Assembly (NCBI GenBank): GCA_947561395.2
Contig: OX387184.1
Location: 14,860,205-14,924,204, forward strand
Source of the DNA: Buxus sempervirens
Lineage: Eukaryota; Streptophyta; Magnoliopsida; Buxales; Buxaceae
DNA length: 64,000 nucleotides
Direction: 5' to 3'
Numbering within the stretch: position 1 is the stretch's first letter; the number at the start of each line of letters is the position of its first letter. Below the pieces are notes generated by a model, which was not told the DNA's origin, did not search any database, and saw nothing but the letters and a program-made list of their open reading frames with translations. A program made the translations under genes and the position numbers. Of this stretch, positions 1 to 64,000 are shown piece after piece.

Positions 1-55
1 ATAAAATCGAATCTTCGATCGACCTCCCGTCTGTAGTTCCTTCAAACGCATAAAC

Positions 56-859
56 TCACCCACCTCTGCCTCCAAACTCGCAAAAAGGACTGTCGGATAA
101 TTCAAACAAAGAACAAGCCAGATTAAGGCTTGTCCTTATTTTTGCTTGTACGATCTCCCATTTTACCGATGGAGATGATTGGTGACGCATCGCTGCCAAC
201 CTCCACCGCGAATCCGTCGGACACACTCCAACCACGGGAACCCATCCCATATTTTGCAACTGCCCACATACACCATTGCCCTTAATCACATCAACCAACA
301 TTTGGGTAGATGAGGGCCCAGAAGATAATGCTGGCAAAGGATCGTCCCAACTCAACGCATCCCTCCTACGAGTAATCACTTCCTCAATCGAGTTAGATAT
401 GTAATTCCATCCATTGTAGCTGATGTCCATGGGAAAAATCAAGTTCCAGACCGATTTACTATCATATGCAGATAGCTGAATGAAACAACCCCAATGATTT
501 TTCCTTCTCTCCAAAACTAGCTTCCATGACCTTGTCCGAATGACTCCCACTATTTCGTACTCATCTGAACTATTAAGATTAGCTTTTATGTTCGATAAAA
601 GCCATTTCCATTCGTCTTCTTGCAAAGTTGGCCGACGAGACCTTCCTCTAGCTGTTTCTGTTATTTGAATCATTTTGTTGGAGCTAGAAGAGAAGCCCTC
701 AAATAGCAGCTTCTTACGTTGGATAACAACTTGACGCTTCATCACTAAGCCTAATTCCTGACCATAACGAGCACCTCCTTGTCCAGATTCTAAAAAACTC
801 CCGCTTTGGATACCCCTTCGGAATGGACGACGACTACCGTTACCCCTAAACATATCCAT
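56..859 (-). CDS. Hypothetical protein, possibly retroelement-associated (267 aa)
   Basis: Open reading frame of 267 codons with a basic start (MDMFRGNGSRRPFRRG) followed by two similar blocks. One, at about residues 62-92, reads KMIQITETARGRSRR then a WKWLL stretch. The other, at about 110-160, has SWKLVL, HWGCFIQL and GWNYI. This alternation of a beta-rich stretch and a GW helix resembles the N-terminal part of hypothetical plant proteins often found next to LINE-type endonuclease/RT genes, and loosely the PUR-type nucleic-acid-binding repeat; both comparisons are from memory. No catalytic motif is visible. The same ORF is cut by the duplication breakpoint in the second unit. It could be a gene fragment of a LINE or a real small gene. 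No function is assigned. Confidence 0.4.
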   Translation of the reverse strand: MDMFRGNGSRRPFRRGIQSGSFLESGQGGARYGQELGLVMKRQVVIQRKKLLFEGFSSSSNKMIQITETARGRSRRPTLQEDEWKWLLSNIKANLNSSDEYEIVGVIRTRSWKLVLERRKNHWGCFIQLSAYDSKSVWNLIFPMDISYNGWNYISNSIEEVITRRRDALSWDDPLPALSSGPSSTQMLVDVIKGNGVCGQLQNMGWVPVVGVCPTDSRWRLAAMRHQSSPSVKWEIVQAKIRTSLNLACSLFELSDSPFCEFGGRGG

Positions 860-1340
860 CAGAAGATTCTTTCCAAGATTTCAGACGAACGCGAATATCG
901 ACAGATGACAAACGCGAACAACCAGACGACGATCACTTCTCAACCACGAGCCGAGCCTTCAACGAACACTCCACAGTTGTGATCAAATCCTCCGATTAAG
1001 ACGAACAGAGCCTTTGACGCTGAACGTTCCTCAAACGAAAACGAACGGACACCGAACGCTCCTCAAGCGCGAGCAGTTCCAGACAGACGTCGAATACTCC
1101 ACAATACGAACGTAATCTGCTTCGACAAACTAACTCACCGAGAATTCTGACGAACGAACTCACCTCGAGCTTCGACGAACAAACTCTCCTCAACGCAAAC
1201 GAGCAAACAAAACCTCCTTAGTGCGAACGAGCGACCACCCAAACGAACGAGCCTCCACCGAACGGGCGAGCGATCACTCCTCAACCACAAACCTGCTTCA
1301 ATATCTATTTTTTTCTCCAAAATTTAAATTCGAATGAGCT
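860..1340. repeat. Degenerate ACGAAC-rich leader, also at 11604-12040
   Basis: Stretch of irregular repeats built on CGAACG, CTCCTC and ACGAACGA, lying directly upstream of the minus-strand ORF at 56-859. Unit B carries it in a slightly shorter form at about 11604-12040. Frames through it are open only because of the repeat composition. It may be the 5' leader of that ORF or simple low-complexity sequence. Confidence 0.4.
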
Positions 1341-2235
1341 GTAATTCACCACAACAACCCCAACCCAACGCACACAACTACAGCAACCACAAAAAATAGA
1401 TATGGCGGAGTGGGCTTAAGGTATTCCTTTAGAGGGAAAAAAAAGGGCCCAACAGGTTGACTAAGCAATCAGGAATTTTATTTAATTTTATACTTTTTAT
1501 TTAATTTTCTTCAAAGAGAATCTATTTATTTATAAAATCACCTTTTCAGGTCTTGTTATTTCTCTCAATTTTATTTGTACATAAATTCGCTTTCAGTTGT
1601 CAGATTCAAGGTTGGAAAAGGGTATGTGCTAAATATAGTTATAGAGCCTTAAAGGCAAACCCATTGCTCTCAATTTTGGTTAGTTGCTTCTTAAACAACT
1701 TCTGCATTTGCACTTTAATGCTTTGGAAAGGAAACAAAACTGCGAAGTCCCTGTGCTGGTAAAATAACTAATGACACCAATACAGTCAGCTGGTACTGGA
1801 AAAGCATAAAGAGCTAGAACTAGAAGGGAATAGATAAGACATAATACAATGAAACCTTCTATGGGAACAAAAGAAAGTGCCTCCTGGGACTACTAAAGAC
1901 ATGGGGTTGTTATCTCCAAGGTCTTAAGTTACCACTTACCACCATGCCCAATACATGGCAAGAGCTTCTTGGGGTACCCCACATCTTACTTGCAGGAAGG
2001 AGAGTTAAAGAGGGCAGTATTTATATTGGCATGTTCTATATGTTGTTAGCCATGCTACTGCTCCCAACTCAGGTACAAGTACAACCAGCCTGCTAAAAAG
2101 ACTGAGCATAACTGACAATGTCTTGTTTGAAGCAGTCTTTCCAAACCACACAGCAGTGCATATAATAGAGATATAGCTTAACATAAAACAAACAGCATTC
2201 CAGTTTGTGGAGAAGTGACTAAGGGATGAGCAATT
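1341..2235. other. Intergenic, 3' side of oxidoreductase gene A
   Basis: AT-rich spacer that includes the probable 3' untranslated region of the minus-strand gene ending at 2236. A 69-codon frame at 1553-1762 is repeated at 12280-12489 only because the whole unit is duplicated. No gene or element was recognised. Confidence 0.5.
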
Positions 2236-4280
2236 CTAACCCACAATCTCAACTGGTTCCAAACCTTTCTCGATTGATGCCTTGACTGCATCAATTACCA
2301 GCTGAGTCTTCCTGCTGATGGTGGGCCACTTCTTCTCTGGTTTTACACCAGATTCCTTGATACTTTTAACTAGCCTTGCAAATTCCCTCACCATTTGAGC
2401 CTCCTGAGGAAGATCAATCTTGACGATGTGCTCGCTGGGCAATGGAAAGTGCCCAGAACCAATTTCTGCGAATGTAGACTCTGATGACAATGAAAATGAG
2501 GCAGAAGTCTCTTCAAAAGGAATGATAAGGTCATGAACATGCAGAGTTCTTCTTGTTCCGAGCACAGATAAATCCATTGTCAAATTGGAGAGGAAAGAGC
2601 ACTGGAAGGTTGCCACTTTCCCATCTGCCCATTGCAAGGAAGACCCGCACGACAGAATAACGCCCGATTTGTTGAAAACAGGGCCGCGGAGTGCAGTGAC
2701 TGACTTTGGAAGTTTGTAGTCAGCAGCCCACAAGATAGACCTGATGCAGTACCACCCAACATCACCCAAAGCCCCGAGAGCATCGAGGTCTGGCTTCACA
2801 CGGATGTCATTTTCGAGGAAATCAGGATCAGCAAGGAATGTAAAGATGCTATGTACCTGGCAGGATCACACACACAATCATCTTCTGAATTATCACAAAA
2901 ACCTTATAGCATACAAGAGGGTGGAAACTTAAAGTCATACATGATCACAGGAGATGGAATGCAAATCTCCAATTGCCTCACAAAAATGGGTATTCCTCTC
3001 TATATGAAAGTTACATTTACATGAATAAATTTGATTGTGAACAAGTTTATTATTCACTACCATACATTCAATTGGTTGATATATGACCATTTCGTAATCA
3101 AATATAGCTTCTAAACTAGATACAATGTGCAACTAAATTTCTTCTTCAGCTGGAAAGCTATCTCATCTTCACACACAGGAATTCTACTATTCTAGTGTGT
3201 CCCACCATTTATGATTTCCTTGCCAGAGTTAGATCTAACATAATACTTGAGTTTCTGCGTAGATTGCCTAGGAAGTAACTGGCTCTCCAGTTCTAGCAAG
3301 GATCATCCTACAAACAAAGAACACAAATCCAACTCTTCCAACAGACTCAGCTACAGTCACAGATAAATGGCATCCATTAATGGTTGATCTTTTAATATCA
3401 AAGTAATGATGATTCTGTCCAAGTCAGAATTCCATCTAACACAACCACAAAACCACCAAACTGAAATCTCTAACTGAAGAATACTCATCTAATCTCGGCC
3501 GATTAGCAATCAGACCAATCCTCCTCCCCTTCACAACAAAATTTCGATCCCCATTTCTTAGAAATTCCCCCATGGCAAGCTCATAAAAACGAATTGCCTA
3601 AGACCAAACCCTATCTGCTGCAAACAAAACCCTGACCACAAATTAAATCCCCAACAACCTAAGAAATTCCCAAAACAGAAACTGGTAATGATTAGAGACA
3701 AAAACCAAATCAGCGTGAGACATTGAATCGGAATCACAGGAACCAACTATATTCTTTCAAGAAAGGAGGACTACAAAAGTATTGAATAGAAGCGAGCTTA
3801 GAAGGAAACGAGACTTGCCGATTGGAGCTGACCGAAACGATGCACATCGTTGAGAGACTCTCTCATCTTGGCGGTTCTCGGGTGGTGCATCCACATGGTG
3901 GCGTCCATGAACTGCACCCCGTTCGACTCGCAAGCGTCGAGAATCCGGTCCAGCTCCCCCACGTTCAGGGCCACGGGCTTCTCCAGCAACAAGTGCTTCT
4001 TCTTCTCTGCCACCATGACCGCCCACCGCAGGTGCAGGCTGGTGGGGAGGGGCATGTACACGGCATCCACGTCGGGGTCGTCGAGAACGGCTTCGTAGCT
4101 ACCGTATATCTTGGTCGACGAGGGGAAGCCGTTATCGGCGGCGTATTTTCTGGCCTTGTCGATGGAGCGGCTGCCGATGGCGTGAAGCGTTGAGTTGGGG
4201 GCGAGAGCAATGGCTCTCGAGACCTTCCGCGCTATCTCGGCGCAGCCCAGAATCCCGAATCGGATCGGCGTTTCGGCCAT
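2236..4280 (-). CDS. Gfo/Idh/MocA-family NAD(P)-dependent oxidoreductase, copy A
   Basis: Two exons on the minus strand: 4280-3819 (154 codons) and 2856-2236 (206 codons plus stop), giving 360 aa, the normal length for this plant family (At4g09670 and trans-1,2-dihydrobenzene-1,10-diol dehydrogenase-like proteins). Residues 7-20 form the Rossmann dinucleotide loop (FGILGCAEIA). E100-K101-P102 is the family's conserved EKP with the catalytic lysine. HHPR lies at 132-135 and GDVGWY, with Y190, follows in exon 2. The protein is expected to be a cytosolic NAD(P)(H)-dependent dehydrogenase; the physiological substrate in plants is not known. The intron (2857-3818) starts with GCAAGT and ends with CAG. 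Only this GC donor keeps the frame, giving QLQS|VHSIFTF. The start is the first ATG, and the N-terminus matches the other three copies. Confidence 0.95.
3817..3818 (-). other. GC (non-GT) splice donor of gene A intron
   Basis: The minus strand reads TCG|GCAAGT, the classic strong GC-AG donor consensus. The nearby GT would shift the frame and meet a stop at once. The same GC donor is found at 14543-14544, 22041-22042 and 32805-32806 in the other three copies. Confidence 0.85.
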
Positions 4281-4375
4281 TTCTTCTTCTTCAAAGGGAG
4301 ATGGAGCCTCAGAACTAAGCCGAGCAGTAGTAGTAACAGAATGAAAAGCAAGGAATTGGGTTGCAGAGCGTGATT

Positions 4376-4386
4376 GTTATAAATAC
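4376..4386 (-). promoter_or_regulatory. TATA-like box of gene A
   Basis: TATTTATAAC on the minus strand, about 100 bases upstream of the ATG at 4280. An equivalent box lies at about 15101-15111 for copy B and TATTTATAG at about 22655-22663 for copy C. Copy D lacks it. Inferred from position and sequence only. Confidence 0.5.
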
Positions 4387-4490
4387 AATGGAATGTCTCT
4401 GCTGCTGTAGGGAGAATATTACGAGAGATGGGGTTTGGACTGTTGTGGAAGCATCTGCGACTCCATGGTCGGAGGGCAAGCAACAGAGAA

Positions 4491-5124
4491 TAGGGATGAG
4501 TACTGGGCGTACCGGCCCGATTACGGTACGGCCCAGCACGCCTTGGGCGTGCCTGGGTCAACGGACCGGCCCCCGCACGGCACGTGCACTGTAGTTTATT
4601 CATAAAATTGTTGATAACAAAATTCGAACCTTGCCCAACAAACTGAAAACCTGTCTCTTTAACTACTAGGACAGATCAACTTCTTGCAACAATAGTATCA
4701 TAATTAAAATATTTTACCTAAAAATTAAGGATAAAGCTAAGAAAATAACTAAGTATATATAAGCCCAAAAAACTGTTATAAAATCTCCAATAAAATATAT
4801 TTGTTAAGTCCATGGTTTTTAATTAGACTACTTTAAGTCTTTAATGGGTGTAATTTATATTTTTTTGAGCAAAATCTATCCAAATATGTGTAAAACAATT
4901 TTATGAATAATAAAACTATTTTTCAGAATTTTTTAATGATTTTTTTGTGATTTTTTTGAAGTTTTTTTTTATTTTTATTTTTAAAAAATTAAGTTTAATG
5001 CACGGCCCGGCGGCGGCCCACCAGCCCGGCGGGCTCGGCCCGGCACGACACGCCTGCTGGGGCGTGCCGGGCCGGGCCGGGGTCCTGGCAAAACGGGGCA
5101 CGGCCGGCCCGCCGCCCATCCCTA
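4491..5124. mobile_element. GC-rich-ended hAT-like non-autonomous element (unit A)
   Basis: Starts TAGGGATGAG and ends CCCATCCCTA, so the ends are inverted. The subterminal parts are very rich in GGCCCG/CGGGCC on both sides of an AT-rich core. The flanks acagagaa and ccaaagaa could be a decayed 8-bp target duplication. TAGGGATG ends and 8-bp duplications are typical of hAT elements. The counterpart in unit B is at 15220-16006. It lies only about 210 bp upstream of the gene A start codon, directly behind the TATA-like box. Confidence 0.65.
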
Positions 5125-6601
5125 CCAAAGAATCATATGATTTGATCTGGAACCCATATAAGGGCATATTTGGCATTGTCTCTTTGGCGGAGGGGAAGTG
5201 ATTCTTAAAAAAAGGATTAGTTTTTTTCAAACTCGCCTTTTATACGTTTCAACCTCCATTACTGCAAGGTGATTTTCTCTGCAAGACGCCTCTAATCCCT
5301 TCAAATGTTGCACCTCAGTTCAGCATTTTCTTTGCAAATCGACCACTTCGACGTCCCAGAACTGGATTTCCCTTTTCATCTCATGTAAAAAACTGTTTGG
5401 ATTTGTCATTGACAAGAATGTGACATTATTTCAACTGCACCAAATTGAAGGACAGGAATTACATTTACATGTGCAGGATGCAGCTTGTTGTGGGCACCTT
5501 GGTCATGTTTTTAAAGGAACGTCATTGTGTCGATAGCGTCTCAATCAAGTTTGTTCCTGCAAATTCTTCGACCTTTAAAGTTTGTTTTTCACTGGTTCAA
5601 ATAAGGCTTGATGTGGTAAATATGTGACTTCAATCCAAATGTGATATTTTTAGTGTTTTCATTATCTGGGCATTAAGCACCTGATCAATTACTTGGACAG
5701 AAAAACAACCAACACATTGATAGAGAAAAACCCCAAATTAAAACCACCATCCTAATCCACTTTTTAATTTCAACTGCCTACTTTCATGCTACACTTACAG
5801 TTATCTGCAAACAAAACTATTCAAAGAGGTAGGCCAACATACAGTAGTGTACTTGCCTCCACTTTTAAATGAGAACACCCGAAGGAATGAAGAGTAAAAA
5901 TTAATGTTGATGGAGCATTCAGAGGAACTAGAGAGAGAGCAGCTTGTGGAATATTGCAAATGGGGTAAACGATGGAAATATTTATCACAGTAATTACATG
6001 TGACATTGGAGTTAGTGAGTTACATTCTCATTGGTAACAGAAGCATGGGGTTTTCTTGAAGGAGTTAATCAAGTTAGCTTTAGTATTGAGAGTCAGTGGA
6101 TGTTGAAAGTAGTTTTTGCTACATTTGTAAACTATTGGAACCAAACTTAGAGAGCCCACCCTAATACATTGCAGATATCATAAGTGAAGTCAATACTCTT
6201 CATAGCTTTTTAGACTTTGCTTAATTTGTGTAAGCAAATAGAGTAATAAATAGATTAGCAAATTTTGATCTGAATGATTTTTCCTGTTCATTGGTAAATA
6301 AAACACCCATGCTCATCAAGGATTATTTCTGTTGTACCTGTGTTAGACTAATTTAACACAATTTTCATATTTTTCATTAAAAAATAAAAATATGCCTACT
6401 GCTAAAGGAAACACCTTAAATTTTCTCAATAAATTTACATATTTATTCCCATATGCAACGGTCGTTTTTCCTTTTTTTTTTTTCTATATGCAATTATCAT
6501 TTCCTGTAACTACATAAACGCCTTTCAACTCTTATAACAGTAGGGGAATGCACGCGTTGTGCAAGTAACGAAAAAATCAGAAACAAAGAAGGGTCATTTG
6601 G
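5125..6601. other. Spacer upstream of gene A, no gene seen
   Basis: AT-rich intergenic sequence shared with unit B (about 16007-17383 and on). Small frames in it are not conserved in composition or length. No promoter, RNA gene or coding signal could be recognised. Confidence 0.5.
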
Positions 6602-6653
6602 TGTTAAGGAATATATTAAATACATAAAGTTCACCTCTACTATCAGCTTAACA
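6602..6653 (+). mobile_element. TRIM-like solo LTR fragment (52 bp)
   Basis: 52-bp insertion beginning TGTTAAGG and ending CTTAACA, flanked by the 5-bp duplication TTTGG (6597-6601 and 6654-6658). Unit B has the clean empty site with a single TTTGG. The sequence matches the terminal repeats of the array at 7110-7616. It is a short remnant LTR of a miniature LTR element, younger than the unit A/B duplication. Confidence 0.75.
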
Positions 6654-7109
6654 TTTGGGAATGAAATGTTATGTGGGTAGTCAATTATGATACTCATACA
6701 CATTATAGTAACAAAACCTTAATATTGGAGTAAATTGGAAAAGAAAATTAGAGAGAGTTTTGGGTATAAAATGTCAGGTAGAAAAAATGGGGTTATGTGT
6801 ATATAATATCATAGATTACAACTACCTTTTCCTTGTATATGACAAAGATTTTGTGAATTGAATCATCTGCGATGATGTGTGTCAGGCTTGTTGGCTACGG
6901 TTGGATCCATTTTACATGTCCAACAACGGTAGATGATTCAATCTCTAGGTTTTGTCCCTTTCTCTTATTGATGTCTTTGTACCAAGTATTTAAGTGCAAG
7001 TTTTATCACCCAAAAAAAAAAAAAAAGACGTGCACATTTAGAGATTGCCTAAGTTAAAGTAAAGCCCTGGACATGGTTCAAAGTCCTCGCTTCATACTAG
7101 GATGCCCCT

Positions 7110-7616
7110 TGTTAAGGAATATATTAAATACATAAAGTTCATTCCTACTAAAAGCTTAAGCTGATAATAGAGGTGAACTTTATGTATTTAATATATTCTT
7201 TAACACTCCCCCTCACGTGTGGGCCGGACTCAAACCCATTTGTAGGGAGGCTCTACACGTGGAATATTTTTTTCTCAACGGGTGGAGTGGAGGTTTGAAC
7301 CTAGGACCTGGCGTTTGCCTAAGGCTCCGATACCATGCAGAATACCGTTTCTACTAAAAGCTTAAGCTAATAGTAGGGGCAAACTTTTATATATTTAATA
7401 TATTCCTTAACACTCCCCCTCACGTATGGGCCAGACTCAAACCCATTTTAGGGAGGGCCTACACGTAAAATATTTTTTCTCAACGGGTAGAGTGGAGGTT
7501 TGAACCCAAGATCTGGCGTTTGCCTAAGGCTTTGATACCATATAGAACACTGTTTCTACTAAAAGCTCAAGCTGGTAGTAGAGGTGAACTTTATGTATTT
7601 AATATATTCCTTAACA
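7110..7616 (-). mobile_element. TRIM-like miniature LTR element array, three terminal repeats and two interiors
   Basis: 507-bp insertion absent from unit B, flanked by the 5-bp duplication CCCCT (7105-7109 and 7617-7621). On the minus strand it reads LTR, interior, LTR, interior, LTR. Each LTR is about 75-80 bp and starts TGTTAAGG. The interiors are about 120 bp. The interiors begin with a primer-binding site close to TGGTATCAGAGC (initiator-Met tRNA type) and end with the purine tract GTGAGGGGGAG. No coding capacity is visible, as is normal for TRIMs. The far left LTR has an inverted copy of an LTR tip at its outer end. Confidence 0.75.
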
Positions 7617-7621
7617 CCCCT

Positions 7622-8014
7622 ATGATAAGATATCTTGTAGGGTTGGACCAATGACCAAGTGTCTTGTATAGCCTTTTTTTTTTTTTGGGTGAGAAAGCAT
7701 TTGCTAGCTAGTGAGTGTAGATGCTCATTCACCTGTTATTAGTTACAAGTAATTATTTATAATACATAATGATTCTTTAAACTTTTAAGGGGGAATTTTG
7801 AGAAACTGAATTTTAGAGCAGATGACTCCCCTTCGTACCAATGATAGATTATATAGCGTTTTATTGAGAAGCCAATCTTATTAAAGCATTTGACTCTCTA
7901 CTCCTTGAAATTGCTTTGGTAGAATGAGATTCACTAGTTGAGTGATATTTATTTTGAGACTATTCCATTCATAATACCCACTTTATTACTTCTTATTTTT
8001 AAGACCTCAGAAGC
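7622..8014. other. Spacer, no gene seen
   Basis: AT-rich sequence with a poly-T run, also present in unit B (about 18260-18658) and in degraded form around 29240-29577. No features recognised. Confidence 0.5.
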
Positions 8015-8577
8015 GGCCCTGTACCTGCTTGTAACGCCCCGGATCCGTGTTCTTCATTAAAGATATAACACGTCTCCTAGGGGTTAGTTAAGGATCTCAT
8101 TAATGGTGATCGCTGGATAATCACCCGCCTTTTATATCATGTCAGAGTGCACGATTCAACATTTAGATCCAGGCAAGTTATGAAATCATAAAAAGGGCCC
8201 AAGTGTACTATCTTATTACAATCCTCAAAATTCAACTTAACAGTTTAAGGCCGAGTAACCTGCTGGACTAAGGTCGGTAGTAATAATCCTCCTCCCTATA
8301 TGTATCAGCCGGATCTACCCCTGTAGGCACCTCACCTCGAGTATCTGAAAAACAAGTAACAACGAGGGAATGAGATACGAATATCCCAGCGAGTGACACA
8401 TGCATGCATAAAATAGTTAACACAGTTATAAGACATGCTTCGACAAATAACCAATGATAATAACAACGTAAATTTCGATAACAACTCAAACCAGGTCAAT
8501 GCCATGCATATGGTTACATTGATTAATTTACATGCCAAGTAGACACTCCACACCTCCATGTACACAGTTCCCGGCCT

Positions 8578-8690
8578 ACTCAGGGTATCGGAAACTCTGA
8601 AATGACGGCCTACTCAGGGTATCGTCATCCAGTGCCGGCCTACTCCGGGTATCGGCACTGACAACCAGGCCTACTCAGGGTATCTGGCTG
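8578..8690. repeat. Short tandem repeat in the solo LTR (about 33-bp unit, 4 copies)
   Basis: Four copies of GCCTACTCAGGGTATC (one with CCGGG) separated by 14-18 variable bases. A second small array, about 26 bp with the core GTTCCAACCAGAA in three copies, lies at about 8844-8930. Confidence 0.7.
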
Positions 8691-9249
8691 CTCTACACTG
8701 GTCGTGGCAACACACGTGGCCATGCAATTACACCAACAAACACATACCATCACATGACTAAGCTTAATAAGGATCCATGGGAAGCTAAACCCAAACCGAT
8801 AATTAACTGTTTAAAACTCTGCATTAATACACATCACCCGTGGTTCCAACCAGAACATCAACTCACACAAGTGTTCCAACCAGAATAGAAACTCACAAGT
8901 GTTCCAACCAGAACAGAAACTCACAAGAAATCAAATAAATAATAATTTCAACCTCATTCAAAACTTGCCATCAAACAGGGTTCAATAAACCAAATCAGGT
9001 ACCAAGCAATGCATGTTTCAAGAGGACTAGAATAAAGCCCTAATACGTGAACATCCCGAGCATCCTCGAAATATTTCTCCACACCTACCTAATAAGCTTG
9101 TACTAAAACTAGTACCTATCTACATTGTTCTTACCAGCAATATTTATTACCTCTAATGTCGAATTCTATTTGTTGGTTGAATGGTTGAAGAACCCCTATT
9201 ATTCAGAACACCCTTGGCTCTTCCGAAATTTTAGGATTCTGCATGAAAA

Positions 9250-9520
9250 ACCACTGGGCGCTCACTTCCCGAGGTGGGCGCCAGGTGGGCGCCAGGTGGG
9301 CGGTAGGTCCCTTTGATTAACATTAGCTTGCGCTCACCCGTGGACGAGTGGGCGCTAGCTAAGCGCCAGACGGGCGGGAGAAAAGCGCGAGATAAGCGCG
9401 AGAGTTGGAGGTAGGCGCCAGTTAGGCGCGAGGTGGGCGCTAGCTAGGCGCCGGGTCTGTTTTTTCTTGGCGCTCACCTCCTAGGTGGGCGCTAGGTAAG
9501 CGCCAGCTAGGCAGTAACCC
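9250..9520. repeat. GGGCGCNAGGT-rich stretch in the solo LTR
   Basis: Irregular repeats of GTGGGCGCCAGG, GGCGCTAGCTAAGCGCC and similar. The tract is GC-rich and partly self-complementary. It lies inside the solo LTR, possibly in its regulatory part. No coding meaning. Confidence 0.6.
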
Positions 9521-10814
9521 ACTTCGATTTCCAAGTCTCTGTTAATGCCGGAAATCCAACTCTGGCTGTAATTTTTCAGTCTGTGACCACTTATATGGCC
9601 TCCTAATATTCCCAGGATACATCCAAACCAAATTTGAATTTAATCTAAATGACTTCCCAGTTATCCCCAATTTCACTGTGCAAAACCAAAACCCTCCGTA
9701 ACTAAAACCCTTCGTAACTGTGTTGCCCAGAAAACCTCAACATTAATGCAATTCAATACCATGATATCATTCAATGCATATACGAATAAATCCGAAACCT
9801 CGGTGGTAAAACAATGCCACTCACAGTGTGCGCGATAAATCCCAGAATGATAGTCTTCCTCGAAATCGGCCGATCACGATCCCGAATGCGCGAAGACGAA
9901 ATGGTAGCCTAAATGTTAGTCAAACTGTTCGCTGCTCTTGACAGAGAAAACCCGCCTGAATCCAACTCAAATGAGCTTCTAGTAGTCCCTCAGACTCTTT
10001 ATCTTCCTGAGAATAACCCCAATCGCCATTTCCACCGCAGTCGCCACAGCTCTAACTCCAACGAAGATTTCCTCCGTAACTTACGCAAGTTACGCGTATC
10101 CCTACAACCCAAACCCTACTTTCCCCCTTGGGTATTTTTTACCCCGCGAGACATACGCCGTTGGATGCATTTCCCTTTTTTCTTTTATCCGATGCGCGCT
10201 CGCCCACTAAAACCCCACATACTCGGCATCGACATATTAATTAAATTAATTTATACGTAAACACTATACAATAATAATCATACGATAATACTAAATATTT
10301 TCCGAAAAAATGGCTATATAACGCCTGTACATACGAGCATGGGCTAAGCCCTCAAACCACACTAAACACCTGATAAACAAAGTTTATGTATATCAACAGA
10401 AATAAATAAATAATGGACAACCTCACAAAAAAAAATCAGGGTCTTACACTGCTACAGCCTAACATTGGAAGATCAGCTGGAGCCTCCACAGATTTTTGCC
10501 ATGTGTCCCTAATTTATTATTGGCTACAACCAAATTAATCACTGGGTACAACTCACTTATCAAGGGTACAACATAGTTTAGCATACGATACAACTCAACT
10601 CATCGTGGGTACAATCCAATGTACATATCATAGGGTACAATTCAACTTATCATGGGTACAATCCCATTCATCATGGGGTACAATCCAACTTATCGTTGGG
10701 TACAACCCATTTCATCATGATACGTTGGTATGATGAATGAGTAGGACACATGGCAAAGATCGGTGGATGCTCCAGTCGATCTTCCACGCAAGAGGCTCTA
10801 ACCGATGTAAGGGC

Positions 10815-11030
10815 CTCAGAAGCAGTGTCTTTACATCAATAGTAAATTTATGAATTTCTTTATAAGATTCGTTTTTAAGTTACGTTACGTGCTTTTCCTT
10901 CTAAGGAAGCAATTCCAAACAGGACCTTGGTATGATTCGGAAGCATTTCGCTAGAAACCATTACCATGTCATGACATTGTCTTTTAGCCATGGGTTATAG
11001 GAATATTCTCCATTAAAAAAAATTCTTATC
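10815..11030. other. End of unit A spacer up to the duplication junction
   Basis: Spacer shared with 19034-19248, ending at the breakpoint hexamer CACATC at 11031-11036. No gene. Confidence 0.6.
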
Positions 11031-11603
11031 CACATCAACCAACATTTGGGTAGATGAGGGCCCAGAAGATAATGCTGGCAAAGGATCGTCCCAACTCAAC
11101 GCATCCCTCCTACGAGTAATCACTTCCTCAATCGAGTTAGATATGTAATTCCATCCATTGTAGCTGATGTCCATGGGAAAAATCAAGTTCCAGACCGATT
11201 TACTATCATATGCAGATAGCTGAATGAAACAACCCCAATGATTTTTCCTTATCTCCAAAACTAGCTTCCATGACCTTGTTCGAATGACTCCCACTATTTC
11301 GTACTCATCTGAACTATTAAGATTAGCTTTTATGTTCGATAAAAGCCATTTCCATTCGTCTTCTTGCAAAGTTGGCCGACGAGACCTTCCTCTAGCTGTT
11401 TCTGTTATTTGAATCATTTTGTTGGAGCTAGAAGAGAAGCCCTCAAATAGCAGCTTCTTACGTTGGATAACAACTTGACGCTTCATCACTAAGCCTAATT
11501 CCTGACCATAACGAGCACCTCCTTGTCCAGATTCTAAAAAACTCCCGCTTTGGATACCCCTTCGGAATGGACGACGACTACCGTTACCCCTAAACATATC
11601 CAT
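11013..11603 (-). pseudogene. Hypothetical ORF truncated by the tandem-duplication breakpoint
   Basis: Same ORF as 56-859, identical over its first 190 or so residues except for one substitution (R to I in the ERRKNH stretch). It is then cut at the A/B junction, so the last about 75 residues are replaced by a short tail read from unit A spacer. The 5' leader is retained. It is presumed non-functional if the original ORF was a gene. Confidence 0.5.
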
Positions 11604-12040
11604 CAGAAGATTCTTTCCAAGATTTCAGACGAACGCGAATATCGACAGATGACAAACGCGAACAACCAGACGACGATCACTTCTCAACCACGAGCCGAGC
11701 CTTCAACGAACACTCCACAGTTGTGATCAAATCCTCCGATTAAGACGAACAGAGCCTTTGACGCTGAACGTTCCTCAAACGAAAACGAACGGACACCGAA
11801 CGCTCCTCAAGCGCGAGCAGTTCCAGACAGACGTCGAATACTCCACAATACGAACGTAATCTGCTTCGACAAACTAACTCACCGAGAATTCTGACGAACG
11901 AACTCTCCTCAATGCAAACGAGCAAACAAAACCTCCTCAGTGCGAACGAGCGACCACCCAAACGAACGAGCCTCCGACGAACGAGCGAGCGATCGCTCCC
12001 CAACCACAAACCTGCTTCAATATCTATTTTTTTCTCCAAA

Positions 12041-12962
12041 ATTTAAATTCGAATGAGCTGTAATTCACCACAACAACCCCAACCCAACACACACAACTAC
12101 AGCAACCACAAAAAATAGATATGGCGGAGTGGGCTTAAGGTATTCCTTTAGAGGGAAAAACAGAAATAAAAGGGCCCAACAGGTTGACTAAGCAATCAGG
12201 AATTTTATTTAATTTTATACTTTCTATTTAATTTTCTTCAAAGAGAATCTATTTATTTATAAAATCACCTTTTCAGGTCTTGTTATTTCTCTCAATTTTA
12301 TTTGTACATAAATTCGCTTTCAGTTGTCAGATTCAAGGTTGGAAAAGGGTATGTGCTAAATATAGTTATAGAGCCTTAAAGGCAAACCCATTGCTCTCAA
12401 TTTTGGTTAGTTGCTTCTTAAACAACTTCTGCATTTGCACTTTAATGCTTTGGAAAGGAAACAAAACTGCAAAGTCCCTGTGCTGGTAAAATAACTAATG
12501 ACACCAATACAGTCAGCTGGTACTGGAAAAGCATAAAGAGCTAGAACTAGAAGGGAATAGATAAGACATAATACAATGAAACCTTCTATGGGAACAAAAG
12601 AAAGTGCCTCCTGGGACTACTAAAGACATGGGGTTGTTATCTCCAAGGTCTTAAGTTACCACTTACCACCATGCCCAATACATGGCAAGAGCTTCTTGGG
12701 GTACCCCACATCTTACTTGCAGGAAGGAGAGTTAAAGAGGGCAGTATTTATATTGGCATGTTCTATATGTTGTTAGCCATGCTACTGCTCCCAACTCAGG
12801 TACAAGTACAACCAGCCTGCTAAAAAGACTGAGCATAACTGACAATGTCTTGTTTGAAGCAGTCTTTCCAAACCACACAGCAGTGCATATAATAGAGATA
12901 TAGCTTAACATAAAACAAACAGCATTCCAGTTTGTGGAGAAGTGACTAAGGGATGAGCAATT
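12041..12962. other. Intergenic, 3' side of gene B
   Basis: Duplicate of 1341-2235 with few changes. No gene recognised. Confidence 0.5.
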
Positions 12963-15006
12963 CTAACCCACAATCTCAACTGGTTCCAAACCTTTCTCGA
13001 TTGATGCCTTGACTGCATCAATTACCAGCTGAGTCTTCCTGCTGATGGTGGGCCACTTCTTCTCTGGTTTTACACCAGATTCCTTGATACTTTTAACTAG
13101 CCTTGCAAATTCCCTCACCATTTGAGCCTCCTGAGGAAGATCAATCTTGACGATGTGCTCGCTGGGCAATGGAAAGTGCCCAGAACCAATTTCTGCGAAT
13201 GTAGACTCTGATGACAATGAAAATGAGGCAGAAGTCTCTTCAAAAGGAATGATAAGGTCATGAACATGCAGAGTTCTTCTTGTTCCGAGCACAGATAAAT
13301 CCATTGTCAAATTGGAGAGGAAAGAGCACTGGAAGGTTGCCACTTTCCCATCTGCCCATTGCAAGGAAGACCCGCACGACAGAATAACGCCCGATTTGTT
13401 GAAAACAGGGCCGCGGAGTGCAGTGACTGACTTTGGAAGTTTGTAGTCAGCAGCCCACAAGATAGACCTGATGCAGTACCACCCAACATCACCCAAAGCC
13501 CCGAGAGCATCGAGGTCTGGCTTCACACGGATGTCATTTTCGAGGAAATCAGGATCAGCAAGGAATGTAAAGATGCTATGTACCTGGCAGGATCACACAC
13601 ACAATCATCTTCTGAATTATCACAAAAACCTTAAGCATACAAGAGGGTGGAAACTTAAAGTCATACATGATCACAGGAGATGGAATGCAAATCTCCAATT
13701 GCCTCACAAAAATGGGTATTCCTCTCTATATGAAAGTTACATTTACATGAATAAATTTGATTGTGAACAAGTTTATTATTCACTACCATACATTCAATTG
13801 GTTGATATATGACCATTTCGTAATCAAATATAGCTTCTAAACTAGATACAATGTGCAACTAAATTTCTTCTTCAGCTGGAAAGCTATCTCATCTTCACAC
13901 ACAGGAATTCTACTATTCTAGTGTGTCCCACCATTTATGATTTCCTTGCCAGAGTTAGATCTAACATAATACTTGAGTTTCTGCGTAGATTGCCTAGGAA
14001 GTAACTGGCTCTCCAGTTCTAGCAAGGATCATCCTACAAACAAAGAACACAAATCCAACTCTTCCAACAGACTCAGCTACAGTCACAGATAAATGGCATC
14101 CATTAATGGTTGATCTTTTAATATCAAAGTAATGATGATTCTGTCCAAGTCAGAATTCCATCTAACACAACCACAAAACCACCAAACTGAAATCTCTAAC
14201 TGAAGAATACTCATCTAATCTCGGCCGATTAGCAATCAGACCAATCCTCCTCCCCTTCACAACAAAATTTCGATCCCCATTTCTTAGAAATTCCCCCATG
14301 GCAAGCTCATAAAAACGAATTGCCTAAGACCAAACCCTATCTGCTGCAAACAAAACCCTGACCACAAATTAAATCCCCAACAACCTAAGAAATTCCCAAA
14401 ACAGAAACTGGTAATGATTAGAGACAAAAACCAAATCAGCGTGAGACATTGAATCGGAATCACAGGAACCAACTATATTCTTTCAAGAAAGGAGGACTAC
14501 AAAAGTATTGAATAGAAGCGAGCTTAGAAGGAAACGAGACTTGCCGATTGGAGCTGACCGAAACGATGCACATCGTCGAGAGACTCTCTCATCTTGGCGG
14601 TTCTCGGGTGGTGCATCCACATGGTGGCGTCCATGAACTGCACCCCGTTCGACTCGCAAGCGTCGAGAATCCGGTCCAGCTCCCCCACGTTCAGGGCCAC
14701 GGGCTTCTCCAGCAACAAGTGCTTCTTCTTCTCTGCCACCATGACCGCCCACCGCAGGTGCAGGCTGGTGGGGAGGGGCATGTACACGGCATCCACGTCG
14801 GGGTCGTCGAGAACGGCTTCGTAGCTACCGTATATCTTGGTCGACGAGGGGAAGCCGTTATCGGCGGCGTATTTTCTGGCCTTGTCGATGGAGCGGCTGC
14901 CGATGGCGTGAAGCGTTGAGTTGGGGGCGAGAGCAATGGCTCTCGAGACCTTCCGCGCTATCTCGGCGCAGCCCAGAATCCCGAATCGGATCGGCGTTTC
15001 GGCCAT
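12963..15006 (-). CDS. Gfo/Idh/MocA-family NAD(P)-dependent oxidoreductase, copy B
   Basis: Recent duplicate of copy A. Exons are 15006-14545 (154 codons) and 13583-12963 (206 codons plus stop), 360 aa. The protein differs from copy A by one residue in exon 1, D144 instead of N144; the other three copies all have D here, so the change is in copy A. It has the same Rossmann loop, EKP (100-102), HHPR and GDVGWY motifs and the same GCAAGT...CAG intron (13584-14544). The promoter-side hAT-like element is longer here (15220-16006). Both copies look intact and could be expressed. Nothing in the sequence suggests different roles. Confidence 0.95.
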
Positions 15007-15219
15007 TTCTTCTTCTTCAAAGGGAGATGGAGCCTCAGAACTAAGCCGAGCAGTAGTAGTAACAGAATGAAAAGCAAGGAATTGGGTTGCAGAGCGTGAT
15101 TGTTATAAATACAATGGAATGTCTCTGCTGCTGCTGTAAGGAGAATATTACGAGAGATGGGGTTTGGACTGTTGTGGAAGCATCTGCGACTCCATGGTCG
15201 GAGGGCAAGCAACAAAGAA

Positions 15220-16006
15220 TAGGGATGACGAGCACGGCACGGCCCAGCACGCCTTGGGCGTGTCTGGGTCAACGGGCCGGCCCCGGCATGGCACGTGCAA
15301 TGTAGCATTCAGTACACGTGCCGTGCCGGGCCGGGGTCACAGCCTCACGGCCCGTTTGGGCACGCGGCATGCGGGCCGCGCGTGCCCAGACGGGTTGGCC
15401 CGCGTGCGCTATAGGCAAACCCAACTAGCTTAAATAACCAAAAAATTGTTGATAGCAAAATTCAAACTTTGAACCTTGCCCAACAGACTGAAAACCTGTC
15501 TCTTTAACTACTAGGACAGATCAACTTCTTGCAACAATAGTATCATAATTAAAATATTTTACCTAAAAATTAAGGATATCCCATGATTGTTGAAACTCTT
15601 ATATAATCATTTAAAGCTAAGAAAATAACTAAGTATATATAAGCCCAAAAAACTGTTATAAAATCTCCAATTAAATATATTTGTTAAGTCCATGGTTTTT
15701 AATTAGACTATTTTAAGTCTTTAATGGGTGTAATTTATATTTTTTTGAGCAAAATCTATCCAAATATGTGTAAAACAATTTTATGAATAATAAAAATATT
15801 TTTCAGAATTTTTTAATGATTTTTTTGTGATTTTTTTGAAGTTTTTCTTTATTTTTTTAAAAAAAATTAAGTTTAATGCACGGCCCGCCAGGCCCGGCGG
15901 GCTCGGCCCGGCACGACACGCCTGCTGGGGCGTGCCGTGCCGGGCTGGGGTCCTGGCAAAACGGGCCTGGCGTGCCGCGGCACGGCCGGCCCGCTGCCCA
16001 TCCCTA
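15220..16006. mobile_element. GC-rich-ended hAT-like element (unit B)
   Basis: Counterpart of 4491-5124: starts TAGGGATGAC, ends CCCATCCCTA, flanks acaaagaa and ccagagaa. It is about 150 bp longer than the unit A copy, chiefly by a GC-rich block at about 15310-15420. It lies about 215 bp upstream of the gene B ATG. Confidence 0.65.
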
Positions 16007-17383
16007 CCAGAGAATCATATGATTTGATCTGGAACCCATATAAGGGCATATTTGGCATTGTCTCTTTGGCGGAGGGGAAGTGATTCTTAAAAAAAGCATT
16101 ATTTTTTTCAAACTCGCCTTTTATAAGTTTCAACCTCCATTACTGCAAGGTGATTTTCTCTGCAAGACGCCTCTAATCCCTTCAAATGTTGCACCTCAGT
16201 TCAGCATTTTCTTTGCAAATCGACCACTTCGACGTCCCAGAACTGGATTTCCCTTTTCATCTCATGTAAAAAATGTTTGGATTTGTCATTGACAAGAATG
16301 TGACATTATTTCAACTGCACCAAATTGAAGGACAGGAATTACATGTGCAGGATGCAGCTTCTTGTGGGCACCTTGGTCATGTTTTTAAAGGAACGTCATT
16401 GTGTCGATAGGGTCTCAATCAAGTTTGTTCCTGCAAATTCTTCGACCTTTAAAGTTTGTTTTTCACTGGTTCAAATAAGGCTTGATGTGGTAAATATGTG
16501 ACTTCAATCCAAATGTGATATTTTTAGTGTTTTCATTATCTGGGCATTAAGCACCTGATCAATTACTTGGACAGAAAAACAACCAACACATTGATAGAGA
16601 AAAACCCCAAATTAAAACCACCATCCTAATCCACTTTTTAATTTCAACTGCCTACTTTCATGCTACACTTACAGTTATCTGCAAACAAAACTATCCAAAG
16701 AGGTAGGCCGACATACAGTAGTGTACTTGCCTCCACTTTTAAATGAGAACACCCAAAGGAATGAAGAGTAAAAATTAATGTTGATGGAGCATTCAGAGGA
16801 ACTAGAGAGAGAGAGAGCAGCTTGTGGAATATTGCAAATGGGGTAAACGATGGAAATATTTATCACAGTAATTACATGTGACATTGGAGTTAGATTCTTA
16901 TTGGTAACAGAAGCATGGGGTTTTCTTGAAGGAGTTAATCAAGTTAGCTTTAGTATTGAGAGTCAGTGGATGTTGAAAGTAGTTTTTGCTACATTTGTAA
17001 ACTATTGGAACCAAACTTAGAGAGCCCACCCTAATACATTGCAGATATCATAAGTGAAGTCAATACTCTTCATAGCTTTTTAGACTTTGCTTAATTTGTG
17101 TAAGCAAATAGAGTAATAAATAGATTAGCAAATTTTGATCTGAATGATTTTTCCTGTTCTTTGGTAAATAAAACGCCCATGCTCATCAAGGATTATTTCT
17201 GTTGTACCTGTGTCAGACTAATTTAACACAATTTTCATATTTTTCATTAAAAAATAAAAATATGCCTACTGCTAAAGGAAACACCTTAAATTTTCTCAAT
17301 AAATTTACATATTTATTCCCATATGCAACGGTCGTTTTTCCTTTTTTTTTTTTTTCCTATATGCAGTTATCATTTCCTGTAAC
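16007..17383. other. Spacer upstream of gene B, no gene seen
   Basis: Near-identical to 5125-6540. Small open frames are not supported as genes. Confidence 0.5.
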
Positions 17384-17709
17384 CAAGGTTTTAAGTTTCG
17401 GTGCCACTGGGCGGCTGGGCACCAAACGGCATTGCCCGAAACGCCGGAAAATTTTTAATGGGCAAAAAAAAAATAAAAAATCATTTTTTTTTTGGATTTC
17501 GGTGAAATTTCGAAGGCACGCCACTCCGTTTCGCTAAAAAAATTTACATTTTTTTCTTTGTTTCGCCCGTTTCGCCTGTTTTGGTCCGTTTTGCTCAGCA
17601 CGCCGCCCGTTTCGCTCAAAATTTCAGTCTGTTTCGCCAACGATGCAAATTGACGATTTCCCCCAACGAAACGCATCGCTGGGGACATAAGCCGAAACTG
17701 TAAACCTTG
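17384..17709. mobile_element. Small MITE with CAAGGTTT ends (326 bp), unit B only
   Basis: Inserted in the sequence that is uninterrupted in unit A. The left end CAAGGTTTTAAGTTTCGG and right end CCGAAACTGTAAACCTTG are inverted. The flanks cctgtaac and cttgtaac look like an 8-9 bp target duplication with one change. The interior is rich in TTTCG and CCCGTTTCG. A related element with a clearer 9-bp duplication lies at 29587-29885. Mutator-like is the likeliest class. Confidence 0.7.
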
Positions 17710-18658
17710 CTTGTAACTACATAAACGCCTTTCAACTCTTATAACATTAGGGGAATGCACGCGTTGTGCAAGTAACAAAAAAATCGGAAACAAAGAAGGG
17801 TCATTTGGGAATGAAATGTTATGTGGGCAGTCAATTATGATACTCATACACGTTATAGGAACAAAACCTTAATATTGGAATAAATTGGAAAAAAAATTAG
17901 AGAGAGTTTTGGGTATAAAATGTCAGGTAGAAAAAATGGGGTTACGTGTATATGATATCATAGATTACAACTACCTTTTCCTTGCATATGACAAAGATTT
18001 TGTGAATTGAATCATCTGTGATGATGTGTGTCAGGCTTGTTGGCTACGGATGGATCCATTTTACATGTCCAACAACGGTAGATGATTCAATCTCTAGGTT
18101 TTGTCCCTTTCTCTTATTGATGTCTTCGTACCAAGTATATAAGTGCAAGTTTTATCACCCAAAAAAAAAAAAAACCAAACGTGCACATTTAGAGATTGCC
18201 TAAGTTAAAGTAAAGCCCTGGACATGGTTCAAAGTCCTCGCTTCATAATAGGATGCCCCTATGATAAGATATCTTGTAGGGTTGGTCCAAGGACCAAGTG
18301 TCTTGTAGAGCCCTTTTTTTTTTTTTTTTTTGGGGTGAGAAAGCATTTGCTAGCTAGTGAGTGTAAATGCTCATTCACCTGTTATTAGTTACAAGTAATT
18401 ATTTATAATACATAATGATTCTTTAAACTTTTAAGGAGGAATTTTGAGAAACTGAATTTTAGAGCAGATGACTCCCCTTCGTACCAATGATAGATTATAT
18501 AGCGTTTTATTGAGAAGCCAATCTTATTAAAGCATTTGACTCTACTCCTTGAAATTGCTTTGGTAGAATGAGATTCACTAGTTGAGTGATATTTATTTTG
18601 AGACTATTCCATTCATAATACCCACTTTATTACTTCTTATTTTTAAGACCTCAGAAGC
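17710..18658. other. Spacer, no gene seen
   Basis: Matches unit A without its TRIM-like insertions, so it shows the empty sites for 6602-6653 and 7110-7616. No gene. Confidence 0.6.
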
Positions 18659-19033
18659 GGCCCTGTATTTGCTACAGCCTAACGTTGGAAGATCAGCTGG
18701 AGCCTCTACAGATTTTCACCATGTGTCCCTAATTTTTTATTGGTTACAACCAAATTAATCACTGGGTACAACTCACTTATCAAGGGTACAACATAGTTTA
18801 GCTAGGATACAACTCAACTCATCGTGGATACAATCCAATGTACATATCATAGGATACAATTCAACTTATCATGGGTACAATCCCATTCATCATGGGGTAC
18901 AATCCAACTTATCGTTGGGTACAACCCATTTCATCATGATACGTTGGTATGATGAATGAGTAGGACACGTGGCAAAGATCGGTGGATGCTCCAGCCGATC
19001 TTCCATGCAAGAGGCTCTAGCCGATGTAAGGGC
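18659..19033. mobile_element. Mutator-like MITE, uninterrupted copy (375 bp)
   Basis: Flanked by ctcagaagc on both sides (18650-18658 and 19034-19042). The ends GCCCTGTATTTGCTACAGCC and the reverse complement of the right end (GCCCTTACATCGGCTAGAGCC) are alike, and inner inverted blocks share GGAAGATC and TTTGCCATGTGTCC. The core is six or so GGGTACAA(T/C) tandem units of about 25 bp. The 9-bp duplication points to Mutator-like. Confidence 0.7.
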
Positions 19034-19254
19034 CTCAGAAGCAGTGTCTTTACATCAATAGTAAATTTATGAATTTCTTTATAAAATTCGTTTTTAAGTT
19101 ACGTTACGTGCTTTTCCTTCTAAGGAAGCAATTCCAAACAGGACCTTGGTATGATTCGGAAGCATTTCGCTAGAAACCATTACCATGTCATGACATTGTC
19201 TTTTAGCCATGGTTATAGGAATATTCTCCATTAAAAAAAGTTCTTATCCACATC

Positions 19255-20494
19255 TCTATCAAGATTATAATCGTTTACATGTATCGTTTATTCTAATTTA
19301 TTTCTATATAATGGCATCATCACTACTATCAAGGCTCTCTGCAATTTTCTTTTCCATGTTATGTAGTTATCTGAGGACATAAAAAAAATATTTTAATTTA
19401 ATCATATAGTGGACAGCTCACTTCGATAACTCCACCATGTAGATCCCTGCATCTGTTTTTAATTTCTTGTGTGGTTTTCCTTTTCCATTTTTCTTTTTAT
19501 ATTATTACTTCTGCTTCGGTGATTGAAGAAGCATCAGCTATTGAGATGAAACAAGTTATTTGGTAGCTCAAATGGCTGAGAGCAGGATTGAGTGGATCAA
19601 AACTTGCTGTCCTAACAATACAAAGCTTGCCTTTCCACCATGGCAACTTATGGTGACCCCATTGCCCCATTGCTATAGCCATCCATATCAAAGGGTTCAA
19701 AATTTAATGCTGCCTTTTGTATGAGAGCATATATTGAGGAAGACAAACACATGTACACACTATACAAACTCACCCCCAGAAGTTGAAACAAATATAGGGC
19801 TCTCACACATTCTATACAAATAAATGTCCCGGCAAACAAATCCCCGGGAGTTGAGATAAACTCAGGGTACTCACACCTTGTATACAACTAAATGTCAAGG
19901 ATGTTACCAAAAAAAAAAAAAACTAAATGTCAAGGAAAACTCACCGATAGGTCTAGACAAACACAGGGTACTCGCACCCTGTACATAATAAATGTCAAGG
20001 CAAATTCATTACAGAAGTTGAATGCAAGACCTTCCGCTCGAATACTATTTTAAATAACCGTTGCCCCTACAAGTTTAAGCTGATAAATGAAGTGTAGCTA
20101 TTATATCAAAGGGCCCAACATATGAAACTTACAGAAGGCAATCAAAGCTGCTTTTCCTTTTTATTTTGATTTTTACTTTTTTATCTTATAAGCTTCCATT
20201 TAATAAGCAATTAACTCACCTTCAAGACCACTATCATTGTGTCGCACCATCACTGATCACACCACTACACATGCATATATTGGCACGCTCTTTATGTTGC
20301 AAGGCATGCTGCTATTGCTAATTAGGCTACGACAAACCTGCTAAACACAACTGAGGATAACTTACAAGGTCTTGCTTGCAGCACAGCAGCAGACTTTCAC
20401 AAACCACACCACAATAAAAACAACAGTATTTTAGCTTAACATCAAACAAACAGCATTCCAGTTTGTTGAGAAGTGACTAAGGAAATGAGTAACT
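19255..20494. other. Intergenic, 3' side of gene C, with a small minisatellite
   Basis: AT-rich spacer. About 19744-20015 contains roughly four degenerate 75-bp tandem units around GGGTACTCACACC and AACTAAATGTCAAGG. Short frames here are not gene-like. Confidence 0.5.
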
Positions 20495-22504
20495 CTAACC
20501 CACAACATCAACTGGTTCGAAACCTTTCTCAATTGATGCCTTGACCGCATCAATTACCAGCTGAGTCTTCCTGCTGATGGTGGGCCACTTCTTCTCTGGT
20601 TTTAGACCAGAGTCCTTGATACTTTTAGCTAGCCTTGAAAATTCACTTACCATGAGAGCCTCCTGAGGGAGATCTGTATTGACAATGTGCTTGATGGGTA
20701 ATGGAGACCACCCGGTCACGAGTTCTGTGAATCCGGACTCTGAAGACAATGAAAATGGGGCAGAGGTCTCTTCAAAAGGAATGATAAAGTCATGAACATG
20801 CAGGGTTCCTCTGGTTCCGACCGCAGTTATGTCCATGGTCAAATTCGAGAGGAAGGAGCACTGGAAGGTTGCAACTTTCCCATCTGCCCATTGCAAGGAA
20901 GACCCGCATGACATAATAACACCTGCTTCATTGAAAATAGGATCGCGAAGTGCAGTTACTGACTTAGGAAGTTCATAGTCAGCAGCCCACAGGATTGCCC
21001 TGATACAGTACCACCCCTCATCACCCAAAGACCCCAGAGCATCGAGGTCCGACTTCACACGGATGTTGTTCTTGAGGAAATCAGGATCAGCACAGTATGA
21101 AAAGATGCTTTGTACCTGGCAGGATCACATGCAGTCATCCTTTGAATTATCACCAAAAAAAAAAAAAAAACTTACAGCATACAAGAGAGTGCAAGCTTAA
21201 AGTCATCCATGATCGCAGGAGATGGGATGTGAATCTCCATATGCATCACAACAAATGGGTTCTCCACTCCATATGGAAGTTACATTTACATGAATAAATT
21301 TGACCATAAACTAGTTTATGATTCACTACCATACATTCAATTAGGGAATAGACGACCATTTTTAAATCAACTGGAAGGCATTCAATCTCATCTTCAAGAA
21401 CAGAAATTCTAGGCTATCTCACCATTTATAATTTCCTAGCCAGAGTTGGATCTAATATAAGATTGAGTTTCCTTTTCCTCCCTTTACTGATTTGCCAAGG
21501 GAGTAACTGGCTGTCCTGTTCAAGCAATGCAGGATCATCCTAAAAAACACAAAGAACAAAATCCAAGTCTTTGAATAGACTCATTTACAGTCCAGATAAA
21601 TGGCATCCATTAATGATTAATCAAACAGAAATTTTGATTCTGGACCAAGTCATAATTCCATCCACACAACAATCAAACGGAAATCCCAACTGAAGGATAA
21701 TTAGTAGCCACAGAGAGGGTCTCAATAATGTGAATTCAACCAAACATAGTCATCCAAACTCAGTCACAATAGCAATCAAATCAAACCTCTTCCACTTCAT
21801 AACAAAATTTCCAGCCCCACTGCTTTGAATCCCCCCGTGCATGTGCGTCTATGCACATACAACTAGCAAGCTCATAAACATTCATTTTTTAAGACCAAAC
21901 CCTACCTGCTCCAAGCAAGACCCTGACAACAATGAACTCCCCCAACAACCTAAGAAATTCCCAAAACAGAAACTGGCAATAATTGGAAATAAACCCAAAT
22001 CAATAGCAGACATTAAAATCACAGGAAATTAAAGATACTTGCCAATTTGAGCTGACCGAAACGATGCGCATCGTCGAGACACTCTCTCATCTTGGCGGTT
22101 CTCGGGTGGTGCATCCACATGGTGGAGTCCATGAACTGCACGCCGTTGGAGTCGCAAGCGTCGAGAATCCGGTCGAGCTCCCCCACGTTCAGGGCCACGG
22201 GCTTCTCCAGCAGCAAGTGCTTCTTCTTCTCTGCCACCATGACCGCCCACCGCAGGTGCAGGCTGGTGGGGAGGGGCACGTACACGGCATCCACGTCGGG
22301 GTCATCGAGAACGGCTTCGTAGCTACCGTATACCTTGGTCGACGAAGGGAAGCCGTTATCGGCGGCGTATTTTCTGGCCTTGTCGATGGAGCGGCTGCCG
22401 ATGGCGTGAAGCGTGGAGTTGGGGGCGAGAGCAATGGCTCTCGAGACCTTGCGCGCTATATCGGCGCAGCCCAGAATCCCAAATCGGATCGGTGTTTCGG
22501 CCAT
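20495..22504 (-). CDS. Gfo/Idh/MocA-family NAD(P)-dependent oxidoreductase, copy C
   Basis: Exons 22504-22043 (154 codons) and 21115-20495 (206 codons plus stop), 360 aa. The intron is 21116-22042 with GCAAGT donor and CAG acceptor, joining QLKL to VQSIFSYC. The Rossmann loop (GILGCADIA), EKP and GDEGWY motifs are present. Against copy A, exon 1 differs at about 10 of 154 residues, but the last 187 residues of exon 2 differ at about 37. The copy is therefore older than the A/B pair, and its two exons have different apparent ages. It looks intact. Confidence 0.95.
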
Positions 22505-22654
22505 TTCTTCGTTTTGTTTGTAATTAGTTTTTGACCTGTCGGTCCTAAAGAAGGGGTGATGAAGCAGGGTAAGTTGATCAGAAACTTAGCAGTAACAGTG
22601 ACTCTACAAAAAGGAAGAGAGTTACAGAAGTCTGGGTTGGTAAGGACGGTGTTG

Positions 22655-22663
22655 CTATAAATA
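22655..22663 (-). promoter_or_regulatory. TATA-like box of gene C
   Basis: TATTTATAG on the minus strand about 150 bases upstream of the ATG at 22504. Position is a little farther than in copies A and B. Inferred only. Confidence 0.45.
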
Positions 22664-22965
22664 ATGGAGATTCTAAACAATGCCTTCGCAGTCTTGACGA
22701 GAATTCTACGAGAGATTGATCTGGAAGCATCTGCGACGTGGTCAAGGTTAGCGAGTCACATGAACACATTTAAGGGCATATTTGGCCTTAATCCCACCTT
22801 CAGGATCAGAACTCTAAAAAAAAATTTATTGAGTTATTACCGCAAAAAAAAGTGATTATTGAGTTAAACAAGTATTTTATTCAGCACGCTTGACGCAAGA
22901 CATGATGTAATCAAAATTTATACTTACAAAAAAAGTGTGCGGAAGAATACAAAGAAGAACGGACT

Positions 22966-24001
22966 TAGCGGCGCTCATTGGGCCGGCCGGCACGGGCACG
23001 GCTCGGCACGGTAGAACGTGCCGAGCCGTGCCCCCAAGGCCACATTTAAGATTTTAAAAAGTACAACAGAAAAAAAGTATTAAATAAGGTTTTTGAAGGA
23101 AAAAAAAAACCCCCTATTACGATGCATACATGTTCTGCAAAACCTTCTTTACTTTTCTTTTTCAGCTTTCGTAAACATGGATGGCACGTAAACAGTTTTT
23201 GAAAATGCAACAATACTTATGTATTGGTGAACCATGTCGAGACAAAGAGTTGCAAAGGTATTATCACTGCTTGACTGTCCAAGCAATAATCGACGCAAAT
23301 AACACTTTTGCAACTCTTATGTAGACGTGAAGAGATAGAAATGAAAAAAGAGAAAAAATGATAACTTTGTAATAGTCTTATTTAAAAATTTGCCAAGGGT
23401 CAGACTCAGTGATGCGCTCATGTGAGCACTTTGTCTTTGTTGGTTATTGGCAAAATCTCTAAACATGAATCTAAGAAGAAAATGAAGAAAGCAAAAAAAA
23501 AAAATTATAACTTTCTGAGAGTCTTGTTAAGAGATTTGCCAATGGTCGGCCTAGGGACGCCCTCATGTGAGCACTTTGCCAAGTCTGTCGGCCATTGGCC
23601 AAATCCTTTAACATAACTCTAAGAAAATAATAAGATATGAGAAGATGTGTAGTTTGGAGTGGGAAGGGTTAGACCTATTTATAGAAAACTAAAAGTGACT
23701 TTTTACCACCTCTACCCTCAAATATGACTGTTATTTGGCTGTTGGAAGAGTAAAAACAGTAATTTGTAATCAATTGCCACGTGGGCCAACATGCCTACCG
23801 TTGGGCCAGCACGTAGGCACAGTTCGATTGGCTCGCTTGATGCCAGCCATGCTACCTGCATACTTGTCTGGCCACGGCCCCGTTTGCCCAGCCCCCTTGG
23901 CTTGGCACAGTACGACACGACTCGGTAGGGGATCTCGGGCCGGGCACAGGCATGTTGGGTTATGCCGTGCTCATGCCGACCCGGCCCGATAAGCAACCCT
24001 A
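22966..24001. mobile_element. GC-rich-ended hAT-like element upstream of gene C (about 1.04 kb)
   Basis: The left end TAGCGGCGCTCATTGGGCC and the reverse complement of the right end (TAGGGTTGCTTATCGGGCC) are similar, and both continue into CGGC(A)CGGGCACGGC-type sequence. The interior is AT-rich and holds two imperfect tandem copies (about 23400-23490 and 23540-23620) sharing GCTCATGTGAGCACTTTG. The ends resemble those of the elements upstream of copies A and B, so this is a related but separate insertion. No clear target duplication was seen. Confidence 0.5.
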
Positions 24002-25334
24002 AATGGAGTATGTTGGAAAGAATTTCAAAATCACTTGGAGACTTCTTTCACTAGACAAATGGATGAAAAAAAGGCAATTTGCGAAATTTTCATGATGAAT
24101 CAGCAAGTATGAGAAGACAAGAGGACAATTCATCATACATAAATAGAATACTATAAAAGAAAATGGATAGAAGAAGGCCTTGTGAATTCAACTATTTCGA
24201 TCGTCTTCTTCTATTTTGAGTCTTATAAAATTTCTTTCTGTTTCAGGTTGTTTGAGGACAAATTTCAGGTTGTTTGAGTCTTTGTCCTCGATCCTTCATT
24301 CTGTAATTGTGTGTAAATGATATTAGAGCTAGAAAAAGCTTATTAGCTAAAAAGTATTCAAAAAAAATTTTTAATTTCTAAAATAACCACTTTAAATATT
24401 TTAGAAACGTTCACTTAATGTTAAAAAATTTTATAAAGTATCCCTAGACGTCAATTTTGCCAAAAAAAAAAGGCAATGCACTTTATATAGAAGAAGTTGG
24501 TTATGATTAATAATTTAAAGGATATACAGACCTTTAATATTCTTAAGTACATTTTAAAAAAATAGATATAATGGATGGCAGATATTGAAGTTTTCATCTC
24601 TCAAGGAGGCAAACTAATGTTTAAAACCAATAATTACAGACTAAACATATTTAACAAGAACTCTTAATGAAGGGTTTCATCGAAAAGCTAATTCTATTAA
24701 AGCATTCACCTCTCCACTCCCAGAAATTACTTTGGTAGAACTATATTCATCACTTGAGTGATATTTTCTTGTGAATATTTTCTCCGCATGTTTTCATTAT
24801 ATCCATTTTGTTATTTCTTATCTTAAAGACCTACAGACATTTATCTCTCTAATAATTTTTAAGAACTGCTTCATAAGATTCATTTATAAACGATCTGCTT
24901 TTTCTTTTAGAAGCAACGGCAAACAAAGACCATTACTATGTCATGCAAGATCTTTTAACCATGACTTGGTAAAAATATTTTTCAATAAAAATAAGTTCTT
25001 ATCCACGTCTCTATCAGGATTCTGATCGCTTCATGTATCATTTGGACTGATTTATTTGTATATTATGCCTCATCACTGTCGAGGCTTTTATGCAATTTTC
25101 TTTTCTAAGTTACGTAAAGTTGTATGCAATAATAAAGGCTTCTCTACTTCGTTTTCATCTTCTACTACATAAATTAAATCATTACCAAAATTAAATACTT
25201 TTAAGTTTTAACAATAATATATATATCTGTCTATGCTTTTGTTTTTCTTGTGTGGTTTTCCTTCCCTATTTTCCTTTTTATATTACACATGTTTCTAGGA
25301 ATTGAATAAACATCAAGAGTAGAGACAAAACAAG
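24002..25334. other. Spacer upstream of gene C, no gene seen
   Basis: AT-rich. The part from about 24650 to 25140 is a diverged version of spacer found at 18500-19370 and 29470-30270, which shows that the gene-plus-spacer unit has been duplicated more than once. No gene. Confidence 0.5.
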
Positions 25335-25496
25335 ATTTTTTTTTTCTGCCAGAAAAGGAGGATGGGGCTACCAGCGTGGCCGAACCCTGGGCGTGACCAT
25401 AATAGCTTCCTCTCCCCGCTGTGGAATGTTCGGATTGAGCCATAGCTACCAATCATCCCTGCCTTAGTTAGGGATTAACCATCACTGCAACATATG
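25335..25496 (-). mobile_element. SINE-like insertion (about 160 bp)
   Basis: Absent from the matching sequence at 19530-19560. Flanked by the direct repeat aaacaag (25328-25334 and 25497-25503). On the minus strand it ends in a run of A. It contains TGGTAGCTATGG, like a pol III A box, and about 60 bases on GGGTTCGGCCACG, like a B box (GGTTCGANNCC). These are the marks of a tRNA-derived plant SINE. The box matches are imperfect. Confidence 0.5.
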
Positions 25497-25503
25497 AAAC
25501 AAG

Positions 25504-27009
25504 TTATTTGGTTTCTGAATAGGATCGAGCAGATATAAACAAGTTTTTTGTATATAGCAAATCAGCATTCAAAACCCTTCTGCAAATTACCTTTTATTTT
25601 TTATTTCTTTGACTGAGATGGATGATCCTTATTAAGCATATGTTTCTCTATATCCCTGCAAAGCTTTATGCGCCCCGTCCTTTAATGCGTATCTTGTAAG
25701 CAGCAAAAAAGCCATATATTTACTCAGTAATATCAATTAAAAATTGACATAAAATAATCTACATACCTCTAGCCAGCCATTAGGATTAAGAGTTGTTTGT
25801 AAATGTGTTGCTATCATTTCCGGTTCGGCTCCAGGACGTGTGAGTGCGCGGGCGTGCCAGCATATGTGTCGATGCAAGGAAGGAGTTGGAAACTTTTGAC
25901 CCTGGCGTCATTCCTACGTAAAACTAGACGAGTTGCGGTTTAAATACGACCCGACCACCTGTAGATTGGAAGACTTCTGATCCAACGATTGCTAAGAGGA
26001 TTGGGGTTTGTCCTCAAAGGTTTTTCCCCTAATTTTATGGCAATATTGACCACGACCACGTTGGTGGTAGCCATTTGATGTAGAATCTGCAAAAATTGAG
26101 GGCTTTGTGGGATGACGGCCGTTTCAAAGATGGATGGACCGTGTGGGGTAACGGCCATTTCAAGGATAAATGGTGATGAGAATCAATAAAAAGGTAAAAA
26201 GAAAACCAACAAAATCTCGGTACCTGCCGCCTATTTCCCTATAACCGTGATCGGGGTATAGAGAGGAGATCGGGGGCCGCCTTGAAGATTACTGGTTCCG
26301 GAGTGCACATAGTGACTGCCCTTAGCCTTGCTTGAAGGGGTAAGCGAGATCGTACCTAGCCATGATCGGAGAAGGGCGTATCTTCTTAACCTTGTCTAGG
26401 AGTAAGGGGGATCTCCATGTGTTGTTGCGACAGGAAGCAACAGGAGGATAGACTACTTTATGTTATGAGAATAGCATGAGAGTAAGGTGGTCTGAGAAGA
26501 CCGAATAAGAGGTCTAAGGAGACCGAAATTGATCGAGGGATCCATTTCCTTTGTTTGCAAATCCCAATTTATAAGATGTTTGGCTTGATCCCAAAGTCTC
26601 CCAACAACCCACTCTTAGAAAGTTAAACCCCACTTTCCACAAACCTCTCACGTTTTTAGAAAGTGGGGGACCCCACTTCCCATGTTTTTCTTTAGAGAGG
26701 CCTTATCTTGTGGCCAACCTCCTACGTAATAGTAGGTTTCTTAACGGACCCACTTTCCTAAATTGAAGGATACTTATAGCCACATAATATTCCATCATAC
26801 CGTCGGGCTACAACATGTGTAAACAAAATGACGATCTGTAGAAGCCAAAAATTGTTGAAGCCAAGCACGACACGTCCAAGCCTCAAGGTCCAAGCCAAGC
26901 ATCAGCACACTACTTCCTTGTTACCTGACACTTCTTAAGCCAATTGCTGGCTCACATTGGCATGATTCTTATGGAAAGTAAACATATAAGCGAACACATT
27001 GACTTGTGA
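25504..27009. other. Intergenic, no gene recognised
   Basis: Mixed-composition DNA. Small frames (25940-26158 for example) show no family signal. About 26200-26560 is GC-richer and resembles the leader or LTR part of a retroelement, but no paired ends were found. The end is the 3' flank of the PPR pseudogene. Confidence 0.4.
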
Positions 27010-28708
27010 TTACCAGAAATCATTGCAAGAACACTTCCCTTCTCTGAAATGGTGAAAGCGAACTCGATCTCGTATGGTTATGTCTCTCTTGTAAATTCTA
27101 GAGATCAACTTTGTAACTAAATGGCAATCTCTACATACTCTAAGGTTCTTGACTACTCGAATCAATGAGTTCTCCGGTGTTCGGAGCAAGCCATAAGCAA
27201 TGGCCAATCTCTCACTATGTAGACCCAGGGCATGCTCTTTCTCCTCTTCATCAATATCATGCAATACATCAGTCGTAGTTGCAATATACCCTTCTTGCTT
27301 CAACTTTCTCCCCATTTGATTCAGCATCCAGTAGATCTCATCTCTCTCTGGATGAGAATCATCTCCCATAACAAACTCGTGTACGACGAAATTCACCTCT
27401 ATCAAGCTCCAACCATGTTCTTTCTTTGCTTTCTGGTCTTTCATTAGGCTCCTAACCTTACTTACACTTGACCATTTACCTACAGAAGCATAAATATTAG
27501 AGACAAGCACTTAATTCTCCCCACTGTGAGGTTCTAGCTGAAGTATCTCTTATTTGCTCCCCTAACTTAGTATAGCCATGGGACTTGCATGCACCAAGGA
27601 GCGTTCGCCATAGTACGACATTAGGCTCGATGGGCATCTTTTGAATGAATTCACGAGCTTCAAGCACAAGCCCTGCACGGCAAAACAAATCTACCATGCA
27701 CCCATAATGCTCAATCTCTGGTGCCATCCCATACACTGACCACATGCTATCAAAACATCGACGCCCCTCTTCCTAATCCCGAATGGCTACATGCACTTAA
27801 GACACTAGTAAAACTGACACTACTGGGTCTCACCTTAGCTCTTTCTATGTTTGCAAACACCTCTAAAGATTTGTTACCATAGCATAAGCTCCAATCATGG
27901 TAGACCATGCCTTCACATCTTTTTCACTCAACCCCTGAAACACCCCAAGTGCATCACTCAAGCTCCCACATTTAGAGTACATGTCCACCAGAGAGGTGCC
28001 TAAAACAACATCTACCTTTACACCCCTTCTGTCAATATAAGAGTGAACCCATTTACCCAAATCCAAAGCACCCAAGTCCCCACAAGCCCCAACAACACTA
28101 GCCAAGGTGAACCCATCAATCTCCACATTCTCAAACTGCATTTCTCTAAAAAGCTCCAACGCTTCTCGCGCCCCACCATTCTGTGCGTACCCAGAGACCA
28201 TGACACTCCACGAAATTGAATCTCTTTCACCCATTTCATCGAAAAGTAAGCGGGCATCCTCACAGTGACCACAACTTACATATAATCTCATCAAACAGTT
28301 TATAACAGGATTTTCGAAGTCCATACCCATCTTTATAATCTGCGAATGGAACCCCTTTCCTTCATCTAATTTCAGTAATCGACAACAGGCTTTTAGAACG
28401 AATCCAAATGTAAAGCTATTGGGGAGAAAGCCACTGACGTGCATGTCTCTGTACAGAAGAATAGCCTTGATTGATGAATCGCTTAGAGAATAACCTCTGA
28501 TGATGGTGTTCCACATGAAAAGGTTTGGCGAGCGGGTTGCCGAGAAGATGCGACGGCCGTAGTCAACATGTCCTGTCAATGTGAGGGCAGAGGACTCTAT
28601 CAACTTCCTTGTTAGGAAGACATATTGGCTCAGTCCGGCTCGGACCAGATGAGCTTGAATGGTCTTCAGGTCTCGAAGGGAGGTGCACTGCTTGATAAAG
28701 GCAACCAA
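27010..28708 (-). pseudogene. PPR-DYW (PLS-class pentatricopeptide repeat) pseudogene
   Basis: Intronless reading in three blocks on the minus strand. From 28708: an N-terminal region and PPR motifs with WNTIIRGYS, FVLKACCRLLKLDEGKGFHSQI, NCLMRLYVSCGHCEDARLLF, WSVMVSGYAQNG and SLVDMYSKCGSLSDALGVF. From about 27745: the last PPR and E motifs (HYGCMVDLFCRAG, WRTLLGACKSHG). From about 27510: the DYW deaminase with LHSERLAIAYGLL (HxE), CRDCH and CSC, ending DFW rather than DYW. Intact members act in organelle C-to-U RNA editing. Here the frame is lost near 27875 (before GNKSLEVF) and near 27770 (GLVEEG region), again near 27550 (after GEQI), and there is an in-frame TAA at 27511-27513. With four lesions it is very unlikely to work. 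Confidence 0.85.
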
Positions 28709-29586
28709 AGAGAGCTGCTCTTATTTATTCATAAATTTACATATTTATTCCCGTATGCAACTGTCGTTTTTCTTAAGCGCATTTCAACTCTTATAATACT
28801 AGGGGGAATGCACACGCTATGCACATAACAAAAAGAAAAGGAAACAAAAAAAGACCGTTGGAGAATAAAATGTTATGTGGGTGACTAGTTGTGATGTGAT
28901 ACTCATACACCTGATAGTAACAACGTTAGATGAGGTTACCAAAAAAAAAACAACGTTAGATGATTCAATCTCTAGGTTTTGTCTCTCTCTTGTTGATGTC
29001 TTCGTACCAAGTAGATGATTCAATCTCCAGGTTTTGTCCCTTTCTCTTATTGATGTCTTCTTACCAAGTAGATGATTCAATCGCTGGGTTTTGTCCCTTT
29101 CTCTTATTGGTAGGTGATGTCTTCTTACAACGTTAGATGAGGTTACCAAAAAAAAAGAGAAAAAGATGTGCTCATTTAGGGATCGCCTAAGTTAAAGTAA
29201 AGCCCTGGGCATGGTTCAAAGTCCTCAATTCATCCTAGGATGCCCTTATGACATCTTGTAGGGATGGTCCAAGGACCAAGTGTCTTGTATAGCTTTTTTC
29301 TTCTTTTTTTTTAAGGTAAGAAAGAGTGTATATGCTCATTCACCTGTTATACAGTTAGTTACGAGTAATTATTTACAATATATAATGGTCTTTTAAACTT
29401 TTAAGGGACATTTTGAAAAACCAAATTTTAGAGCACATGATTCGCCTTTATACCATGATAGATTAAACGTAGTTATCAAGCACCCCTGATATAGCGTTTT
29501 ATTGAGAAGCTAATTTTATTAAAGCATTTGACTCTCTACTCTTGGAAATTGCTTTGGTAGAATGAGATTCACTAGTTGAGTGATAT
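28709..29586. other. Spacer related to the unit A/B upstream region, with a minisatellite
   Basis: Diverged copy of about 6430-8010 and 17290-18650. It contains about three tandem copies of a roughly 57-bp unit at 28960-29130 around TAGATGATTCAATC and TTTTGTCCCTTTCTCTTATTG. No gene. Confidence 0.6.
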
Positions 29587-29885
29587 CAAGGTTTACTATT
29601 TCGGTGCCGATGGGCGTGCCGCCCATAGGCCAAAACGAAATTTCGGCAAAATGGGAAAATTTTGGGTTTTTTTGGATTTTGGGGAAATTTCACCGGTACG
29701 CTAACTGTTTCACTAATAAAAATTAAATAAATTTGCATATTTCTTCTCTGTTTCGCCCATTTCGCTCGGCATGCTGCTCTGTTTCGCTGAAAAATCTCCA
29801 GGGAAACTACCCTGGCGAATTCCCCCAGTGAAATGCATCGCTGGGGGGAAAAACTCAAAATTTTGGACGCGAAACTCAAAACACT
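29587..29885. mobile_element. Small MITE related to 17384-17709 (299 bp)
   Basis: Begins CAAGGTTTACTATTTCGG and ends GCGAAACTCAAAACACT, with the 9-bp duplication gagtgatat on both sides (29578-29586 and 29886-29894). The matching spacer in units A and B has the single uninterrupted gagtgatat. The interior is again rich in TTTCGCCC and TTTCGCT motifs. The 9-bp duplication supports a Mutator-like origin. Confidence 0.75.
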
Positions 29886-29894
29886 GAGTGATAT

Positions 29895-30510
29895 TAATTT
29901 TGAGAGTATTCCATCTATAATACACACTTTATTACTTCTTATTTTTAAGACCTCAAAGCAGTGTCTTTACATCGATAGTAAATTTATGAATTTCCTTATA
30001 AGATTTGTTTCTAAATTACGTTACGTGCTTTTCCTTCTAATGAAGCAATCCAAACAGGACCTTGGAATGATTCGAAAGCATTTCGCTAGAAACCATTACC
30101 ATGTCATGACATTGTCTTTTAGCCATGGGTTATAGGAATATTCTCCATTATAATAAGTTCTTATCCACATCTCTATCAAGATTATAATCGTTTTCATGTG
30201 TCGTTTATTCTAATCTATTTCTATAAAATGGCATCATCACTATGGAGGCTTTATGCAATATTCTTTTCTGTTACTAGGGTACTGCAGGCATTAGGGTACT
30301 ACAAGCGCTACACGCGTGGTCAATTCCAAAACACATAATTTGTAAATATTTTTGTGAGGCCCACTTCTAAAAACAAAGTTATGATTATGTTTATGTTAGG
30401 CCCGAATCTCCCCATTTCTTTTTATGTTAAATAACTGTTGCACTTAAAAACTTAAGTTGATAAATGAAAATGTAGCTATTATATAAAGGGCCCAACATAT
30501 GAATCACATC
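29895..30510. other. Spacer, no gene seen
   Basis: Diverged copy of 10815-11030/19034-19370 spacer without the 375-bp Mutator-like MITE (a single ctcaaagc site at about 29950). No gene. Confidence 0.5.
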
Positions 30511-31043
30511 TAGGGCTCGCAATGAGTCGAATACAGTATGCATCTACCAAGATCCAAATTCGAACAAAAAAAAAAAACCGATATTCAAAATCCGACGAAT
30601 CTTTTATACCTAAATCCGAATTTGAAACCGAATTCATATACAACATTCGAATTCGATATTCAACCGAACAAATAACCGAAATCCAAATTCAATCCAAATC
30701 AAATCCAATTTGAACTTAAAACTCAAAAATCAATTTTAACGATCAATTTTAACACTAAAACTAATGAGTTATAAAAATACTAAAGCAAGACATGAATAAG
30801 GATGGTTCAACCATGGTTTATACAAAATTTACAAACAATCTAACCTGTCTCTAGTCTGGGTTTGTGTATAATATATATTTATTTCAGTTTCAAATTGGAA
30901 TTGGATATGGGCAGATTCAAATTCGAATCTAAAATTCGATATTCGTATTCAAACCATGGATCTATATCTCACATCCGAATTCGAAATTTTCAGATTGGAT
31001 TTGGGTCAGGTTCGGATAAATATCTAACCCATTGTGAGTCCTA
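30511..31043. mobile_element. hAT-like MITE (about 530 bp)
   Basis: The left end TAGGGCTCGCAATGAGTCG and the reverse complement of the right end (TAGGACTCACAATGGGTTA) are similar. The flanks contain gaatcaca and gattcaca, which may be an 8-bp duplication a few bases outside these ends. The interior is rich in irregular AATTCGAAT repeats. No coding capacity. Confidence 0.55.
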
Positions 31044-31265
31044 AATTGATTCACACCACTAAACATGCATATATTGGCACGCTCTTTGTGTTGCAAACCA
31101 TGCTTAGGCTAGACAAACCTGCTAAACACAACTGAGGATAACTTACAAGGTCTTGTTTGCAGAAGGCTTCCACAAACCATACAACAGTACAAACAACAGT
31201 GATATAGCTTAACATCAAACAAACGCATTCCAGTTTGTCGAGAAGTGACTAAGGAATGAGTAACT

Positions 31266-33268
31266 CTAACCCACAACCTCAACTCGTTCGAAACCTTTCT
31301 CAATTGATGCCTTGACCGCATCAATCACCAGCTGAGTCTTCCTGCTGATGGTGGGCCACTTCTTCTCGGGTTTGAGACCAGATTCCTTGACACTTTTAGC
31401 TAGCCTTGAAAATTCACTTACCATGAGAGCCTCCTGAGGGAGATCTGTATTGGCAATGTGTTTGCTGGGCAATGGAGACCACCCGTCCATGAGTTCTGTG
31501 AATCTAGACTCTGAAGACAATGAAAATGGGGCAGAGGTCTCTTCAAAAGGAATGACAAAGTCATGAACATGCAGGGTTCCTCTGGTTCCGACCGCAGTTA
31601 TATCCACGGTCAAATTTGAGAGGAAGGAGCACTGGAAGGTTGCAACTTTCCCATCTGCCCATTGCAAGGAAGATCCGCATGACATAATAATACCTGCTTC
31701 GTTGAAAATAGGCTCGCCAAGTGCAGTTACTGACTTAGGAAGTTCATAGTCAGCAGCCCACAAGATTGCCCTGATACAGTACCACCCCTGATCACCCAAA
31801 GACCCCAGAGCATCGAGGTCCGACTTCATACGGATGTTGTTCTTGAGGAAATCAGGATCAGCACAGGATGAAAAGATGCTATGTACCTGGCAGGATCACA
31901 TGCAGTCATCTTTTGAATTATCACAAAAAAAACTTACAGCATACAAGAGAGCGCAAGCTTAAAGTCATCCATGATCGCAGGAGATGGGATGTGAATCTCC
32001 ACATGCATCACAACAAATGGGTACTCCACTCCATATGAAAGTTACATTTACATGAATAAATTTGACCATAAACTAGTTTATGATTCACTACCATACATTC
32101 AATTAGGTAATAGATGACCATTTTTCAATCAACTGGAAGGCATTCCATCTCATCTTCAAGCACAGGAATTCCAGTCTGTCTCATCATTTATAATTTCCTA
32201 GCCAGAGTTAGATCTAACATAAGATTTGAGTTTCCTTTTCCTCCCTTTACTGATTTGCCAAGGGAGTAACTGGCTCTCCTGTTCAAGCAATGCAGGATCA
32301 TCCTAAAAAAACAAAGAACAAAATCCAACTCTTCCAACAGACTCAGTCACAGATAAATGGCATCCATTAATGATTAATCTTTTAATAATCCAACATATAG
32401 ATTCACTGAAATTTTGTTTCTGGCCCAAGCCATAATTCCATCCAATCAACAATCAAACTGAAATCACAACTGAAGGAGAATTAGTAGTCACAGAGCTAAT
32501 AATAATGTGAATTCAACCAAACATAGTCAACTAAGCTCAGTCACAATAGCAATCAAATCAAGCCTCCTCCAGTTCATAACAAAATTTCCCCCCTCAAAGC
32601 TTAGAAATTCCCCCATGTGCTAGAAATATCAAGCTCATAAAAATTCATTTTCTGAGACCAAAACCTATCTGCTCCAAACAATACCCTTAGCACAAATGAA
32701 ATCCCCAACAACCTAAGAAATTCCCAAAAACAGAACTGAGAATTATGGGAAATAAAACTCAAATCAGTATCAGACATTGAAATCGCAGGAGATTAAAGAT
32801 ACTTGCCAATTTGAGCTGACCGAAACGCTGTGTATCGTCGAGAAACTCTCTCATCTTGGCGGTTCTCGGGTGGTGCATCCACATGGTGGCATCCATGAAC
32901 TGCACGCCGTTGGACTCGCAAGCGTCGAGGATCCGGTCCAGCTCCGCCACGTTCAGGGCCACGGGCTTCTCCAGCAGCAAGTGCTTCTTCTTCTCTGCCA
33001 CCAGCACCGCCCATCGCAGGTGCAGGCTGGTGGGGAGGGGCACGTACACGGCATCCACGTCGGGGTCATCGAGAACGGCTTCGTAGCTACCGTATACCTT
33101 GGTCGACGAAGGGAAGCCGTTATCCGCGGCGTATTTTCTGGCCTTGTCGATGGAGCGGCTGCCGATGGCGTGAAGCGTTGAGTTGGGGGCGAGAGTGATG
33201 GCTCTCGATACCTTGCGCGCTATATCGGCGCAGCCCAGAATCCCAAATCGGATCGGTGTTTCGGCCAT
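31266..33268 (-). CDS. Gfo/Idh/MocA-family NAD(P)-dependent oxidoreductase, copy D
   Basis: Exons 33268-32807 (154 codons) and 31886-31266 (206 codons plus stop), 360 aa. The intron is 31887-32806 with GCAAGT donor and CAG acceptor. The protein is closest to copy C and shares its exon 2 signature. The EKP, HHPR and GDQGWY motifs are intact. Similarity to copy C in the 5' flank stops at about 33350, roughly 80 bases upstream of the ATG. Beyond that the DNA belongs to the GGTACC-rich region, so the TATA-like box and upstream spacer of the other copies are missing. It may be silent or may use a new promoter. Confidence 0.95.
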
Positions 33269-33349
33269 TTCTTCGTTTTGTTTGTTATTAGGTTTTTGAC
33301 CTGTCGGTCCTAAAGAAGGGGTGATGAAGCAGGGTAAGTTGATCAGAAA

Positions 33350-34600
33350 CTTGCGCGCGGATCCTCTGTGAAGCGCATCGCCTGTGAAGTAAAGACATCC
33401 TCTGTGAAGCGCAATCCAACGGACCAGAATAAGCGAAGGTTATAATAGTAATTTTGAACGAAACGCTTAAAAAACTATTAAAACTCTCCTCGGCTCTTTC
33501 CTCGGCAAGACGAAAACGCGCGAAACATTTATATTATTTAACTTATAATCTTGTCCACGTCCGAACTTTCTCTGTTCTTACTCAGACATTTCTGTGTTTA
33601 CTCCGACATTGGCGGGAAAGGTGCTGTCTTTACTCTCACTTCGAAGAAAAGGAAGGCAGCTACCACAGTTCCACTTCCAAGTGTTAAAGAAGAAGGGACC
33701 ACCACTCACTCCACCATTATGGGTTTCTATTTAAGACTCCAACAACCAATGTAAACCAGGTACATAAACAAAATTTTGGCCTTTTCCATTAATGTCAACC
33801 CCCGAAGATGGTGGAACCTTAAATAAATTGAAATGATGGTCGGGCGAACAATGCCGCGCCGCCACACATCGACAGGGTACGCCCAGAAATAAACAGCTGT
33901 CAAATAAGCCATTACCACCCCCGAACAAGCCTTAGGTACCCACCGAAAAAATGTGAGGTTCACCACAATTAAGCCTTAGGTACACACCATAAGAACCTGT
34001 AGGTACCCACCAAAAAACCGCCAATAATGCCCTAGGTACCCCCAATTAAGCCAAAATAAGGCATAGGTACCCAAGAAATTTTCGTAGGTATCCCAAATCG
34101 TCTGGCACCGATTAATCCTGGGATTTAATCGTGATGAAACAGAGACTTCATGTTCTCTGGAAAGTTAATCGGGACAGTCGCGATTAATCTTGAGATTAAT
34201 CGCGAGACCTAATCTTGACTGGGCGATTAGTCGTGGATGCTAATCGCGGATCTCACGATTAATCTCTGGGCTAATCGCGCGGACATGTTTTGTCTTTTTT
34301 TTGACTTTATTTGTTGCCAGTATATTCTATCTTATTTTAACCAAACCTATGGGAATGAAGAAGGTCCAAAACTTATGTACCACCTTCGTACCCTTGGCGT
34401 ACCGTAAAAATAATTCGTAGGTACCATGTGTGTACGTACTAAGAAATTATTCCGACGTACTCAAGTTTTGTAATAAGCCCTCAAAATACACCAACTTGGC
34501 ACATGGTTGAAGAGAATGGTTACCCTGTGATGTTCATGGGTACTATATATTGTTATTAGTATGATATTCTAAGTGGAATATCTGTTTTATGTTGTAGGGA
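33350..34600. repeat. GGTACC- and GATTAATCGCG-rich repeat region upstream of the FAR1-type gene
   Basis: Low-complexity region without a gene. About 33930-34100 holds degenerate units of roughly 25 bp (TAGGTACCC with AATAATGCC or AATTAAGCC). About 34110-34290 holds many copies of GATTAATC and TAATCGCG. One perfect hairpin lies at 34179-34204: 12-bp arms CGCGATTAATCT/AGATTAATCGCG around TG. A splice acceptor (GTTGTAG at 34591-34597) just before the FAR1-type ATG suggests a 5'-UTR intron. Confidence 0.6.
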
Positions 34601-34603
34601 CAA

Positions 34604-37315
34604 ATGGAGCAAGTAATTTGTACAAGTGGAAGTGAGCAATTAAGTGGAGATGAGGATAGTGATGATATAGCGGATATAAATACAGTGCCTAGAGTTGTAA
34701 GAGCACTAAGGTTCGATGACGGCGAAGGGCATACTCAAAATTTTAGGCCATCCGTGGGAATGGAGTTCCCATCTACCGATGAAGCGTATAGATTTTACAA
34801 TGCTTATGCAGCACAGAAGGGCTTCAGTATTCGAAAGAGTACGAGATGGAAAAGTCGGAAAGATGGTAAGGAGTTGTGTAGGAAGTTTTGTTGCTATAAA
34901 GAAGGGAAGAAGGGAATAGACAAACGGGATAAAGATGTGAAGAACCCTAGAAAGGAAACACGTACGGGTTGTTTGGCACACATGAGTGTGAAAGCTCAAG
35001 ACAATGGCATGTATTTTGTAGCGAGCTTTGAGGACGAGCATAATCATGAGGTTGTTACCCCAAGTAAGGTCCATATGCTACCTTCACAGAGGAAAGTTAC
35101 AGAGGCGCAATTAGCAGAAATTGTATTAGCAGAAAGCAGTGGCATACGACCAAAGCATGCTTTTGAGTTCATGGGTAGAGAAGCCGGCGGAAGAGAGAAT
35201 TTGGGCTTCCTACCTATTGACCATAAGAACCAGATTCGTGACAGACGGAGAGCAATGAAAGTAGGAGACGGATCAAGGTTATTAATTTATTTTGAAGGAC
35301 AACTGATTGACGATCCGTCTTTCTTTTATGCTGTACAAGTTGATGAGAACAATGAAATAACAAACTTTTTCTGGGCTGATCGGAAGATGCAAGAAGACTA
35401 CAATAATTTTGGAGATGTTGTTTGTTTTGATACAACTTATAGGACAAACGAAGCTCAAAGGCCATTTGCACCATTGGTTGGAGTCAACCATCACAGACGA
35501 ATGGTAGTGTTCGGAGCCGCAATGCTTTATGATGAGACGAAGGCATCCTTTGTTTGGTTGTTTGAAACATTTATAAAGGTAATGAATGGGAAAAGGCTAG
35601 TTACCATCTTGACAGACCAAGATGCAGCTATGTCAGCTGCAATTGCTTTTGTTTTGCCGAACACCTATCATCGGTTATGTGTATGGCATTTGCACCAAAA
35701 TTCATTGAAGCATCTCGGTCACATATTCCAAACGAGAACCTCCTTTTCATCTGATTTCAATCGGTGTATATATGATTACGAGGAAGAGGCTGAGTTCTTG
35801 GAAGCGTGGGATGCAATGATTCAAAAATACGATCTCCAAGACAATGAGTGGTTGAAGGGCATATTTAAGATAAAGGAGAAATGGGCCCTTGTATATGAAA
35901 GAACTACATTTTGTGCTGACATGAAGAGCACCCAACTGAGTGAAAGCTTCAACAGCCGGTTAAAGAAATACACGAAGTACAACATGGACGTCTCGTGTTT
36001 TTTCCAGCATTTTTCAAGACTTTTGGATGATATCCGTTACAAGGAACAGGAAGACAATTATAATATGAGCCAGCGTATTCCAAGAATGATGGCGGAAATC
36101 ATCATATTAAAGCATGCAAGGGAGGTATACACACCGAAGCTGTTTGAGATTTTTCAATCGGAATATGCAAAAGCTCAGAATCTTGTTGTTAATGAGACTT
36201 CACATACTGAGACATCCAAAATCTATAAAGTTAGCTTATTTGATAATCCTCGAGGGCATGTTGTTACAGTTAACACTGAGGATGATATGTTGAAATGCAG
36301 TTGCCGTAAGTTTGAATTTGTTGGGATTTTGTGTAGCCATGCACTCAAAGTACTTGACATGCGAAATATTAAGAGGATCCCAAGTCAATACATATTAAAG
36401 CGGTGGACAAAGGATGCAAAGGGTTGCAGTCCAAGTTATAGTCGTATGTCAGATGAGGAAGTGGCAAAGCTGTCCATGGTTAAACGGTACAGAGAACTTT
36501 GCCATAATGCCGTTAAATTATCAGCAATTGCTGCCGAAACTTTCGAGGCATATGAATGTGCTGCGAATGGGCTGGCCATTTTAATGACTGAAGTTGGAAA
36601 TGTGCTGAAGAACAAGCCTCCGAGCACAGTGGATGTGAATGAAGGAGAGAATTTATCTGAAAATATCCAAATCACCGTTGCTGGACTGAAGAGGAAGCCG
36701 GGTCGAGGTCGTAGTGGACGTCGACCAAAACATTTTTCAGAAAGGGCTCCAAAGAGCAAGAGGAACCATGACAGACCAATTCAAACGGCAAATACAATTC
36801 AGACTCAAACTCCACCACAAACACAATATGCAAGTCAAAGCTCTGGATGGAGTGAGACAATGGTATAATACTTACCTGATACTAATGTATTTGTTTTATC
36901 ATATCATGATTATGGTTTTATGGAGGATTTCTTATTTTTTATGAATTTTATGTATTCCATAGGCCTCTCATCAGTTTCGAACAGATGGAGTGGTGACGGG
37001 AATGCAATCGAGAACATATCCTATGGCTGAATATGCAATTTTGTCTCCATTCCAACAACCTGGTACTTACACACAGCTACTGCGGGTATATTTTCTAGAA
37101 GATCCTACTCTTCAATACTTTTTGAAGACTTTCAATGCTTTGCAATGACATTCCATTAATGACAGGAATCAATGAGTCCAAACATATTCCAAGAATCCAA
37201 CTCAAGCAATACTGTTGGCCAGAATCAATTTGGCTCCTGTTCAAGCTCTACTGTAGGGAGATCTCCAGGAGTTTATAGTGAGATGGGAGTGTATATCGTC
37301 AAGAAGGAGATTTAG
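34604..37315 (+). CDS. FAR1/FHY3-related sequence (FRS) type protein / MULE-type transposase homologue
   Basis: Three coding exons, 34604-36862, 36963-37085 and 37166-37315, all phase 0 with GT-AG introns, giving 843 aa. Residues 50-165 are the FAR1 DNA-binding zinc finger (C92, C97, C123, HNH at 146-148). Residues 235-460 are the Mutator-type transposase core with D276 (CFDTTY), D338 (LTDQD), the CxxH-like C359/H362 helix and E447 (LSESFN), so the DDE triad looks complete. A SWIM zinc finger has C565, C567, C577 and H579. A basic stretch at 696-722 looks like a nuclear signal. FRS proteins are transposase-derived transcription factors (light signalling, for example). An intact DDE triad and the flanking repeats leave open an active Jittery/FAR1-type MULE. 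The start is the first ATG after a splice acceptor. Confidence 0.9.
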
Positions 37316-37534
37316 ATCATTTCCCTGGAGATTTGTGATTCTTTTGTATATTGGTACGACAAGAAAGGGGGAGTGAATTGTGTGTATTGAATGTGTTGAC
37401 AGTGTTAGTCCTGTAATTATATTGTTCTTGTAGTGCAATGTAAGTGTTCATTTTTTCTAATTGTACAAGGATGTGTATGTACCAAATGTATACTTCCAGT
37501 GGAATGAGAATCGCAATTTTGAGTTAATTATTTA

Positions 37535-39238
37535 GGCTCCGTTTGTTTTGATGTAAAATGTTTTCCGGAAAATGTTTTCAGGGTAAATTGGGATTTTCAA
37601 GTGTTTGTTTCCATGTAAAATACCATCAAATGTAAAACAGTTTTCCTAAAAATTAGCAATTTTCCGGAAAACGACTTACCTTTCAATATCACGTATGTCG
37701 TTTTCCGGAAAATGAAATCACGCTCGATATCGAGCGTATTTATCTATTAGCGACTAAAAAGAAAACCCGAGCTTCAAGGACGATTTGCTGCGAAAACGCT
37801 TTCTAATGCAGGCAATATCTGGCTACAACCCTTGTGAGGCTCGGAGGACGTGATCTCAACGGAGAGCTACAGTACCACCCATGATGAGATCCGGTACCGT
37901 CCGACACCACCTGTAGACGGCTGAGGGGAGCTCCTATGCAGGGGCCTCTGCCACTGAAATTGTCGAGATTTCCCGTCTCGAAGTAGTCATGGCGAGATCC
38001 CATCATGCCCCAGGTCCGTACATTCAGGATCCACACCGACCGGCCGGCGGAATCTCCGAGAGTGATGCTGATGTTGGAGTCGGTTCCAGCTTTGAAGATG
38101 GACCCGGTTTTGATGTATAGTGTGTAAACACACTCGTCCTACATTTTTACCAAAATCCCAAATCGTTAAAAGAGTCAGATTATAATAATAGAAAGAAATC
38201 GACGATCTTGTTCCACTTCAATCCATCTGGATATCTGGGTTTGGCTTTAAGAAGATGAATGGTTTGATAGCTACGATGATGTGAGATTTGAAGGGAAAAT
38301 GTTGATCCGGGGGGTACATCAATGGAGGACTTAAACTGTAACTGTTAATGTAAAAGATGAAGAAGAAGAGTCACCTGCAGCAGCGGAGAGGAAGGCGACG
38401 AGGAAGACGAGGGAACAGAAGCGGCGATTCGTCATTGTTTCTTCTTCTCAACTGTAAATGTCACTCTGATGTCTGAAGGTGTTGGATGCAAGGGTTTATT
38501 TATAGCCCTGTGAACTGGTAAATGAAAAATGTAAAATTACAGAAACAATTGTTAAAGTAACCGGAATATATTGTTTGTACTCTAAAAAAAAAAAGTGCGT
38601 TGAAAGGTTTGTGATTATTCATTTTTTTGGTATTTTAGATGCAATATTTGCATTATGTTTTGATGAAAAAAACCAAAAAGAAGCCACGAACAGGATCGGC
38701 GGTCACAAGACCAACTTCGCTGGTTTGAGTGTGGGGATAGGAGCCAACAGGGTAGAAGGAATTGGGGGAGATTCGATCAATCTCATCTTCCTGTGTACGT
38801 TATGACCTTAATTTGCTTTCTTCTTTTCTTCAAGGGAGGACCGTACAAGCAATCGATGGTTATTAAAATAATAATAATTTGGGCGAGTGAATCTGGGCTA
38901 CTTCTGGCAGAGGATTTGCATTCAGATGTCTAATGAAATTTTTGTTGGGAAGTTATTAAAATTTTTTTTTTTGGTGAGATTGGGAAGTGATGAGATACTC
39001 TTTCTTAATGGTTCTTTATTTTGTCCAAACTTTTGAGCCAATAGGTTATAGCAAGTCTTAAGTCATTTTCCATTATTATTTTCATTTGTTCCAAACATAA
39101 GAAAATGAAAAATTTTCATTTCAACTCTATTTTCCAATGTTCATCCAAACAATTGAAAATATTTGATTTTCCAGAAAACATTTTCCAATGTAAAATGTTT
39201 TCCAACGGAAAACATTTTACATCAAAACAAACGGAGCC
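37535..39238. mobile_element. PIF/Harbinger-like non-autonomous element with captured host sequence (1.7 kb)
   Basis: The inverted ends GGCTCCGTTTGTTTTGATGT (left) and its reverse complement (right) are perfect over at least 28 bp. The target duplication TTA is at 37532-37534 and 39239-39241. Further inverted sequence rich in TTTTCCGGAAAA follows inside. TTA duplication and GGC/GGG-CGTTTG ends fit PIF/Harbinger. No transposase is present. The middle carries a PLAT-domain gene fragment. Confidence 0.8.
37865..38435 (-). pseudogene. PLAT-domain (ATS3/PLAT-plant-stress type) gene fragment captured in the Harbinger-like element
   Basis: On the minus strand an ATG at 38435 starts a signal-peptide-like exon (MTNRRFCSLVFLVAFLSAAA, to about 38375). 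A second exon from 38138 reads DECVYTLYIKTGSIFKAG, then SVWILNVRTWGMMGSRHDYF, SGRGPCIGAPLSRL and SDGTGSHHGWYC. This is the single PLAT domain of plant stress and embryo-specific ATS3 proteins. Family similarity stops after HHGWYC near 37865, so the C-terminal part is missing. A simple donor after GCAG and the acceptor before GACGAG do not join in frame, so splicing is uncertain. It is a transduplicated fragment, not a full gene. Confidence 0.8.
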
Positions 39239-39241
39239 TTA

Positions 39242-39975
39242 GTTCCGTTAATTGGTTAATATTTTCAGAGCTTCTTGCTGTTTCTCTTGCAAGTACATCC
39301 CAAATCAAAATAAGGTTCCCCCATTAATAACACAGGTACATCCAAAATCAACCCTTAGGCGCCACCCATAATGGCTCCCAAAACCCCCCAATATATATAT
39401 TTTGTACACCCCAACTGAAGAGTTAAGGTATCCCCTCAAACAACAATAAGAACCCACCCATCTGGACCTTAGGTACCGTAGATTAAGCGTTAGGTACCCA
39501 CAATCATGCTTTAGGTACCCCACAAATAAGCGCAAGGTACCCTCTGCACAAATAGCATGACGCGCGTACCTGGGATATCAATGCCCGAATGTTGCAGTAC
39601 GAATTGGTGATTGAGATTTCAACGCGCGAACGTTGGTTCGTAACGTCCGCGCGTTATAAGGAAATTCTTCCTACTTCCTAACGTACCACTTTGTTCCCTG
39701 TAATTATGACCTTGTCCTCAAGGAATCCCCCCAATGATGCCTTAGGTAGCCCCCAAATGAGGCCTACGGTGCACCGCCAATCATCTTTTCAAAGAAGGAA
39801 CTGATTCGGAGTAGATTGATGGACAAAGTTATATCAAATGGAAACAACAGAGGATTATGATGCTGTAATTACGAATACTTTTACTATGGGAAATGAGTAC
39901 ATTCTACACATCTGAGTTGCGTTGAGATAAAGACATTTATATCCAAAACATAGAAGTACGTCTAAAATCAGCACA
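39242..39975. repeat. GGTACC-rich repeat region with a CGCG hairpin module
   Basis: Degenerate units such as TTAGGTACC and CAATGATGCCTTAGGTA, as at 33930-34100. AACGCGCGAACGTT (39621-39634) and AACGTCCGCGCGTT (39642-39655) form one short inverted module like those in the arrays beyond 42 kb. About 39800-39975 is the 3' flank of the PTP-domain gene. No other gene. Confidence 0.6.
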
Positions 39976-41271
39976 CTATGGTGCAATGTCATCGTCATCA
40001 GACCCGGGAAGTGGTGGGAGGGATGGAGTCTGCTGAGTGGAGCAAGTGAAGAGATGAGTCACTATCTTCACGGCTTTCTTGACCAGCTTCTTTAGTCCAC
40101 CAACTTCATGAGTGATAGATTCCTGAAACATTCCAAAATCACGTCGTAGACTGCCAAAATCCTCTCGAATCTCTCCAACGTCTTGGCTAAGCCTACGAAA
40201 GGCTTCTGACGACGGTCCACGTCGTGAATATGTCTTGAAAGAGCTGGGTTGAGAAGTGGGTGGACGAGGATGTGATGACGAAGGTTGTGCTGGCTCTGCT
40301 TCCTCTCTTTGTTGTGGCTGATGTTGGTGCGCCATTGATTCTTCGGATCTCTGAGCCGCGTGACAGTGGTGGTGCAAAGGTGCAAGTTGCATTTGATTTA
40401 GATTCATCTGTGAAAATTGCCTTGAAATAACCATGGAATCAGGAGGTCCACGTAAACCAAACCTCATCCCAATCCTGGTCATAAGATAGGCAAACGGAAG
40501 GGCTCTGGGACGAGATGAATGGACAACTTGACATATATGTCTGCAAATGAATGTGGGCAGACAAAGGCGCGTCCGAGTAATGAGACGGTAGAGAAGGAAG
40601 ACCATGGGCTTGGTCAGCTCGAACTTATTACCGCACCTAGGATAGACATTGAATGTGAAGATGAGATGGAGTATTCTATACGCAGGGAAGAGCTGACTAG
40701 CTTGAAGCACAGTCTTTTTCCATGGTGCATCAATCCCACACAGACATTGAGTGGCCTCAGTAAGTTCCTCTTGCGTTGGTGGGTTCAGGAAACGGATCTC
40801 TGATCTAGGTATACCCATTAGATCACTTATCAAGTCAGGTGTGACAGTATATGTAGAGTCTGCCACTTTGATCTCAAATGCAGGCTCACGAAAAGGAGGG
40901 GTGGACAAGTTACGGGATCCGGCATAAAGTTGAGCAACAGTCGAGGAGTTGGCAGCATCCCCCCAATCTAGAATGCCGGACCAACCAACAGCTTCCAGAA
41001 TCTGTACAATACCATATGGTTCTAAACATGATCTAAGAACCGGTTTCTCAACAATCAAGGGTCGCTGCCGAATCTGCTCGGCTTCAGAAGGTGCAGACGA
41101 TGAATTATCAGGAGAATAAGGCTCCCTGTGGATGGTAGACTGAGAGGGATTGGGTTCCTCTGTCTCAGAAGGGCTGTAATGAGAGCCGGAAGATAATGAG
41201 GGACTTGCAGGTGCAGGAGTCCTATCCCTTCTCCTCTTATGGCGCATGCTAGAATTCTTTGTTCGAGGCAT
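39976..41271 (-). CDS. Putative plant transposon protein (PTP) domain protein, 431 aa
   Basis: Single-exon reading from MPRTKNSSMRHKRRR. An in-frame ATG at 41418 would add 49 residues, but the inner start gives the same basic opening (M-x-x-K-T/K) as the second PTP gene at 63527 and is preferred. Residues 8-80 are a basic then Ser/Pro-rich tail. Residues 85-275 carry the PTP-type core: EAVGWSGIL, VAQLYAG, FEIKVADSTYTVTPDLISDLMGIPR, then AYRILHLIF and LPFAYLMTRIGM. Residues 355-405 look coiled-coil-forming, and the end is acidic (DDDD). This domain (Pfam-type putative plant transposon protein) is common in repeat-associated plant genes, and its molecular function is unknown. It faces the FAR1-type gene tail to tail. 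Confidence 0.65.
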   Translation of the reverse strand: MPRTKNSSMRHKRRRDRTPAPASPSLSSGSHYSPSETEEPNPSQSTIHREPYSPDNSSSAPSEAEQIRQRPLIVEKPVLRSCLEPYGIVQILEAVGWSGILDWGDAANSSTVAQLYAGSRNLSTPPFREPAFEIKVADSTYTVTPDLISDLMGIPRSEIRFLNPPTQEELTEATQCLCGIDAPWKKTVLQASQLFPAYRILHLIFTFNVYPRCGNKFELTKPMVFLLYRLITRTRLCLPTFICRHICQVVHSSRPRALPFAYLMTRIGMRFGLRGPPDSMVISRQFSQMNLNQMQLAPLHHHCHAAQRSEESMAHQHQPQQREEAEPAQPSSSHPRPPTSQPSSFKTYSRRGPSSEAFRRLSQDVGEIREDFGSLRRDFGMFQESITHEVGGLKKLVKKAVKIVTHLFTCSTQQTPSLPPLPGSDDDDIAP

Positions 41272-41535
41272 GATTTGAGAAAATGACAGAGAACAAAACA
41301 ATATTCGACACAACTCACAGTGGAAACTTGGTGGAGCCAAACCGTAAACCCCGTATATTTGGCCTTGAGTTGGAGAGTATACAGACTTGGAGAACCCTGG
41401 AAGAAACAGGAAGTGCATATACCGTAGATTAATCGTGATTTGGAGGCGAGAGGCAGCAGGAGAACAGTGGAATAAGGGGACCCATGCGTAGGAAACCCTA
41501 GATTACTCGTGAGTACGAAGTGGAGCGAAACCCTC

Positions 41536-41543
41536 TATTTATA
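41536..41543 (-). promoter_or_regulatory. TATA box of the PTP-domain gene
   Basis: TATAAATA on the minus strand, 265 bases upstream of the preferred ATG at 41271 and about 118 upstream of the alternative ATG at 41418. Good plant TATA consensus. Inferred only. Confidence 0.55.
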
Positions 41544-42839
41544 CACCCAAACATAAACCCTCGCTTGTGCGCATACAAATAATACATACGGCCGCACGAT
41601 TAGTCGTACAAATCAATAGATTAATCACATGCTTAATCGCCATGTTCCGATTACGCATGGGACCTAACCCTGATGAAACAGCGACTTGCTGTATGAAAAT
41701 ATTATATTTTTATGATATAATAATGTGTCTAGAAATCATGGGAAAGGTATTGAATGATGTGAGAGTTTATAACATTCATGTCACGTTATGAATGTGACTC
41801 ATGTAAGATATGTGCACGTATTTTTGAACCTTCAATACATACAAATCTGAGTACCCCCTAAAGAAGGCCATGCTACCCCAGACTTAAGCCCAAGGTACTG
41901 TGCAAAGTTTTCCAAAACGTGACCCCATGAAGAGAGCACCAATAGCACAGAGTTGTAGCGAGGTAACCCAAGAAATACGACCACGGCACCCCTCAAATAA
42001 TTCTAAGGTACATCAGGAAAAAAGCCAAAGGTGCCCCCCAATAATGCCTTACGGTTGCCACAATTAAGAAGCCAGGTACTGTATGGGTACCCCACATAAC
42101 ACGCAGGTACCCAAAAAAACATATGAAGGTACCCCATACAATAGCGCGCGAACGGTCCTTCAGAAAGCGCGCGCTTCAGTTGTCCTCTTAATCCGGAACG
42201 TGCGGGCGTTAAAGACAAACATCCACGCGTTGACGTCTGTGCCCCTTTCCTTCTACGGGGTACCTTACCTGTAACATAGGGGTACCTTCTTATTATATCA
42301 TTGGGTACCTTAGTTTTAACTGGGGTACCTGTGGCCTACCCTAATATGCGCGTCTGTGCTTGTACATACATGTGTACAAATACATACAAGCAGCCGATAC
42401 ACAACAAAAAATGTACTTACAAGTGTGCAAACAGGAACACACACACATATAAACGCAGGTATACATGTGTGTGCGTGGGTACACGTACAGACATGTGTAC
42501 ACATGCCAAGTACGTCATAGGTACCCCAACTAATACGTGTATACCCAAGCATAGGGAATGAAGGTACCCCATACGTAAGGCGAAGGTACCCAATATGAGG
42601 AATTACTAAGAAAAGTTAACGCGCGGACGTTAAAGTCAAACGCGCGAGCGTTAAAGCTAATAAAGCGGCAACGATCTTCTTCGGCCAGAACGTTCGCGCG
42701 TTAGAGACCAACGTCCGCGCGTTGACGTCTGTTCCCCTCTCCCTCTACCGGGTACCTTCGTTTTGAAACCGGGGTACCTTCGTATTATATAGTGCAGTAC
42801 CTTAGTTTTAATTGGGGTACCTGGGGCCAACCATAATAT

Positions 42840-43235
42840 ACGCGTCTATGCATGTACATACATGTGTACACATACATACAAGCAAGCCGGTACACACCAA
42901 ACAATGTACTTACATGTGTGCAAACAAGAACACACATGTACCTAGGTGTGTACATGTGTACACATGTACATGATATATGTGTACACAAGTACATGTTCTT
43001 TAACGTGTACATGTACGGACATGTGTGCACATGTACACACATGTCTACATCTGTTCAAATGCATGTAAATGTACATGTATGTGTACAAATGTACACACAT
43101 GTACATGTGTGCTCATATTGACATGTGTAAGCGTGTACACATGCACACACATGGGCACATGAGTGTACACACACGCACATGTGTACACATATACACATGT
43201 GTAAATGTGTACACAGATGACAATGTCCATGTGTA
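42840..43235. repeat. Alternating purine/pyrimidine ACATGTGTAC tract
   Basis: Nearly unbroken alternation of purine and pyrimidine built from ACATGT, GTACAC and GTGT. Such DNA is prone to the Z form. It cannot contain TAA, TAG or TGA where the alternation is strict, which explains long frames on all strands. Similar tracts lie at about 44895-45365 and 45720-46020, and in the right arm at 61040-61420 and 62250-62645. Confidence 0.8.
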
Positions 43236-44894
43236 CATTTGTAAGGTACATCAGCAAACAAGCCAGAGGTGCCCCCAAATGATAACTTACGGTAGGCACA
43301 ATTACGAAAACAAGTACGTCATAGGTACCCCACATGAAACGTGGGTACCCAAACAATAACATGACGGTACCCCATACTGATGGCGAAGGTACCCAATATA
43401 AGGAATTACTAGGAAACATTAACGCGCGGACGTTAAGGTCCAACACGCGAGCGTTAAAACTATTAATGCGCGTCCGATAGCTGTCTTCTTCGGCAGGAAC
43501 GTTCGCGCGTTCATGACCAACGTCTGCGCGTTGACGTCTCTTCCACTTTCCTTCTACAGGGTACCTTCGATTTTAAAACAGGGGTACCTTCGTATTATAT
43601 CCTTGGGTACCTTATTTTTATTTGGGGTACCTGTGTCCTACACTAATTTACGCACCTGTGCTTGTACATACATGTGTACAAATACATGAAAGAAGCCGAT
43701 ACACATCAAAAAATGTATTAACATGTGTGCACAGATGACAATGTCATAGGAACCCCAACAAATACGTGGGTACCCAAGGATAGGGAATGAAGCTACCCCA
43801 CACGTAAGGCGAAGGTACCCAATATGAGGAATTACTAGAAAACGTTAACGCGCGGACGTTAAAGTCGAAAGCGCGAGTGTGAAAGTTATTATTGCGCGTG
43901 CGACAGCTGTCTTCTTCGGCAGGAACGTTCGCGCGTTCATGACCAACGTCCGCGCGTTGACGTCTCTTCCACTTTCCTTCTAAAGGGTACCTTCGTATTA
44001 TATCCTTGGGTACCCCCCTTATATTTGGGGTACCTGTGTCCTATACTAATTTATGCACCTGTGCTTGTACATACATGTGTACAAATACATGAAAGAAGCC
44101 GATACACATCAAAAACTGTATTAACATGTGTGCACAGTTGACAATGTCATAGGAACCCCAACTAATACGTGGGTACCCAAGGATAGGGAATGAAGCTACC
44201 CCATACGTAAGGCGAAGGTACCCAATATGAGGAATTACTAGGAAACGTTAACGCGCGGACGTTAATGTCGAACGCGCGAGCGTGAAAGTTATTATTGCGC
44301 GTGCGACAGCTGTCTTCTTCGGCAGGAACGTTCGCACGTTCATGACCAACGTCCGCGCGTTGACGTCTCTTCCACTTTCCTTCTACATGGTACCTTCACT
44401 TTTAAAGCAGGGGTACCTTCGTATTATATCCTTGGGTACCCCCCTTATATTTGGGGTACCTGTGTCCTACACTAATTTACGCACCTGTGCTTGTACATAC
44501 ATGTGTACAAATACATGAAAGAAGCCGATACACATCAAAAACTGTATTAACATGTGTGCACAGTTGACAATGTCATAGGAACCCCAACTAATACGTGGGT
44601 ACCCAAGGATAGGGAATGAAGCTACCCCATACGTAAGGCGAAGGTACCCAATATGAGGAATTACTAGGAAATGTTAACGCGCGGACGTTAATGTCGAACG
44701 CGCGAGCGTGAAAGTTATTAATGCGCGTGCGACAGCTCTCTTCTTCGACCGGAACGTTCGCGCGTTAAAGACCAACATCCGCGGGTTAACGTTTGTTGCC
44801 CTTTCCGTCTACTGGGGTACCTTCGCCTTAACACCTGGGTACCTTCATATTATATTTTGTGGTACCTTAGGTTTAAGTGGGGTACCTGTGGCCT

Positions 44895-45365
44895 ACCCTA
44901 ATAATTGCTTCGGTACATGTGTCTACTTATGTACACATACATACAAGCAAGCCTATACACATCAAAGAATGTACTTACATGTGTGCACACAATTACACAC
45001 ATGTGTGTGCGTGGGTATACGTACATGTACACAAGTACATGTTCTTGTACGTGTTTACAGGTACAGAAATTTGTAGACATGTACAGACATGTGTGTACAT
45101 GTACACATGTGTACATGTGTAAACATGTATGTACATGTACATGTGTACACACATGTACCTGTACCTGTGTACACACATGTACATGTTTACAAATGTACAC
45201 ACATGGGCACATGTTTACACACATCTACATGTGTGCACATTGGTACATGTCTACTCATATATAAATGTACATGTTTACACATATACGAGTACACATGTAC
45301 ACATGTACACACATGTCTACATCTGTTCAAATGCATATAAATGTACATGTATGTGTACAAATGTA
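44895..45365. repeat. Alternating purine/pyrimidine ACATGTGTAC tract
   Basis: Second tract of the left arm, same composition as 42840-43235, lying between the hairpin modules at 44680 and 45495. Confidence 0.8.
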
Positions 45366-45719
45366 TGGTTAGGCACAATTACGAAGAAAAGTACATCATA
45401 GGAACCCCAACTACTACGTTGGTACCCAAACATAGGGAATGAAGGTACCCCATGCGTAAGGCGAAGGTACCCAATATGAGGAATTACTAAGAAAAGTTAA
45501 CGCGCGGACGTTAAAGTCAAACGCGCGAGCGTTAAAGCTAATAAAGCGACAACGGTCTTCTTCGGCCGGAACGTTCGCGCGTTAGAGACCAACGTCCGCG
45601 CCTTGATTTCGGTTCCCCTTTCCCTCTACTGGGTACCTTCGTTTTGAAGCCGGGATACCTTCGTATTATATTGTGAGGTACCTTTGTTTTAATTGGGGTA
45701 CCTGTGGCCAACCCTAATA

Positions 45720-46020
45720 TACACTTCTGTGCATGTCCATACATGTGTACATGTGTAAACATGTATGTACATGTACATGTGTACACACATGTACCTTTAC
45801 CTTTGTACATACATGTACATGTTTATACCTGTACACACATGGGAACATGTTTACACACATATACATGTGTGCACATATACACATGTGAACATGTCTACTC
45901 ATATATACATCTACATGTTTACACATATACACATGTGTACATGTTTGTGCACGCATATATACATGTACATGTGTACACATATACACTTTGTACATATGTA
46001 AACAAACGTAAATGAACACG
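45720..46020. repeat. Alternating purine/pyrimidine ACATGTGTAC tract
   Basis: Third tract of the left arm, nearest the centre of the palindrome. Its mirror partner is at 61040-61420. Confidence 0.8.
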
Positions 46021-46177
46021 TATACATGGCTCAGGGACCCAAGAATTACGACCAGGGCGCGCCGCCTTGAATAACTCTAAGGTACATCAGAGAATAAGCC
46101 AAAGGTGCGCCCCAATATTGCCTTACGGTGGCAACAATTAAGAAGCCAGGAATTGTATGGGTACCCCCCATACATGC

Positions 46178-48726
46178 TGTGCGCACCTAAATCTGACCTA
46201 TATCGCACACAAGGCGCACGTGGAAGTTCGTGCGTACCTCGGGACTTTCGGAGTCGCCACTGCCTGAGAGGTGCAGGCAGACACGGTGTTTGCCCTATCG
46301 GGTCTAAGTCTGGTCTGCGGCTTATTAGAGTTCTAGCTAAGTCCTCGGTTACAGTCCGGGGAAGTCCTAAAGACACCCCGGTCCCCCCCGCCGGTCTGAC
46401 GGGTCCCTCGGGTCTCCCTGGTTTTTGAGTCAATCTCACCCTTCCTAAACCAGCATGCTGCCTTGTTGGGTCTGGCGGGGCCCTCTATAGGTGTGGGTCC
46501 CTTTTATTTTGATTTTATCTTTTTTATTAATTTAAGTGAAGTGGGTCGGACCCGGGTCCCGTTGGAAGACCCGTGGGCTGCCATGGTTGGGCCTGGGGCC
46601 CAATTGGGTTATTGGGTAACCCATTTGGTTATTTTATTAAGTTTTATTTATTTACAATTTTAGTTTGGGCTTAGTGGGCTTGGAGTGGGCCCATTAGCCA
46701 GAGTCAAGTGGCCTTGGGCCTGTTTGTTGAAAACGGGCTTGGTTTAGGCTAGTCGGAATGTGGACCACACATGTGGGCCCGGGGTGTCTTGGTGGGCCCA
46801 TCTAGGCCCATGGTCTGCCCGTATTTACTCTACGGTTTGGTCTGAACCATAATTTTAACACGGTTCAGACCGGACCGTATATTGAATATGGGCACGCCTG
46901 GTCCGTACATAAAATACGGGCTTCGCCCGATTTTACAAGTTTGCAACATTTTTAGTGGTGATCGATTTGGATGTCTTCTATTGTCATTCGGCAACCTCTG
47001 CTGGTGATCCTAGCACAATCTTATTGTGCAAATATCTTCACTTGGCTGCCAATCTTCATCTTTCCTCTTTAACGCTCCATTGCTTGTAAACCCACATGCA
47101 TGAGGACTTTTAGAAGGGATAGAGGGAGGAAATCTTATGGGTTACAACAGATTCCCAAGGAGGACAACTCCCTCCGTAATGAATAGCCAAGATGTGAAAG
47201 TATCAATTTAACAAAAGAGAAATGGTGTTAGCTTGAGTCCTGTAACCAAAAGACATTTTCTTTTCACCTCTTAGTTGGGTACCTTCACCATGGGGAACTC
47301 AATGCCGCGTACAATAAGAGCAAGCCGGTGAGATAAACGTAATGAAACAAATAGTAGATAAAGAGGATTTAAAAACAAAGTCAAATTTAAGACATGTTGA
47401 ATATTACATTACCAGAAACATTCTTTTGCTATTACCTTCTTCTTGTTGATGTGTGACGGTTTTCCAAGAATTTTGGCAGCGCTTCCGCACCTCCGTTGGA
47501 TTTCACGAATTGATTTGAACAGGGCCTCTCTTGCTTTAGGTAAAAAGGGATTAGAGTTGAGGAGAAACTTGGACAGCGCTTCCGCGCTCCTTTAGATTTC
47601 CAAAAATGGGTTGAAAAGGGGGTTCTCCTACTTCCTAGATCGAAAGGGTAAAAGGGGAAGGGATTAGGTATGGTTGAGTGGTAAAATGGGAAGGAAAATT
47701 ATGTTTGAAAGTGAAGTGGGGATTTTGGCAGAGTATGGGATGAGCAAAAACACAAGAGAGGAGAGGGGGAGTGAAGTGGGAGAGAGCAAAAGGGGAAGAA
47801 GAGAGGGGTTTGGTGCTTGGAATGGAATGGGGGGTGGCCCCCCTTTTATAGTTGAAAAAATGACCTAAAAATGAATTTTAATCACCTTTTTTGACTGAAT
47901 TTTAATTTTATGTTTCATGTAACTAAAACTTAAATATTTTTTATTCTCATCGAATCCAACTCATTAAGCTTATCCATAGTGATGACATGTGGTTGATATT
48001 TTTTTGTTTATTTTTTATTTATCTTAATTTTTAGATTCTTTAAGATTTATTATTATTTTATTCTTAAGATTTTTTGGTTAGAAGACACATGTGTTTTCTA
48101 TTTTCTATTTTATTTTTGATTTAATTTAATTGTTAGATATTTACAAAATATTATTATTTTATTCTTAGATTTTTTTTTTGTCATTTCTTCAATCTTGCCA
48201 CATGTGCAGATTTTCCGAAATTTTTGACTGCTCATAACTTTCTCATTTGATATCCGATTTCAGCAAACTTAGTGGCGTTGGAATCAGGTTGAGATTCCCT
48301 ATCCACTAAGCTAAAGTTTGGCAGCAAATTTGGGCTTTTTAGCAGAAGTGCGAATTCGTGTCCCGGAGCCAGTTTTGCTCATATCTCCTTATCCGGGACT
48401 CCGATTCCAGCAAACTCAGTTGCGTTGGAGTCGTGTCGACGCGCTCTTTCTGCTGATGTCCAATTGAGCAGCTAATTTGGAGTTTTGCAGAAAGTCGATT
48501 TCTGCTATTTCCAGATTTGACCAACCCATAACTTCTTTATCCGGACTCCGATTTGAGCAAACTCAGTTGCGTTAGAATCGTATTGAAGTCCTCTTTCCAA
48601 TGGTATAAAGTTTGGTAGTCAATTTGCACCTGATCAAAAAGTCAAAATTTTGACCCGTTCAGGTTTGAATTTTAATTTGACTTTTAATTTTCTTCATTTC
48701 AGGGGTGCAAAAATCAGGTGTCTACA
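46178..48726 (-). mobile_element. 3' LTR of the Tat/Ogre-like element
   Basis: 2549 bp, near-identical to 58297-60843. It lies downstream in the element's own orientation. Small frames inside it (46105-46428 and 46463-46663 regions) also occur in the other LTR and are not genes. Confidence 0.9.
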
Positions 48727-48739
48727 GCTGCCCCTCTTT
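48727..48739 (-). promoter_or_regulatory. Polypurine tract of the Tat/Ogre-like element
   Basis: Minus strand AAAGAGGGGCAGC directly abutting the 3' LTR, where plus-strand priming is expected. It fixes the element's orientation. Confidence 0.75.
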
Positions 48740-49849
48740 GCCGGAGTCACCTTTGGGGATGAACGGCAAAGAAGAAAAAAGAACCTTATTTTTGCACCTT
48801 GCATTTCTGTCGACATGGTCGATGAGCTCATTTCTTGAATTGTTTTCAAGGAATGGGGAAGTGTCAGATGTCTGGTATCACTTCCTGATTTTGGAATCCC
48901 TATACCCTCTTTCGGGTTTGAATAGGGCTGTTCCTTAGTTCTTTGTTTTTTGAAAAGAAAAATAGGATTAAATCTGAGCTCATCAGCCTGTTTCGGCGTT
49001 GATGCAAGGCACTTAACAATGTTCTTTTCTTCTTCTTTGTTCCATTAAAGCTTTTAGTGACTTCAGTTTTGACTTTCTTGTTTTCTTTAAACTTGGTTTT
49101 TTTTTTTTTTTGTGACTGTTAGGTTAAGGTTGGGGACTGGGAGTGAAGGTGAGAGGAGGCTTCTGCGCTGCTGCCCATCATCTTGGATACCACACAAACC
49201 TATTCTAGCCTGGACTATTTACAAAAGTGGGAAATCAAAATTTACAAGAGGGGGCTAATTGGCCCGTTATCTTCTTTTCCTTGAAGAGTTTGTTGTTCCT
49301 TCTTGCCAGGCTTTCTTTGTCGAGGCAAAGAACTTTCTTGTGGGGACCTCCCAGTTTAACATACCTCCATTGGGGATTTGGTGGGAATGTGATCTATCTA
49401 GATGACTCTCTGGGGATTATTGTGATGTCTCTCTTTGCTCTTGAAGTTTTGTTGGAGGGTTTGAGGATCTTGACGATCTTCTTTCTTCTGAGCTCCGCTG
49501 GGGATGAAAGGGAAAAGACCTCTGATGGGGAAGAAAGTGTCCTTTCTCATGTTCATCTTATGTCTTATTTCTTCCCTGTTTGAACCTGTACAAGGAACAA
49601 AACATTAGTGCTTGATCTGTTGGGGATTGATATAATCTTCAATTAATCAAGCAACTTCGTGGGGTTTTTCTGAAGAGCTTGAGTAGTGGTACTCCCTTGG
49701 GGACTTGTGCCTTTTTAGGATTTTAACAGGTATGGACTTTGGAAAGCTATTTTGGTACTTGATTATAGATCTATTTTAACCGTCCTAAAACAGTTGGGGA
49801 AGAGAACCCAAAGACAATTTTATAAGGTCGATCTATTTTAATCATTTGG

Positions 49850-50165
49850 AATGATTAGGGGAGAGAACCCTGGACCTGATCTATTTTAGCTGAACGGCTG
49901 GGAAAGAGAACCTCGAGGTTAAACTGGTCTATTTTAGCCAAACGGCTGGGAAAGTGAACCCAAGGTTAAACTGGTCTATTTTAGCCAAACGGCTGGGAAA
50001 GGGAACCCAAAGTTAAATTAATCTATTTTAGCCAAACGGCTGGGAAAGGGAACCCGAGGTTAAACTGGTCTGTTTTAGCCAAACGGCTGGGAAAGGGAAC
50101 CCAAAGTTAAACTGGTCTATTTTAGCCAAACGGCTGGGAAAGGGAACCCAAGGTTAAACTGGTTG
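49850..50165 (-). repeat. Tandem repeat 1 in the element's 3' untranslated region (about 45-50 bp unit, 7 copies)
   Basis: Repeats of TATTTTAGCCAAACGGCTGG followed by GAAAGGGAACCCAAGGTTAAACTGG-type sequence. Short satellite-like arrays in the 3' untranslated region are a known habit of Tat/Ogre elements. Confidence 0.8.
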
Positions 50166-50279
50166 GTTTGAACTTAGTATCTCAGGGTTGGACCATGTAA
50201 AGTCTCCGCAGGGGGTGAGTTGAAAAACAACACCCAGGTGTGCCTCAGCTAACCTTCAGTTTAATCACTGACGGCGTTG

Positions 50280-52015
50280 GTACCACAAACTTTGGTCAAT
50301 TAATGTGTGAATACATTATGATGACTCTTTCTACGTCCCATGTGTGGATACACGGTGACGAATTTTGTTTGTGTCCCATGTGAGAATACATGGTGACTCT
50401 TTTTCTATCTTTTTGTCTTAATTCAAAGCTGACTTATTTGTCGGTGGCCTTTCAAACTTTTGTCAACCAATGTGTGGATACATTGTGATGACTCTTTTTG
50501 CGTCCCATGTGTGAATACACGGTGACGAATTTTGTTTGTGTCCCATGTGAGAATACATGGTGACTCTTTTTCTGTCTTTTTGTCTTAATTCAAAGCTGAC
50601 TTATTTGTCGGTAGCCTTTCAAACTTTTGTCAACCAATGTGTGGATACATTGTGATGACTCTTTTTGCGTCCCATGTGTGAATACATGGTGACTCCTGTC
50701 CTTGTCTTGTCTTAATTATATTCGAAGCTGACTTACTTGTCGGTGGCTTCACAAACTTTTGTCAACCAATGTGTGGATACATTGTGATGACTTTCTTTGC
50801 GTCTCATGTGTGAATACATGGCGACTTTTGTCTTTTTGTCTTAATTCGAAGCTGACTTATTTGTCGGTGGCTTCACAAACTTCTGTCAACCAATGTGTGG
50901 ATACATTGTGATGACTCTTTTTGCGTCCCATGTGTGAATACATGGCGACTTTTGTCTCTGTCTTTTTATCTTAATTCAAAGCTGACTTATTTGTCGGTGA
51001 CTCCACAAACTTCTGTCAACCAATGTGTGGATACATTGTGATGACTTTCATTGCGTCCCATGTGTGAATACATGGCGACGAATTTTATCTATGTCCCATG
51101 TGAGAATACATGGTGACTTCTGTCTTTAGGAGACATTTTGTTTCTTTTGTCTTTGTCCATTTCTTTTCTCTCTTAATCTTTTTCTCTTCTTCTTCTTCTT
51201 CTTTTTCTTTCTTTCAATCCATTTTTTTTATCAATTTCAAATTCATGTATCAACAGCTCTGATATCACAAACTATGCTGGGACATTCCCTCACTAATTTC
51301 TGACTTATCCGTCAGTGGTTTTGATTCCAGTTTCTTCTTCGTCCAATGTGTGAATACACTGTGACGGTTTTGTTTTTTTCATCAGCGTGTAAATACGCCG
51401 GAATGGCTTTTCTGCGTTTCATGTGTGAATACATGGTTCCAATTCTGCTTGCGCCCCATGTGTGAGTACATGGTGACGATTCATTTTACATTCTATGTGT
51501 GAGTACATGGTGATGGCTTCCAATGTGTGAATACATCGTGATAGCTTTTTCTGCGCCCCATGTGTGAATACGTGGTGACGAATTTTACTTTTACATCCAA
51601 CGTGTGAATACGCTGTGATGGCATCCAATGTGTGAATACATTGTGATGACTTTTTTGCGCCCCATGTGTGAATACACGGTGACGGATTTTGCTTTGGCAT
51701 CCAACGTGTGAATACGCTGTGATGGCATCCAATGTGTGGATACATTGTGATGACTTTTCTGCGCCCCATGTGTGAATACATGGTGACGGATTTTGCTTTG
51801 GCACCCAACGTGTGAATACGCGGTGATGCCTTTTCTACGTCCCATGTGTGAATACATGGTGACGGATTTTGCTTTAGCATCCAACGTGTGAATACGCAGT
51901 GATGCCTTTTCTACGTCCCATGTGTGAATACATGGTGACGGATTTGTTCTTGTGCCCCATGTGAGAATACATGGTGGCGAATTTTAATATCAGTGTGTGA
52001 ATACACTGTGATGGC
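50280..52015 (-). repeat. Tandem repeat 2 in the element's 3' untranslated region (ATGTGTGAATACATGGTGAC)
   Basis: About thirty copies of a roughly 20-bp core, CCAATGTGTGGATACATTG or CCCATGTGTGAATACATGG, each a short imperfect palindrome. They are grouped into higher-order units of about 150-190 bp up to about 51100 and shorter units of about 60 bp beyond 51420. Long antisense frames here reflect the repeat. Confidence 0.8.
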
Positions 52016-53900
52016 TTTTTTGTCTGTTTCAAGTTTTGCCAGTACCTGCAAAAGTTCAAGTGAAAATCAGAATTTGTTTATCATCCAAAATTATGTGCAA
52101 AATCCAGGCAATTAAAATCTTTTGAGAATTCACCAAGTGTTTGGAGTTCCCTCTTTTCAAAGTGGGTCCATGACAAGACTAGTAATCTTTGGGTCAGTCA
52201 CCTGACACTCTCATTTAGACTTATGAAATGATGCTACTCGGCATTCCCTGTAAAGGTCTCAACATTTTTGCCTTCAATGGCATGCCCCAAGTTGGAATGA
52301 GGGGAATTGTTTTGGTTCAGGGGGTTTCTATGGCACTACCCTTCCCCAGCTCTTTTAATTTTCTCTCTTGTTTTTTCCTTTTTCCCACCCTTGGTTGGGG
52401 GTTTTGAAATGGTTTTTCTCTCACTTGGTTCCCTTATTCGGGTTCGGTGCATTGCCCCAGTCCGAGGGCCTTGTCAATTTCCACAGATCATGATCCAACG
52501 ATTAGAGAGGACTTATTAGCTGGACGAAATGTAGGCTTTGGTTCCAGTGTTTAGAAATGAAGGATAAACAGGTTCAAATCCTATATAACTTCATTCTATG
52601 CGTAACCATTATGTCTAGCCAAAGTTCTTTGGTTCCTTTGATTCTGTCATTGCCAGTTGGTCTGGGAGTTAGTGTCACATTCTCTGTAATTAGAAAGGAC
52701 TTCATAACAGGAAGAAACGTAGGCTGGGTTTATGGATCTAGAAGAAATGATATAAAGACTCAAAATTTGTGAGCAGGGTAAGAGTCATGTCCTGTCTACT
52801 TTTCTTGGTTAGGGCTTACTTCATCTCTTGTCCCTTCAGCTTTGTGTAGCTTCTTTAATTTGTAGCTGCTTCTCCCTTCTCCCTTTTTTCCATCTTTGTT
52901 CTTTTCTTTCTTTTCTTTTCTTGGGTTCTTTGCCCCAATTCTTGACTTTTGCTTTTGGGGTTTGCCCCGGCTTTTGTTTTTTCTTCTTTTCTTTTCTCAA
53001 AGGGAATTGCCCTAATTTTTTCTTTTCTTTCTTGTTTTCTGGGTTTTATCCCGTTCCTCCTTTTTAGGGCGCTTTTCGCTTTACCCTTCTTTACCTTGGT
53101 TTTCCCGTATCTCCAATTTCATGAAGCTTGTGTACCCCAGTTTTGAAGACAGGATATGGTAGGGTTAAATGAAGAGATTGTTAGGCTCAAAGTGTTTTGC
53201 TAGGGTTTCATCTTATGTCAGATGATTTTTGGAGAAATCAAAGATGGCCTTCCATTTTTACAGAGAATGTAACACATACTTATCTTTGCACAATTAACTA
53301 GCTCAAGAAACATTTTCATCTTTATTCATTTTTCTTTTTGACTTTGCCCCAGTTTGGGGTGGCTAGACATAACATGGGTTAAAAATGAGACGATCAAGCT
53401 CAACATGTTTGACTAGCGGATTTTGTTTTGAAGTATTTTAGCCAAAAATGGCCTCTCATCATGTCATTGGGATCATTGATCCTGGATCATGTCAGTGACC
53501 CTTAACTGGTATGGGCACCTTACCCCTTCTTCCTCTTTTTTTCTTTTTCTTCTTTTTTTTTCAGCTTGCCCCACTGTTTGGCAGGGTAGGGTTCAAAATG
53601 TAGTGCTGATGGGGGATCCCTTGGCTATGTTGAGACCCACACAGTTTGTGCTGTTCGACACATTTTCATCTGTCAAGTTTGATTGTTCAAGTTTGTCCTT
53701 AGATCACAGTCTTGTCTTGGTGTGGTTCAACACTTTGGTGATTTCCCAAAAGACTTCATTATCTTGCAAAAAAAAGCATGTTGTCAAGTTCTGAAATTAA
53801 AAGCAAGCATAAACAAAAGTAGAGTAGCAAATTATGCAAAAAGGTGGCTGATGTGAATCAGCATTCTTGGAATTCGGTTGCATGTCATGGGAGGAAGCCT
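52016..53900. other. Interior of the Tat/Ogre-like element, pyrimidine-rich, no gene recognised
   Basis: Non-repetitive interior with long CTTTT-rich stretches on the plus strand (about 52850-53100, 53520-53570), purine-rich in the element's own direction. No reverse transcriptase, integrase or protease motif was recognised by eye. Confidence 0.5.
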
Positions 53901-54671
53901 TCAGGTGCTCTCCTCGTCCTTCTTTTTCACATCATCTTCTCTTTCCTGCGGGAAGATGGTTGATTCAGACATTCGGACCTGTGCCAACTTGTCAGAGATG
54001 TCTTGTCCTTTAACAGATTCCGGTTGCTCAAATAGTTCCTTCAAGAACCCTTGATCAATCAGATCTTGAATGTCATGCCTCAGATCCCAACACCGGTTTG
54101 TGTGGTGTCCTGGAGCACCAGAATGATACTCGCATCGTTCTGTAGCGTTGTAGTTTCTGGACCGAATCATTCGGGGGTTCGGGGGTTTGATCTGCACATA
54201 CCCCTCCTTCAATAGTGTTGGAAGCAATTCTGCCGGTGAATATGGTAAAAGGGTGAAAACCCTCCTCATTCTGGCCTCTGCTTCCTCTTTTGTTCTCCTT
54301 GGGGAATCACCTAAAGGATTCTGCTTTTTCATGACTTGAGGAACATCTGCTGCTACAGCTTTCCCTTTCTCTTTCCGTAATTGACTACCTACTGTGGTTG
54401 GTGGGCGGCTTACTTCCTGACTGTTCAGGGGCATGTTTTCTTTCATTCTCTTGATCTCTCCTTCAAGATCTCTTACTCGAGATCGCAATTCAAAATTTTC
54501 TTCTCCTAATGCTTCCCAGCATTTGTTCCATGTTTCTTCCCTGATCGTTATCATTTGTAGTAGGTTCCATAGAGAGGCCACTATGCTGGATATTTGTTGG
54601 GCCGCATCATGACTTGTTTCTGAGGTGTGGTCCATTCCGACTACCGAAGGAGTTCCTTCTAGAAGAAACAA
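53901..54671 (-). CDS. Second gag-region ORF of the Tat/Ogre-like element (256 aa)
   Basis: Lies downstream of the main gag ORF in the element's orientation. Residues about 30-95 look coiled-coil-forming (ENFELRSRVRDLEGEIKRMK). Residues about 135-225 carry RRVFTLLPYSPAELLPTLL and then a zinc-knuckle-like CEYHSGAPGHHTNRCWDL followed by DIQDLIDQG. This C-terminal block is typical of Tat-lineage Gag and is also present in the ORF at 54782-56131, so the element carries this block twice. Role beyond virion assembly/RNA binding is unknown. Confidence 0.65.
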   Translation of the reverse strand: MFLLEGTPSVVGMDHTSETSHDAAQQISSIVASLWNLLQMITIREETWNKCWEALGEENFELRSRVRDLEGEIKRMKENMPLNSQEVSRPPTTVGSQLRKEKGKAVAADVPQVMKKQNPLGDSPRRTKEEAEARMRRVFTLLPYSPAELLPTLLKEGYVQIKPPNPRMIRSRNYNATERCEYHSGAPGHHTNRCWDLRHDIQDLIDQGFLKELFEQPESVKGQDISDKLAQVRMSESTIFPQEREDDVKKKDEEST

Positions 54672-54781
54672 GCATCAGAAACCAGAATCCATGAAATGCT
54701 AGGCTGCATAGAGATGATCTTTTTTTCAATCTTTTCCCCTTTTTTCTTTTTCTTTTTTTTTCTTATTATTTATTTTCTTCT

Positions 54782-56131
54782 TCAATTTGGCGGAGGATCA
54801 ATTTTGAGTTCCCCAGCTTCAAGGAGATCTTGGACCGCATGACGGAGGCTCCAACATTCGTCAGTATCATGCCCTGGTGCTCCCTTATGGTAACCACATG
54901 TCTTGGATGGGTCATACCCTCTACTTGCTGGTGCCCTTGGATTTGGGGGAACCTGCTTCAGGTGTCCTTCTTGCAGCAAGGTAGGCAACAACTCAGCCAG
55001 GGAATATGGGAGCTGTGTGAACACACGGTTCTTTCTTTCTTCCTTAGTCAAAGGCTCCTTCAGTCGAGTCATGGTGACATTTGCACAGGGATGATCATTT
55101 CCTCTTTTGCGCTTAGCAGATCGGACATGGTTGATCATTCCCTCATATCTTATGTCTTCTTGGGAGGATTCTGTCATAGTAGCTCCTATTTTTCCAGCCT
55201 TAACTGCATCTTCGATCCTTTCAGCCGTCATCATCAGATCGGCGAAACTTGCAGCACATTGTCCCAATAGCATTGTAAAGTATGGCTGCCCTAATGATGA
55301 AATGAACAGAGAGGTTTGTTCTTGTTCAAGGAGAGGGGGTTGAACCATATTTGCTAGTTTCATCCATCTTTTAGCGTAGTCTCTTACAGACTCACTAGTT
55401 CCCTTTGACAATTTCTGTAATTTTGCCCGGGTTTGAACCATCAGACTGTTCAAATGGTACTGTTGGATGAATACAGTAGCAAGGTCGTTCCATGTCTTGA
55501 CCTTCTGCTTGTCCAGACTTAGGAACCAAGAATATGCTGCCCCAGCTAGCGATCTCTGGAAGAACTGAACCATAATCTTCTCATCCTTTGCATATTGGCA
55601 CATGTCGCCAACATAGGATCGCAGGTATATCAAAGGACAGCCAGTGCCGTCGAACTTATGCAAGTCAAGACATCGGAATTTTGCTGGCAGATGGATGTCT
55701 GGGAAAAGGCACAGGCTCTCCAGTGTGGTTTCCTCACGTACTGGGTTGGGCTGGAGTTGTTTCAAGAGCTCTTCTCTTATTGCGGCTATTTGGGCCTTAC
55801 TGTCTTCCTTTATTACAGTCAACATTTCCTCAAGTTGGGCCATCCATACCCTACTTCGGTCTTGCTTTTCCTGCCCCAGCTGAACAGGCGCACATGGTTC
55901 TTGTTGTGGAGGGTGGGTGGCTATTGCTGCCGGATGTGGGAATTGGGTGTCCCGTGGTGGTAGATCAATTGTCATGAGGTTCGGCTGGGGTGGTTGTCCC
56001 TGTTGGATTTCTGGTACTTGAACCCCCGTGGCATGTGTCATGGCTACTTGTTGACTTAGATCCATCATGACTTGCTGTTCTTCAGTTCTTGGTTGTGAGG
56101 ATGACGAAGTTGGAGCCTCAGAAGAATTCAT
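54782..56131 (-). CDS. Gag ORF of the Tat/Ogre-like element (449 aa)
   Basis: Starts MNSSEAPTSSSSQPRTEEQQ. After a Gln/Pro-rich N-terminus, residues about 160-300 are the Retrotrans_gag domain: KFDGTGCPLIYLRSYV, MVQFFQRSLAGAAYSWF, WNDLATVFIQQYHLN, LSKGTSESVRDYAKRWM. The C-terminal part has FTQLPYSLAELLPTLLQEG and the knuckle-like CGYHKGAPGHDTDECWSL with AVQDLLEAG. This layout is that of Tat-lineage Ty3/gypsy Gag. The product would package element RNA, and polymerase functions would have to come from an autonomous relative. Confidence 0.8.
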   Translation of the reverse strand: MNSSEAPTSSSSQPRTEEQQVMMDLSQQVAMTHATGVQVPEIQQGQPPQPNLMTIDLPPRDTQFPHPAAIATHPPQQEPCAPVQLGQEKQDRSRVWMAQLEEMLTVIKEDSKAQIAAIREELLKQLQPNPVREETTLESLCLFPDIHLPAKFRCLDLHKFDGTGCPLIYLRSYVGDMCQYAKDEKIMVQFFQRSLAGAAYSWFLSLDKQKVKTWNDLATVFIQQYHLNSLMVQTRAKLQKLSKGTSESVRDYAKRWMKLANMVQPPLLEQEQTSLFISSLGQPYFTMLLGQCAASFADLMMTAERIEDAVKAGKIGATMTESSQEDIRYEGMINHVRSAKRKRGNDHPCANVTMTRLKEPLTKEERKNRVFTQLPYSLAELLPTLLQEGHLKQVPPNPRAPASRGYDPSKTCGYHKGAPGHDTDECWSLRHAVQDLLEAGELKIDPPPN

Positions 56132-58275
56132 TGCAGTCCTTTTTCAATGCAAATGTAGTGTTCTGGGTAGTGCTTTTAATGTGAAGTACCTGAATCGTAC
56201 CTGTTCATTAAAGATCTCAATCAATTTCTTTTCAACTTATAAACAAGGTGTTGTGTGTGACGAGATCATTTACACCGTGAGTGGTGCTCTGGTGTCATGA
56301 TGTGCGAAAACAAATATGGGACGATTCATGCATGAAAATCACAACTTCGACAAAACATTACTGTGAACAGTGTGTGACAGTGCCATATCCACTCAAGAGT
56401 TTTTCCTGAAAATTGCGATGTTAAAAAAAACTTGCAGTTCGATCTTTCAGAGATTGAGACTCTGGAGATCATATCGTGTTTGATGGTTTTCAAAACCGTG
56501 CAACACATGCTTTATGAGTGCAAACCTCAGGAAATCATATCTGTGCCTTAATGGGCGGCGACTGAAAATTTCTTTGAAAACGTGTCCTGAACAATGGCAT
56601 GGAGAATTTACGCCGCAAGATGGGCGACTTGATTTATGTCTAAACAGCTAGCTCAATATAACCACAGATGACGGTTTTATTGTGCGTAGCACGAGACAAA
56701 GTTAATTTTGTCATGAAAGACGATTCAATGTAGGCCCGAAGGCCGCTTTGTTGTGTGCTTTGAAAAGCAATTTTGATGAGCACCTCAGAAGCTGGCTCAA
56801 TGCATGCCAGGAAAATATTTTGTGCATTTTTGAAAACAATTCGGCTAAACAGGTTCGTGTAAATGATCTCTAAGTGCACATGTTTAACGTAAGAACAAAT
56901 ATATACACAGGTAAAATGAAAGTTAAATGCTAAAAAAAACCCACAGGTGTGTGCATGGTCCTAAAAGGGTTGGTGCCTGTTAAGGCACGACTCCTAGACA
57001 TACTTGTGTAAGGAAGCACTCCTAAGTCCTGATCAGCCTTTTATCTTTCATCTGTTCTTTCATCTACTTTTGGGTGTCAGATCCCAACAAAAATGTTTAC
57101 AACTTGCCATCGAGGGCGAAATTTACAAAAATAATTCTGTAAAGAAAATCACCTTTAGGGCTGTTGGGAACCCAAAAGGAGGGTACAAGTTTGCTTCTTG
57201 GCAGGTGGGCTGAGGTCCTAAATCTAGGGTTTTTCTGCCCTTGTTCTGGCCTGTTTCTGTCTGATTGTCTGATCTGGCCGGCTCTCATCTGCTCAAAAGG
57301 CCGACTAAGACTTAAAGTGCTTCCAACGGACTCAATGGGTCGAGGCCCATGATTCACAGGACTCAAATGCATGGATCTGGGGTTAGACCCCTGATCAAAT
57401 TGGGTTGGTTTCCTAAATTAGAGCTAAGACAGCCCATGGTCTAGGTCTCACTCAGTCTGATGCAGAAGGACAGGGTTGTTGCCCCTGATGGACTCTTGGG
57501 TTTTAAATTGATTTTTCCCTTATTTTGTTTCAGCATTCGCATTCAGATTCAGATCCATTCACATTCAGAGTATCAAGGTTTTTCAGAATCAATAGGTGGG
57601 GAAGGATACCCAGCCCGAGGCATCTGCCTGCAAGGGTCTGAGCCTAGTACTAGACCCTTCGCGTACCATGGCAAGAAACCAATGGCGCTTGAAGAATCCA
57701 GAAACCTGGGGAGATGGGTTTACCCTGCTTTCCCCTGCAAGCCACGGGAGCGTAGGGCTAATACCATCCCAAAAGTAAGTTTCTTGATTGAAGAAGGGTG
57801 GCTGCTAGAGAGATCTAGGTTTTGGTTAAGAAGAACATTCACAGAGTGCAGACAGCATTCAGTTCGGATCATCCATGCAGACTCCCTCGTGCATTTCATC
57901 CTATGCAGTTAAAAAATTCATTCACGGTGTAGTGAGGTGCTTGTATGTGCAGTGGGGTCAAGTGCTGTGTCTATTCGAGTGATTCTTGGATAATGGGCTG
58001 ATTAAGGGTTCCTTAATGTCACTTTTATAGTGAGAATACAGAACAGTATGCAATACAATGTCTGGGTGGATCCCCAGGTAAGTGGAGGGTCACAGGGAAC
58101 CGCTTAAATTCCACTTTCCTTAGGCAATTATCTCGTCCTTATGACAGGATCCCCCAATACCATGTAATTGCATAAGTTCCATAAACCACTAAGGTTGGAC
58201 AAGAAGTACTTCCTAAATCTGCTTATATCCACCTAATTGACTCATTTGATAACCAGGGTCCAGCTGGGTTGAGGG
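56132..58275. other. 5' untranslated region of the Tat/Ogre-like element
   Basis: About 2.1 kb between the primer-binding site and the gag ORF in the element's direction. Frames at 57097-57372 and 57460-57912 show no family signal. Autonomous Ogre elements carry an extra ORF here, but none was recognised. Confidence 0.5.
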
Positions 58276-58293
58276 TCCCCAGCAGAGTCGCCA
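58276..58293 (-). promoter_or_regulatory. Primer-binding site of the Tat/Ogre-like element
   Basis: Minus strand TGGCGACTCTGCTGGGGA, three bases inside the 5' LTR. From memory this is the tRNA-Arg-type site reported for Ogre-related elements; the tRNA assignment is an inference. Confidence 0.7.
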
Positions 58294-58296
58294 AGC

Positions 58297-60843
58297 TGTG
58301 CGCACCTAAATCTGACCTAGATCGCACACGAGGCGCACGTGGAAGTTCGTGCGTACCTCGGGACTTTCGGAGTCGCCACTGCCTGAAAGGTGCAGGCAGA
58401 CACGGTGTTTGCCCTATCGGGTCTAAGTCTGGTCTGCGGCTTATTAGAGTTCTAGCTAAGTCCTCGGTTACGGTCCGGGGAAGTCCTAAAGACACCCCGG
58501 TCTGCCCCGCCGGTCTGACAGGTCCCTCGGGTCTCCCTGGTTTTTGAGTCAATCTCACCCTTCCTAAACCAGCATGCTGCCTTGTTGGGTCTGGCGGGGC
58601 CCTCTATAGGTGTGGGTCCCTTTTATTTTGATTTTATCTTTTTTATTAATTTAAGTGAAGTGGGTCGGACCCGGGTCCCGTTGGAAGACCCGTGGGCTGC
58701 CATGGTTGGGCCTGGGGCCCAATTGGGTTATTGGGTAACCCATTTGGTTATTTTCTTAAGTTTTATTTATTTACAATTTTAGTTTGGGCTTAGTGGGCTT
58801 GGAGTGGGCCCATTAGCCAGAGTCAAGTGGCCTTGGGCCTGTTTGTTGAAAACGGGCTTGGTTTAGGCTAGTCGGAATGTGGACCACACATGTGGGCCTG
58901 GGGTGTCTTGGTGGGCCCATCTAGGCCCATGGTCTGCCCGTATTTACTCTACGGTTTGGTCTGAACCATAATTTTAACACGGTTCAGACCGGACCGTATA
59001 TTGAATATGGGCACGCCTGGTCCGTACATAAAATACGGGCTTCGCCCGATTTTACAAGTTTGCAACATTTTCAGTGGTGATCGATTTGGATGTCTTCTAT
59101 TGTCATTTGGCAACCTCTGCTGGTGATCCTAGCACAATCTTATTGTGCAAATATCTTCACTTGGCTGCCAATCTTCATCTTTCCTCTTTAACGCTCCATT
59201 GCTTGTAAACCCACATGCATAAGGACTTTTAGAAGGGATAGAGGGAGGAAATCTTATGGGTTACAACAGATTCCCAAGGAGGACAACTCCCTCCGTAATG
59301 AATAGCCAAGATGTGAAAGTATCAATTTAACAAAAGAGAAATGGTGTTAGCTTGAGTCCTGTAACCAAAAGACATTTTCTTTTCACCTCTTAGTTGGGTA
59401 CCTTCACCATGGGGAACTCAATGCCGCGTACAATAAGAGCAAGCCGGTGAGATAAACGTAATGAAACAAATAGTAGATAAAGAGGATTTAAAAACAAAGT
59501 CAAATTTAAGACATGTTGAATATTACATTACCAGAAACATTCTTTTGCTATAGCCTTCTTCTTGTTGATGTGTGACGGTTTTCCAAGAATTTTGGCAGCG
59601 CTTCCGCACCTCCGTTGGATTTCACGAATTGATTTGAACAGGGCCTCTCTTGCTTTAGGTAAAAAGGGATTAGAGTTGAGGAGAAACTTGGACAGCGCTT
59701 CCGCGCTCCTTTAGATTTCCAAAAATGGGTTGAAAAGGGGGTTCTCCTACTTCCTAGATCGAAAGGGTAAAAGGGGAAGGGATTAGGTATGGTTGAGGGG
59801 TAAAATGGGAAGGAAAATTATGTTTGAAAGTGAAGTGGGGATTTTGGCAGAGTATGGGATGAGCAAAAACACAAGAGAGGAGAGGGGGAGTGAAGTGGGA
59901 GAGAGCAAAAGGGGAAGAAGAGAGGGGTTTGGTGCTTGGAATGGAATGGGGGTGGCCCCCCTTTTATAGTTGAAAAAATGACCTAAAAATGAATTTTAAT
60001 CACCTTTTTTGACTGAATTTTAATTTTATATTTCATGTAACTAAAACTTAAATATTTTTTATTCTCATCGAATCCAACTCATTAAGCTTATCCATAGTGA
60101 TGACATGTGGTTGATATTTTTTTGTTTATTTTTTATTTATCTTAATTTTTAGATTCTTTAAGATTTATTATTATTTTATTCTTAAGATTTTTTGGTTAGA
60201 AGACACATGTGTTTTCTATTTTCTATTTTATTTTTGATTTAATTTAATTGTTAGATATTTACAAAATATTATTATTTTATTCTTAGATTTTTTTTTGTCA
60301 TTTCTTCAATCTTGCCACATGTGCAGATTTTCCGAAATTTTTGACTGCTCATAACTTTCTCATTTGATATCCGATTTCAGCAAACTTAGTGGCGTTGGAA
60401 TCAGGTTGAGATTCCCTATCCACTAAGCTAAAGTTTGGCAGCAAATTCGGGCTTTTTAGCAGAAGTGCGAATTCGGGTCCCGGAGCCAGTTTTGCTCATA
60501 TCTCCTTATCCGGGACTCCGATTCCAGCAAACTCAGTTGCGTTGGAGTCGTGTCGACGCGCTCTTTCTGCTGATGTCCAATTGAGCAGCTAATTTGGAGT
60601 TTTGCAGAAAGTCGATTTCTGCTATTTCCATATTTGACCAACCCATAACTTCTTTATCCGGACTCCGATTTGAGCAAACTCAGTTGCGTTAGAATTGTAT
60701 TGAAGTCCTCTTTCCAATGGTATAAAGTTTGGTAGTCAATTTGCACCTGATCAAAAAGTCAAAATTTTGACCCGTTCAGGTTTGAATTTTAATTTGACTT
60801 TTAATTTTCTTCATTTCAGGGGTGCAAAAATCAGGTGTCTACA
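58297..60843 (-). mobile_element. 5' LTR of the Tat/Ogre-like element
   Basis: 2547 bp, near-identical to 46178-48726. It is followed on the plus strand by the CATGC target duplication. It should hold the element's promoter. The TATA position was not determined. Confidence 0.9.
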
Positions 60844-61039
60844 CATGCCTTTAGTTGTTCCAAAGGAAAAAAGTTAAAAAATCCGATATGGGTACCCCTG
60901 TAAAATTCAGGTACTCCCCAAGAAATATTGGTGTACACCGCATTACACCGAAGGTACCTCAGGATTCCTGGCTTCTTAATTGTGGCTACCGTAAGGCATC
61001 ATTGGGGGGGTGGTGGTGGTGGTGACCTTTGGCTTATTC

Positions 61040-61420
61040 TCTGTGTATACGTGTAAACATGTGCATTTATATATGAGTAGACATGTACCAATGTTTACAC
61101 ATGTATATGTGTGTAAACATGTGCCCATGTGTGTACATTTGTAAACATCTACATGTGTGTGCACAGGTACAGGTAAATGTGTGTACACATGTACATGTAC
61201 ATGTACATACATGTTTACACATGTACAGAAGTGTGTGTACATGTCTAACATTTCTGTACATGTAAACACGTACAAGAACATGTACTTGTGTACATGTACG
61301 TGTACCCACGCACACAGGAAAATGTGTACTTGTGTGCACAAATGTAAGAACATTCTTTGATGTGTATAGGCTTGCTTGTATGTATTTGTACACATGTAAA
61401 CACATGTATCGAAGCATATA
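61040..61420. repeat. Alternating purine/pyrimidine ACATGTGTAC tract
   Basis: First tract of the right arm, mirror of 45720-46020. Open frames through it are composition artefacts. Confidence 0.8.
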
Positions 61421-62249
61421 TTAGGGTAGCCCACTGGTACCCCACTTAAACCTAAGGTAGCACAAGATATAATACGAAGGTACCCCGGTGTTAAAACGAA
61501 GGTACCCAAGTAGAAGGAAAGGGCTACAGACGTTAACGCGTGGACGTTGTTCTCTAACGCGCGAACGTTCCGGCCGAAGAAGAGAGCTGTCGCACGCGCA
61601 ATAATAACTTTCACGCTCGCGCGTTCGACTTTAACGTCCGCGCGTTAACGTTTCCGAGTAATTCCTCATATTGGGTACCTTCGCCTTACGTGTGGGGTAG
61701 CTTCATTCCCTATCCTTGGGTACCCACGTATTAGTTGGGGTTCCTATGACATTGTCATCTGTGCACACATGTTAGTACATTTTTTGATGTGTATCGGCTG
61801 CTTTCATGTATTTGTACACATGTATGTACAAGCACAGGTGAGTAAATTAGTGTAGGACACAGGTACCCCAAATAATAATAAGGTACCCAAGGATATAATA
61901 CGAAGGTACCCCTTTTTTAAAAGCGAAGGTACCCTGTAGAAGGAAAGTGGAAGATACGTCAACGCGCGGACGTTGGTCATGAACGCACGAACGTTCCTGC
62001 CGAAGAAGACCGCTGTCGGACGCGCATTAATAGCTTTAACGCTCGCGCGTTGGACCTTAACGTCCGCGCGTTAATGTTTCCTAGTAATTTCTTATATTGG
62101 GTACCTTCGCCATCAGTATGGGGTACCGTCATGTTATTGTTTGGGTACCCACGTTTTATGTGGGGTACCTATGACGTACTTGTTTTCGTAATTGTGCCTA
62201 CCGTAAGTTATCATTTGGGGGCACCTCTGGCTTGTTTGCTGATGTACCT

Positions 62250-62645
62250 TACAAATGTACACATGGACATTGTCATCTGTGTACACATTTACACATGTGT
62301 ATATGTGTACACATGTGCGTGTGTGTACACTCATGTGCCCATGTGTGTGCATGTGTACACGCTTACACATGTCAATATAAGCACACATGTACATGTGTGT
62401 ACATTTGTACACATACATGTACATTTACATGCATTTGAACAGATGTAGACATGTGTGTACATGTGCACACATGTCCGTACATGTACACGTTAAAGAACAT
62501 GTACTTGTGTACACATATATCATGTACATGTGTACACATGTACAGACCTGGGTACATGTGTACACATATATACATGTACATGTGTACACATGTACACACA
62601 TGTGTACAATCATGTGTACACACATATACAAATGTACATACATGA
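62250..62645. repeat. Alternating purine/pyrimidine ACATGTGTAC tract
   Basis: Second tract of the right arm, mirror of 42840-43235, extended by extra ACATGTGTAC units at its outer end. Confidence 0.8.
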
Positions 62646-62950
62646 ACGCTCGGACGTTCTCGTGAACAAAACCCGTTGGGACACTTTAAAAAAGTTAAGA
62701 GGCTCTGTGGACGACACATATTTAATATCAACGCGCGCACGTTCTCGTGAACGCTCGGACGTTCGCTTTGGGTTTGGGTACCCCTGCGTTTTTGCATGAG
62801 GTATCCCCACATTTTGCCTGGGGTACCCCAATCATAAATCGAAGGTACCCTTTGAAGAATTCCTTATGTTTTGGCACATATTTAATATCAACGCGCACAC
62901 GTGCTGGGCGCGTGCGTTCGGGCGTTTGCCTATATTTACAAAGAAACAGG

Positions 62951-63363
62951 TCTGGCGCGTTATTTCGTCCATGCGAATCAAAGCCATCCGAAGCGCTTCA
63001 TCTTCATTGCGATAAAGTCTTCTCAGGGTGGGTACCACTTCTCTTCTGGAAGAGTTCCAAAGCCTATATTTTTGGTTCGTAGGACTTACGAGATGCTTTA
63101 CGAACTTTACTGCTTTGATTTTATATGTTACGATTAGGGTATTAATTTGTTCATTTAGGGTTTCCGATCTATGTGTTTATTCTAATGTCTTGAAGAGGTA
63201 CATTTTGGTTTATCTTTGTCGGAATGGTTTATATTATCGGTTGCAATCAAGTTACTATTCACTTTTCCTATAAGCCTTTGACAAGTACACATCCCTATTG
63301 TTATCTCCCTGACGCGTGAATAACGCCTGCACTTTTTCCTCAAGTGTTGGGGTTTTTTTTTTA
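62951..63363. other. Upstream region of the second PTP-domain gene
   Basis: Unique-looking AT-rich DNA between the right arm and the TATA-like box. No other gene seen. Confidence 0.5.
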
Positions 63364-63370
63364 TGTATAT
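63364..63370 (+). promoter_or_regulatory. TATA-like box of the second PTP-domain gene
   Basis: GTATATAG about 160 bases upstream of the ATG at 63527. It would place the start of transcription near 63395-63400. Inferred from sequence and spacing. Confidence 0.45.
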
Positions 63371-63526
63371 AGGGAGTGGATTTTTTCCACACAATTATTC
63401 ATATTATTCACATTCTATATTATTTGCATTCGGTAGCACTCATCTTTTCTGTGTCTAACATTATCGTTTGCTATGTGTTGTTTTGTGCATATTTATTTTT
63501 CTTCCTCTCTTCTTCTGAAATCTTAG

Positions 63527-64000
63527 ATGGCCCCTAAGACCAGAGCCTCATCTTCTAAACCTAAGAAATCCTCCAGGACAGCCAATAAGAAACGCAGGAC
63601 TGATTCATTTGATAATTCAATCTTCATCGATCGGCAGGCCAAGAAGCTGTACGAGAATGATGTCAGCCATAGACAAATCTTGCTTGAAAAAGGGGTTATT
63701 CTAGAAGACGTCCCCGAGTCTATTAGTGCAGCATTTACCGGGAGAGGATGGGATAACCTCTTCACCAACTTCCTGCTCCCATCCCAACACCTAGTATATG
63801 AATTCTATTCAAACATCCACAACATCGCAGACGGTCCATCCTTCGATACCTCTCTCAGAAGGCAGCCCATCCATGTAGATTCTGATACCATCGCTGGGGC
63901 CCTAGGTATTCCGAGAGTTGAGAATCCTGAATTCCCGTATGTTGATGCTCCCTTACCACAATTGCTCAATGAAGTGGCTGCTTGTTTACTGACCACTGAG
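63527..64000 (+). CDS. Putative plant transposon protein (PTP) domain protein, partial (first 158 aa)
   Basis: Open from ATG 63527 to the window end, so it is incomplete. It begins MAPKTRASSSKPKKSS with a basic stretch to residue 24 that could be a nuclear signal. From residue 35 it reads FIDRQAKKLYE, then RGWDNLFTNF, LVYEFYSNIHN, PIHVDSDTIAGALGIPR. The RGW, EFYSN and LGIP positions are the core of the putative plant transposon protein domain, as in the 39976-41271 gene. The two proteins are only distantly alike in sequence. The codons before the ATG read as a plausible 5' untranslated leader (or splice acceptor, TCTTAG). Function unknown. Confidence 0.7.
   Translation, partial: MAPKTRASSSKPKKSSRTANKKRRTDSFDNSIFIDRQAKKLYENDVSHRQILLEKGVILEDVPESISAAFTGRGWDNLFTNFLLPSQHLVYEFYSNIHNIADGPSFDTSLRRQPIHVDSDTIAGALGIPRVENPEFPYVDAPLPQLLNEVAACLLTTE

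Follow-up and report, generated by a model that had tools for sequence, protein, structure and literature searches.

Two genes of one domain family face away from each other across an inverted repeat array in the boxwood Buxus sempervirens, and the question is what kind of locus this is and what the array between them might do. "The window" denotes here the whole stretch of DNA analysed, 64,000 nucleotides. The first-pass annotation confined the locus to positions 41271 to 63527 and offered two readings of the array: a shared bidirectional control region, or a head-to-head fusion of two elements whose termini form the array.

The transposon around both PTP genes

Both PTP genes and the inverted array lie within one single DNA transposon, which spans window position 33353 to the equivalent of position 73795. 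The limits first given were thus too narrow, leaving out the rest of the transposon, including the FAR1 gene at 34604–36868; extension past position 64000, as the annotation had advised, located the element end 9.8 kb beyond the window. The features in the window are:

33344..33352, no strand: left copy of the 9-bp TSD, CAGAAACTT (right copy at window-equivalent 73796–73804, outside the window)
33353..64000, no strand: giant element, assigned as FAR1-type Mutator-like, running on to window-equivalent 73795
33353..33563, plus: left TIR with end GCGCGCGGATCCTCTGTGAAG, its length of about 211 bp estimated from reference copy E9
34604..36868, plus: transposase with FAR1 DNA-binding domain, MULE transposase domain and SWIM zinc finger (Pfam domains)
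37535..39238, no strand: nested insertion, TIR GGCTCCGTTTG, TSD TTA, absent from the copies compared
39976..41271, minus: PTP1 (PF20167), the ORF being open farther upstream to an ATG at 41418
41966..46172, no strand: left part of the array, tandem units of 403–426 bp with GGTACC, AACGCGCGGACGTT and ACATGT/TGTACA modules
46178..60843, minus: nested LTR retrotransposon with gag on the minus strand, TSD CATGC, not part of the element
60850..62644, no strand: right part of the array, in the opposite orientation to the left part
63527..64000, plus: 5' part of PTP2 (PF20167), running beyond the window end

The window copy is enlarged by two nested insertions: the LTR retrotransposon, whose LTRs (approximately 46178–48726 and 58297–60843) are 99.0% identical, and the insertion at 37535–39238, which from its TIR and TSD we take to be PIF/Harbinger-like. 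Without them the element is estimated at about 20.8 kb, and the family appears to have multiplied recently, because its copies are 98–99.8% identical. The reference copy E9 (20,760 bp) has four genes in the order TIR, transposase (+), PTP1 (−), palindromic array, PTP2 (+), PMD/DUF1985-ULP1 gene (−, antisense), TIR, and all four reading frames are open in at least this one copy.

The termini are well delimited. The TIRs of E9 (positions 1–211 and 20542–20760, approximately 211–219 bp) are 88.8% identical, and a perfect 9-bp TSD flanks eight of the nine elements checked, E5 being the one without a TSD. Among the 100 TIR matches listed, from a total of 447, there are 35 convergent exact-TIR pairs with a median span of 20,760 bp, and no arrangement other than convergent was found for TIR neighbours within 60 kb. 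The overall layout is repeated in ten further copies, two of which are damaged: most of PTP1 is gone from C5, while C10 has no equivalent of window 36544–39874, which includes the 3' end of the transposase. Two of the ten, C8 and C10, are left out of the complete-element set, their right ends being missing from the sequence used. Finally, a 5.97-kb copy keeps the transposase and has neither the PTPs, nor the array, nor the ULP gene, so some parts of the element may be dispensable. Spread of this compact form was considered and rejected: its junction was matched fully at only 1 of 40 scored places (226 candidates), with no sign of spread.

The four genes

The transposase combines an N-terminal FAR1 DNA-binding domain (PF03101, 91.5 bits), a MULE-type transposase domain (PF10551, 91.9 bits against a cutoff of 27.6; PF00872, 26.5 bits against 21) and a SWIM zinc finger (PF04434, 30.8 bits). 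On this basis, and from the TIRs and TSDs, we class the element as a FAR1/Jittery-type Mutator-like element (MULE). The ratio of nonsynonymous to synonymous distinct changes among copies is 0.39 for the transposase, 0.49 for the ULP gene and 0.63 for PTP2. For PTP1 the pooled count gave no constraint (16 nonsynonymous versus 3 synonymous, a ratio of 1.66 from few changes), and only four of the eight copies compared with E9, the window included, have PTP1 without stops, frameshifts or large loss.

The ULP gene joins a C48 protease domain (E = 1e-14) to matches for PMD (E = 7e-6, 25.8 bits) and DUF1985 (E = 2e-4, 21.7 bits), the latter two both under the curated Pfam cutoffs; DUF1985 is a domain linked with VANC proteins. 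A one-base deletion is present in two of the seven ULP genes compared.

The PTP genes, with start codons at 41271 (minus) and 63527 (plus), are both present as first described, and both match PF20167, Transposase_32, which Pfam names "Putative plant transposon protein". PTP1 scores 52.5 bits (cutoff 45); PTP2 of the window, cut by the window end, scores 23 bits and is under the cutoff, and its full-length counterpart in E9 reaches 74.7 bits. The remark that the two proteins share a domain without being close in sequence also holds, as the alignment of PTP1 with PTP2 from E9 covers 209 positions at 20% identity (BLASTP E = 3e-6). An AlphaFold model of PTP1 from the single window sequence had a mean pLDDT of 44.3 and a pTM of 0.22, and comparison of its sequence with solved structures gave one match, which was insignificant (E = 0.53). 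The PTP domain is not specific to this element; PF20167 has 2050 first-look candidates in the B. sempervirens genome.

The palindromic array and its possible role

The array had been described as giant, the nested LTR retrotransposon at 46178–60843 having been overlooked. One unbroken 20-kb palindrome is ruled out, since 14.7 kb of it is the LTR element, and the array proper measures about 6 kb, made up of 41966–46172 and 60850–62644. The inverted arms themselves are real: window 42932–44136 pairs with 61333–62561 at 92.3% identity, and 44146–45286 with 61045–62175 at 90.1%. Arm pairs also occur in all seven of the other copies with an array that could be delimited (E5, the eighth, failed the anchor step and was left out); across copies the best pairs are 0.8–1.7 kb long with 89–94% identity. 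Array length including flanks ranges from 5.5 to 7.2 kb in the seven copies delimited.

The motif excess in the array is not due to chance, because the counts in E9 lie far above those in shuffled sequence: 55 GGTACC versus a mean of 3.0 and a maximum of 11 in 300 shuffles, and 12 exact copies of the 14-mer AACGCGCGGACGTT versus 0. Per kb of E9 gene bodies (including the introns of the ULP gene), array, other element noncoding DNA and window 1–33352, respectively, the densities are 0.11, 10.1, 4.0 and 0.12 for GGTACC, 0.23, 7.2, 1.4 and 0.03 for ACGCGC, and 0, 4.2, 0.6 and 0 for the 14-mer type. Outside the array, GGTACC is further enriched in the two subterminal regions and downstream of the transposase and of PTP2; the 14-mer occurs there in just two noncoding stretches, with three copies apiece, and is missing from the terminal regions. 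Genome-wide, the exact 14-mer has 942 matches, compared with one for a reversed-pattern control, and on one contig 81 of the 100 exact 14-mers listed fall inside six recognised copies. At all 28 array loci scored, drawn from 183 first-look candidates, at least one other element part is present, and 18 of the 28 have all four parts tested. For the loci scored, this linkage rules out a free satellite array, which the first-pass annotation had named as the outcome that would speak against its reading.

A shared bidirectional control region plausibly fits this anatomy, with divergent genes, an array between them and the TATA-like boxes that had been noted: TATAAATA 273 bp before the ATG of PTP1 and a weaker TATATA 161 bp before that of PTP2. 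Our preferred reading, by analogy with known MULEs and with the scales about level, is that the array of this giant Mutator-like element would be a platform for element-encoded regulators of PTP1 and PTP2. The array would then be a dense set of putative binding sites for one or more DNA-binding proteins of the element, candidates being the FAR1-type transposase, the DUF1985-ULP1 protein or the PTPs. Once in place, such proteins would keep the central region open and drive PTP1 and PTP2 outward from both array edges, in a way that would resemble the action of VANC proteins on the repeated motifs of VANDAL MULEs. As the two genes point outward, their transcripts would miss the palindrome and form no hairpin RNA that feeds silencing.

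It would be a bolder step, and we believe an unlikely one, to name the element's own FAR1-type transposase as the protein that binds this internal cis-regulatory platform. The 14-mer contains ACGCGC, which is near the FHY3/FAR1 site CACGCGC, and one of its 8-mers, CGCGCGGA, recurs at the extreme terminus of the element; the exact CACGCGC occurs only three times in the E9 array, where the motif reads AACGCGC. The element's first 40 bp contain 33 overlapping 8-mers, of which just two are found in the array, CGCGCGGA with 12 occurrences and TGAAGCGC with two; this link is suggestive only, because its core is a GC-rich palindromic run. If the transposase did bind, ACGCGC-type sequence-specific activation would predate domestication and have been inherited by FHY3/FAR1, and the palindromic layout would act as a self-activating and anti-silencing switch that serves two accessory genes in both directions.

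The array could instead be a neutral by-product without regulatory role, its satellite-like units grown by slippage, inverted once in an ancestor and copied by transposition. We lean against this, while regarding it as a tenable possibility: the tandem units of 403–426 bp, the variable array length, the imperfect arms and the 6-mers ACATGT/TGTACA, mostly restricted to the array, are all in keeping with it. Slippage within the array alone is inadequate, however, because the motifs recur in excess elsewhere in the noncoding DNA of the element (GGTACC widely, the 14-mer type in two stretches), while in the gene bodies there is a single GGTACC and the 14-mer type is absent. We consider it improbable that the array gives rise to hairpin or bidirectional small RNA which, in the manner of inverted-repeat silencers of transposons, would silence or limit the family as self-regulation or host defence; arms of this length and identity could give double-stranded RNA if transcribed through, but both flanking genes face away from the array, and the family is still young, with near-identical copies. 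A head-to-head fusion with the array as abutted termini, suggested by the common domain and outward orientation of PTP1 and PTP2, is close to untenable and for the present element refuted, since true convergent termini and a single matching 9-bp TSD enclose everything and the same order recurs at further independent sites; the interior may still have arisen long ago through an inverted duplication.

Comparison with known systems

In the open-access literature searched we found no giant FAR1-type MULE that carries four genes and has a palindromic motif array in its interior; other print may contain one. With many near-identical copies and E9 having four open frames, activity and accessory-gene roles are directly testable. 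The family also offers a TIR-bearing MULE lineage in which to ask whether motif-array anti-silencing arose more than once. As it is a living relative of the transcription factors FHY3/FAR1, it also lets one ask which DNA the ancestral transposase recognised.

Among the closest known systems are FAR1/Jittery-type MULEs such as maize Jittery and citrus CitMule, whose transposase likewise has FAR1, MULE and SWIM domains. From the parts of the sources available, CitMule is 6.8–6.9 kb long with one predicted transcript and perfect 9-bp TSDs at three of four copies (PMC4334395), and the plant Jittery sub-group of a survey table has one ORF, TIRs of 39–292 bp and, where given, an 8-bp TSD (PMC6446971). 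Against these, as far as so described, the present element is about 20.8 kb long, carries four genes and a palindromic array, and is flanked by 9-bp TSDs. A ULP1 gene inside a MULE is known from the Kaonashi elements (KI-MULEs) of Arabidopsis, in reverse orientation, and in either orientation elsewhere, and it is also carried by some of the Jittery-like families in melon and grapevine; the available portion of that description mentions no PTP pair or central palindromic array (PMC2528002).

VANDALs, including KIU with its ULP1-bearing VANC, resemble the element in having short motifs repeated in noncoding DNA (PMC5735166, PMC13317346, in the parts available), to which, within noncoding tandem repeats, VANC proteins bind (PMC5735166, PMC10398659). 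Their accessory gene has a DUF1985-type domain, matched here under the cutoff. VANDALs are described, in the parts accessible, as having degenerate TIRs (PMC10398659) or as non-TIR MULEs (PMC13317346); here the transposase is FAR1-type, and because the TIRs are intact we have not filed the element as a VANDAL. VANC target repeats are, in these accounts, tandem rather than a palindrome between divergent genes, and the binding sites proposed here are putative.

Transposase_32 (PF20167), related to Athila ORF1, is reported, with partial similarity, from an additional ORF of sunflower Athila (PMC11728184, as far as available); in contrast to that LTR retrotransposon, PF20167 is here found in two genes of a DNA transposon. 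The host transcription factors FHY3/FAR1, finally, share the FAR1-type DNA-binding domain with the element, and their site CACGCGC (PMC6000157, in the part available) shares ACGCGC with the array motif; unlike the element they are not mobile, and the array has AACGCGC instead.

Termini and genes of a Mutator-like element

Both features described in the first-pass annotation, the two outward-pointing PTP genes and the inverted arms between them, were found in the window (C4:14860205–14924204) as claimed, and the two proteins share one domain (PF20167) without being close in sequence (20% identity over 209 aligned positions in the reference copy, E9). The suggestion that two elements had been joined head to head is wrong: the termini of a single element and a 9-bp duplication enclose both PTP genes. 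The locus is of a known kind, a Mutator-like element, in an unusual and very large form, mobile, with conserved termini, target site duplications (TSDs) and gene set, and with an array of motifs flanked by a divergent gene pair.

Features of the reference copy E9 and of the retrotransposon nested in the window copy
C9:5342448–5363207 (contig C9), 20,760 bp: E9 element, reference copy
E9 1–211: left TIR
E9 1245–3512, plus strand: transposase with FAR1, MULE and SWIM domains
Inside frame E9 4920–6443, minus strand: PTP1
E9 about 6950–12400: array
E9 12915–14756, plus strand: PTP2
E9 19279–16051, minus strand: 13-exon gene with Ulp1-type C48 protease domain
E9 20542–20760: right TIR
Window 46178–60843, minus strand (gag): nested LTR retrotransposon, LTRs about 2.55 kb and 99.0% identical, 5-bp TSD CATGC

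The left end starts GCGCGCGGATCCTCTGTGAAG, and homology stops at the equivalent of window 33353 in all eight copies with the left end covered; the right end of the window copy lies at window-equivalent 73795, with CAGAAACTT on either flank. Allowing at most two mismatches, a 21-base left-end pattern matched the 676-Mb genome 219 times forward and 228 times in reverse, and the reversed-pattern control gave no match. The 100 matches listed comprised 47 on the plus strand and 53 on the minus; among them, convergent neighbors within 60 kb formed 35 pairs, with no other close arrangement within that distance; their span had a median of 20,760 bp and was 20.2–21.6 kb in 24 of the 35. A perfect 9-bp duplication is present in eight of the nine elements with both ends read (the window and eight others), the exception being E5, and one outermost terminus has a few-base change in each of the complete copies E2 and E7.

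The 13-exon model, with GT-AG junctions set by eye, gives a 721-residue product with the C48 domain, Ulp1-type (E 1e-14), and sub-threshold matches to PMD and DUF1985. Where this domain would usually have its catalytic Asp, the model apparently has Asn.

Beside the element, four minus-strand ORFs of very similar sequence (window 3798–4280, 14524–15006, 22019–22504, and 32759–33268) resemble a dihydrodiol-dehydrogenase-type oxidoreductase, and their likeness to one another suggests a tandem gene duplication. The last ORF has its start codon 85 bp away from the element end (window 33268–33353), so the insertion is in the region immediately upstream of that ORF.

Copies and constraint

Extending the sequence past 64000, as had been proposed, showed that in each of the ten further copies compared (20 kb fetched for each) homology spans the FAR1 gene, the array and PTP2 and carries on past the end of the window. 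PTP1 is mostly lost in one of these (C5), and another (C10) is without the equivalent of window 36544–39874, transposase 3′ end included. E9 is 98.1–99.3% identical to seven other complete copies over aligned parts, and 99.8% identical to fetched copy C8 over 19.4 kb. The window copy alone among those compared has a nested 1.7-kb insertion (37535–39238; TIR GGCTCCGTTTG, TSD TTA). A 5,965-bp derivative with an internal deletion (C4:9141780–9147800, contig C4) keeps both ends and the transposase and has its own 9-bp TSD, CACTCAACC; its deletion junction was fully matched at just one place among 40 scored.

The transposase is free of premature stops and frameshifts in seven of eight other copies checked (window included), with an in-frame 3-base loss in E5; by the same standard PTP1 is undamaged in four of eight (window included). 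Among the ULP genes, two of seven carry a single-base deletion, and several PTP2 copies have stops or indels. Nonsynonymous/synonymous ratios for distinct changes against E9 were 0.39 for the transposase, 0.49 for the ULP gene, 0.63 for PTP2, and 1.66 for PTP1 (from 19 changes only), and are weak evidence because polymorphisms were pooled and CpG decay was left out of the model.

The array and its linkage to the element

The array proper, about 6 kb in the window, is interrupted there by the nested LTR retrotransposon, which itself contains minisatellites (49876–51985). It consists of tandem units of 403–426 bp, oppositely oriented on its two sides, with a best arm-pair identity of 92% in the window and 89–94% in seven other delimited copies. 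The array is dominated by motifs of three classes: GGTACC, AACG-N6-CGTT with a CGCGCG core (the 14-mer type), and ACATGT/TGTACA; their counts in the E9 array were never reached in 300 dinucleotide-preserving shuffles. Elsewhere in E9, GGTACC is likewise enriched in the two subterminal regions (5 and 10), after the transposase (4) and after PTP2 (6), and the 14-mer type is present only in the stretches that follow the transposase (3) and PTP2 (3). The gene bodies have one GGTACC and no 14-mer type, and 33 kb of neighboring window DNA has four and none.

The array is dispersed in the host genome, a 1.2-kb piece giving 183 first-look candidates. The proposed genome-wide search for modules near PTP or FAR1-type genes bore out the association, with at least one element part at all 28 candidates scored: PTP1 (within 9 kb) at no fewer than 25, PTP2 (22 kb) at 24 or more, the transposase (12 kb) at least 24, the left TIR (14 kb) at least 25, and all four at 18 or more, judged from the best 40 scored loci for each part. 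The exact 14-mer AACGCGCGGACGTT has 942 genome matches versus one for its reversed control; 81 of the 100 places listed, all on contig C1, are within six recognized copies and 19 elsewhere. Seven exact matches cluster at C1:14644370–14688699, not recognized as a full copy and possibly a rearranged or related element. The PTP domain is far more widespread than the element (2050 first-look candidates, 150 scored), and its listed matches reach at least 101.6 bits versus 51.7 and 74.7 for the two PTPs of the element, so the strongest matches come from sequences other than this element.

Candidate binders and known relatives

That the array is a bidirectional control region of both PTP genes, as first suggested, is plausible and now testable. 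Its motifs would be putative binding sites for an element-encoded protein, and the array may open chromatin for PTP1 and PTP2. The nearest precedent is VANC on VANDAL elements, described as binding short motifs in noncoding VANDAL repeats and lifting silencing (PMC5735166, PMC10398659); KIU is reported as a VANC form bearing ULP1 (PMC13317346). Unlike VANDAL, the element has intact TIRs and a FAR1-type transposase, and for these reasons we do not class it there. That transposase is an alternative candidate binder, since FHY3/FAR1 are reported to recognize CACGCGC (PMC6000157), ACGCGC lies in the array core, and CGCGCGGA is common to array and terminus; exact CACGCGC is rare in the E9 array (three only), which counts against simple identity of the array and FHY3/FAR1 sites.

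Searches of an open-access library turned up no account of a FAR1-type MULE that combines a pair of PTP genes with a palindrome at its center. Among reported relatives, an additional ORF of Athila has PF20167 (PMC11728184), Jittery-like MULEs of melon and grapevine carry ULP genes (PMC2528002), and citrus FAR1-type MULEs measure 6.8–6.9 kb, with perfect 9-bp duplications in three of four (PMC4334395).
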